A program made the position numbers and the translations under genes. DNA of 64,000 nucleotides from Litoditis marina (lineage: Eukaryota > Nematoda > Chromadorea > Rhabditida > Rhabditidae): positions 31,086,947 to 31,150,946 of the forward strand of contig OZ038434.1 in assembly GCA_964036275.1 (NCBI GenBank), written 5' to 3'. Every line of letters starts with the position of its first letter. Positions within the stretch are counted from its first letter, which is position 1. Of this stretch, positions 1 to 64,000 are shown piece after piece. The notes below the pieces were generated by a model. The model saw only the letters and a list, made by a program, of their open reading frames with translations. It was not told where the DNA came from and ran no database searches.

Positions 1-744
1 TATTCCTCCACCTGCACTCTGATGTACAGAAAAGACTAGGCCTTTGAACACCGGAGTAACTTAACGAAACTTTCACATTTGCAGCCTGAATAAATGACAA
101 AATACACGCCCAACTCGCCTAGAACCCATTGAGTACAGTTCAAAACATTTTCCATATACGTTTCGGCCGTAATCTGTGGGTCCCTCTTTCTTTGTTTCTC
201 CAGTTTGTTTTGATCTATACGTCACTGTTGATTGAATATTCCACGTGAGCGCGTCTTCAAAACAAGTCATATCAGAGTGTTTACTTGACTCAACGCAACT
301 AATGCATATAATCACTGTTTAAAACGTAGGCACCAGAGTTGTGAATCAAGTTCAAACTCTCTAGTTCCACGGTTTTCAGCTCAAGTGAAAAAACAGCAGA
401 AAACTGAGCGCCATTCCGTATTACAGTTCACAATTTCCATCGCGCACTAGACCTGAAAACTGAATCAGACCTTTATAAGACAAAAGTGTGCTGGAACATC
501 CAGGCGTCTTCATCCTTTCCTGCGTCTCTTGCTTCACGCACTATATTCCTACACTGATATCCCGGCGGGATGTGAGAGCGGAGAAATAGCATAAGTTTGA
601 AGGAAACGCAGGGTGGGACGACAAGGGCGGGCGGCACGAACGCTGATATAGTCGTCGCCAACGGAAAGGAGGAAGGTTACTGTATATCTCACTTTCCACT
701 GTGTAAGCATACATGTCTTCAATTCCACAACATGCACGTTACAT
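1..744. other. Intergenic region, no gene seen
   Basis: No reading frame here has splice sites or family resemblance that would support a gene. Bases about 475-625 form a degenerate repeat whose second copy lies at about 2055-2200: both contain a CTGCGTCTC block, a GATGTGA block and a GAGAAATAGC block in the same order and spacing. Both copies keep a short open frame on the minus strand, but divergence is random-looking, so this is read as an old dispersed repeat. Confidence 0.5.
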
Positions 745-818
745 AGTCTAATAGCGCAGTGGTTAGCGAGCGGCTACGAATCTTTTGCTCGCAGGTTCGA
801 TTCCGGGCAGAAACGGAA
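745..818 (+). pseudogene. tRNA-like sequence (decayed tRNA or tRNA-derived SINE)
   Basis: The two internal RNA polymerase III promoter boxes are clear: an A box (TAGCGCAGTGG from about 752) and a B box (GGTTCGATTCC from about 793) at normal tRNA spacing. The flanking seven bases on each side do not form an acceptor stem, and the T stem has two mismatches. It is therefore a tRNA pseudogene or the head of a tRNA-derived SINE. The anticodon cannot be assigned safely. Confidence 0.5.
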
Positions 819-3330
819 GTGTATAAGTTTTAACATCCACTATATGTTTCAAAAGTTGTATGTGGATGGAGAAAAGGGAGAATCACGTGGGTTTCGGTCG
901 AGTGAGTGATAGATAAAGTGCATAGTTCTCGAGTTGTTGTCACGTTTGACGTAAACAATTAATATCTTCAACATTCCCGGTGGCATTTCTACTAATCCTC
1001 GGTTGTTCGTCTCGAATTTCACGTAACATTCAATGAATTCCGGTCATTTGAGAGTAGAGGTGGGCGGTGTAGGAGTGAAAACGATTTCTCATGAGAATGT
1101 CACGTAAAGTTCACGTGAGCTTGAATGAAATACTAAGAGACATGAACGACACTAATCTAGAGAAACTACTATAACGAATAATGCTATTTACGTGGTCGTT
1201 TCACGCATCGAACAGTATTCTGACACATCAAAACAACGTGACATTCTATTGTTTTTTTCGTCTCGAATTTCATGTAAAGTTCACGTGAGCCTCGATGAAC
1301 TACTCAAGTAATGATGTTTTCACCTTTCACGTGGTCATCCATCAGTTACCAATCCAATCTAGCGTCTCGGATTTTACGTAACCCCCATTGAATCCCACGT
1401 CATTCCGAGCAAAAGTGGGCGGAGCCTGGTGCTCGTCCAATCTTCACCTCATTCCACACAAAAAGAACAACACCATAAAATTATTATTCACACCTCGGCT
1501 CTCGAGGTGCCCTAGTCTGATGGATGAGTTACCCATTAGAGTCGGTAAATCTCCCAAATATGCGCGTAGGTTATTGAAAAGGATTCACTTATTCTTGACC
1601 TAGCCTATACGGTAAATGTTGCCCTATCCCTGTGTTTGTAGTTTGATTTCCTAGTTTTTTGGTCGATATCAGTAAATCATGATCAAACTACAACTCAGAC
1701 ATTGTCATTCTCGTGGTAATATTTTGAAGTAGTGGCTTATGTTCTAGAGTTGAAAGTGGCTCAAATTTAGCTGAGTTTCTTGACCAGGTCTTGATGTTGA
1801 CTCTGTGCGGTGAAAATAAGAACATTGCCGAAAGGTAGCAACCAAGAAGCTGTGCTTTTTGAGTCCGTTCGTTGAAAGTGGGTAATCTTCTGGTAAGTTT
1901 GTAACTTCAACCTTATACCCTGTTCTGGCGAGTTATGTTACATTAAGCTTTGAAAAATCTAGAATCGCTTATTGCTGAAGTAACCAACTTTTTGTTTGTT
2001 AGCCTGTAACCATCACGCACCGTGCACATAACATGCACTAGTACTGAGTAAGTGTGCAAGAACACCCCGGCACCTTCATCCCATCCTGCGTCTCTCGGTC
2101 TGCACACTATTTCGCGACACGCTTGCATCTCGGTCAGATGTGAAAGCTGAGAAATAGCGTGCATTTGAGGAGACGCGGGTTGGTATGGAGAAACCGGGAT
2201 CTTCATGAATATGGCCTCTGTTACAACCTCGATTAGTTAGTATAATGAACGTGTGCGAAAATGTACATTGGCTCAAAGTAAGAAATTATTAGGTGAATCA
2301 TGTAGAGTAAAATGAAGTATTAGACTATAGCAAAATTAATAGTTCTAAGCAAAACATATGAAGTTAGAATATAACAAATAAGGATGATGTTGCACGTTTA
2401 TTGTGACTACGCCTACACGGTATCTCGAGTGGGTGACGATTAAGCTTGAACACATTGAGCGGATGTCTCTTAGTGAAAACTGTAAGAGTTGTTTCTCTCC
2501 AAACTTTCACAAAGATAGTTTATTCTCATAAACTACCCATTGTGACACTTTGAACTTCTTGTTGATGTTTAAACTTGAGTTATAGGTTGTAGCTTAATGC
2601 ATGTGAGCTTAATCGTCACCCACTCGTATCTCAAGCTAACCCGATGTGTTTGTAGTTTGATTCCTTCCAAATGCGAAAAAAAACAACAACAAATATTTAA
2701 TCACCCCCTATATCGTTTCACTTGTGAACGATCACCGTTCACTATTGTAATGCTTTCGTAACAGGGTTACTGAACCCGTAAACTGACGTGATTGATGAAA
2801 TTAGGGCCTTATACGCGTAAACAGACAATCGTTCTGAGTGTTCGCTCGGCGTTTAGCCACATTTTATTATGTTGTTTGATGCTCGTTTTTCACGTTGGTT
2901 CGTGGATTTTATTGCTCTCTCGCTCTTTTTTTTCCTTTCTTTCTTTCTCTCTCTCTCTCTTTCTCTCTTTCTTTCTGACTATCTATCTCTTTTGCCTCCA
3001 TGTCTCAGTATCTCGTAATTCTGTCTCTCTTCCACTCCCTCTCTCTTGACCTCTCTCAGCTCAATTCTTTCTCTCCCCTCCCCTCTCTCTCTATCCATGT
3101 TTTCTCTGCACCCTCTCATTTCCCCTAAGCTCTCTCTTTCTTTTTCTTTCCACCCTCTTTCACCCCGTATCTTTCCCTCCACCATGGCTTTCTCCGTTTA
3201 TCTCTATTACTCCCCACCCTCTTATACCCGTATCTCTCTCCTTCCATCTCCCCCCCCCCTCTTTTTCCTCTCTTTATCTCTCTCTCTTTCTCTGCACCCT
3301 CTCATTTCCCCTTATCTCTCTCCTTCCAGA
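819..3330. other. Intergenic, repeat-rich; polypyrimidine tract at the 3' end
   Basis: No supportable gene. The stretch holds one small palindromic MITE (1631-1695), a second copy of the degenerate repeat near 2055-2200, repeated CACGTGAGC/CACGTAAAG-type motifs between 1080 and 1380, and a long CT-rich run from about 2925 to 3330. The CT-rich run leads directly into the splice acceptor of the small peptide gene at 3331. Long open frames in the CT run are low-complexity artefacts. Confidence 0.5.
1631..1695. mobile_element. Short palindromic MITE, TGTAGTTTGA family
   Basis: The ends are inverted copies of TGTGTTTGTAGTTTGAT. The same short unit recurs at 20444-20518, 25315-25384, 52931-53000 and 63838-63908, always about 65-75 bp long with these termini, and as single ends elsewhere (2650, 5700, 17800). 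Some copies are flanked by a GTTGCCCTAT or GGGCAACAT motif, suggesting slightly longer termini. It carries no coding capacity. Confidence 0.7.
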
Positions 3331-4032
3331 ATGGCTCGCTCCCTCTTGGTCCTCCTGTTGTTGATTCAACTCTCCTTCATCTTCGCATATCCCTCCAACT
3401 CAATGACGAGAATACAGGTAAAAATCTCTAATTCTCCCAAACTCTGCCCGTCTGGACCCTCTCCGTCTACACGCTTCCTAAGTACCGTACTCTCAATCGT
3501 CAGACAACGCGAAAGAGAACGCGTAGAGAGAGACGCAGAGAGTTAAGCGTGTAAAAGATGGTTATTGATTATATTCTTGAACACATCATAACTTCCTGCT
3601 ACTGTACTTCGTGATTATGTAGGTCATGAGATCAAATTTCAAAGGCCACGTGGCATTTGGAGCGATTTGGAATAATATCCGGAGGGCATGAAACGTCATT
3701 GAGCAAAACAAATAAGAGATGGTCCCCCCACGCGAATTGAGGGTTTTATAGAGAGATTAGAGAGGGTCGAGTTTCCTTGGGAGAGAGAAAAAAGAAAGAG
3801 ATGGAGAGGGGGAGAGGGAAAATGGAAAAGAGGAGAGAAAGAGAGGGAAGAGATAGAGAGGTGGGAGAGCGAGGGCAAGCAGAGAGTGACAGGGAGAGAA
3901 AGAGAGAGGGGGGGGGGAAGGGGATGAAAAATTGTGAGAAAGTGAGAATGAGAAAAGATAGGGAGAGAAGGGAAAGGGAGAGGGTATGGAGGTGGTGACA
4001 ATGCGATGGATATAGGAAGGGTAACAGAGAGA

Positions 4033-4108
<76 letters not shown>

Positions 4109-4228
4109 ACTCTACAACTATTCTCTTTCCAGGAAGTTTTCCGTTCTCTCGTGCCTCCGTCCACGGATATTCGTGGAAAGAAGTACTACTTCGCGCCGAT
4201 GTGGGAGCGACCGGGCGACCAATGGTAG
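3331..4228 (+). CDS. Short secreted peptide precursor (60 aa), neuropeptide-like
   Basis: Two exons, 3331-3417 and 4133-4228, join in phase 0 to encode 60 residues. Exon 1 begins one base after a strong acceptor (CTCCTTCCAG), as expected of an SL1 trans-splice site, and encodes a signal peptide, MARSLLVLLLLIQLSFIFA, followed by YPSNSMTRIQ. Exon 2 follows CTCTTTCCAG and ends with TAG; a polyadenylation signal AATAAA lies at 4280-4285. Near the C-terminus, RGKK precedes YYFAPMWERPGDQW, so dibasic processing could release a 14-residue aromatic peptide. There is no C-terminal Gly for amidation. The intron holds a (GA)n microsatellite. Gene structure is well supported; the peptide function is inference and I do not recognise a named family. 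Confidence 0.72.
4034..4104. repeat. (GA)n microsatellite
   Basis: An almost pure GA run of about 35 units inside the intron of the small peptide gene. It sits within a larger purine-rich stretch (about 3780-4104). The long low-complexity open frames on both strands here come from this composition. Confidence 0.95.
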
Positions 4229-4907
4229 CCCCCCATTTCGACCAATCACCGCCCTCGGCCACGCCCCCCGAAAAAAGTCAATAAAGCTCAATGTGATACT
4301 ATACTGATACTGTAACCCCCCGCGTTTGTGTGTGTGTGCTGTGATTTGAGAAAAATGAAAATGATTTACAGTTGAGAGTATTTTGAATAAAAGGTTGGCT
4401 CGGAAAAATTTATGCCAATTTTCTGGGATTGGCCAGCTACAAAACCGAGAGAGCATGCAGGTCAATGAGGCCGCAGACAGTCTGTGACAGTCTGGGTCTC
4501 TCTGACCTGCATACTCTCTGACCAGGCCGCCACAAAAGTGGATGGCCAATTGGCTGGGAATGTTCTGTGGTCTAGTGCAAGCAGAAATACACTTGCTGTA
4601 CCTTTTTGTAGTTTGAGCTCAGAGACATCAAACTCCAACGGAGACTGTTAAGTAAAAGTTGTACTCAAGATCTTTGTCATCTTAAAAATTGAAGTACATC
4701 CTATAGCTAAAGTTAGAACTAATCTACTTTTTAGACTGAAAAACGCAACAAATGACCCAATTTCACGTCAAACGAACTCTCGAGGTGTCGAGTTAATTGC
4801 ATGAGAGATGAACTTCTTCAAGTCAAAATGTCAGTCGCGTGAACGAAAGTAGAAACTATCAAACGAATCAACAAATAGCAGGGTGAAAAAGTTAAGTACG
4901 TGTCTTA

Positions 4908-5036
4908 AAGAAGGACGATTATGTGGTCCAGTCGCAACGGTTCAGTCCTTTAAACTGCAATACATTTTTCCATTGCAGTTTAAATGACCGTTGACACGAG
5001 ATTGGTTGATTGGTTCACATAATCGTCCTTCTTCAA
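4908..5036. mobile_element. Palindromic MITE, CGATTATGTGG family
   Basis: The ends are inverted: AAGAAGGACGATTATGTGG on the left and its complement on the right. The centre carries TTTAAACTGCAATACATTTTT. Related copies lie at about 47950-48075, 39100-39215 and 42280-42545, all with CGATTATGTGGACC-like termini and a TTTAAACTGCAAT-like core. Confidence 0.75.
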
Positions 5037-5375
5037 CGTTTATAGTGCAAAAACGTTCTTTTTTCCGAGGTTTTGAAAATGATCAATACATGAACCTCTG
5101 CGGGTAAGAGACGTCGTTAGAGAGAATCAGATGATCGAAACGTGCACAACTTTAGTTTCACACATTATACTAGAAGTACATTGAATAGTCACGTATAGTT
5201 GGCATTCTTATGGGGAACCGTGCACTTTGTCGTTGCACGTTGCTAAGTTCTGCTGTGTTTAACATGTTTCACGTGACCTTGCTATCGACTAACAGTATAA
5301 TCCAGAACGTGTTCGACTCTGGTCTGGCACAACCATGTTTCTTCATAAACGATTATGAATGCTCATATAGTTCAC

Positions 5376-5648
5376 ATCATTCCTACTGAGACTCCTATAG
5401 TAACCTTACTAACTTTTGAAGGCTGTTGTGAAGCTGAAAATTCAGTTCATCAAAAATCCTCTCGTATACTAACTTTTGAAGGCTGCTGTGAAGCTGAAAA
5501 TTCAGTTCATCAAAAATCCTCTCGTATACTCACTGTACCTGACGAGAATGAGTTGCAGAAACCCTCATCCTTTCCTATCGAAATTAAGTGAGAAAAATGG
5601 CTTTGAAGTTTTGAAATCCTACTGTAGGAGTCTCAGTAGGAATGAAAA
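5376..5648. repeat. Inverted-repeat element with an internal 60-bp tandem duplication
   Basis: The ends are inverted copies of ATTCCTACTGAGACTCCTA (left about 5380, right about 5620-5642). Inside, a 60-bp unit beginning CTAACTTTTGAAGGCTG is repeated twice back to back (5410-5469 and 5470-5529) with a single visible base difference, so the duplication is recent. Confidence 0.8.
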
Positions 5649-7287
5649 GACTATATATGGTGGTTACTAAACAGCCATACAGGCGATGGGGTCTAAACCT
5701 AATCTCGGCATCAAACTACAAACACAGCGAAACCCAATATACACCGTAATGGTTCTTTTTGAACGTCGATCAAAGTACAATTTAGATGCGGTCTCTCCTC
5801 TCTGACTATTTTCTGATTAAACAATGTAAACTATACAAAAGGCTGCCAAATTCCCGTGCAGCCCCACTCAGCAAATTGTCTTTTGTTTACAAGGTTGAAT
5901 AATTCCATTTCGCGCACATGGCTAAATAAATAATTTATTGCCGCGTATTCGGAATTGTTCACGTTCCAGAAGTCCGCCATTGAAAAGTATGAGTTTCGGG
6001 CCGAAAGGTCAAGAAACAAAAATCGAAGATGTTGAACTTCCTTGATTCTCTGAGAAGGTTGTCAACGACTCACGTACCACGGCAAATGTGTAGATCACCC
6101 ACGTGTTTAAATCAAAATCGACTCCACACGTGAGCAAACTTTTAATTTTCTTACCGACATCACATGAAATTACAACTTCATGATGTTTCCTAGGATTCAT
6201 AGGCAGCCTAATTACAAGTCAGAAAACTTGACACCAACTATAACTACTTGTCTCAAAACCATCCAAATTCCGCAAAAAAAAAACCCAAGTAAATCTCATG
6301 TTTGACCTACCATTCCCACTGCGAGTATGCCATGTCAATACCAAATGCCCTTCGGCTACTTTTATTAAACTTCCGCATTTATTTATAACATTTTCTGGAC
6401 CCACAACAACTCTTAATTTCAGTTCATTTTGAGGTGGCCCTCCAATATTGGACAAATATAGTGTTACCCTCCCCGCCCTTTAGATGATTTGTTCATTGGA
6501 ACATTGAAACTGGAGAACATTCGAGATCAAAGAATATATTTAGGGAACAGATGCAAACAACCAAAAACAGGGATCAAATAATGGGAAATAAACAACAAAT
6601 CGATTGATTAAAAGAGAAAATGATAACAATCTCTCCCCTCAGACATTTAAAAAGGTTCAGGGGCCAATAAATACCGGACTAAAGTGATATTATACTCTAA
6701 CCTATAGAAAGTCGATTACTAGTTCTTGGTCCGCCTTAGAAACACACTACTTATGAACTATACACAGCAGAAATGAATGTACAGTATCATACCAATCAGT
6801 GGCCTTGACGGAAAACTTAACAAAAAGGGGATCGTGATTATTGAGTTCTTCAGTAAAATAAAAAGAGGTCAACAAATGTTTACAGATCGGTACTACTTGA
6901 TGGTTGCCAGACGAGAAACGGGAATGGAAACTGCAATTGCAGTCATCTACAACCTAACATTTTTCGAACAACGGACCAAAACTAATAGAATCATCATGAT
7001 GTTCTCTTTTAAACATGCATTGAATTCTGGTTTCTTCAACAAGAACCATACAATGTGTCGAAAAACTGAACTTAATGAATAAATAATGTAAATAATCACT
7101 GATGTACCCCTCAAAGTAGTGTGCCCCTCTTCTTGGTCCCCGGTGTCCCGGTCTCCCTCTGCTCGTAACTCTCATTTTCGATGAGAAATCATGAATATTC
7201 CCGTAATTTACGAAAAACGGGTCATTTTCTATATAATAGTCACAATTTACTGGCGTGTACCCTTATAACTCCCTCATTTACCCCTCC
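5649..7287. other. Region downstream of the STEEP1 homologue, no gene assigned
   Basis: Three minus-strand open frames (5.83-6.46 kb) and one plus-strand frame (6777-7082) are moderately long, but none has a convincing splice structure or family motif. The only recognisable content is a second copy of the STEEP1 3'-terminal coding tail at 7111-7170. Confidence 0.45.
7111..7170 (-). pseudogene. Duplicated C-terminal tail of the STEEP1 homologue
   Basis: Read on the minus strand it encodes [17 protein letters not shown] and a TGA stop, nearly the same as the last residues of the intact gene just upstream ([20 protein letters not shown]). It lacks an acceptor and the rest of the exon, so it is a partial direct duplication of the 3' exon end. 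Confidence 0.75.
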
Positions 7288-10200
7288 TTAGAGAAGGGTT
7301 CCCCTCTTCTTAGTCCCCGGTTCCCCGGTCTCCCTCTGTTCGTGGCCCATCATCCTATTCTTGATCATCCCCTTTCGTTTCAATGCGTCCTGCACCACGC
7401 GCGCGTTCAACGAATACGATTCGGCCGTTTCTCTCTGGAACATACATAGTCATTGACCACCAGTAAGTTTCGCCTATTAAACAAACAGTAGTCGTTTTTA
7501 CAGTTGAACACGTGAAAATTCACGATTTTGCATCAAAAATAGGCCCATTTTCACTGGATTTGGCTAAAAACTAGGCCGTTTTTCACCTAGTCATTGACGA
7601 ATGGGCAGACTAGTCCCATACGGATAGGCAGACTAGTCCCTTTCATAAAATCATAGGTGGGATAGTGTCGGTTCGGGGAGTTAAACAGTTAAACATCCCC
7701 TCCACAGAAAAGATGAAAAGTTATAGGTCACCCCCAGGTTTTACCTGATAAACCCAACATTATCACAATAGTTATTGGTCCCCCCTAGTCCAGTTAAAGG
7801 AAAAGTTAAGGATCCCCCAGTTAGCTAACCGGGGTTGCGCACCTATGCATAAAATACCATTCCAAAATGAACTAGAGGGATGGTCAAATCTTTTGAGTTT
7901 TTAGAGAAAAAAGTAGCCCCTGTTTTTTCATTTTTGTAGCAGGTGTGGCTGTTTTGTCTTGTTGAATGGCTGATTCAACCGTTATATAAAAACCTTTAGG
8001 AACAATTATATTACAGTTGGGAACAAGTAAATTCTGATTGTTTCTTCAGCAACTAAAATGAACAATGAAAAAAGAAAGAAATAATCGATAACTCACGGCT
8101 TCAATCTCGTCCTCCTCCTCTCCTTCCATTGTGGATACGGTAACTGATCCCATCTTACCCTGGTTCTTCACATTTCTCTTCATGATAACCTGGAAACACG
8201 TGATATTAGTACAATCACAGTGAACTATGGAAACAATCCTTGATTTCCACTGAAAACAGCTGAAAAAGTCTCATTAGTCTCATAGATGTTCCCATTTTGA
8301 AGCCACACTTAGTTCTTACTCATAGTGATAGTAGAGCTCTTTACTGGGAAAACCTAAGGTCAAATGTGTAACCTTTATATCTTACCAAACTTCAAGGAAA
8401 CATTAATCAAGGATTGAGTCAGGTAACAATGTTTACTGTACGAGAATAGGTCAGAAATAGTAGATACCTTCTTTGCTCGCTGCTCCTCATTATTGCCACT
8501 GAATCCTCCCACTTCCTTGGCCGATAGAAGGGCATCTTCGAAGATGAAGGAAAGTTTCAGGTTGAAGGGGTGTTGGTAGAACAGAGGAACACCACATCCC
8601 TTGCAGTTCTTCCGGTACTGCTGCTCCAGACCCGCATCTCTGAAAGATGTTGAACATAGAGAACTAGTCATTTCTTCCCTTTCTCGTGTTTTCGACATTT
8701 TCTACGCTTTTCCAATCTTCAGTAAAGTTTTCCGAGCCGAATTGCCGAAAAAAATACGCCCTCATCTCGCCAATATCAGGAAAACTTGCCTCATTCTTTT
8801 TTCCGATGCGAAATCGCCTTTTTGTGAACTAATTGGTGTGTGAACACATCAACCGATTTATACACTAAAACGTATACATGAACACAACTCACGAAAAAAA
8901 AATTCTCTCCCGGGAGCCTTTTAAGCTCCCGGGAAAGCTAATTTGGTTGAGATTTCGCTCCCGGGAGAGGGGAAAACTATTGGTGCATACGGCCACTGGT
9001 CAGCTAACCAGACAGACAATCACATCTATGATTCTGACACCCAGATCGCTATCATGGGGCAAAGGGTTAGAAATCCGAAACGAATAAACGATAACTCATA
9101 ACCACCTCTTCACATATACCGTATCCTCCGCGGTCAAACACCAGTAAGGTCCGACTAAGAGACAAAATGTAGTCCATTTTCAGATGTCAACACGGGAAAA
9201 TATATGATTTTTCATCAAAAGTAGACCTATTTTCTTCTTTTCGGCCAAAAAGTAGTCCGTTTTCCGATTTTTTCTGACTATTCGGACAACTTTACTGGTG
9301 TATGCCCGCGGTGGCGAATGTCAGAATGGCGTGTGGTTCTGATCGGGTCGTTCTATTGCAAAAACGCCCATTTTTCGACTAAAATACGCGAAACTTCTAG
9401 ATTTTCCGTCATAAACAACCGATTCTCCTCATACTGGCAAATACCGAGCCTGTTTCTCAAATTCCCACCTCTTCACATATACCGTATCCCCCGCCGTGGC
9501 GAATGTCTTCGACGTAGTTCTGACTGGGTCGATAACCCTGGCTCCGTCTCTGGCTCGGAGGGGCAAACGGGCTAGAAGGGTATCACTGATCATGGCCATC
9601 TGCAAATATAGGCACACATCATGCCCAGTTTAGTTGGTCGAGTAGTCAGGAAAATTAATATCGGAAAAAATTGTCCTTTTAGATGAAAAATTATAATGGT
9701 TCACGTATTTGGAACAAAAAAAAAGTTTTTTCTTCAGCTCTTTTTTGTGCAATAGTTACGGCTTACGGTGCGTGATGACAGTGCGGTTATTCTACAGAAA
9801 TCGGAAAGTACTAGGGGCGCGTTTTCTAATTCAAATACTTTCGTAGTTTGCATCTAAAATAAACAAATTTCCCGATGTTGGGGAAAAAGTCGGTCAGATT
9901 TGAATACGTGAAATCTCATCATTTTGCAGCCAACATTGGTTCCAAGTCTATTTAGAAGGAGCCGAATTTGGATTGTCCCTCCTATTCTAAGAGCTTTACG
10001 ATACGATGTAAGGAAACAGTTCAAATAATCGAAATCAACCACCAGTAAGATCTGACTGAGCGACAAAAATTAGTCCATTTTCGTACGTAAACAAATGATC
10101 ATTTATGATTTTTCATCTAAAGTAGACCGATTGTCTTCTTTTCGGCGAAAAAGTAGTCCGTTTTTCAATTTTTTCTGAATATTCGGACATCTTTACTGGA

Positions 10201-11218
10201 GTGAGGGGTATGATCAAAATACGCTCGAGCAGCGTATTTCAGCAAATATAATAGCCAATCACATGTGAGGAGGTGAGCTTGGCGATAAATGCTTGGAACC
10301 GAGTATAGATTCATTTCGATGATAAGCAGAAACACAACTCAAACTCACGTGTCCACAATAACAGTAGTAGGTGTACAGTGGTTTGACGAAATACTCTTCT
10401 CTGTCTTCAATATCCACCAACCGAGATTCGCCCTAAAACTAGGTTGATGTAACACGTCACGGCGTTCTCGACTACAGCTTTAACAAATAACAAACGCGCG
10501 TGATAACAAGCGCGATACGTAGTGAAATAGTGCTGTGATCAGAACAAATTGCAGTGGGATACAGTGTTCGGTCAAGACAACTTCGTGGACGGAGCTCAAA
10601 ACAAATTTGATCCCAAAAATCACTGTAGGCGACAACACTGTGACGTGAAGGTATCACGTGGGTGAATTCTAAATCTAACCGGGTTTTTAGGTAACCTAAC
10701 CCTTTTTGGTAACCTATTTTTCAGGTTACCTCAGTAGGTAACCGGTTGGTAACCTAAAATGAAAAACCGGTTACCTGTTTTTCTAACGCAAAACGTGGTT
10801 TCTACCGTTAGTTTAAATGGTAACCGGATTTCAGTTTCAGGTTACTTCCAGGTTACCTACAAGGTAACCTGAAAAGAGAGGTTACCAAAAAAGGTTAGGT
10901 TACCTAAAAACCCGGTTAGTTGTATAATTGGCCTATCACGTGTCAGATGGTACCGAATACAGGATATTATACCAAAACTGCAACGTATGATTGGAGATAC
11001 AGTTCACAGAAAAGAAGAACTACTGTTACTCGGATATATCACTCATTTAAGGTTGAAGGCCATGTGAGCCGGTTCTTTCTTACGGTAGCAAGGTAGTATA
11101 CTTGAAAATGGATTCGATTTAGTCAAAGGTACACATAAAACTAGGAACCCACGTGCTTGTCATCTTCAACGTGGGAAATTTCCTGTGCACCATCACTTCC
11201 GAGGACGTTTCTGGCCAT
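7288..11218 (-). CDS. STEEP1: STEEP1 homologue (STING ER-exit protein family, CXorf56/UPF0428)
   Basis: Six exons on the minus strand: 11153-11218, 10349-10432, 9469-9599, 8468-8639, 8097-8189 and 7288-7434, all with GT-AG ends and agreeing phases, giving 230 residues (human STEEP1 is about 222). Family landmarks appear in order: [70 protein letters not shown], then [18 protein letters not shown] near the C-terminus. CxC and CxxC pairs suggest a metal site. In mammals the protein promotes STING exit from the ER; its role in nematodes is not clear from sequence. The last exon diverges after RKGM and ends KKRGTLL. Introns are full of MITEs, and a broken copy of part of exon 3 lies downstream of that exon. 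Confidence 0.9.
9104..9342 (-). pseudogene. Degenerate copy of part of STEEP1 exon 3, split by a MITE
   Basis: Bases 9104-9134 and 9305-9342 together resemble the 3' half of the intact exon at 9469-9530 (shared CACCTCTTCACATATACCGT and GTGGCGAATGTC blocks), with frame-breaking changes. The two halves are separated by the 170-bp element at 9135-9304. It lies in the intron after exon 3. Confidence 0.7.
9135..9304. mobile_element. hAT-like MITE, CACCAGTAAGG family, with 8-bp target duplication
   Basis: The termini are inverted: CAAACACCAGTAAGGTCCGA at the left and ACTTTACTGGTGTATG at the right. Flanks TCCGCGGT and CCCGCGGT match at 7 of 8 bases. Relatives lie at 10035-10203, 49324-49493, about 30060-30236 and 43830-43993, with single ends in many other places. 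The 8-bp duplication and CA start fit the hAT superfamily. Confidence 0.75.
10035..10203. mobile_element. MITE, CACCAGTAAGG family
   Basis: Inside a STEEP1 intron. Internal blocks match the copy at 9135-9304 (AAGTAGACC, TCTTCTTTTCGGC, AAAAAGTAGTCCGTTTTTC, ATTCGGACA). The termini are slightly eroded and no clear target duplication is visible. Confidence 0.7.
10459..10640. mobile_element. MITE, ACGGCGTTCTC family
   Basis: Shares a long body with the copy at 12107-12328, including TGCAGTGGGATACAGTGT and GTGGACGGAGCTCAA. It lies in the first intron region of the STEEP1 homologue and has weaker ends than the other copy. Confidence 0.7.
10664..10925. mobile_element. Long palindromic element, GGTTACC family
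   Basis: A roughly 260-bp foldback element built of GGTTACC/GGTAACC motifs, with ends carrying CTAACCGGGTTTTTAGG and its complement next to GAATTC. Full or near-full relatives lie at 45985-46243 and about 15953-16140; shorter pieces are at 36682-36740 and 54955-55020, and a GTTAACC variant at about 14160-14335 and 42672-42783. Confidence 0.8.
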
Positions 11219-13951
11219 TCTAGAATGTAAGAAGACGTCAATCATAAATTCACATTTGAAAATGAAGAAAAACATGTTCAACAAGAGATAGATATAATAT
11301 AATGTATCAAAAGCGGAAACTTTTAAAATTTCGAATTCTCACGAATCGCATCGCGGGGGAGCAGAAGCTTCAAACGTAATGACACCGCCCATGCGTACAA
11401 ACGTGAGGTGAAAAATACAACTATTTGAATTTTGACGATCGAATTTTTCTTCTGTGTTTTTCTTTGATTAATCGTTTATGTTATCAATTTGTGCTGTGTT
11501 TTTGTGCTCCCCATTATTTTATTTGGTGGGGGATGTCTGGGCTCGACATATGTTGTTGCGCAACATCAGTAGCATCGTGAGAGGGGCGAGTTATGGCGTC
11601 CAAAATATGAGATGGGTTATCGGCGTGAACTGCATCGTACCTACCTCTCGTCTTTGATTGCAGTTCTCATATAGCCGCGTGTGATTTAATGTAAGTATGT
11701 ACCTCTCAAGTTATAGTTTAAAAGAAACCAGCCATATTGGGCTATTGGGCAGTTTAAAGGTAGAGCTTGCGACGTTTTGTCTTAGGGCACGTTGATCAAA
11801 CTCACTCGGGTTGTACATCAACGTGTGGGGGTTTTGTGGCAACCTCTCGCGAAACAAAAACTTTTGCTGTTCTGTCATTTCCATGTGGCCATTACAGTAT
11901 TATTTTCCGTCGCATAGTGGAAGTGCGAAGTGGTTTGGTTCACGTTTTCTAGAAATGTACTAGAGTAGGTTGGATCGTGGGTTGTGGATCAACAAGATAG
12001 CTCCCTTCGACTCTTCCTAGATATTCGGTCTCGATGGAAAGGCCCCGTATGTGTTAGCCGTACACGGTACACAAAATCAACTTTCTGCCGAATAATCTCC
12101 TCAGGAAATACGGCGTTCTCAACAGCAGCTCCATTAAATAAGGAACTCGCGTCCTCGATTTTAGACGCTCCGCAAATGATTCGCGTTAAAATAAGCGCGA
12201 TACGCAGCGAATTAGTGCTGCGACCATTCCAAATTGCAGTGGGATACAGTGTCCCGCCAGAAAACTTTGTGGACGGAGCTCAATACAAGTTTAATCGCAA
12301 AAATTACTGTAGGCGAGAACGCCGTGGAAATTGTTTTCTACGTTTTCTTTTCAGTTTTAGAGCTTTAGAGTTGTAGTAGGTTCCCTTTGGTAATGGGTAG
12401 TGTTTTTTTATTGCGTAAACAAGATGTTACGTAATAACATAGGGGGAGAGAAAATAGATAAAACTGGCAGCTAGCCATCTGTCACTCAATCTCCTCCTGC
12501 TCGCACCCTGGGTGGTCCTCAAATAGTAACAATAAGGGGCTGACCATTCTCCAAAGGAGAGTCGTTTTTTTTGTGGTTTTCAAATTTCAAACATCAGTAA
12601 GGAAATAAGATTAGGTTTTTTTCCGAAACAGAGGCCAGAAACGGGAATTTTTGCATCAAGACCGGTTTTTGATGGAAAAAATGAAAAGGAGCCTGTTTTC
12701 AAATTGAACTGTGCCTTTACCTGTACCCCGTGTTGTCTATGTAAGGTCCCACCCAAAGGTTAAGTTGCCATGAAATTTATTTTCTTCTTCCGGGGAATCA
12801 AATCTTCGCACCCTGGGTGGTGATATGGGTGGTTGCCAAGCCCCGCCCCCTTTTCCCCATCACAGACCATCTGTTCGGTGACAATAAATGACACATTGTT
12901 TTGCCCCCAATCTTCTTCTTTTTTTCTTTTACACATTCGCATATTGCATTACACTGCATTGTAATACATAAGGGCACAATAATTGGATTATGTCTGCCAC
13001 CTAGAGGGTTTTAAGGCAGCCCGGTGCGTCTCAGATTCATACCCCGGCAATATTTTACGAATGACCAGAAAATTTCACAAAACAGGCGCTATTTTCGGAT
13101 TTCGGAAATGACGGAAATATCGGAAATGTGTCTTTATTTCTAATCATAAAGTTTTACATAAAGTCACATTTCACATACACATAATGGGATTATGCCTACC
13201 TAGAGGGTGTTATAAAGCCTGGCGCATCTCAGATTCATCATTCACACCTCATCAAATTTGTCCAAATAATCAGAAAAATTCAAAAAAGTGTTCCCCGTTT
13301 CTAAAAGTGTTTCCCGTTTCTTAAAATCATAATGTTTTCTTCACAATGCACAATAATTGCACCTATCACTAACTTATTTAACTTCAACATAGAGGTGTTC
13401 AATTAAGCTTAGCGCGTTGCTAGTTTAGTAATTCAGTTATTCCCAAAACCTCAGTTTTCCATTGTTTTGGGCTCTTCACTTCAGCTAAGTGTGTTAGAGT
13501 ATGCCACAAAGCACGGCAAACTATGTAATAGCGCAATTATAGCGCCATTTTGAACGTAATTTGCATAATAGAACAAACTTGCTTCGCGCAACCGCACTAA
13601 AGTCATCAGTAGTAGTTAGTAGTATTGAGTATTCTCTTCTCGGGTATCGGTGTTTATCTTTGGCAATGTTTAGTTCAATATATATTATTCCTTCTTTTCA
13701 TTTCGCTACTGGTACTGATGATAATCTTATTTTTGCAGCAAACAATTTGTTAGGTTGCGAGGTTTATTGGTTTATTCTCAAATGACTGTCAACAAGTCAT
13801 TCTTCTTTTCTCATTTTTGATATGAAGTCAATTAAGCGTTCTTATCATATGTTATTTCATGTTTTCTCTCCATTCTCAGCTGTTATGATTGGTATCAATA
13901 TCGAGTAATTCTCATTTCCAGTATATATAATGGGTATCGATTGATGGCATC
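11219..13951. promoter_or_regulatory. Divergent intergenic region between STEEP1 homologue and hst-6
   Basis: The two genes point away from each other, so this 2.7 kb should hold both promoters. It contains a MITE (12107-12328) and a direct repeat of about 57 bp (about 12981-13039 and 13181-13236, sharing GGATTATG, CCTAGAGGGT and TCTCAGATTCAT). The open frame at 11984-12376 overlaps the MITE and is not credited. No core promoter motif stands out. Confidence 0.5.
12107..12328. mobile_element. MITE, ACGGCGTTCTC family (better preserved copy)
   Basis: Begins ACGGCGTTCTC and ends GAGAACGCCGT, so the 11-bp termini are perfect inverted repeats. The body matches 10459-10640. Confidence 0.75.
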
Positions 13952-16900
13952 ATGTTGAGACCGGAATCCAACAGAGCCAATGCGTCTTCCCATTGTGCGC
14001 CGTCGAAAAAGACGATCGTACTCGTGCTACTCCTGCTGACCGCCCCCATTCTATATGTTATTGTTGGTTAGTTTTCGAGTTTTGGTTATCTATTTTCCAG
14101 GGGTGCTCAAGTGATACTTCTCTGACCAATTAAGAGGCCATGAGGCGAATTCTTCATTTAACCCGGTATTTCGTTAACCCTAGCAGTTAGCAGTTAACCA
14201 TTAACCGGGCTACCTGGTTAACCCCTTTGTTAACCACTTGGTAACCCAAAATTTCCCCCAAAACAAAAGGGTTAACCCGGTTAATAGTTTACTGAGAGGG
14301 TTAACAAAATACCGGGTTCCTTGTGGAATTGGCCCAATTTAGAATAGATTAGTTTAGTTTATTCGCGATTGAAATTAAACACTTCAATTTCTATAGTGAA
14401 GATGATTAGATGAGGCATGGATAGACTTTGTAGTTCACAGAGGATTTTCTTGCAGTTGCAGTTCTCTGACCAACTTTGCTGAATAGTCAGAAAAATTTGG
14501 AGAACGTGTCTTGGTGAAAGTTTGATGCGAACCTGCGAACTTGAGGAATTTGAGGATTTTCAATCATAAATACCGCGCAATTTGCGGTTGCTTTTGTGTG
14601 CATTCGTTCAGGCTTAATCGCTCAATACTTCATACTTGATAGGTACAAGATTAATTTCGAATTCGAAAAGTCGGAAAATAACGGCACTTTCATCTTTAAC
14701 TCTTTAAGTACTCAACTCCCAGACCCCCAAATTCAAAGTAAGCCATAAAAGAGGTGTGTTTTACGAGCTCATTATCTATGTGTAATGTGTCAAGGTTACA
14801 GTGAGCTCATCGTACATCTGTTCAAATTATGTGTTGGTATAAAAGGTTGAAGTTTTTTTCGTTTCCCCCAAACATGACTTTCAAATGTTGCAGGCTCTTC
14901 CACCAATGAAGTCGCCTATGAATCGTATGTTCCGTCGAGGTAGGACATTACTTTTAATGATGTTTTTATGTATTAGTATTAGGGTGGTTCACGTTCACGA
15001 TTTCACGAATTTCACATTCATCTCCAAAAACAGGGCACAGGGCTTATCAAAAAAGGGTTTTTGTGAGTTTGGGCCAGATGGCGGGGTATAATTCATAATC
15101 TGTATTGACACCTCGAACTCGAAAAGTACAAAATTTCAGTTCTCTTAGTGAGTTTGCGTAAATTCAGGTTTTTGCGACGAGAATTCTCTAGTTTGATTTT
15201 GGATTTTTACTGAGATTTTCCATAAAAATACCTTGAGCAACAGTGTGTGCTAGAACAGACTCAATTGTAATTGTTTGATATAGGAGCAATATATATTTTT
15301 ATAAATGAGATAGTTTCCATATTTTGTTCAGGTTCTCGTTGAAGGAGATGCGTAGTTTCGCCGTGCGGAAACAGCTTTCGATGGACTATCGATCGGGCCT
15401 CTACACTCGGGTCAATCTATCGTTTAGTAGGATACTGGAAGATGTGCAGAATAGGTATGAACTTTACATGATTCCATATGCCCCCCCCCAATATGCAAGG
15501 CTGTACTACCATCAGAAGAAGCATAGGTAAAAAGGTGCCATCCTGAGATGGTACTACCTTCACTTTTTGACAAGAGTTAGCAATTGACCTCGTTCACTTT
15601 CGCCGCGCGATGGAGGAAGGGTGCAGCATCCATTGGCTGATCTCAGACCAGCCAATGGATGCTACCCTCTTCCCCCTCACTTTTGCAACAAGAGCGATCT
15701 GACCACCTTGACTTTTGAAAAGCCCGGTTGGACCCCTTTTTACCTATGATCAGAAGTGCCGTTCTTACGTTTTCAATCATACATCGTCAATGCCTCTTAT
15801 GATATGGGGAGTTGCGAACTAATTTCCATGAAAACTAGGGGTCGCGAGTTGAAAATCAGCAGATTTGATACAAAACAAATGAAAATTGTTGAAAATCGCA
15901 GTGTTGAACTACTTTGCAGGGCTCGCGACTCAAAAAAGAGAGGGGTATCGCGAGTTACCTTACCTATAGTAAAAACAGGTTACCGTACAAACTAACGGTA
16001 AAAACCACAATTTATGTTAGAAAAAACAGGTAACCGGTTTTTCACTTTAGGTTACCAACCGGTTACCTACTGTAACCCGAAAAAAAGGTTACCAAAAACC
16101 GGTTAGGTTACCAAAAAACTCGGTTACATATAGAATTCACCTGAAACTTTACCTATTTTCATCAAAAAGGAAAGTCCAAAAGTAGATGGACCGGTGTCTA
16201 AGTTATTTCCTTTGAAGTGGCGAAAACACACATGTCACGTTCTGAGTATTCCGATCATTTATTCCAGATTTGACATCAAAGCGAGTGATGTCATAGTCTT
16301 TGTGCACATTCAGAAGACGGCCGGGACGTCGTTCGAGAAGTTCCTGGTGAAGTATCTGGAGCTGGAACGACCCTGCGACTGTAGCCGGGGAAAGAAGAAG
16401 TGCACGTGCACGAGGCCGAATAGCAGAAATGAGGTCAGCACACTAGAGTACAGTTTTCCGCATAACCGCAAATCTCAGTAACTGACTTTCTTGCCAATTT
16501 CGATAAATTTGCGTGTTTCTGATGTTAATTATCAAATTTTTACGTATTTACGTCGAAAAAGTTCATTTGTGTAGAATATGTGTGGATGTGGAGATGAGGA
16601 ATGTTAGTTGGAGATACGAGTTGGAGTTACATAAAAGAGAACCCTTTTTGAATGAGTAAAATTCTATGATTTTGCAGCAAAAATTAACAAATTGTCCCGA
16701 TATGGCCCAAAAACAGTTTTTTCTGGCTTTTAAACATCTTTGCCGTAAAGTGGTGTCGAGTAGGATATAGAGATATAGCACTTTATAAGCCCGGTGTGTG
16801 GGTGGGAGTGGAACGTCCCCAGAACAGTTATCATGGCTTATCGATGATCAAGATTCGAATACGAAGGCAAGTGAGAACGTGCCGGTTGGGGTAATGCAGA

Positions 16901-19900
16901 CACTCTGCATATCTTTTCACTTTTATATCTGGGAAAAAATCTATCGAATCAGTGTTCATCGAGAATTTGACGCTATTTCAGATTTGGCTGTTCTCTCGCT
17001 ATTCAACGGGCTGGATGTGTGGCCTACACGCGGATTTCACGGAAATGTACGCGAGCGGCTGCGTGGCGGCAGCCATGGACAAGAAAGAAGGTGCGTATCA
17101 CACACCAGTGATGTTGTCCGGGCTCCGAGTAGCCACGACAATTCGAAGACCCGAGGGGTGATAAAAATCGGAGGGGTCAAATCATCAAATCAAACTATAC
17201 GAGCAGCTCGGTCACATATGGCAGAACGTTACTTCTTTTGAATTTTTGATAGAAAGTCATGGAATTTTTCGATTTCCGATATTTTAATCGAATTGGTTGG
17301 ATTTTTAAGAATGACTTCTCCGGTTTTTGAAGGTGCGAGCAGTTCAAGATGCATGATTCAAAAATGGTCAGAATGTCAGAATACAGAGTATCAAGTAGTT
17401 CACGATGCTTTGAGTTGACAACTTGATATGTCAAGGGTTACAATTACAGTTTCATAATAAACAGAGATGAAGATACATAAAAAAATGGCGGAAATGGTTT
17501 TGTCATAATGTACCTGCAGGAATAGTATGGCTTTGATTTATTTATTTACATTCGAGTAGGTGATCTACAAGAGGAGAAAGAAAACAGTGACGGTAAAACG
17601 CAAAAGCATTCAAACGTTGGTAGGTTTGGTGGAAAAGTTGTAGTTTGTAGTCTGCATTGTAGTGTATTCCAGGTTTCCACCGCAACCGTCGTTACTTCTA
17701 CACTTCATTCCTCCGCGAACCAGTCGCTCGTTTCATTTCGGAATATCGCCACGTGAACAGGGGAGCCACGTGGATTGCGTCACGGTCAGTTAGCAAACTA
17801 CAAACATCATCATGACTATCAGCCAAAGAACTGAAAGAACGATCCATTCGTCAAAGAAAAACGCTGAATTGAAAAACAAAAATTTCGAGCTGGCTAAAAC
17901 TTTAACCCAGATTTTATATAGAAATGACTAAAACTTTGCTCTCATGGCCGAATTTATCTCATCTCTCTTTCTGTTTCCAGTCACATGTGTAATACCGCCA
18001 AAACCGGAAACGACTGAAATTGAAATCACGAGTTTTCATGTATTCAGTTTAGAAACAAAAACTGGTTCTATTTTATAACATAGTCACACCTTACTGATGT
18101 GTGGAATAGACCTAAACTTCTAAACCAAACCTTCATTAACTTGTTCTCAGTCACATGTTTAACGGGAGACCGCTGACCCCAGACTAACTTTTTTCGCCAA
18201 AAGTTAATGTTGGGTTTCTTATTTGGACCAAAACACGAGGTATTCAAAGTAAGGTTTGATATTTGTATGGTCTTCATCTTTTTATGATTTCTATCGTTTC
18301 CAGTCACATGTGCAATGGAAGACCGCCGACCCCGGATGAATTGCCGCTCTGTTTCGATCCCCAACTGGGATGGGAAGAGGTCTCGCTGGACGAATTCCTG
18401 CACTGCCCCTTCAATCTGGCATTCAATCGGTCGGTTATCGGTTGTTTTACTAAAATGCGTGCGTAATATCTGACTATTATACAAAATAAACATGTTTTTC
18501 GATCAAACACGGTCAAACTGAACGAGTTTGCATGATTTGCATCAAAAATATTTCTAGACTGCCCCTTCAATCGGTTCGTTTCGCGTTTTTACGATCATAC
18601 AGATGACAGGGAGCATTATTCTCCAAAAAGACCTTGTTTTTCGATTAAAGCTCATGAAATACCCTATTTTTGATCCCTACCTTCCACCCGTATCAGTATA
18701 GAAATACGGGACGATGATCTGCGGGGGGGGGGGGGGGTTCTGAAATTGTAGTTTAATCCTTTTGTAGTCCGATGTTAGATACTTTCACACTATGTGTTCC
18801 AGTCAAACGCGAATGTTGGCTGACCTGACCCTAGTCGACTGTTATTCCCGTTCTTCCATGGACAGGGAGACAAGGGATCGAATAATGTTGGAGAGTGCCA
18901 AGAATAATCTCAGGTACGGTAGACATTGTTATGATGTGTTGGAAATGGAGCATAGTAGCCTGCTCAGAATCTACTCGTTTTGCTCCAACTCACAGATGGT
19001 ATTAGGTTATTAGGGAGGTTCGAACCGTTTACTGATTTGGTTTATTCAACACTATTGTTATTTGTAAGAAGTAATTCACTGGCGTTTTCATATTTACACC
19101 TTGTGGTTTTCTGTTTACAAATATAATTTTTATCAACGTTCGTAATTCATTCGAATGTATCTTCAGGAACCTGGCCTATTTCGGTATAAAAGAGCGAATG
19201 GACGACAGTCAATTTCTATTCGAGCAAATATTTTCGATGAGGTGAAAATATGTTTTTTTTTTTGCTTTTGCTGTTAGTATAGATTATCTGGGAATCACTT
19301 TAATCAATCAACTAGGATGAAACTATGGTTGTGAATCAAGTTGAAAAAAATTTCTAGTTGCACTCGAAAATTTTTCTCTAGTCGAGTTGTAATAATCTTG
19401 GATGTAAGGTACAAGCTACAACGATACAAATGTTTTTTTTGCTCGATGGTTCCGACATTATCAAAATTGTTTTGTCAATTTCTCCATTTTCTCCAGATTT
19501 ATCCGAAACCTGTCCGACTGGCATCGCAGCAAGTCGAACGACACGAAAATCACCGCCGATCAGCTGATTTTGATCAGACAGAAAAATCGATTGGACCTCG
19601 AATTGTACGACTATGCCATCGAGTTATTCGAGAGTCGATTGGAATTGTTGAGAAAGAAGGGAAAGGTGGGTGAAGTTGGTAGTTTTTTTTCGTTGTAAAT
19701 GGGATTCCCGCGTGCTAAGAGAGACAGCGTGTTTTTAGTATATCTTCTAGCTTTATGGTTATCTTGATTATGTTGGTAATAGTAATGGTCTCGGTTTCAT
19801 ATCCTTGCGCATACACCGCCAAGGGATTCCCATTCCCGCAAAATTCTCGCGACCCCTCTATGTTTTCTCGTGTCGCGACCCCCAAAACGGCGACATTCAA

Positions 19901-20278
19901 CTACATTTCGTAGAATTATAGCTGATTTTGTCAAAAATTCGTTTGTTAACAGCTCGCGACCCCTACTTTTTACAAGGATTTGTTCGCGACTCCCCCCTCT
20001 ATGACTATGAGAGGCTCTGGCGGTGTATGGAAGGACTACTCACACTTATCTCTCCTATGTTGTTCGGAATGATTGTACTCGTACATGTTTTTGAATTGAC
20101 TTTTTTTCAGATTGTGAGAATCCCTGTTTTAAATGCAACAACATCTATCCCAGATGAAGTTTTGTCCACCACAAAATCTGTTTCCGCATCTCTTCTAAAC
20201 GAAACGACGATACAATACGACAGCAGTGAATCGGACGAAATGTCAGAGGAACCAAGTGAACTGGAGAACACTGTCTAA
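13952..20278 (+). CDS. hst-6: Heparan-sulfate 6-O-sulfotransferase, complete
   Basis: Eleven exons (13952-14066, 14894-14939, 15332-15454, 16268-16433, 16982-17090, 17673-17784, 18304-18429, 18803-18913, 19167-19241, 19497-19665, 20111-20278) splice in phase to 439 residues (vertebrate HS6ST about 410). It transfers sulfate from PAPS to the 6-O position of glucosamine in heparan sulfate in the Golgi. Visible features: a short cytosolic tail, a type II signal anchor (TIVLVLLLLTAPILYVIV, residues 21-38), the 5'-phosphosulfate loop HIQKTAGTSFE, the conserved CGLHADFTE block, and the 3'-phosphate motif FLREPVARFISEYRHV. The C-terminal exon is Ser/acidic and less conserved. A MITE lies in intron 3 and another in intron 10. 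This is the only copy in the window with all catalytic exons. Confidence 0.95.
15522..15748. mobile_element. MITE with CATAGGTAAAAAGG ends, in hst-6 intron 3
   Basis: The ends are inverted copies of CATAGGTAAAAAGG. The flanks repeat ATCAGAAG on both sides (with an extra AAG on the left). The second hst-6 copy has the unoccupied sequence CCATCAGAAGTGC at the same place. A 28-bp-arm hairpin occupies its centre (15612-15676). Confidence 0.75.
15793..15955. mobile_element. Partial inverted copy of the CATACACCGCC MITE
   Basis: Reverse-complement blocks of the element at 48592-48818 (TCTTATGATATGGGGAGT, AACTAATTTCCATGAAAA, TCGCGAGTTGAAAATCAGC) lie here without complete ends. It adjoins the GGTTACC palindrome at about 15953-16140. 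Confidence 0.6.
15953..16140. mobile_element. GGTTACC palindromic element in hst-6 intron 3
   Basis: Carries TTACCTTACC, GGTTACCG and CGGTTAGGTTACC blocks and ends near GAATTCACC, as in the fuller copies at 10664-10925 and 45985-46243. The left end is truncated against the partial MITE. Confidence 0.7.
19810..20029. mobile_element. MITE, CATACACCGCCAAGG family, in hst-6 intron 10
   Basis: About 220 bp with inverted ends CATACACCGCCAAGG and CTGGCGGTGTATG. The interior has TCGCGACCCC and GTTCGCGACTCCCCCC. Sister copies are at 30384-30600 and 48592-48818. Confidence 0.85.
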
Positions 20279-21618
20279 CCGGTATAGAACAGTTTTCGGG
20301 ATAAATCTTCCTCAAGAACGGTTACTCTAGATATACTACCTTTAAACAAGACCGAAGGGAACTGTACTGTAGAAAGGGAATGAGAATGCTGCTTTTTGCA
20401 TTCAACTTCAACTAACACGTATTTCTCGTTACCGATTGGTTTTTTGTAGTTTGATCATGATACTAGCCATAATTTACGAATTTTGACTGAAAAGCATTAG
20501 ATCAAACTGCAAACACATAAGATACATCCGTAAAAGCTTACTTCAAGAAGAGTAACTTGTTAAAGAAAGCCGAGGGTTTATTTGAGTAGTACACTTTCTT
20601 CTCAAGTTTACATGCTTCTGTATTGTGGCAACAGCATGTTAGTAGGAGTAGATGCCAATACCAGCATTATGTGTTTATACACTCCCTCCGGTCTTCTTTA
20701 CATGTAGTATATCTAGATGAACTATTTTGAGAAGATTCATGTCTAAGATTTGTAGGTTAGGTAATATAGGTCTTACCAGAATGAATAGGTGAAATAATAA
20801 ATGACACCGTATTTTCAGTTAGATTGTGTCCGTTTTTAGCCCCCATAGAACTTATTCTACGCGTATTTCACTAAGACGACGATTATTCTCCATGACTAAC
20901 GAATGTTACGAGTTGTCCACTGCATACTTTTTAGATTAAATATGTCCAACATATAATTGATTTCTAACGTTAAACAATTTGATTGTGCTATTGATTGCAA
21001 ACCGATAACTGTAATTATTTTATGACAAATTTAGCTATGACATATTCTTACTCTACTTAACTTACGCTTTCTTGTTGAAATCTCTTCACTTAATCAGTTG
21101 CCTCCCACATACGAAACCGATGTCACTTTATTGCCAGAATCCTGTTATTTTACGAGTCTCACTCCTACTTTATTCTACTTTTTTTCGGTGCTCACCGTGC
21201 ATCTCAGCAAAAGTTTTACATTTATTTGCTCTAGTCTAATCAATTCTCAAGTTTCTCAGATTGTTGCCGTAGATTTGTGTCAGTTCGTAGGTTCGTAAAA
21301 TTTTTATATTCTTAGAAATAAATAATTTTAATGAATATGTACATGTTGGAATGTGCAAATAATGAATTAAACTAGTTCAGGTATGCAAACTCTCAAATCT
21401 TGACAACTTTTTTACCAGGATAGAACAGATAAACTAAGGAAACGGATATGTCGGATATAGGCTAGTTTGCATTATCAAGGCAAGACCAAAAGGCAAAAGG
21501 TACATACAGTAGGTCATTGCTTATACTAGAAATATCAGAAATGAACAGAATCACGTGAAACGTGAGGTCACACGTTTTCACGTGACTCAGAATTTGCAGA
21601 GCAATACATATTCCTCCG
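20279..21618. other. 3' flank of hst-6 and shared spacer to METTL26 exon 6
   Basis: No gene. Contains a TGTAGTTTGA MITE (20444-20518). From about 21132 onward the sequence is present again in the second copy (51547 onward); the stretch before that, including hst-6 exon 11, is missing there. Confidence 0.6.
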
Positions 21619-22139
21619 TCAATCCCTGCTGAATATTAGCATATGATTATTGGCCGGCATTGCATGGCGAGCGGCCAGGCGAAGACCAGAGGCGGCCGCC
21701 AACTGAAATACAGTTATTGATCTATTCTCATTATTGATTGAAATTAAAATAATCATTTTATTCAACATTTGCTAGATACTAACCTACCAATAAGATGCAA
21801 AACCAATCACCCAAAATACGTTTTACGCTACGGCCTAAAAAAGTTAGGGGCAGGTGAAGTGAGAGCACGTGGCACGGCGTTAAAGGACGGTTAAATTTTC
21901 GGAATGGGGCGCCTTATGTGCGCACGACAAATTTTGAACCGATTTGAATGTCCCTGATTCAGGGGGGCGCCTATTTGCTTGCGCGTTTTCCGTCGGATCG
22001 TTTCTGGTGTTGGCGCCGATTTAGTGCTTGGGGAAAAATCTTCAAAATTAATTTAATTAAAAAAATTATCATTCTAATTATATTTTGTGTTAATCGATTA
22101 TCTCTCTATTTAAAAGTAAATTTATCAGTTTTTGAGTGA

Positions 22140-23404
22140 AGTTGATATGGTTCTATGCTCAATCTCTGTTCATTTAAAGCTTGTTTAGGGTATTATTTTT
22201 CTCTTAAAAACAAAATATCTTTTTGAATGCAGTTACGGATTATGCAAGCAATAAAATATATTATATTTTGTCAATTACTAGCATTGGATGTACGTAACTG
22301 TGTTAAAACGACGTAAATTCACATTTAGCAGTGGAATAAATCAATTTTTTCTATTTTGTTCCTCATAAAGCACTTGCACAGCACTTGCAACGAGCGATTC
22401 TAGTCATAATTGCTTTTTGCCACTCCCAAACGTCTCAATTTGCCTCAGTTCATTCATCATGGATTAGTTCTCAGTGTGAATTTTAAAATATAATAAGTGA
22501 AATTGAAGTTTAAATTATATTAATCTAATCTAATGAAATATAAGCAGTCTTTTATTTTATTGCGTATTGCTCTCACCAGTTTTATGAAATGATATCCATG
22601 TACGATCTGCGATCTCTCACAATGCTCGTTGTTATAAGGAATAAGGATTTTTCTCATATATATATTTAAGGTAATACTTAGCCCCGAGCCCCGACGTTCC
22701 GCGAAGCCGAAGACTCGAATCGGATGAACATCAGACAGCAAGGCCACGACAAGGACCGCGGATTGTGAAAATTGTACGTTTCTCCTATTTCTCAATTTAT
22801 AACTAAATTTATTGGTTTTTCGAGTTACGATGAATGAAGTGTAGTTATGGTTCTCTGCTACATTTCTGTCCACTTAAAGCTTTTTTTAGGAATATAAAAC
22901 GAATGACTTTTCTTCTGAATGAAATGACGGATCCATTGTTTAGCAATGTAGAAAGCGAGCTATGCTAAGCAATTGCTCTCTTTAGTCAATTAATAACATT
23001 GAATATAAAAATTATGTTTTCTATTATAGTAAGAACTACCGTTGAGCAAACATGAACATAATTGATTGAAAAAAACATGTACATTCACAATTAGCAGTTG
23101 AATGAACCAAAGCGAATCTGGTCATAATTGGATTTTTACTGTTTTAATATACCAACTTGCTCAAATTCATTCTTCTAGTCGGTAGCAACGATGAAAAACT
23201 GAACAATTTCGATTTCTGATTATGTTCATTATCTTTAGTTCCATAATGTGATATTGCACAATTAGAACTTGCTGTTGTTATGGGATATTTTCTCATTACT
23301 TTCTTTAAGGTAATTCGTCATCTTCATCTCCGACCTTTCGCGAAGCCCAAGGACATCAGCACCAGACATCATCCTTATGGCAAGGAATGAGGATAATCAA
23401 AACG
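22140..23404. repeat. Diverged tandem duplication of about 0.7 kb
   Basis: Blocks at 22140-22340 recur in order at 22855-23100 (TATGGTTCT, TTTAAAGCTT or CTTAAAGCTT, TTAGCAGT), and the GTTCCGCGAAGCC block near 22695 recurs as TTTCGCGAAGCCC near 23336. The second copy supplies exon 1 of the coiled-coil gene; in the first copy the matching ATGGCAAGG is not preserved. Confidence 0.6.
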
Positions 23405-24212
23405 GTACGTTTCCGCTGGACCGCACGCATGAGGTTACTTAGTTACTTGAACAGTCAAAACGTGCAATTATTTTCCGTGGTGTATGAAACGTGCAATTAT
23501 TTTCCGTGGTATACTTATGTACTATATTTTGTCATTTTGCAATTCAGGCGCGATGGATTCTGATAGGAGCGAGAGAGTGAGAGATGCAGATACGTGTGGA
23601 AGTGAAAATCTATCATTACGAGAGAATGCTGCAGATATGATTTCTGTTACCGGCAGTTTACCAGTGCGAGAGCCCGCTAATGGAATTTCTGTAGCCGGTT
23701 ATGTACGAGTGGGAGAGAATGCTGCTAATGTCACGTTTGGAAGAGGCAGTGTTTCGAGGAGAGAGAGTGCGCCTAATAACATACTGAGAGATGATGTTAA
23801 CCGGAAAGGTGCGGCTACCCTTCCTGCTGTTCCGAAATTCGCTAAGCCATTGCTGACTCCGCGAAGATCCATCAATGCTAATCGTGTTAACTCGGGATCG
23901 GTACTAACATTCACTATACCACCGGTGAAAACGCCCGAGCCTAAGCCACTAGCTGTTCGAACTGCACAGCAAACTACTCCGCAACGCTCCGCACCAGGCG
24001 CTTTGATGCGTAATCTGAGAGCCACAAACACGCATTTGGAATATAAAGTAGTTCAGTTGGAAACAGCCTGTCGAGCCAAAGATGAACAGATTAAGACGCT
24101 TTCTGAACAAATCACATGTATTTCGGCTGAAAATGAACAGTTGCGCCAGTCCTCAGGGAGAGTGTCAGTTTTAGAGAGGAATATGGCTTTGGAAACATGT
24201 TTATTCTCGTAG
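23377..24212 (+). CDS. Unidentified Ser/Arg-rich protein with peptide repeats and a coiled coil
   Basis: Exon 1 (23377-23404, MARNEDNQN) joins exon 2 (23548-24212) in phase after AATTCAG, giving 230 residues. Residues about 28-95 contain four imperfect repeats of 15-17 aa (for example SENLSLRENAADMISV, GSLPVREPANGISV, GYVRVGENAANVTF, GSVSRRESAPNN). A basic, Pro-rich middle is followed by a coiled coil (about 175-215, ENEQLRQ-type heptads). The stop lies inside a MITE end (CTACTGGTGTGTA), so the true C-terminus may instead use exons 24614-24632 and 24710-24953, which read DVELGNVSYLKNHLSEPSSP in frame if a weak donor near 24161 is used. I do not recognise the family; the layout loosely recalls chromosome-associated coiled-coil proteins, but that is not a claim. 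Confidence 0.6.
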
Positions 24213-25147
24213 AATAGCCGTACTCTACTGGTGTGTAGAAAACACTGACTGTAGCACACATGGTTTAGTTGGCGAAACCATACAAACTGTTTCTATTTCA
24301 AGCTAAAATCGTGTTCAACGTATATAATTACAGATTTCGTAAAACGCATTGTGTTTCGCTATCGCCAGCTATAGATGATTTCTCAACATTCGACGGGTTC
24401 TGCATTGTAGTTCTTCCTATCTGAAAGTAGGTATGTTTTCGTGCAGAGTAGTCTTTTTCTGCAGCAAGAAATATTGTACAGTGCTGTTGCTGCCTATTTT
24501 TGCAGTCACCCGCAACGTGAAAAGCCAAGTTAAATAACAGAAAATGACAGTTTATGGGCACACACCTCTTTTTGTGCGAAAATATTAGTAATTTCTCACT
24601 AAATATTGTTCAGGACGTCGAATTAGGTAACGGTATGTTTACACCATGACCATCGATTCTCTAATTACCATTACACAACATTTATTATATTTTTTACAGT
24701 TTCGTATCTGAAAAATCACCTGAGTGAGCCATCATCACCTCTTCGCGAGCTTCCTTTCGCCCGTCCATCTGTCCACGGAGCGTCTTCTATATCGATTATG
24801 TACATATTTTTGTTTTCCTCGCGTGTTGTGGTTGTTTTCATGTGTCGTTTATTCGCTATGTTGCGAACTTGTTTCTTCAAAGAGTGTTTTCATTACTGTT
24901 CAGCGCCCTTTTTGGTGTATTTTTGTTATACTTCTGTGATCTATTCGTTCTGAGAGTATTAAAATAGTTTATTTGCTTGAATACATGTTTTCAAAGTTTC
25001 AAACAAACTATTCATATTTGAACGTTTCTGAAGGAAATCAAGTGTAGCCAAACGTCAGTCTCGGTTTATTTTGGGCGCGAGCGGCGACCGCTCCGCGGCA
25101 TGCGGGTCCAGCGGGCGGGATTCCTATTGGGCAACATGCCGTGGTGG

Positions 25148-28100
25148 GCTCAACGATGAGGAATATGTTGGATAAATGAGTACATAGGCGAAAAGTCGAG
25201 GAACTATTAGCCCCTAAAAAGGGAGAATTCGCCTACAAAATAGCGGCCCTAAAAGTAACCTTTAGTCCCTCGACTTTTCATGTGAGTACAGTATTGGGTT
25301 TGACCGAATCTAAGTTGTAGTTTGACCCTGATGCGAGCTAGAATTCACCAAATTCGACCAAATAGAATCAAACTACAAACACAGTCGTATAGGGCAACAT
25401 ACAGCATTAAGGCTTGCTTCAGAAGGGAAATCGCCGACTGGTATTGATCCAAACGGTGTTGGGTTGAAAAATCGCATCAACACCACTAGAGTTGCCCGAA
25501 TGGTCATGAGAATTCAAGAAGAGTTACTCTTTTCCGGCTGATGTGGGCATAATTGGCCAATTTTCAATGCTTCTCCTGAAGCCACACATTCTCATCATTC
25601 TTCCCAAAGAAACAACCTCCGACATGAAACATTGGTAATCAGAACGAAACATAAAAGCTGTTGGCAGTGGGAAAGCTGTTCAAATTCATGAGAGCAAAAC
25701 AGAACTCACCTCGAACAATCCGGCCACAGCCGCGTCGCTACTGATATGAATCATGTTGATGTTCAACACGACGTCCACCTGAATGGGAAACGAGAAATCA
25801 GTGAGAGACTTGTGATGTTTGTTGTGACGATATAGATTCTATTCTGTTCTGTTTTCGTTCTGTTTCTCCTTGTTGTGTACCGGAGGAGACCGGAAAGGAA
25901 CTTGAATTAGGGGTGAAATGTCACGAAAAGTTCGAAGCTGACATTACTTTTTAAAAATATTCCCTAGTTAAGAAGTTATTGAGAGTTTGACTCCAAAGTT
26001 CAACTGTCTCGCCTCAGGTTAGAGTCAGACAGCTAGAGTGTGCCTCTATTATTCACGTGAATTCCATGCTCCCCCTTTCTCGAGAAAGGACATAAAGGAA
26101 CATAATCGATACACAAAAATCATTAGTTTGAAAAATAGGTAACTTTTCTGCATTCCAAATATATGGCGAGAATAAGTCCGTTTCCGGAAATAATATGGGC
26201 AGGTGGGCAAATTTGCCGAACGATAGTTGTAAACTAGTTTATATACATTATCGTACATGAAATATCGAATATAATAAGCAATCCACTAAAAACAACTTAG
26301 CGATGGCGTCTGAATGACTAGAATATATAAATAATCAGCACCTACACAAAATCGGAGAAACTATAAATGTGTGACATGATCTTCACAGGAGCGCCGGTTT
26401 CCCTGAAATTCCCCGATTTTTTCCCTGATTCTACCTCAATCGTTCCGGGATCATTTCGCGAAATGATCAGAGCGAAAAGAAGGTGAAAACCGGGAAAAAT
26501 CCCGGGAATTTCCCGGTTGTCACCTTACAATTTCTCAGTAGCTTCTCAGAAATTTTTCACACGTGATTGAAAAAACTAATAATATTTTTCTTGGTAAAAG
26601 TATTTTTCGAAAATGTTATCAAAAATATATTTTCTTGAAAAATATTTTTCTAAAAAATATTTTTCTAAAAAATATTTTTCAAAATATTAATAATATATGA
26701 AGAGAATAGAAGTGCATATTTCATTAGTAAAAACTTCATGAAATGAACTTCATTGTATCATCCCTATCGATATTCAGACCTCGATGTTGAGCTGATAATT
26801 TCCAAAATATCAAATCACGGCACCCCTGGCCGCGCCGTATCTAGTACGGGTTACGCGATTGCCGCGGCGAAAGGCTTATCCATGCCCTTTTTCCGATGCT
26901 TTTCCCCGATGCTGAGTTACCCAGAAATTATCGAGAAATTGTAGGGTATTTTATCATATTTTTCCCGCACTTTTCCCTGATACTGAGTTTCCCTGAAATT
27001 TCCGAGAATTTGTAGAGTTTATACCTCCATTTCACCCTGAAAATACCTTGAACGTTCTCGGGGATTTCCCGGAAATTCCATTTCCCCGAAACACCCTAGG
27101 TTTTTCCGGGTGCCCAATTTTCCGATGTTTGTAATTACATTTCAAAAATGTAAATAAAAAACGTCATTTCTGCACAAAAATTATGAGAAAACATATAAAA
27201 AGCCACAATAACAACACTTTTAGTAGAATAAATAAGATGAACAAACGATGAGGTGGTGCAGACAGAAATGATATGGACGATGGAGAGAGCATCAGCATTG
27301 GCCATGGATTTCACAGTAACCAGCGAAACCTAGAACAATTGAACTTGGGTCAACGAAATGAGATTCCAGAAGCAACAAAACATTGTTGCTGAAAATTCTC
27401 TCATATTGCATTTATTTCACAGAAAATTGTCCCCTACTGTTCTAATTCATATGACGATGTTTGTTTATGCAGCAAATGGTGATATGTACTAGAAAGAGGG
27501 AAAAAATTTCTTGTTTGACCTCATAAACATTAGTTTGTTTGTCATTTCAGTTCGACGTCAGAGAATGTCGTAATAGCAATACTTCGAACTTCGGCTGAGA
27601 TTTGCTGACTTCGTATGGTTTAGTTGATTTTAGCTACCTTCACACTGTTAGCTACCTTCACAGTACTTGTGCTGAATACATATAAAAACTCCGAAATAAG
27701 ATAAATAGTTCAAAGCGCAGTGCACACAAATAGTAAATAGAACCTGAATTGTACCAACCTTCGGTGAAAAGAAGAATATCCTTCGAAACCCGAGGGCAAG
27801 AGAAGAGGAGAGCCAGTAATTGGAGACAGACGACGTGGAGAACCAGAAAGGTGCAACTGACACACACTATACACGAGCCGCTGAAACATGAGTATACTCT
27901 GAAGTAAAAAACCAAGTTGTTTACCAAGGTTCGCGCCACCAAATTGGCCACTAGTTGATATCAAGTTGTGAAATGAAAGCTTGGTGCACAACTTGGGCGG
28001 CGGGTTACGGTAATTTTGCAATAGGGCCAGGGTCGGCTGGTACCCCGCTAAAAACAGCTGGTACCTCCAATTATGCACAAATACTCTATTTTTGTTTTGT

Positions 28101-28556
28101 TATTGATATCAAATACAATGAAAACCAATAATTCACACATTTATTCAATTGTGCATCGAACGTACAGAAAACACAAAAAATGGCTAAACAAAAAAAATAC
28201 AATTTTGAGTGACATCATAAAAATCTTAAAACTACATACTACAAAGCTCAAAATAGTTATAGTGATGCACTTCTGCACCTCTGAACTCAAAAATAGCACG
28301 TCAAATTGTTAAATATCGCATTTTTTGGACTAACTATGATGAACCATAAAATAATTGCCAACCAAGCTGCAAATATGACTCGATAGTAGGAAAAATAGTT
28401 CACGAAGATCAACTGCACAACCGTGAACAACTACACTAACATGCAAACAAAACTAGCCAAAATACGGCTAACCTAATAAAACTATGATGTAAAAAAAAGT
28501 GTAAAAGACCTGATAATACGGCTGCTTATGAGTCCTATATCTATATACCGGATCTA
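25148..28556. other. Duplicated spacer, then AT-rich and CCCGGG-type repeats
   Basis: 25163-25880 repeats the sequence around METTL26 exon 4 and includes a TGTAGTTTGA MITE (25315-25384). From about 26380 to 27120 a palindromic low-complexity family is built from TTCCCTGAAATT and CCCGGGAATTTCCCGG motifs, with an AAAAATATTTTTC run near 26600-26690. A minus-strand frame after GTTCTAG at about 27335 (reading VSLVTVKSMANADALSIVH) could be an exon, but nothing anchors it. No gene is called. Confidence 0.45.
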
Positions 28557-34975
<6,419 letters not shown>

Positions 34976-37900
34976 AGTAACAATAAATTTTTTGAATAGT
35001 TCACTAGTTCACTCATATAGTAATTAAAATACATCACTTTCGTATTATTCTGATTATCAATTATAAATCAAAAAAGCATTGAAAGAATGAAAACAACAAC
35101 ACAAAATAATTGAAAAATCGATTGTATGATCGCCGTCCTCTCGGTGTTCTGCACACGCAACGCGGCTCGGCCGCGAGGCGTGTCAGTTGTATCTTGAGCG
35201 CGCTTATGCTTTCAGGACTCAGTTCCGGTCTCCTTTAAGGCTTGCTTCAGAAGGGAAATCGCCGACTGGTATTGATCCAAACGGTGTTGGGTTGAAAAAT
35301 CGCATCAACACCACTAGAGTTGCCCGAATGGTCATGAGAACTCAAGAAGAGTTATTACTCTTTTTCGGCTGATATGGGCACAATTGGCCAATTTTCAATG
35401 CTTCTCCTGAAGCCACACATTCTCATAATTCTTCCCAAATGAACAACCTCCGACATGAAACATTGGTAACCAGAACGAAACATAAAAGCTGTTGGGAGTG
35501 GGTAAGCTGTTCAAATTCATGAGAGCAAAGCAGAACTCACCTCGAACAATCCGGCCACAGCCGCGTCGCTACTGATATGAATCATGTTGATGTTCAACAC
35601 GACGTCCACCTGAATGGGAAACGAGAAATCAGTGAGAGACTTGTGATGTTTGTTGTGACGATATAGATTCTATTCTGTTCTGTTTTCGTTCTGTTTCTCC
35701 TTGTTGTGTCTTCATTTTGGCTGTTTTCTCTTCTTGTTACCACTCGCTTTTGTACGGAATAAAGTATTCATAAATGAAACCGCACGGACTACCGTATACA
35801 CACGGCCAATTCCAAATACAAACATGTTTTGAATTATAAATTCCTGGTGCTCTAACTAAGTACGGTTTATACACGTTTTAGAAAACTAACTAAATAATAT
35901 ACGTATTTTCAGTGTATACCTGATTCGGTCCGAAATCCTCGGGAAGTGCCCACCGATTCACGGGTCGCGCCACGTCTATGAACAGCGGCACTCGCACATT
36001 CGGCTGCTGAAAAGAGTACAATAATTGAATAATACAAATGTAAAGTTTGTAACCATTGCAATGTACACTTTACAAAGAAAGAAACTGAAACTGTGGATAG
36101 AGAACAAATGCGGGTTCTAGACGATTCACTCTGCGTATAAACCGTACAAAACGGCGATGGGTCATTGTAGAAACACTAGAAAACGGTTACTTCACAAAAT
36201 AGAGTCCGGCTGGTACTGTTCAGACTGTTCAAGGAACATGTTATCTCCCGCCAGTTAGCTGTCTCAATCTATTCACGATCAAAATGACTAAAGAAAGCAA
36301 CAAATGATGTTATTACTGACAAACAGCGGCGGGCCGAACTCTGATAACAGTTGCGTAGTCGACAAACGTCAACAATGATTACCTCACTTGGTTCGGTTCA
36401 ACCTTTTCAATTGGATTTCCGTTCGGTTCTGGATGTTTTCAGCATTCTCACTGAGATTTTGACAGCGTCACAATGAATTTCAGAGTTGTTTTTCGCCAAG
36501 TAATCTTTCTTACAGTAGGTGAACAAGAATACTTTTGACAGAACGCAATAGGTCTATGATAAACTTTCCTTCAAAATTGCATTGGCTCGCTGCCAAGGTC
36601 TCAGTGGGATAGAAAACGAGTATACGCACCCTATGATGATCGCTATATCCGACGCGACAATAATACTGTGCAAAGAGCGGTTACCTACACAGGTAACCAG
36701 AAAACGAGGTTACTAAAAACCGATTAGGATTCTATATAGAATTCACACCCCGTTACCCACTCACCCGATGATGATCGATATATCCGACGATACTATGCAG
36801 TGATCGGGCATCCTGCTCGGAGGGCTGCCACGTGACATTCGGCAGGTTTTCCGCCAGATGGACACAGTGCTGGCCGGTCCCAGACGCCAACTCCAGAACC
36901 TGAGAATAAAATCCAAGTTAGATAAATAGTAATTAATTACTAGTGACTCAATTATACTTTGTGCAAATAAATAACTTTATATAATTATCCGAAAATGATA
37001 AAATTTGAGGTGAAAAAGGGTTACTTTTCAAAGAACAGCAGCAACAGCGTACCGGGTGAGTGAATACAGACTGTATTCACACATAATGTTCCATTCACAG
37101 GTAGACACGTATGAATGTCACATTTCCCGTGTTTTCGAGCTTCTCGTAAGGATTACGATGTCGCACTACTGTCAGCACAGTCTATACGTTCATTAGCGAA
37201 GCGTCATTATTAAGTTCTGTTGGAATGAGAAATATGAATGTCAACGATAATTACTAAATAATAAGGTGATACGCCGACAAATAAGCAGTGCACTGATGGC
37301 TAGTACCCTGTTGTATGAGGATATCAGACAAGGGTGAGCTTTTCTTACATCGGCTGTCAATTATTCGCATGGATGTTGCACAACCAATCATACATGAAAA
37401 AGCAGTTGAAATACTTCAACTTGTTGTTTTACAAAGTAAATATGATAATATAAGTAGATATGCTTGTTGTTTGTTTCATTCTGCGGAAGTATAAATCAAA
37501 CTTCTTATTTGAGGTACATTATACATCGACAAGTTCTACTTTTTTCATACAAGTACTACCAATTCCAATATACTGACACAGAAAAAGCACGTCTGAACAA
37601 AAAGCACAAACATAAGCTTATAAAATAAATTGATTGATAACCTGATGAAATTCATGATAGGAAATACATTTACAATACAATAAACACAAGCTTATAAGAT
37701 TCCCTAATTGAAAACCTGATAAAATTCATAATTAGAAATACATGTACATGATGATTGAATAGATCGAATTCTATAATTAGAATGCGGTCAAAACATCGCC
37801 CGTTCTTCCCTGATGAATGTGTAAAACAGAAAAAACAACAGGAATACAGAGTACAACTAAACTGATGTCAAGCAATTACCATTACAATAATAAAAGTTGA

Positions 37901-37999
37901 GTATTACAATGTAGAATTTCCATACAAATAAGAGAATATTCTTAAACAGAAATTATTTCGGTTGGTTTCGGCTACTTGATCAATTGAACTGTGCGCCGG
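34976..37999. other. Region around the second METTL26 fragment
   Basis: Outside the fragment (35236-37432) no gene is seen. 37433-38000 is AT-rich single-copy sequence downstream of the MIF4G gene. A GGTTACC-family fragment lies at 36682-36740 and is shared with the complete METTL26 copy. Confidence 0.5.
35236..37432 (-). pseudogene. METTL26 fragment, second copy (exons 2-4)
   Basis: Exon 2 (36765-36899, VLELASGTGQHCVHLAENLP), exon 3 (35920-36006, QPNVRVPLFIDVARPVNRW) and exon 4 (35541-35609) are open with intact splice sites and nearly match the complete gene. Homology begins abruptly at about 35236 (TTAAGGCTTGCTTCAG) and ends at about 37432, so exons 1, 5 and 6 are absent. The flanks do not match the other copies. 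It keeps the SAM-binding motif but lacks the start codon and C-terminal half, so it is a truncated duplicate. Confidence 0.9.
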
Positions 38000-38010
38000 A
38001 TGGGGATGAG

Positions 38011-41000
38011 CTACTCGGCTACATTCTGGAAACGAGGCAAATCATAAAGTCACTACATTAGTTTGTTGAGCTTCACTCAGTCACAAGTCAATACATAAGT
38101 TTGTTGAGTTTCAAGCTAATTTGAGCAATTTTCGAGCTTTTTCCTGAGTCGAATTGTCGCACGCAACGCGGGGACAAGAATATCTACTATACCTGTTGCG
38201 GCTGCTCAAGCTTGGAAAGTCGTGCTTTGAGAGTCCTGTTCTCTTCTCTAAGCTGAGCCATTTCAACAGTCATCGCCTCAAATCTGGCGAGAAGTTGTTC
38301 ATTCTGGGACCGAAGTTGTTCATTCTGGATCTTCAGGAGCTGAAACTTGATGTGCTTAGTTGTTTGAACCAATCTCACTCATGAACTGAGACACAACTTC
38401 GGAATCACTCGAAATCATATGGTACATAGTACATGTTAACAAAACATAGTGGGAAGTTTTGTGCAAAACCGCTCATAGCTCATCACAAAACGTAGGAATT
38501 CAATGAACAACATGCGTAAAGAACAGAATCGACAAGCAGGCAAAGTCTCGGTGAGAATTACGAGGAATATGCAAGGGTGAAATTACACTAACGACCAACC
38601 TCGTTATCACGCAGAAGCCTTGCGCAACCGCTGCATTTTGGTTCATTCTTCAGCAACTGAAAAGATACATTGAGAACAGCGTATGGTAATACTAGATTCC
38701 CTTACGAAACTGCGAATTACGGTAACTTAGGATAGGAATAAAACCCAGGTAGAGCTCTTGTTGCAGTTTCTTACTAATTCTCAATGAAAGTTTCAATCAG
38801 CTGACAAACATCACCAGATATGACTGCGATAGCACCAATTTTCAATAAAGTACGTCATATTCCATTAAATTTCCTTTAAGTCGACGTATTTTAACCAAAA
38901 TTGCAACATTCAACCCGGGGTTTTCCGGATTTTTTCCAGTCCATTCAGCCTAATATCTGACCTCATCATCGTCGACCCATCCTTTCTGACGCAGCTTCTT
39001 CAGATCTGATATCATTGTTCTGAAATTAGACCATTCGTGAAATGTTTAGAGCGAAACATACCTAGAATATTGATTTCCCAATATGCTGAGCTCAAAGTTG
39101 GACGATTGTGTGGACCAATCCCGACACATCGGTTCTTCGAACTACAGTTGAAAAATGTATTGCACCGTTGGGATTGACTGAGGTGTTGGGATTGGTCCAC
39201 ATAATGGCCACTTTTCAATTTGGTACCCAAGTGTTTGGATGTAGATAAAAACGGTTTTTTATGCAATCAATAATAACATAAATATGATTGACTACTTCGT
39301 TAACAGAATTACAGAATACAAAAGATTGAGTCTATTTCATAATGACTGAACCAAACATATCATACAACTACCACTACAATAGTTGTGCGCCAATTCAAAT
39401 TCTTTTTTTGAAAGAAGGGCCAAGGGCTCTTTATTGACTATTTTCGTGTTCTCAGACTTTTGAGCGGGTTTGGCTTTAATATTTTTTGATGTGGATTTTC
39501 ACTGCTTTTTCTTCCTAACTTAACCTTTTCACGAGTAATGAAGCAATCAAATAGATAGATAACTAAGATTTTAAGTACTAACGACTGTTAAGTGGTTATT
39601 TAATAATTTGTGATATGAGTTTCCACTGCTTTTTGTTCGTGACTTCACTCTTCCACGAGTAATAAATCAAAAAAATGAAGGGAAAACTAAGGTTTTAAGT
39701 ACTAACGACTGTTAAGTGGTTATTTAATAATTTGTGATATGAATTTCCACTGCTTTTTGTTCCTGACTTCACTCTTCCACGAGTAATAAATAAATAAAAT
39801 GTAGGGAAAACTAACTCACTAAGTGCTAACGATTGTTAAGTGGTTAAATTCGAAACGAGCAAGAGAAAATTAGTTGTTGGGAGGCGCCTGGGTAACGATT
39901 ACCAATTGTGTAACATCTGGCCTCTCCAAAACGTAAACTTGAGCCACCTTTCCGCTGAGGGAGCGGCAGTAAGTGAAATAACTCCTAGATGAGTGAGAAG
40001 ACTATATGAAAAAGAAACTTATTATATAGAAACAAAATAAAGTATAATAAGCGCATAGTATCGATAGTTGCTAGCATAACAACAAATCAGCTGGTCAGCG
40101 TCTTTGTGCAATGTTGCGTGATGTGAAAAATTTGGCAAAGAAATTTACGTAAAATGAAAAATATCGGAGGCCAACTTGGGCAGCTAGTTCTAATCAGGCA
40201 GCTTTATCTGTTTAGAATTTGAATATGGCAACAAATTTTTATATAAGCATAGATGCCAGACTTGTTAGTCACGTGCCCACGCCGCGCAACACGCAACGCG
40301 TCTCGTTGAGACGAGGATACAGCGATATCCTTCAACGAAATGTCCGATTCTCGGTTGACTAATTTGGAACGGTTTGTTGGCCAGCCTTCACTCCTATCTT
40401 TCGAAAAACCATTTTTAGAAGTTGTTCCAAAAATCTCACACAATATAGTTAAGGTATAGTCAACGAAGGTACAAACGACACTAGAACCATAAACTATACA
40501 AGACAGTTGGTAATCGATAAATTGACACTGTCACGGCCATTACCACTGACAAACTTAACATTTGGGAACAAGCATATGTAGATTATTGACTAGTTGAATG
40601 AATAAGTTATGTGAAATTAGTAAAAAGTGGGGAACCAGGAAGTGAGTTCTGTTTGGTTTCACCGTTTTTAGCAAAAAGTGAACAATACGAGGTGGGAGTG
40701 TGCAACAAAAATAGAACAATACTTGCACAACGGTTCACAACGTACGTACGTTATACCACTCATACACTCACGCTAAAATTAGGTTTCTGTAATAAATGTT
40801 TTTTGTGAACCGTTGTGCGAGTATTGTTCTATTTTTGTTGGACACTCTCCACCTCGTATTGTTTACTTTTTGCTAAAAACGGTGAAACCAAACAGAACTC
40901 ACACACTTCCTGGTCCCCCACTTTTTACTAATTGTTCTCTTTTTGCTAGTTGTACTAGTAGAATCACTCATAGATTAGAACAATCTAGGATTAGAACAAA

Positions 41001-44000
41001 TAATCCTGTTAACTGGGCGAAGTTTCAAGTTCTCAAACAGTGTGCTCCTTGTTCTTTTTTTACCGCCAATTGACTTCTGAAATTGGCGCGATTGCCGGGA
41101 CTTGTAAGAACCACAAAACCGTATTTTTTTGCCCATTTCATGAAAATCGCTTTGTGAAAATTCCGAGTCATTACCGTACAAGGCATGCCTTTACTGATTT
41201 GGCGCAAACGGGTGCCAGCATTTGGCCGGAATATTCACTTCAATTAGTGAAAAAAACAGGAATGAACGGTTTTGACCAATTAGCACAGTTTCCGACCAGT
41301 TTTTGTTTGGAAACAATATTTTCAATTTTGGCGCCAATTGGCGGATAAACGTGCCTTTCGGCGCCAAATGTCCAAGAAATGTGGATACTCAATCCGCTTG
41401 TCAACTTAATGTATAGTTTTGACCTCTGTGAACGAATCCGGTCGTTACCCCACTTCGCTAGCGTCGTTCTCATTTGGCGACAATAGGCTTCCGCGTTTGG
41501 CGCCATTCGATAATTATGGTGTCATGTTTAGGAATCAGATTGAACCTATCTGTGTGACATCTGTGCAAAATTTCGAACATTTTAACTCATGGGAACACAT
41601 ATATTCCAGCTTCCGGCGCCATCTGGCGCCAGCGCCAAGCGTTAGACATAACGTGACATCACCAAATTTTTGGGGCTGCGCTAACTTTGGGGTTTACACA
41701 CGTGTGCCAAATTTTAGCCAAATCGACGCAGTAGTTAAAAATTATTTTCTATGCGGACATTGGACGAGGGACAACGGAAATTTTCATAACGACACGACAT
41801 CATAACTTTTTTCAAACTCGATTTTCCTATTTTTTTCAACCAACATGTATATAATAGATCTCTAGCTCTCTCTTTTGTTAAATTACGAAAAAAATGTATT
41901 CTCTGAAGACTTTGTATTTTGAAAGCTAAAAATGGGTGCGCAATGGCCAAACCAAACACAACTCACACGCAGCGCTTCGCGCTGCGCGCGATTTAGAGTT
42001 TCTCAGTGCTCACCTCGATTCGTGAGAGAAGTTTTGAGAAGCCGCCTCCAATTGCTTCAAAGTCTTGTCTACGACCTTTCCATCGCCTGTAGCGATCAGC
42101 TTCTTTCCGGCAACTCTTATCATCTGGGTAGCACATCCGAACAATTTCTGTAATGTATATCAGCATGAGAGTGTATTCAAATATACAAATAGCCCGACGG
42201 TTGACAAACTGACTACATAGTTTATGTTGTGGAAAATGCTAGCTATCTCAGCCTCAGCAGCTTGCTTGTACTGGAAAATCAGGACGAATATGTGGACCTA
42301 TCCCGATACATCGGTCCTTTAAACTCATACCCTAAATGCCTCAGAGTTGTGACTTTTTCAAACAGGGGGGTTTTGCCCCCCTCAGCCAAAATATAAGGGG
42401 GTTTTGCCCTTAATTTAGAAAATCGCCAAATCTGAATTTGAGGGGGGGGGGGGGTTTGCCCGAATCTTCGGACCAAAAACAGGAGGGGGGGGGGGGGGTT
42501 CTCAAAACGCTGAGCATTTAGGGTATGTTTAAACTACAATCGAAAAATGTGTTGCGGTTTAACAAACACAAACCCCCACAAAACTCGAAATAATCTCGAA
42601 CTCGTTGCCCTCCCCCCTCGAAAAAACTGTGTCACTTCTGATATGTGGACATGTGGTCCACAAGGAACCGCGAATTCCGTTATCCCTGCCAGTTAACCGT
42701 TACCAAGGGGTTAACTGTTAACAGAAGTGTTGACCATAACTTCGGTTAACTGGCGCGGTTAACGAAAAACGCGGTTAAATAAAGATTGCACCCTGGTATG
42801 TCCCAACCGACCTCATTGTACGGTTCCGGAATTAGCAAATCGTCGAGGTATCTCTTCATATCATGCGAGGGCACTATACTATGGTTGAACAGATGCGATA
42901 TGAAACTGAAACAGGATTCATTGTCTCAGTTGGTGAAAGGTTTGACGGAAATCACTCCCAATAAAGCTGTCCGAATGGGCCCGTAAGAAAACCAAAAAAA
43001 AATGCTGGCAAAATTTCATGTAGAATCATTAATTTTCACGTGTTTACATGTAAAAACGGATTCCTTTCTATCGAATAGTCGCACCTTACTGGTGCATGGT
43101 CTGTACTTTTACAGAAGACGAGTATATTGCCAGAGGACAACAAATTGACGTGCAAACCGAAAAAAAAACTAAGTGAACGGTTGGTTCGACGTGAAATTTT
43201 TTTATCGATTATACCCCTTTCATTTCGATTCGAAGAATAAGAAAATCAGAATCTCAATAAATCTGCTCACCAGCATATTGCACCGCACTGTCTCATCTTG
43301 TCCGAATCTGGTCCCATATTAGGACCACTTTGCGCCTAGAAAACATTCACTACTCATTTAACTAGGAAAACAAGACATCTTTATACATAATATTGAAATC
43401 ATGCACTTTCGTACATGGTCGTAGCTCTGATTGTTCCGAAACAAGACTTATCCTGATTTTCTGGTAATATTACTTCGTTGAGTCCAATTTAACCACCCGT
43501 TTTTCTTCAAAATCAGGATTTCGAACTACCCTATTTCAACAATATTTGCCTTTACTGTTGAAACCGCTTCTCCCACCCTGTTTTCTAGTATGGCTAACCA
43601 CTAAAACAACCTTTCTGCTCACCACAAAGATGCCCACCGGCCCTACGTTTGGCTGCTCTATGAATTGACGCTCACCTTCTTCTTGCAGGCAGAAACGGTC
43701 TCTGCGAAAACGGTCTGTGCATGGCTGGCTAGAGTATCACGGAAGAGAGACACACATGCCATGTCGCCCTCATAATCTTTGATGATCTGAAAGGGGAAGT
43801 ACATTGTGATGACACGTTGTCATACTCCAGTAAAGTTATCGGAATACCCAGAAACCCGGAAAAATGGAAAAACCGACTACTTTTCCGTCAAAAACGAAAA
43901 CTCATCCTATTTGATGAATATAATTACTTTACCCGTGTTTCAACCTGAAAACTAACTAATTTCTGTCGGATAGTCGGACCTTTCTGGGGTATGCACGTGG

Positions 44001-45411
44001 TACGATCATGAACTTAAAAAAAGATAGTTCTACTTCGAGCACAGATGGGCTAACTATAACAACCCAAGGCTTGAAGAGTTGAATATTCCTCCGAACCAAG
44101 AAGGTAAAAGTCATACGTCCCCTCTAACCTCTAACAATCATCCAGCAATTCCCAAAGTTTCGGCAACGCTGTTGGTACGCGGTTGGTTCCCCAGCCAAAT
44201 TAGAGAATAAATTAATGATTTCCCGTTCAAGGATCCGGGGTATAACACCTATGAATTTGACGGAACACTGTGCAGAGTTCACGAATCAATGGAACATCCT
44301 AGGTAATTTGATAACAGATTAGTTCCACCCTGGAAATATTTAACACAATTTTTACTCAATGAGAGAAAACAACATACCCGCTTCGCACATAATTCTGCAC
44401 ACAAACGAGATGACGTAGATTTCTCCAAAACAAGCTCGAAAACCAATTTCGCTATCTGTAAAATAATGAATATTTCAATTAATAGAAAAAAACTACGAAC
44501 TTCCAAACAGACTTTGTTATTGGGCAATCTCTGAAAGATCCCAGGTAATGTGAAAACAACAGAAACAATAATTGAAAATTGCCAAAAAAGAAAATTGCGA
44601 ATATAATTTGCACCCACCATTCCCTGCATTTTACTTCACATCTCTACACATATCTCCGACAAACACGTGAAAATTATGATTTTGCTCAAAGAATGGACAA
44701 ATTCTCCCATTTTCGACGCAAAAAATAGCCCGTTTCCCGATTTTTCTAGCTGTTCGGACAACTTTAGAGGGGTGTGTCCCAACCGTTTTGTCAAAAACAC
44801 TCGAATCAGAGAAAAACGTAGAACGTTACCTACCTGCTCGATTACGGTCCTGTTTTGGAAAGAAATCGATAGGAACCGGCTGGAACAACGTTGAAGGGTG
44901 GATGGTGTGACCTCAGATAGTGCCGAACGAGCGAGCTCGACCGTAGACTGGAACTGTGTATTGGTATGAGTTATGATAATAAACACGCTTTTCGGAAGTG
45001 TAGTCGAAAAACAACATAAAGTGACCAAAAATAATAACAACATAATACAGATTTTTGTGGAAATACATTGTCCAAGAACAGAACAACTAGGTTTGCAAAG
45101 GCGGAAGATTTTCGGTCACCTATCTTCCCGTTGGCAAAGTTGCGCGCTGAGAGTGCGCCGCAAATGGTACGCTCCAAGATTTGATCCACTTTCCTGGGCT
45201 GTCTCACTCCTTTTCGCGGGTCAAGCTTAATTGCGTACCATTTGAGCGTCTCCCGTGATATGAGAAATATGTGTATTTTTTTATAAATAGGAGTTTGAAA
45301 TAACGTTCCGCCCTTCTTACGATCTCAATATGTGACTCAGAAACAACGCCTGTATCCCGCCTATAATTCATTAAATCTGCACGAGCTTACCTCATCAGGG
45401 TTTGTAGACAT
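38011..45411 (-). CDS. MIF4G-domain (eIF4G-like) protein with C-terminal leucine zipper
   Basis: Eleven coding exons: 45391-45411 (MSTNPDE), 44834-44953, 44378-44455, 43676-43786, 43271-43335, 42812-42905, 42014-42147, 38962-39019, 38600-38656, 38193-38339 and 38011-38025. All phases agree, giving 299 residues. The middle exons follow the eIF4G MIF4G fold: LARSALSEVTPSTLQRC, IAKLVFELVLEK, SHLFNHSIVPSHDMKRYLDD, LKQLEAASQNFSHESR and MISDLKKLRQKGW, the last two matching the SSRIRFMLQDVLDLR region. The C-terminus is a zipper (LLKIQNEQLRSQNEQLLARF) ending QPQQNVAE. No eIF4E-binding motif or MA3 domain is seen, so it is a short MIF4G paralogue rather than full eIF4G. The ATG lies 34 bases after an acceptor, consistent with trans-splicing. 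Intron 7 (39.0-42.0 kb) is full of transposons. Confidence 0.8.
39480..39850. repeat. Tandem repeat, unit about 130 bp
   Basis: Two full units and a partial third share TAAGTACTAACGACTGTTAA, TTTCCACTGCTTTTTG and CTTCCACGAGTAATAAA. It lies in intron 7 of the MIF4G gene. Confidence 0.8.
39870..39984 (-). CDS. Possible alternative terminal exon of the MIF4G gene
   Basis: After the acceptor CTCATCTAG, the phase left open by exon 7 (ending FSHESR) reads on through SYFTYCRSLSGKVAQVYVLE and RPDVTQLVIVTQAPPNN to a TAA. It would replace the helix reading MISDLKKLRQKGW and the zipper with a 37-residue tail. Phase fit, acceptor and Arg/Val-rich coding look support it; no AATAAA is seen just downstream. 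Confidence 0.45.
40611..41985. mobile_element. Helitron-like element with palindromic end, in MIF4G intron 7
   Basis: The left part (40611-40930) is a long palindrome whose arms begin TAGTAAAAAGTGGGG. The right end carries CGCAGCGCTTCGCGCTGCG at about 41969. The interior shares blocks with the insertion at 55256-57368, such as GACACGA, TGTTAAATTACGAAAAA and CAAACCAAACACAACTCAC, and has GGCGCC motifs. The right end lies about 28 bases from the donor of exon 7. Confidence 0.6.
42280..42545. mobile_element. CGATTATGTGG-family MITE interrupted by G-rich sequence
   Basis: The left part has GAATATGTGGACCTATCCCG and CGGTCCTTTAAACT; the right part has TTTAAACTACAATCGAAAAATG. Between them lies a direct repeat flanked by ATACCCTAAATGC-type ends with poly-G runs at about 42443 and 42485. 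Confidence 0.55.
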
Positions 45412-45617
45412 ATTGTGAACAGTAGATAGAGCAGCGACAATACACCTGTAACTAAATTCATACGTACAAATAAGTGGGAATCTTCAGACATTGTTGAAAG
45501 ACTAGCTAATTATCAAAAAGTCATCAAACTCAGTTTATACGTGGATATGTTGGGTCGAGTTCTACCAACTCAATTAGCCCAACTGTTAATTACTATTTAC
45601 ATAATGCGAGTGGAGTG

Positions 45618-47134
45618 GGGACCTACTAATTACCGCACCTACCGCACCGCTGAAATACCGCACCGCGATTTGAAAATACCGCACCGTACCGCACCAGCGC
45701 CAATTTGCGTATTTTTTCAAAAATTCCAAAGTCTCCAATTTTGCAAGCAAAATAGTTCCTAAAGCAGAAATCCTAATCTTTCATCACTTGAAAACAAACA
45801 TAGTGATCTCGAGAAAACGTTCTTTCCAACTTTCTCACTAGAAGACCATACGCTTATACGCTTTACGTATTGCATTTTCGTTTTCTGTTGGGTGACTTCA
45901 TACCTTCATGTTTTCATGAGTTATCAAATGTATAGAAGAAGCTGCTCATCATTTCAAAAGAAAAGTACAGCCAATTCTACAACTAACCGGGTTTTTAGGT
46001 AACTTAACCTTTTTTTGGTAACCTATTTTTCAGGTTACTTAGTAGGTAACCTGAAAGTAACCTAAAACTGAAATCGGGTTACCGGTAAAACTAACGATGA
46101 AAACCACATTCTGCGTTAGAAAAACAGGTAACCGGTTTTTCATTTTAGGTTACCATCCGGTTACCTACTGAGGTAACCTGAAAAATGGGTTACCCAAAAA
46201 GGGTTAGGTTACCTGAAAACCCGGTTAGTTGTAGAATTCACCGAAAAGTACTGAGGAGTACCCATGATGATGGCTTTTTCTCCACTACTTAAAACTATGT
46301 CATGAACCTCAGATATACCGTAAAACTAATGAACGCCGGCCTCACCTGACTCAAGTGTGCTTTTTATTTCTAGTTTCTAGAACCGTTTTTCACAGCCGTT
46401 TTTGTAACGCTTCCATCAGTACAAATATATATTATATGTGAATAATACGAGAGAGGATAGAACGTATACGTGACCTCGCATTTAGTAACTTAACGGTGAT
46501 TGATTCTAAACGTGAAAATATGTTTTCTTCTATCTGTGTTCATGAGAGCTGGATCTCTGCATCGACAGACAGTTTGCTCCTAACGAAGTCCTAGCTGCTA
46601 TGGGACAACAGTTTTGAGAGACCCGAACTGGCTAACTCTGTAATGATCAACTACTTTGCTGTTGGTCCGACATATTAAATACCGGGCTTGCTTTTTGTTG
46701 TTTCAAGAATACCCAAGTAGTTATCGTTGTTATCGATGAACCTTTTTGGAAACAGTCGGAAAATATCTTAGATGCATGCTTCGACAAATATAGTGACCAA
46801 TTTGCTTTTAGAAGAGCTGAAAGGATCTCTAGACAAATGAACTGACTGAAAACTATTTTTCGAAACACAATTCAGAATATTTCCACTATTCCTGCAGAAA
46901 AAGGAAATAAACTAATTGTGTTCGGTCATTAAACATCATGTTCAGACTTGCTGTATCTAAAGTGATGAAAAGGATAGGATTTCTGCTTTAGAAACTATTT
47001 TAATTGCAAAATTAAAGATTTTGTGTTTTTTGAAAAAAATACGCAAATTTGCGCTGGTGCGGTACGGTGCGGTATTTTCAAATCGCGGTGCGGTATTTCA
47101 CCCGGTGCGGTAGGTGCGGTAATTAGTAGGTCCC
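45618..47134. mobile_element. Mutator-like foldback element, 1.5 kb, 9-bp target duplication
   Basis: Inverted ends start GGGACCTACTAATTACCGCA and run about 165 bp on each side (landmarks ACCGCACCGCGATTTGAAAA and TAAAGCAGAAATCCTA on the left, complements on the right). The flanks repeat AGTGGAGTG exactly (45609-45617 and 47135-47143). Long termini with a 9-bp duplication are typical of Mutator-like elements. No transposase frame is seen, so it is non-autonomous. A GGTTACC palindrome (45985-46243) is nested inside. Confidence 0.85.
45985..46243. mobile_element. GGTTACC palindromic element nested in the Mutator-like element
   Basis: Ends are ATTCTACAACTAACCGGG and its complement; the body alternates GGTAACC and GGTTACC. 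Best preserved copy of this family in the window. Confidence 0.85.
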
Positions 47135-47585
47135 AGTGGAGTGTTAAATTGAAATATTATATACTAAGTATAACTAATATTAGTCAACTGACAAATAGTA
47201 TGACAAGATAGATAGGAAGTTTGTCCGACCAGACCGACCGACCGACGATAAGATGATGATAAATTTTTTTTAGGCATGCCTTTAAAGAATTTCACTTCCC
47301 GCCCAATTTGGGTTAGAGCGCCAATTATGACTAGCGCAGACTTGCGGCCCTCTACTTTTCTCTGCCGTTTGAGTTCACTGATTTGATCTTTTTCTGAAGA
47401 AGTTTTTTCGTACCAAGGCACCTTCATTATTATTTTTGCTACACAAACATTCTTTCTTTTTGTAAACCGCAACTGCTTACATTCCGAAATTCCAGAAGAA
47501 TATACATGCAATATTTACATTCAGACCCAAACACGTTCATTTAGACTATCACAATATGAAGGTCCCGTGGTGAAGTCGTGCGGAA

Positions 47586-48412
47586 TCACTTTTTCTCATC
47601 CTGCAAATATATAGTTGCAAAATATGAAGAAATTCACGGAGTGGGTCAAATGAGTAAAAATAATTAGTGATTGATTGATTAATGATTAAGATGAACGCAG
47701 TTTTGTATTTCCTTTACCTTTACAGTTTTGTAACGTTTTTTAGAGGTTTGTTTACTGGTTTGGTTGTTAACAAAATTTCCAAAATATTATAAAGAAAGTT
47801 GCCCACCTCTTTCTTCTCTTCTTTCTCATCCTGAAAATACAAGGATAAGAACTCGGAAACTCATACATATTCGGATACAAAATATATAAACAAGACAACA
47901 CGATTTGTTTAATCGGCGTAGAACTCTCTACTTTTAAAATAAACTAAGTGATCAAAAAGCACGATTATGTGGACCAAACCAGTGTCAACGGTCCTATAAA
48001 CTGCAATAAAAAATGTATTGAGGTTTAAAGAAGTAAAGCGTTGCGATTGGACCACATAATCGCTCTTTTTTAAATCAGAAAAGTAATAAATATATTAGTT
48101 GAGTAACTAACTGGAAGAAGTCGATATAATATAGTACCTAGCTCCACAGTACGGCTGCAATTAGTCATTGTTACAATCCGTTAGTTTGTCAGCAGAATAC
48201 AGCTAACATCACAAATAAAAAGGGGCATGGCTTAATTTTACCTCTTTCTTCTCCTCTTCTTCCTCCTTCTTTTCTTCTTTCTTCTCATCCTTGTCATCCT
48301 TCTCCTCTTTTTTCTCTTCTTTCTTCTCTTCTTTCTTCTCTTCTTTCTTTTCTTCCTTTTTGTCCTCTCCCTTCTTTTCATCCTTTTTGTCTTCCTTTTT
48401 GTCGTCATCTTC
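47586..48412 (-). CDS. Lys/Glu-rich C-terminal end of a truncated gene
   Basis: Three phase-0 exons with good splice sites: 48242-48412 (EDDDKKEDKKDEKKGEDKK, then repeated EEKK units), 47807-47830 (DEKEEKKE) and 47586-47600 (DEKK, TGA). Together they form an acidic/basic charged tail of 69 residues. The acceptor of the first exon lies only about 30 bases from the border of the duplicated hst-6 block at 48444, and no upstream exon is found within or beyond that block. The parent gene cannot be identified. Low complexity makes coding status uncertain, but the three matched junctions argue for it. Confidence 0.5.
47950..48075. mobile_element. Palindromic MITE, CGATTATGTGG family
   Basis: Ends AAAAAGCACGATTATGTGG and CCACATAATCGCTCTTTTT are inverted; the core has AAACTGCAATAAAAAATGTA. 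It lies just upstream of the middle Lys/Glu-rich exon on the minus strand. Confidence 0.75.
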
Positions 48413-48591
48413 CTGGAAATATTTAGTTTAACGAAAAACGATTAAATTATGTGTTGGTATAAACAGTTGAAGTTCTCTTCGTTTCGCTCAAACATGACTT
48501 TCACATGTTGCAGGCTCTTCCACCAATGAAGTCGCCTATGAATCCTATGTTCCGTCGAGGTAGGACATTACTTTTAATGATGTGTCATGTA

Positions 48592-48818
48592 CATACACCG
48601 CCAAGGGTCTCTCAGTTTTTCTGAGAGCTCGTGATACCTTCTTCTTTTTTGAGCTGCGACCCCTCCAAATTAGTTGGAAACTGCAATTTTCAGGATTTTT
48701 GGTTCCATTTTGACTAGACTTGTATGAAATTTGCTGGTTTTCAACTTGTGAACCCTACTTTTCATGGAAATTAGTTTGCGGCCCCTCCCCATATCATAGG
48801 AGGCCTTGGCGGTGTATG
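48592..48818. mobile_element. MITE, CATACACCGCCAAGG family, only in the second hst-6 copy
   Basis: Inverted ends CATACACCGCCAAGG and CCTTGGCGGTGTATGG. The first copy lacks it at the equivalent place (after TTAATGATGT near 14965). TA flanks both ends, which would fit a 2-bp TA duplication, though nearby bases also changed. Confidence 0.85.
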
Positions 48819-49323
48819 GGTATGTATTAGTATTAGGGTGTTTCACAAATTCACAAATTTTACATTCATCTCGAAAAACAGGGCACAGGGCTTATCAAAA
48901 AAGGGTTTTTGTGAGTTTGGGCCAGATGGCGGGGTATAATTCATAATCTGTATTGACACCTCGAACTCGAAAAGTACAAAATTTCAGTTCTCTTAGTGAG
49001 TTTGCGTAAATTCAGGTTTTTGCGACGAGAGTTCTCTAGTTTGATTTTGGATTTTTACTGATATTTTCCATAAAAATACCTTGAGCAACAGTGTGTGCTA
49101 GAACAGACTCAATTGTAATTTTTTTGATATAGGAGCAATATATATTTTTATAAATGGGATAGTTTTCATATTTTGTTCAGGTTCTCGTTGAAGGAGATGC
49201 GTAGTTTCGCCGTGCGGAAACAGCTTTCCATGGACTATCGATCGGGCCTCTACACTCGGGTCAATCTATCGTTTAGTAGGATACTGGAAGATGTTCAGAA
49301 TAGGTATGAACTTCACATGATTG

Positions 49324-49493
49324 CAGACACCAGTGAGGTCCGACTAAGCAACAAAAAGTAATCGGTTTTTAGATGTAAACACGTGAAAATTTAGGATTTT
49401 TCATCAAAGGTAGACCGATTTTCATCTTTTCGGCTAAAAAGTAGTCCGTTTTTCGAACTTTTCTGACTATTCGGACAACCTTGCTGGTGTATG
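49324..49493. mobile_element. hAT-like MITE with exact 8-bp duplication, only in the second hst-6 copy
   Basis: Begins CAGACACCAGTGAGGTCCGA and ends CTTGCTGGTGTATG. Flanks CATGATTG (49316-49323 and 49494-49501) are identical, while the first copy has a single unoccupied site at about 15467. This fixes the boundaries of the CACCAGTAAGG family. Confidence 0.9.
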
Positions 49494-49597
49494 CATGATT
49501 GCATATTGCCCCCCCCCCCCCCCCCCCCCCAAAATATGCAAGGTCGTACTACCATCAGAAGTGCAGTTCTTACGTTTTCAATATTCTAAGCATGTGC

Positions 49598-49650
49598 TGT
49601 TGTCTGTCAATCTATCATTGAATAGGATACTAGAAGACGTTCATAATAGG
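49598..49650 (+). pseudogene. Extra copy of the end of hst-6 exon 3
   Basis: GTCAATCTATCATTGAATAG and the following bases read VNLSLNRILEDVHNR, closely matching the end of exon 3 (VNLSFSRILEDVQNR), and are followed by GTGAGC. It lies about 300 bases after the normal exon 3; the first copy has transposon sequence at this position. Confidence 0.65.
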
Positions 49651-52042
49651 TGAGCACATCGTTTTTGTACGATTCTCATTGCTACAAATATTCGGAAAAG
49701 TGAGCTTCTCATCAAAAGGAAAGTCCAAAAGGAGAGGGACCGTTGTCTAAGTTATTTACTTTGAAGTGGCGAAAACACACATGTCACGTTCTGAGTATTC
49801 TGATCATTTATTCCAGATTGGACATCAAAGCGAGTGACGTCATCGTCTTCGTGCACATTCAGAAGACGGCCGGCACGTCGTTCGAGAAGTTCCTGGTGAA
49901 GTATCTGGAGCTGGAACGACCCTGCGACTGTAGCCGGGGGAAAAAGAAGTGCACGTGCACGAGGCCGAATAGCAGGAATGAGGTGAGCGCACTAGAGTAC
50001 AGTTCTCCGCATAACCGGAAATCTCAGTAACTGACTTTTTTGGCAATTTCTGTAAATTTCGGTCATTTTTGTAGAATATGTGTGGATGTGGAGATGAGGG
50101 ATGTTAGTTGGAGCTACGAATTGGAGTTTTTGAATGAGTAAAATTCGGCGATTTCGCAGCAAAAATTGGCAAATTGTCAAAAAGTTTTTTTCTGGCTTTC
50201 AAACATCTTTGCCGTAAAGTGGTCTCGAGTAGGATATAGGGATATGGCACTTTATAAGCTGTTTTAACATCAGAAATACCCTTTTTTTTCTTGAAATCCC
50301 TGCAAAATCGTAGACTACCCATTCCATCTGGCATTCAATCGGTAGGTTGTTGTTTCACGTTTTACCCTCGCCAGTAACGTGGCGCGGTGTTCTAAAATTC
50401 TCCCGATTTCAGTTGAAATCTGTCGAACCTCATGATTTTTCTGAATATTTTGAGATTTGGAATTTGGAAGTTGGAAATCTACTTTCAGTTTGAATACGTG
50501 GAGTTAAGGAATAGGTCTATGGTATCCAGTGTTTTGACCGGCTAGCGTACCTTAGGAGATTATAATTTTTGGTATTTTTTTCTCGGTAAGTGGTATGAGT
50601 ATTTTTCCACTTTGACTGTATGGAAACATGAAACGATAAAACTGCTCAAATTGTAGTTTGATCTTTGATCTTCGATTTCCAGTCAAACGCGAATGTTGGC
50701 TGACCTGACCCTAGTCGACTGTTACTCTCGTTCGTCAATGGACAGGGAGACGAGAGATCGAATAATGTTGGAGAGTGCCAAGAATAACCTCAGGTACGGT
50801 AGACATTGTTATGATGTGTTGAAAATGGAGCATAGTAGCCTGCTCAGAATCTACTCGTTTTGCTCCAACTCACAGATGGTATTAGGTTATTAGGGAGGTT
50901 CGAACCGTTTACTGATTTGGTTTATTCAACACTATTGTTATTTGTAAGAAGTAATTCACTGGCGTTTTCAAGTTTACACCTTGTGGTTTTCTGTTTACAA
51001 ATATAATTTATATCAACGTTCGTAATTATTCGAATGTCTCTTCAGGAACCTGGCCTATTTCGGTATAAAAGAGCGAATGGACGACAGTCAATTTCTATTC
51101 GAGCAAATATTTTCGATGAGGTGAAAATATGTTTTTTTGCTTTTGCTGGTAGTATAGATTATCTGGGAATCATTTTAATCAATCAACTAGGATGGAACTA
51201 TGGTTGTGAATCAAGTTTAAAAAAATTTCTAGTTGCACTCGAAAACTTTTCTCTAGTCGAGTTGTAATAATCTTGGATGTAAGGTACAAGCTACAACGAT
51301 ACAAATGTCTTTTTTCGCTCGATGGTTCCGACATTATCAAAATTGTTTTGTCAATTTCTGCATTTTCTCCAGATTTATCCGAAACCTGTCCGACTGGCAC
51401 CGCAGCAAGTCGAACGACACGAAAATCACAGCCGATCAGCTGATTCTGATCAGACAGAAAAATCGATTGGACCTCGAATTGTACGACTATGCCATTGAAT
51501 TATTAGAGAGTCGATTGGAATTGTTGAGAAAGAAGGGGAAGGTGGGTGAAGTTGCCAGAATCCTGTTATTTTACGAGTCTCACTACTTTATTCTACTTTT
51601 TTTCGGTGCTCACCGCGCATCTCAGCAACAGTTTTACACATTTATTTGCTCTAGTCTAATCAATTCTCAAGTTTCTCAGATTGTAGCCGTAGATTTGTGT
51701 CAGTTCGTACATGTATAAATTTTTATATTCTTAGAAATAAATGATTTTAATGAATATGTACATGTTGGAATGTGCAAACAATAAATTAAACTAGTTCAGG
51801 TATGCAAACTCTCAAATCTTAACATGTTTTTACCAGGATAGAACAGATAAACTAAGGAAATGGATATTTATGATATAGGCTAGTTTGCATTATCAAGGCA
51901 AGACCAAAAGGCAAAAGGTACATACAGTAGGTCATTACTTATACTAGAAATATCAGAAATGAACAGAATCACGTGAAACGTGAGTTAACACCTAACACGT
52001 TTTCACGTGACAAGTATTTGCCCAGGAGTACACAGTTCTCCG

Positions 52043-55000
52043 TCAATCCCTGCTTAATATTAGCATATGATTATTGGCCGGCATTGCATGGCGAGCGGCC
52101 AGGCGAAGACCAGAGGCGGCCGCCAACTGTAATACAGTTATTGATCTATTCTCATTATTGATTGAAATTAAAATAATCATTTTATTCACCATTCGCTAGA
52201 TACTCGCCTACCAATAAGATGCAAAACCAATCACCTAAAATACGTTTTACGCTACGGCCTAAAAAGTTAGGGGCAGGTGAAGTGAGAGCACGTGGGCTCA
52301 ACGATCAACTTACTTCATCTAGAAAACCCCAGCGACGAATAATACTACTCAACTACAAAATATCAGTCATGCTCACTCTAACATCATATAAGGTGGGTTT
52401 CAGGTCGGCAAGGTTTACATCCCACAAAAGTAGTTGGTAGGTGAAATTCCGGCTGAAATAACTTGGATAAAATCGATAATTCATCCGAATCGACCAACCT
52501 CCGACAGAAATGTCACATCCCTCAGTCCCCATTCCTTGTTCTGCGATCGAAGCGACGCGTCGAAGTCGATATTACTCTGTGGGGAGATGACGCCATCTAT
52601 TGAATATGGTCCGTAGGTGATCAGCATCCCGCTGCCGTGCTTCAGAAGGGCACTCGACGACTGGAATTTAGAATGTGACCAAATCTCAGTTGTAGTTTGA
52701 TCAAGCTAGATCATACGAATTTCGAACAAATAGGAACGGGATCAATGAACAAATTCAGAAGGGCACTCGATGACTGGAATATGTTGGGTAAATAAGTACA
52801 TAGGTGAAAAGTCGAGGAACTATTAGCCCCTAAATAGGGAGAATTCAGCTACAAAATCGCGGCCCTAAAAGTAACCTTTAGTCCTTTGACTTTTCATGTG
52901 AGTACAGTATTGGGTTTGACCGAATCTAAGTTGTAGTTTGACCCTGATGCGAGCTAGAATTCACCAAATTCGACCAAATAGAATCAAACTACAAACACAG
53001 TCGTATAGGGCAACATACAGCATTAAGGCTTGCTTCAGAAGGGAAATCGCCGACTGGTATTGATCCAAACGGTGTTGGGTTGAAAAATCGCATCAACACC
53101 ACTAGAGTTGCCCGAATGGTCATGAGAATTCAAGAAGAGTTACTCTTTTCCGGCTGATGTGGGCATAATTGGCCAATTTTCAATGCTTCTCCTGAAGCCA
53201 CACATTCTCATCATTCTTCCCAAAGAAACAACCTCCGACATGAAACATTGGTAATCAGAACGAAACATAAAAGCTGTTGGCAGTGGGAAAGCTGTTCAAA
53301 TTCATGAGAGCAAAACAGAACTCACCTCGAACAATCCGGCCACAGCCGCGTCGCTACTGATATGAATCATGTTGATGTTCAACACGACGTCCACCTGAAT
53401 GGGAAACGAGAAATCAGTGAGAGACTTGTGATGTTTGTTGTGACGATATAGATTCTATTCTGTTCTGTTTTTGTTCTCTTTCTCCTTGTTGTGTTTTCAT
53501 TTTTTCTGTTTTCTCTTCTTGTTACCACTCGCTTTTGCACGGAATAAAGTGTTCATATATAAAACCGCACCGACTGCCGGATACGCACGGCAAATTCCAA
53601 AAAAATCTGTTTTGAATTATATATACCGGGTGATGATCGAAAGCGTTGTAGAATAAGAAATGTTGGTTATTTCTCGAAAAAAGTCACATTCCCCTACACA
53701 CTTCCCGGATAACTAAGTAAAACGTGCAAAGAAAAGCCGATGAAAAGGACCCAATGGTCGGACCAAGAATGTTTATTGAATCATATGAGATGTGATTCGA
53801 AGTGTAGAAGAACGAGTATTTAAACACCAAAAAGAACCCATAATCAGTGAAGGCGAAAGATTCAAAAGGGGAGCTCAGACTAAGTACTGTTTCTACACGT
53901 TACAAAACGAGTTAAATAGTTTACAAGTTTTACAAAACTAGTTGAATAGTTCAAGTGTAAATACCTGATTCGGTCCGAAATCCTCGGGAAGTGCCCACCG
54001 ATTCACGGGTCGCGCCACGTCTATGAACAGCGGCACTCGCACATTCGGCTGCTGAAAAGAGTACAATAATTGAATAATACAAATGTAAAGTTTATACCCA
54101 TTGCAATGTACACTTTACAAAGAAAGAAACTGAAACTGTGGATAGAGAACAAATGCGGGTTCTAGACGATGCACTCTGTGTACAAACAAAACGGCGATGG
54201 GTCATTGTAGAAACACTAGAAAACGGTTACTTCACAAAATAGAGTCCGGCTGGTACTGTTCAGACTGTTCAAGGAACATGTTATCTCCCGCCAGTTAGCT
54301 GTCTCAAACTATTCACGATCAAAATGACTAGAGAAAGCAACAAATGATGTTATTATTATTATTACTGACAAACAGCGGCGGGCCGAACTCTGATAACAGC
54401 AGGGGTGACCAAAAAGTTGACCAATCCTACCACCGGTACGACCCCTCCCTCTTAAAATATGCAAATTCACCGAAAATCAAGAACTTATTCTTCATAATTG
54501 CGGGAAATTCACCTAAATTGGTGAAAAATCATGGTAATTTGGAAATTTTCGGCCCTGGCAGGCCTTTACGACCCCCCTCTCCCTAAAAATGTTGCACGCG
54601 TGCAACTTGTGGTCACCCCTGGATAACAGTTACGTAGTCGACAAACGTCAACATTGATTACCTCACTTGGTTCGGTTCAACCTTTTCAATTGGATTTCCG
54701 TTCGGTTCTCGATGTTTTCAGCATTCTCACTGAGATTTTGACAGCGTCCCAATGAATTTCAGAGTTGTTTTTCGCCAAGTAATCTTTCTTACAGTAGGTG
54801 AACAAGAATACTTTTGACAGAACGCAATAGGTCTATGATAAACTTTCCTTTAAAATTGCATTGGCTCGCTGCCAAGGTCTCAGTGGGAATGAAAACGAGT
54901 ATACGCACCCTATGATGATCGCTATATCCGACGCGACAATAATACTGTGCAAAGAGCGGTTACCTACACAGGTAACCAGAAAACGAGGTTACTAAAAACC

Positions 55001-57851
55001 TATTAGGATTCTATATAGAATTCACACCCCGTTACCCACTCACCCGATGATGATCGATATATCCGACGATACTGTGCAGTGATCGGGCATCCTGTTCGGA
55101 GGGCTGCCACGTGACATTCGGCAGGTATTCCGCCAGATGGACACAGTGCTGGCCGGTCCCAGACGCCAACTCCAGAACCTGAGAATAAAATCCAAGTTAG
55201 ATAAATAGTAATTAATTACTAGTGACTCAATTATACTTTGTGCAAATAAATAACTAAAGTTGTGAACCACTGTGCAACATTGGTATTGTTCTATTTTTGC
55301 AGAATACTACTGCTACAGTATAACAGCAATTCGTGTCGTTCTTTTTTTGCTGATATAGAGGTCAAACCAAACACAACTCACACATTTGTTGGTTCCCCCA
55401 CTTTTTACTAATAGTTCTTTTTTTGCTAGTTGTACAATTACAACTATCCATGGTACAAGAAGGAGAATGTTGGCGCTAATTGGCGCAAGCGACTAACGCC
55501 ACTGATAAATTTGAAATTGTCGAGTTACTAACGTAGTTGTATTGTGATCATCGGCCAAATGACAAAATTCCAATCATTTATGTTGACAATTTGTCGTTCC
55601 TGCGTTCTGGCGCAATTTGGCGGCAGCGCTTGGCGCCAACGCAAAATTTTCAGTTTCTGACAGATCACTTTACTTAACCATGTGACCACTTTTAACTGTA
55701 GCAAATTTCAAACGATTCCGTGGACAATGACGTATCTTGGAGTTTTGGCGCCTGTCCGAGCGCCAGAAGAGAAATTTCAGTTCGGAAAAAAGAAATTCAC
55801 ATTTTCCACGAAAGTATCCAATTCCTCTCCGTGTTAAACATTTCAATTAACGACAACTAGTGCTTTGTCATTGTTGGCGCTATTAGCGCCCGCGCCCGAC
55901 GCCATTGATGAGCTATACATCTCATAATTGGCGCGACGGCTAACTTTTGCATTAGAACTCATGTTTCAAACTTCAGCTAAATCGGTTCAGTCTGTTTTCC
56001 AATAGTCGTTTTTGACGCCTATTGGCGCCCGCGCCCGGCGCCAATGAGGAGCTGTACACCTCATATTTGGCGCGACGCGCTAACTACTGCATTAGAACTC
56101 ATGTTTCAAATTTCAGCTAAATCGGTTCGGTAGTTTTTCCAATAGTCGTTTTTGACGCCTATTGGCGCCCGCGCCCGGCGCCAATGAGGAGCTGTACACC
56201 TCATAATTGGCGCGACGGGCTAACTTTTGCATTAGAACTCATGTTTCAAATTTCAGCTAAATCGGTTCGGTAGTTTTTCCAATAGTCGTTTTTGGCGCCC
56301 GCGCCCGGCGTCAATGACAAGCTATACACCTCATATTTGGCGCAACGGGCTAACTTTTGCATTAGAACTCATGTTTCAAACTTCAGCTAAATCGGTTCAG
56401 TCTTTTTTCCAATAGTCGTTTTTGACGCCTATTGGCGCCCGCGCCCGGCGCCAATGAGGAGCTGTACACCTCATATTTGGCGCGACGAGCTAACTATTGC
56501 ATTAGAACTCATGTTTCAAACTTCAGCTAAATCGGTTCAGTCTTTTTTCCAATAGTCGTTTTTGACGCCTATTGGCGCCCGCGCCCGGCGCCAATGAGGA
56601 GCTGTACACCTCATATTTGGCGCGACGAGCTAACTATTGCATTAGAACTCATGTTTCAAATTTCAGCTAAATCGGTTCGATAGTTTTTCCAATAGTCGTT
56701 TTTGGCGCCTGTTGGCGCCCGGCGTCAATGACAAGCTATACACCTCATATTTGGCGCAACGGCCTAACTGTTGCATTAGAATTCATGTTTCAAATTTCAG
56801 CTAAATCGGTTCGGTAGTTTTTCCAATAGTCGTTTTTGGCGTCTATTGGCGCCCGCGCCCGGCGCCAATGAGGAGCTATACATTTCATATTTGGCGCGTC
56901 GGGCTAACTTGTGCATTAGAACTCATGTTCCAAATTTCAGCCAAATCGGTTTAGTAGTTTTTTCAATAGTCGTTTTTGGCGCCCGCGCTCGGCGCCAATG
57001 ATGAGATATACATTTCATATTTGGCGCGACGGGCCAACTTTTGCATTAGAACTCATGTTCCAAATTTCAGCCAAATCGGTTCAGTAGTTTTTCCACTACG
57101 ATGCGGACAGAATTCCGTGAGGGATGAGGAAGGAGGGACGAGGGACGAATTACGGCGGAACTTTTCAACAACGACACGAAACCATAACTCAGGCGAAAAT
57201 AATCCGATTTGGCTAAAATTTTCACACAATGTTCAATTCGTGATTCTCAAACGTTCTCTCCTTTTAGTATTTAAAAAAAATTATATTTGAAGCTTTTTGT
57301 TGGTTAAAAGGAAAAAACGAGTCCGCAATGACCAAACCAAAGACAACTCACGCAGAGCGCTCCGCGCGATTCACACATGTTCCATTCACAGGTAGACACG
57401 TATGAATGTCACATTTCCAAACGTGTTTTCGGGCTTCTCGTAAGGATTACGATGTCGCACTATTGTCAGCACAGTCTATACGTTCATCAGCAAAGCGTCA
57501 TTATTAAGTTCTGTTGGAATGAGAAATATGAATGTCAACGATAATTACTGAATAATAAGGTGATACGCCGACAAAAAAGCAGTGCACTGATGGCTAGTAC
57601 CCTGTTGTATGAGGATAGCAGACAAGGATGAGCTTTTCTTACATCGGCTGTCGATTATTTGCATGGATGTTGCACAACCAATCATACATGAAAAAGCAGT
57701 TGAAATACTTCAACTTGTTATTCATCATCAAATATAAAGTTACCAAGTAACATAACATCGAAAAACCTACTTTCATGCCATCCCCAAGATATTGTCGCAA
57801 AACATCTAGAATTGGACCCTTGTTGCGGTCAGCCGCACTGGCGCGTAGCAT
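52043..57851 (-). CDS. METTL26: METTL26 homologue (UPF0585/DUF938 methyltransferase-like), complete
   Basis: Six exons: 57771-57851, 55044-55178, 53965-54051, 53326-53394, 52499-52660 and 52043-52126, all phase 0 with GT-AG ends, encoding 205 residues (human about 204). It begins MLRASAADRNKGPILDVLRQ and continues with the SAM-binding motif VLELASGTGQH, WQPSEQDARSLHSI, VDVVLNINMIHI, the family signature MLITYGPYSIDGVISPQSN with DFDASLRSQNKEWGLRD, and a C-terminal MPANNHMLIL. The substrate of this class I methyltransferase-like family is not established. Intron 1 contains a 2.1-kb insertion and intron 2 a hAT MITE. It is the only complete METTL26 in the window and lies tail-to-tail with the hst-6 pseudogene. 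Confidence 0.93.
54400..54621. mobile_element. hAT MITE with 8-bp duplication in METTL26 intron 2
   Basis: Ends CAGGGGTGACCA and GGTCACCCCTG are inverted, with exact flanks GATAACAG (54392-54399 and 54622-54629). The METTL26 fragment at 35-37 kb has the empty site at about 36344. Terminal sequence and 8-bp duplication are typical of hAT. Confidence 0.92.
55256..57368. mobile_element. 2.1-kb Helitron-like insertion in METTL26 intron 1
   Basis: Homology with the fragment at 35-37 kb breaks at AAATAACT (about 55256) and resumes at TTCACACAT (about 57368); about 100 bp of the other copy is absent here. The left part has CCCCCACTTTTTACTAAT and the right border has GCAGAGCGCTCCGCGCGATT, as in the element near 41985. 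The centre is a GGCGCC-rich minisatellite. Confidence 0.7.
55945..57085. repeat. Minisatellite, nine units of about 130-140 bp
   Basis: Each unit carries GCATTAGAACTCATGTT, TTCAGCTAAATCGGTTC, TTTTTCCAATAGTCGTTTTT and a GGCGCCCGCGCCCGGCGCC block. The GGCGCC blocks are the most variable part, being doubled, shortened or lost between units. Confidence 0.93.
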
Positions 57852-58630
57852 TGTACAATGTAGTCCTCAACACGCCACGAAAACTGGTTATAGCAATCAA
57901 TCTGAATTGGAAAATGAGCATGAGCGCGGCGAGGGAAGCCTGTAGGCAATATTTCCGCTTGCTAGGAAACGGATGGTTCACGAAAAAAGTTATATGATCT
58001 TCTAAGTGCTTCCCTGTGCATACTAAGCCAGCTAAATCAGTGTGTACAACTGTACAGGTTGGAAAACGTCATTTCGGATTCCGCGACAACTCGTCCCCGC
58101 GCGTCGCGTGTGCGACAACTCGTCCCCCATCATGCGACAACTCGTCCCCAATGTTTTAACACAAAATAAGCTAAAAACGGAGTTTCAAAGTGAAATTACA
58201 CTTTGTAAAGTTTCCTACTTCATATTGAATACAAATTGACTATAAATACATTCGAAAAATGAGTAAGGCGTCACTTATTTGAGAGAAAACGACAAATTTT
58301 TGAAAATTGTAGCATAGTATGATTTATTTTCAATTTTTTCTTATCTCCAAGGCTGCCTACAGCCTTTATATAAAATTTAATCCATTCACGAATTTAATTT
58401 GTAAGTTTCAAGGTAATTTGAGTATTTTCTGAGCTGGGGACGAGTTGTCGCACGCAACGCGGGGACGAGTTGTCCGTAAACGTCACGGGAGGCATATTTA
58501 TAAACTTCTTTTAGAAAAAAGTCAACCACGAAAGACCACTTTCGATAATATTAACACATATCTACGGAAATTCCGATTAATACAAGAACAGATTATTATA
58601 ACAAAATTTATGTCAAAAACAATAACAGCT
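57852..58630. other. Intergenic region between METTL26 and the ribosomal operon, with an inverted-repeat element
   Basis: No gene. An element at about 58075-58478 has ends built of GCGACAACTCGTCCCC, repeated three times on the left and inverted twice on the right. A solo right-type end lies in the MIF4G gene at about 38100-38175 (TTGTCGCACGCAACGCGGGG). Confidence 0.65.
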
Positions 58631-59142
58631 TCACTCCTTGAGGTCACGCAGACGACGAATGGTCGACCTGACGGTGGCGGCAGTGACAGTTCCGTAAACG
58701 TAGGCTCCGCCAGCAACAACCTGGAAGCATACATATAAAACAAACGTAAGAGACATCGGCAGAACTAATCTGAAGAAATACAAAATGTTCGTCAACATCA
58801 TGCCAATACGCCATGGTGAGGTATCGGAATCGTCCGCAACATTGATTTTCCCGAAATCTTGAATGTACTACTATTTAACAGGTAGTACAAGGGTTGAACG
58901 GGCTAAACAAGCTTAATGTAAACATAACTGAACTTTGCAGAAGAGTAAGAACCAACCTTGTTGCACTTGGAGCAGTTCCAGATGCCGACAGCCTTGCGCT
59001 TCATGGCCTCCTTTCCGCAGAAGACACAAGTGTACCGGGAGTGCTGGGTAACTTCCATTTTCTTCACCATCTTACGAAGGGAAGCTCCGTAACGAGTACC
59101 ATACTTACCAACGATTCCGACCTTCTTGGTGCGCTTGGCCAT
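58631..59142 (-). CDS. rpl-43: Ribosomal protein eL43 (L37a)
   Basis: Two exons, 58957-59142 and 58631-58720, encode 91 residues, the usual length. It starts [19 protein letters not shown], has the zinc-binding pairs CVFC and CSKC, and ends RRLRDLKE. It is a structural protein of the 60S subunit. It is the third gene of the operon, 190 bp after the tct-1 stop; CTGTTTAG lies just upstream of the ATG as a plausible SL2-type acceptor. Its single intron holds a candidate H/ACA snoRNA. Confidence 0.97.
58783..58904 (-). ncRNA. Candidate intronic H/ACA snoRNA, family B copy 1
   Basis: On the host (minus) strand: first hairpin closed by CCCG/CGGG with an upper stem GTACTAC/GTAGTAC, a hinge AAATCA (H-box pattern ANANNA), a second hairpin with stem CCGATAC/GTATTGG, and ACA followed by three bases. 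The pocket strands TTCAACCCTTG and CATTCAAGATTT are identical in the three copies. It lies in the rpl-43 intron. Confidence 0.75.
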
Positions 59143-59332
59143 TGTATACCCTAAACAGACTGTGTTATAAACAAACGCAAATGAATAAGAGGAACATGAG
59201 GAGAAACAAAGCAAAGCAGCAATAGAGATATAACCGGTCAAAACCAATAGCACGAGCATCACTAGTTAGTCAAAACAGCATTTACTCATTCAAGAATGCA
59301 AATCACAGAAATGAGAGAATCCAAATGAGAGC
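59143..59332 (-). promoter_or_regulatory. Operon intercistronic region, tct-1 to rpl-43
   Basis: 190 bp separates the tct-1 stop from the rpl-43 start. An AGTAAA-type polyadenylation signal follows tct-1, and a splice acceptor (CTGTTTAG then GGTATACA) sits directly before ATG. Spacing fits SL2 trans-splicing in nematode operons. Confidence 0.7.
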
Positions 59333-60606
59333 TCAGTTCTTCTCCTCCAAGATAGCCTCCTTGATAAGGAGAAGGGTGGGAACCTCCTCTCCATCAACAT
59401 CACGGTACTCGATGATGGCAACCTGGCCACCATCGGCTCCTTCGGCAGCGCGCTCTCCTAAAAAAATGTTCGTCAACTATATGCCAATAAATCAAACTAA
59501 AGTATTGGAATCGTCTGCAACATAAATTTACCCGAAATCTTGAATGTTACTCGCTTGTACACGTGAAACAAGGGTTGAACGGGAGAAATTATTAAAGAAA
59601 AGGTCTGAACAATGCACATCAGTGCGAAACTAACCGATGAAGAATTGGAGAGTCTTCCATCTCTTCTTGTCGAGAAGGCCAACAACGAAACCTTGGATCT
59701 TCTTCTTGAAGGCATCGATGTCGTCCTTGGACTTGCCGTTCTTCTCCATGTGTTCAATGACTCTCTTCATGAAACCCTTGACGTAGGACTTGAAAGTGGC
59801 GGGATCCTCATAGCAGTTCATCTCCTGAAAAGCAATCATTGACAGTAAGATATGGGCAAACAAAAATAAATTTGCAAAGTAAAGTGAATGTTCATTAACC
59901 ACAAGCCAATAACCTCACATGTGGTATTGATAGCTGCGTTTAACTTCGTTTTACCCGAAATCTTGAATGCGCCATGATTACACAAATGGCACAAGGGTTG
60001 AACGGGAACAAGAAAACTTTGTGACAAAAAAGACGAATGAGGCCCTTACTCGTCTATAATAGCAGATTTCGCAAAAGTGAAAATACATCGAGTAAGAGCA
60101 CCAAGTAAATAATAAACTAACCTACCACCAGCTTGTGGTTCAGGACAATGTCGATTCCGCGTTCCACGTGCTCATCAGAACCATCGTCGCACTCATCTTC
60201 AGCAGAAGGGTTGGAGCCAGCCAGGGTGATTTCTCCTTCCTTGCGCACTACATGACGTCCCTTGAACTCGTATACAAGATCGTCCACCAACTTCATGGGG
60301 AAAGAATCGGAGGCGAGCTCATCATCTGAAATGAACGCAGTCAAGGCAAAGAACAGATACCGCAGAAGCATCACGTCAACCTGTTCTCTTAATAATCTTG
60401 ACTTGTTGGTAATATACCACAATTGATTCACAATATCACTATTAAACTCAATCAGGCTAAAAACATTGCGCTGTGAGGGAGCGATAAGACATCACGGACT
60501 CACAGGAATGAAAAGCTGAACGAGCCAACGATACCGCTTAAGGATTGTGGAACGTTACAACTAAAATGAAGACCGCACCTGTGAAAACATCCTTGAAGAT
60601 CAGCAT
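59333..60606 (-). CDS. tct-1: Translationally controlled tumour protein (TCTP)
   Basis: Four exons: 60579-60606, 60126-60325, 59635-59824 and 59333-59457, giving 180 residues. It reads MLIFKDVFTDDELASDSFPM, then a Lys-Glu loop region, NPSAEDECDDGSDEHVERGI, DIVLNHKLV, an EMNCYEDPATFKSYVKGFMK helix hairpin and a C-terminal IIEYRDVDGEEVPTLLLIK. TCTP is an abundant cytosolic protein linked to growth and translation control. The start is set by homology and by TCTCTTCAG one base before ATG. Second gene of the operon; in C. elegans it also follows rla-0. Introns 2 and 3 each carry a candidate H/ACA snoRNA, and intron 1 has an unexplained long hairpin. Confidence 0.97.
59465..59584 (-). ncRNA. Candidate intronic H/ACA snoRNA, family B copy 2
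   Basis: Fills most of tct-1 intron 3. Same CCCGTTCAACCCTTG and CATTCAAGATTTCGGG pocket strands as the other copies, second hairpin stem CCAAT/ATTGG, and ACA plus three bases only a few bases before the splice acceptor. The hinge is less H-box-like than in copies 1 and 3. Confidence 0.7.
59886..60007 (-). ncRNA. Candidate intronic H/ACA snoRNA, family B copy 3
   Basis: Lies in tct-1 intron 2. The first-hairpin upper stem is TGTGCCAT/ATGGCGCA, entirely different from copy 1 but still paired; pocket strands are unchanged. Hinge AAACGA, second stem AATACC/GGTTATT, then ACA and TTC. Confidence 0.72.
60336..60575 (-). ncRNA. Unexplained long hairpin in tct-1 intron 1
   Basis: On the host strand GTCAAG and AAGAGAACAG pair with CTGTTCTTT and CTTGAC to form a long stem-loop, and CTGTGAG/CTCACAG forms another. 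No ACA box follows at the right place and the C/D-like motifs are poorly spaced, so the class of RNA, if any, is open. Confidence 0.3.
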
Positions 60607-60790
60607 TCTGAAGAGACCCAAGAGCTAAAAGTAGAGTTACAATGCCCATACAAAACAAAAATGCAAGAAACAGCGAAAATACAAAGAAGAGGTATACAAG
60701 TGTCTTCAACACAGGTAGGCACAAATCACATTAGTAACAATGAACTTTATTCTCCCCAAGAGAACATAACAACCCAGAAGGTCAACAAGC
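60607..60790 (-). promoter_or_regulatory. Operon intercistronic region, rla-0 to tct-1
   Basis: 184 bp between the rla-0 stop and the tct-1 ATG. AATAAA (minus strand, 60746-60751) lies about 40 bases after the stop, and TCTCTTCAG ends one base before the ATG. This is the expected arrangement for cleavage plus SL2 trans-splicing. Confidence 0.8.
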
Positions 60791-62500
60791 TTAGTCGAAC
60801 AGACCGAATCCCATGTCGTCGTCGGACTCTTCCTTCTCCTCTTCCTTAGCGGCGGCAGCGGGAGCAGCAGCACTGGAAGCAGCGGCGGCAGGAGCAGCAG
60901 CAGCGAACTTGCTGGGATCGGCAAGGTAAGCCTTGATGGTTTCGGCCTCCTTGAAGGTGACATCGGTAACGGCAGCAACTCCGAGCATGTTCTGGACTCC
61001 AGAAGCGAGAGAGTGGGCAACGGACGCGAGCGTGGGGTACTTGGCGGCAAGCGAAACAGCTGCGACGTTGCGAACACCAGCCATGAAACGGTTGCGGAGC
61101 TCGTCGGTGGTCATGTCCAAAACCTCAGGAGAGTAGAGAGTTCCGTTATCGTACACTTGAAGAACGACAAGTCCGTACGAGAAGGGAGTGATTCCCAACA
61201 TGTTGAGCAGAGCAGACTCGGAAGCTCCGACCTTCTCGCCCTCCTTGATGAGGTGAACCTCGTTCAGAATCTCGATAGTTCCCCTAGCGATCTTGGTGGG
61301 GATCTGGAGAGCCTGGAAGAAAGAAGTCTTCTCAGGTCCCATTCCGGTGTTCTGAGGAGGCAGCTTCACGTCACAGGGAGCGATGGATCCGGCCTTGGCG
61401 GGGGCACCCTAAAATAAAAAACATAACGTCTACGACGAGTAAATATATTTTCTTCGAAACTAAAGTTCGGTGCGAAAAAAACAGTAATGGAGAAAATATG
61501 GTCGCGTGAAAATATGCATGGTCGCGTGAAAATAAGCAACTAGCACGCAAATTTTGCTTCGTAAACAGATTGACTTCCAAGACAGAACAATTGTTCGGAG
61601 CACCGCTTCGGGTAAAAAAATCACAGAGTACGTCAATAAATGTTTGAGAGGCATGAAACTGGAATGGTAAGAACCACAACAGGGATTATCTCTCAAATCT
61701 ATATAATATGGCCTGCAGAGATTAGGTTGAACTACTTCAGTAGAACACCTTGCCCAAAACTAGAGGCGTGGATAATAACCATTTACAACTTAAAACGAAC
61801 TCACTCTCTTGTTGGCGATGAGAGAGTCTCTGACTTCGGACAGGTCGTCCTTGGTGAAAACGAATCCGACGTTCTGAACGACGTATGGGAGAAGTTTCTC
61901 CAGAGATGGGTTCTTGGCAAGATGTCCGCGAATGGCCTTACGGATCATGGTGTTTTTTCCCATAAGAATAGCGGCCTTTCCTAAAAAAACAGCTCATCAT
62001 GCGCATACATAAACCAGCATTGTAGAAATTCAACATGATTCGTTGAAAAAACGACTTCGTCTGGACTGGACTAGCCATAGAAAATTACTTAAACTAAAAC
62101 TAAAAAGAACTTAACTTTTCAATGAGTTATCGTTGAAAATAAATAATACAATAAAGTAATCAACAGATGGGATTTGATTTGAATGTTTTAGAGGCATGAA
62201 ACTGGAATGGTAAAAACCACAACAGGGATTATCTCTCAAATCTATATAATATTGCCTGCAGAGATTAGGTTGAACTACTCCAGTAGAACACCTTGCCCAA
62301 AACTAGAGGCTTCATAATAGAACGAAATTGGTTATTAACTTTCAAAGAAACTGACCTCTCATGGCTTGACGAATCTCCTGCATCTGCTTGGATCCGACAT
62401 TGTCGACTCCTACGAGGAAGCACTTGGGGTACTCCTCGAAGAGCTCGACCAGCTTGGTGAAGTAGTTGGCCTTCCAGGTAGATCTGTCTTCCCTAACCAT
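60791..62500 (-). CDS. rla-0: Ribosomal stalk protein uL10 (P0)
   Basis: Three exons, 62356-62500, 61805-61980 and 60791-61408, encode 312 residues, equal to the nematode protein. It starts [20 protein letters not shown], contains [14 protein letters not shown] and [20 protein letters not shown], has an Ala-rich hinge, and ends [11 protein letters not shown], the P-stalk tail that contacts elongation factors. First gene of the operon. A splice acceptor (TTGTTCAG, about 62537-62539) upstream of the ATG suits SL1 trans-splicing. Both introns contain a copy of the same candidate H/ACA snoRNA. Confidence 0.98.
61638..61766 (-). ncRNA. Candidate intronic H/ACA snoRNA, family A copy 1
   Basis: On the host strand in rla-0 intron 2: first hairpin with apical stem CTACTGAAGTAG inside AGGT/ACCT, H-box-like ATATTA, second hairpin closed by GAGAG/CTCTC, then AAACATTT, placing ACA three bases from the end. 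Copy 2 in intron 1 is over 90 percent identical by eye, while the rest of the two introns does not align. Confidence 0.75.
62181..62308 (-). ncRNA. Candidate intronic H/ACA snoRNA, family A copy 2
   Basis: Lies in rla-0 intron 1 with the same order: hairpin, ATATTA hinge, hairpin, ACA plus TTC. Differences from copy 1 are few and scattered. Confidence 0.75.
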
Positions 62501-64000
62501 CGTGGTGTGCTAAGGATCGTGTTTTAAAGACGGACCCTGAACAACAAAGCATTACGAACAAAGTTAGATACAACCATAAACGAATTACAGCAAGTCCCAG
62601 TAAACAATAATCGACATTGAACGAAAAACGACTAAAAAAATCGTAATTTTGTAACGATAAAAAACTGTTTTCTGATATTTTCACTGTTAAATGTGCTCTT
62701 TCTTGCATTGAACGAAAAATCAGCCTTTGATTAACATGTTATACTGAAAATGAATTGTAAAAAAACACATGTTAGGTACGACAACGCAAAATTTTTAGGA
62801 AAACGAAATAATTTTGAAAGGAGAGTTGCCTAACGATTGATACGCAGCGCCTAGTATTAAGAGAGCTGATGCGCAGTATCAAATGGGTATGGCGTCAAAT
62901 GAGTGTTGGCGCATTGCTGGTGTTTCTGACCCAAGCCAGTTTTCATAATGTTTCGCAAAATTTCGAAAGGAGAGATGGATGTAACATAAAGAAGTACTAT
63001 TTTTCAATACGGGTAATTTGCAGAGTAAAAGAAATTGACGAAATTCACTTCATCTATTCGTTTTGAATTATTTTTACCATGTTTTTTCTAATTTCCTTTC
63101 GTTTTTGATCGGCCTACCCGTCGCATGAAAAGAAAGTGAACAAACAAAGAATTCTTCATGTAATTGAATGAAATATGGAAAGAGTGGGATGAAGTCTGAA
63201 AAAGAATGGTAATTTGGACAAAAGTAGATTTTTGCTCCATTTATTATGTACGTTTTTGTAAATAATGAAAACGCGTTATTAAAAACACCAGTTATTTGAC
63301 TGGAATGTGGTGGTGGGTGAAAAGGTTAATATAACCATACGTTACTCCTTTGATACACTACATTGAAGGAGAATGTATGAAGTAATCGAGATTTATATCT
63401 AAACACCTTTTCACAGCTCGTTCCTGCACAACTCTTGCTCGAGCGAGTTTCGCCTATGTTAAATGTGATAAGAACGAGAAAGTGCACAATACTTTGAAAG
63501 GTCATGCCATACTATAGTGTGTTTCACTCAATTGTAACCCCCTATCGTGAAATGTCGAGTGAAAATAGAAAGTTTTGACTTATACAAGTTTTCGAACCAA
63601 CTTCCGACTCCAGTATTCTGTTCCCCTTTGAAAGTTAGGCCGATTACTGTAAAGAGTCATCGGCTGGTGAAAGGGAGTACACACGAGTTTTGAATTTACC
63701 CTAGTTTGGTTTGCTCAAAATGCCTGATTTGCGATTTATATGACTGTTTGAAGGAGTTAATTGCCTACGAATACTTCTGGGTAGTTTCAATTCATTTCTA
63801 CGAAACCAAAAGCGATTACAGGGGATGAAGAAATGAGTGTTGTAGTTTGACACATCACAACTCTTCTATTCCGACTAACAAGCACTGAAATTCAAACTAC
63901 AAACACAGCAATCTCGAGCAACATGTAGAGTTTCGCCTTCATTGCCAAGATCAAACCTAGCAACCATTTGGTTAGATTACCAAACGCAGTAGCAACTTCT
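62501..64000. promoter_or_regulatory. Upstream region of the ribosomal operon
   Basis: Contains the presumed operon promoter and SL1 acceptor next to rla-0. No other gene is seen; the short frame at 62869-63066 has no support. A TGTAGTTTGA MITE lies at 63838-63908. Confidence 0.55.

Follow-up and report, generated by a model that had tools for sequence, protein, structure and literature searches.

What could leave two neighbouring genes duplicated together with one intact copy of each, and these in different copies of the unit? The question is raised by a window of 64,000 bp from the nematode Litoditis marina, the whole stretch of DNA analyzed here; the contig that carries it measures 40 Mb, in a genome of 262 Mb.

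A convergent gene pair present in two blocks

The duplication is real: the convergent pair formed by hst-6 (+ strand) and METTL26 (- strand), arranged tail to tail, is found in two blocks.

14824..37428, + strand: left duplicated block, from same-strand alignment blocks, interrupted by repeats, starting inside hst-6 intron 1
48444..57722, + strand: right duplicated block, from same-strand alignment blocks, ending inside METTL26 intron 1

Ten main same-strand blocks, picked from 29 alignment rows of which the others were short or repeats, link the two in collinear order, and they bear out the unit of hst-6 followed by METTL26 that a sequence-only reading of this DNA had seen twice. The copies share one orientation, are adjacent and meet at one junction, which carries an 11-kb patch, as in a tandem direct duplication. 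The outer limits of homology fall between exons 1 and 2 of hst-6 (14824) and between exons 1 and 2 of METTL26 (57722). Between the blocks, 209 substitutions were counted over 5,599 aligned sites (3.7%), a count into which a 472-bp stretch, present twice in the left block, enters two times; in the noncoding DNA of the unit, one block being left out, 169 of 3,809 sites differ (4.4%). No RNA gene was found at Rfam gathering scores.

Intact outer genes

The left copy of hst-6 is complete.

13952..20278, + strand: intact left hst-6, 11 exons, from splice sites and frame
13952-14066, 14894-14939, 15332-15454, 16268-16433, 16982-17090, 17673-17784, + strand: exons 1-6
18304-18429, 18803-18913, 19167-19241, 19497-19665, 20111-20278, + strand: exons 7-11

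It encodes 439 aa over its 11 exons, with GT-AG sites, a single frame and no internal stop; hence the eleven exons attributed to it earlier are supported by both splice sites and reading frame. The product of exons 3-11 (385 aa) matches PF03567 (E 1.8e-21), the solved HS6ST3 structure 5t03 over residues 34-328 (E 1.6e-95) and nematode hst-6 relatives with E values down to 1.2e-162, the best-scoring of which is 61% identical, among the matches listed. Exon 1, located 757 bp outside the left block, encodes MLRPESNR and a hydrophobic run (compare MLRPQNNR in Auanema), as an N-terminal membrane anchor should. Strict anchor-exon settings had returned nothing, and looser ones gave nine frames including the one at 13952; a first exon with its ATG at 14906 was dropped, as its frame does not join. 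The PF03567 sulfotransferase family is large in this genome (101 matches with E values no higher than 10, mainly on contig C4), and the profile cannot separate HS6ST members.

METTL26 is complete in the right copy.

52043..57851, - strand: intact right METTL26, 6 exons, from splice sites and frame, PF06080 and relatives
57771-57851, 55044-55178, 53965-54051, 53326-53394, 52499-52660, 52043-52126, - strand: exons 1-6

This gene model confirms the six exons proposed earlier. Its 205 aa contain a full-length DUF938 domain (PF06080, E 4.2e-66; residues 4-202, profile positions 4-200 of 202), and its nematode relatives bear the name METTL26, the best-scoring one being 73% identical among the matches listed. 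Exon 1 (57771-57851) lies 48 bp past the end of the right block. Intron 1 holds a GC-rich tandem array (55880-57095) of about nine copies with a 140-bp period. Upstream, an operon-like row of reading frames occupies 58634-61408 on the - strand; by their motifs, we take these frames to resemble RPL37A, TCTP and RPLP0. From the stop of the RPL37A-like frame to the start of METTL26 the distance is about 780 bp.

Damaged inner genes

The right copy of hst-6 lacks exons 1, 5, 6, most of 7, and 11, exactly the losses named by the sequence-only reading and now delimited by the alignment blocks.

48514..51541, + strand: damaged right hst-6, from alignment blocks and exon comparison
48514-48559, 49181-49303, 49817-49982, + strand: surviving exons 2, 3 and 4
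within 50314-50358, + strand: remnant of exon 7
50683-50793, 51046-51120, 51373-51541, + strand: surviving exons 8, 9 and 10

Exons 2, 3, 4, 8, 9 and 10 retain their splice sites. Splicing from exon 4 to exon 8 would be out of frame, since the phase is 0 at the end of exon 4 and 2 at the start of exon 8. A short element occupies 48584-48820 in intron 2, with alike stretches near 15778, 19935 and 30384. A palindromic short repeat family is represented at 15972-16146, 10661-10932 and 45970-46242, with 73 matches listed besides the two hst-6 copies.

The left copy of METTL26 is less damaged than had been described.

21619..36899, - strand: damaged left METTL26, from PF06080 matches and exon comparison
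36765-36899, 35920-36006, - strand: exons 2 and 3, in frame
35541-35609 and 25710-25778, - strand: two copies of exon 4, in frame
21619-21702, - strand: exon 6, in frame
21873..25143, unstranded: dispersed element at the expected site of exon 5; its copies coincide at both ends to within a few bases
25879..35234, unstranded: repeat-rich insert of about 9.4 kb between the two exon-4 copies
25272..25855, unstranded: tract of 584 bp identical to the right block

Only exons 1 and 5 are missing; the earlier statement that exons 4 and 6 alone had been kept was wrong, exons 2 and 3 being present as well and exon 4 doubled. In a genome-wide profile search with PF06080 (E up to 10), all eight matches fell inside the window, on exons 2, 4 and 6 of both copies, with two exon 4 matches in the left one, and on exon 5 of the right copy only, this model being blind to exons 1 and 3. 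Several copies of the dispersed element at the exon 5 site are internally deleted. A 253-aa open frame inside it (23451-24209) gave zero matches in a Pfam search. The 9.4-kb insert, bordered by two copies of the 472-bp stretch that holds exon 4, consists mostly of repeats (26384-27128, 27897-33883 and 33883-35238), as searched outside 30001-32729. Of the two exon-4 copies, the one closer to hst-6 shows no difference from the right block along the 584-bp tract (P 3e-12 at the noncoding rate), which points to recent conversion or copying from the live METTL26. As for the decay proposed for both inner genes, exons have indeed been lost; the damage is structural, whole surviving exons carrying neither stops nor frameshifts and keeping their splice sites.

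The junction between the blocks

The two blocks are separated by 11,015 bp made of two segments, which we call alpha and beta; C16 is the contig that carries the window.

37429..47376, unstranded: junction segment alpha, with relatives at C16:29088127-29097152 and C16:30872922-30880296
47379..48443, unstranded: junction segment beta, with a relative at C16:30808785-30809879

Further pieces related to alpha lie at C16:26.36-26.39 and C2:19.29-19.30 Mb. In two segments compared, alpha differs by 2.8 to 5.7% from the two fetched relatives. These remain alike leftward past the edge of alpha, which marks this edge as a break rather than the terminus of an element; a junction insert in the form of a mobile element with true ends was therefore rejected. 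Beta and its relative differ at 32 of 957 sites over 47482-48448 (3.3%), a value not significantly different from the 4.4% of the noncoding DNA of the unit (p 0.15), and the match extends 5 bp into the right block. The end of the left block and the start of the right block adjoin the same insert, with two matching bases per edge, as read by eye. A young transposon with inverted ends (45618-47134) is found inside alpha; among the 40 candidates scored, it recurs in 39 further places with 95-99% identity. By eye, reading frame L040 resembles a non-LTR retrotransposon; it lies between two nearly identical copies of a portion of beta, which show one difference over 382 sites.

A probable single junction event

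From the observed anatomy, the limits in intron 1, the relatives of the junction DNA and the intact outer genes, we infer a single event, which may have proceeded by template switching or by end joining with copied patches. In this probable course of events, the convergent pair, hst-6 and METTL26 pointing toward each other, would have been duplicated head-to-tail, a layout that sets the left METTL26 and the right hst-6 head-to-head at the junction as inner genes and leaves each outer gene the 5' end it had. A single rearrangement of this junction, joined via about 10 kb and 1 kb of DNA related to sequence elsewhere, for the most part on this contig, would have cut exon 1 from both inner genes and left the outer genes untouched. 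One event can remove both first exons because both homology limits in intron 1 face the same 11-kb insert. Repeat insertions and deletions would then have taken exons 5-7 and 11 of the right hst-6 and exon 5 of the left METTL26. The event may have been either the duplication itself, between alleles about 4% apart, or a later loss in an older working tandem pair. Some points speak against a single event: its simplest form, with the inner genes dead at birth, is rejected for hst-6, so that an extra assumption is needed, and alpha stands 2.8 to 5.7% off its relatives, with no direct source found. The ends of homology could alternatively come from separate deletions.

Codon changes and the timing of the loss

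Synonymous divergence, a check proposed with the sequence-only reading, was calculated for both genes. Over 225 whole codons of the shared hst-6 exons, 25 differ, 23 synonymously and two nonsynonymously; METTL26 shows two changes of each kind, the second left exon 4 being excluded, and has little power. In hst-6, 24 of 225 third positions differ, against one of 450 first and second positions. The surviving exons, said to be nearly identical, are so at the protein level (two amino-acid changes over 225 hst-6 codons) but less so in their DNA. The third positions of hst-6 diverge more than the noncoding DNA (24/225 vs. 169/3,809, p 0.00015). Had the right hst-6 been neutral since the split, about 12 nonsynonymous changes would be expected at the noncoding rate where two were seen (P 0.0006), and 10 changes at first and second positions where one was seen (P 0.0005). 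For the left METTL26, 6.3 nonsynonymous changes would be expected, where the two copies between them show two (P 0.049).

Comparison with relatives placed both hst-6 changes on the right copy: at the exon 10 site, residue F was found in 42 of 42 matched relatives (48 tried), and at the exon 4 site in 11 of 11 relatives listed, these aligned relatives being used because the pattern search matched only one of 48. At the METTL26 exon 6 site, F was found in 16 of 16 matched relatives (52 tried), and thus the live right copy bears the change; at the exon 2 site, the 27 of 52 relatives that matched have mixed residues.

The excess of synonymous over nonsynonymous changes shows that the right hst-6 exons were under constraint for most of the divergence. 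That both inner copies were dead at birth and have diverged since is rejected for hst-6 by the codon counts, unless divergence came first. The few nonsynonymous changes would therefore reflect either allelic divergence before the event or a late loss at the junction. The values for beta (3.3%) and noncoding DNA (4.4%) would fit allelic divergence before the event more easily, because a late break should leave a younger beta, with the caveat that the relative found may differ from the true source of beta. The METTL26 counts lean the same way, toward constraint through the divergence, without deciding. A tandem duplication between two haplotypes already about 4% apart in noncoding DNA, the blocks thus being captured alleles, is a tentative proposal, to which we give somewhat worse than even chances; if true, it would explain selection on exons in a copy that lacked its first exon from the outset.

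Independent losses, assembly and mobile elements

The sequence-only reading rightly saw a reciprocal outcome, with one intact copy of each gene in different blocks; the independent decays invoked for it are unneeded, as one event suffices. Duplication of both complete genes, a time with both units working and then independent complementary losses that fix the duplication nevertheless deserve consideration. Purifying selection on the right hst-6 (two nonsynonymous against 23 synonymous changes, P 5e-9 if neutral throughout) and the placement of both its amino-acid changes on that copy by outgroups indicate selection after divergence began, which makes a period with two working copies possible; the four METTL26 changes add little power. 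The later lesions are separate, yet both exon-1 losses are common to one junction, both first exons ending at the same insert. A duplicated outer flank could not be traced in the 11-kb middle: comparison of the junction DNA with the flanks, including 100 kb on each side for one stretch of it, yielded short repeats only. Nor is the duplication locked in, as had been argued, since it is the outer genes that are intact and a crossover would restore the whole pair. Indeed, an unequal crossover between the copies of a shared 742-bp intergenic block (21131-21872 and 51552-52295) would reverse the duplication without loss, removing 30,421 bp and leaving both genes whole; in the computed product, hst-6 and METTL26 each have a single terminal stop. 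We therefore regard this series of independent losses as unlikely.

Two haplotypes of one locus set in tandem by the assembly, the finding that by its own account would have undone the sequence-only reading, would differ by about 4% and carry the signs of selection seen here. This artefact is made improbable, well below independent losses, by the flanks of the two blocks, which match only in short repeats (eight rows, the longest of 274 bp, with the left flank taken from 8000 on), by the DNA between the blocks, which has its own relatives elsewhere, and by the single 40-Mb contig that carries both blocks. No third copy of 16000-17000 was found besides the short repeat within it, among the 40 of 2,727 candidates that were scored. 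Transport of one block to this place by a mobile element would suit the multicopy middle segments, but the two fetched alpha copies start before the edge seen here, the genome search with PF06080 revealed no METTL26 sequence elsewhere and the outer genes retain their own flanks; such a capture is very improbable, more so than the artefact.

Ancestral neighbourhood and known systems

Relatives of hst-6 and METTL26 (best 120 matches each, counted by hand) were compared in 20 nematode species with a contig size for both. The two genes were on contigs of equal size, read as the same contig, in six of the 20 among the matches listed:

Auanema, 553,820; Diploscapter, 68,297; Cooperia, 26,336
Oesophagostomum, 258,703 (another fragment has a different size); C. 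elegans, 17,718,942; C. brenneri, 28,009,396

Gene order can be viewed only in Diploscapter, with the adjacent tags WR25_18272/18271. The sizes differ in the other 14 species, including two Steinernema, two Bursaphelenchus, three Aphelenchoides, Mesorhabditis and Toxocara; for some of these, the assemblies are split or not the same one. These comparisons indicate that the neighbourhood is old within one nematode group, a point in favour of the course of events proposed above, with the 14 species of differing size as a point against it.

Reciprocal gene loss between duplicates requires a redundant period and independent losses. The present locus resembles it in that each gene survives in a single copy, the two lying in separate blocks, and differs in that one junction event is enough. 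In C. elegans, 114 of 290 young duplicate pairs were complete and 176 were not, according to the accessible part of the report (PMC3449122); as in the partial duplicates described there, the span of the duplication cuts through genes, whereas here both ends are cut, in intron 1 of two convergent genes, with one whole copy of each. The accessible part of a study of helq-1 mutant worms describes tandem duplications that show microhomology and, in some cases, templated insertions (PMC8654963). Direct repeats of about 0.1-10 kb, junction microhomology and occasional patches are common to both cases; the patch here, in contrast, measures 11 kb, its relatives lie at distances of about 0.25 to 5 Mb along this contig, plus one on a second contig, and that part of the study makes no mention of a patch of this kind. 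A limited search, judged by title, found no published account of the same arrangement.

The locus is a neat but ordinary partial duplication of a known kind. In a tandem duplicate of a convergent pair, both inner copies abut a single junction, so that one event can give a "reciprocal" outcome; claims of complementary decay should hence first be tested for a single junction event. A damaged copy with clean codons is a usable sign that divergence predates the loss. If the blocks are captured alleles, young duplications in Litoditis marina would look old from birth.
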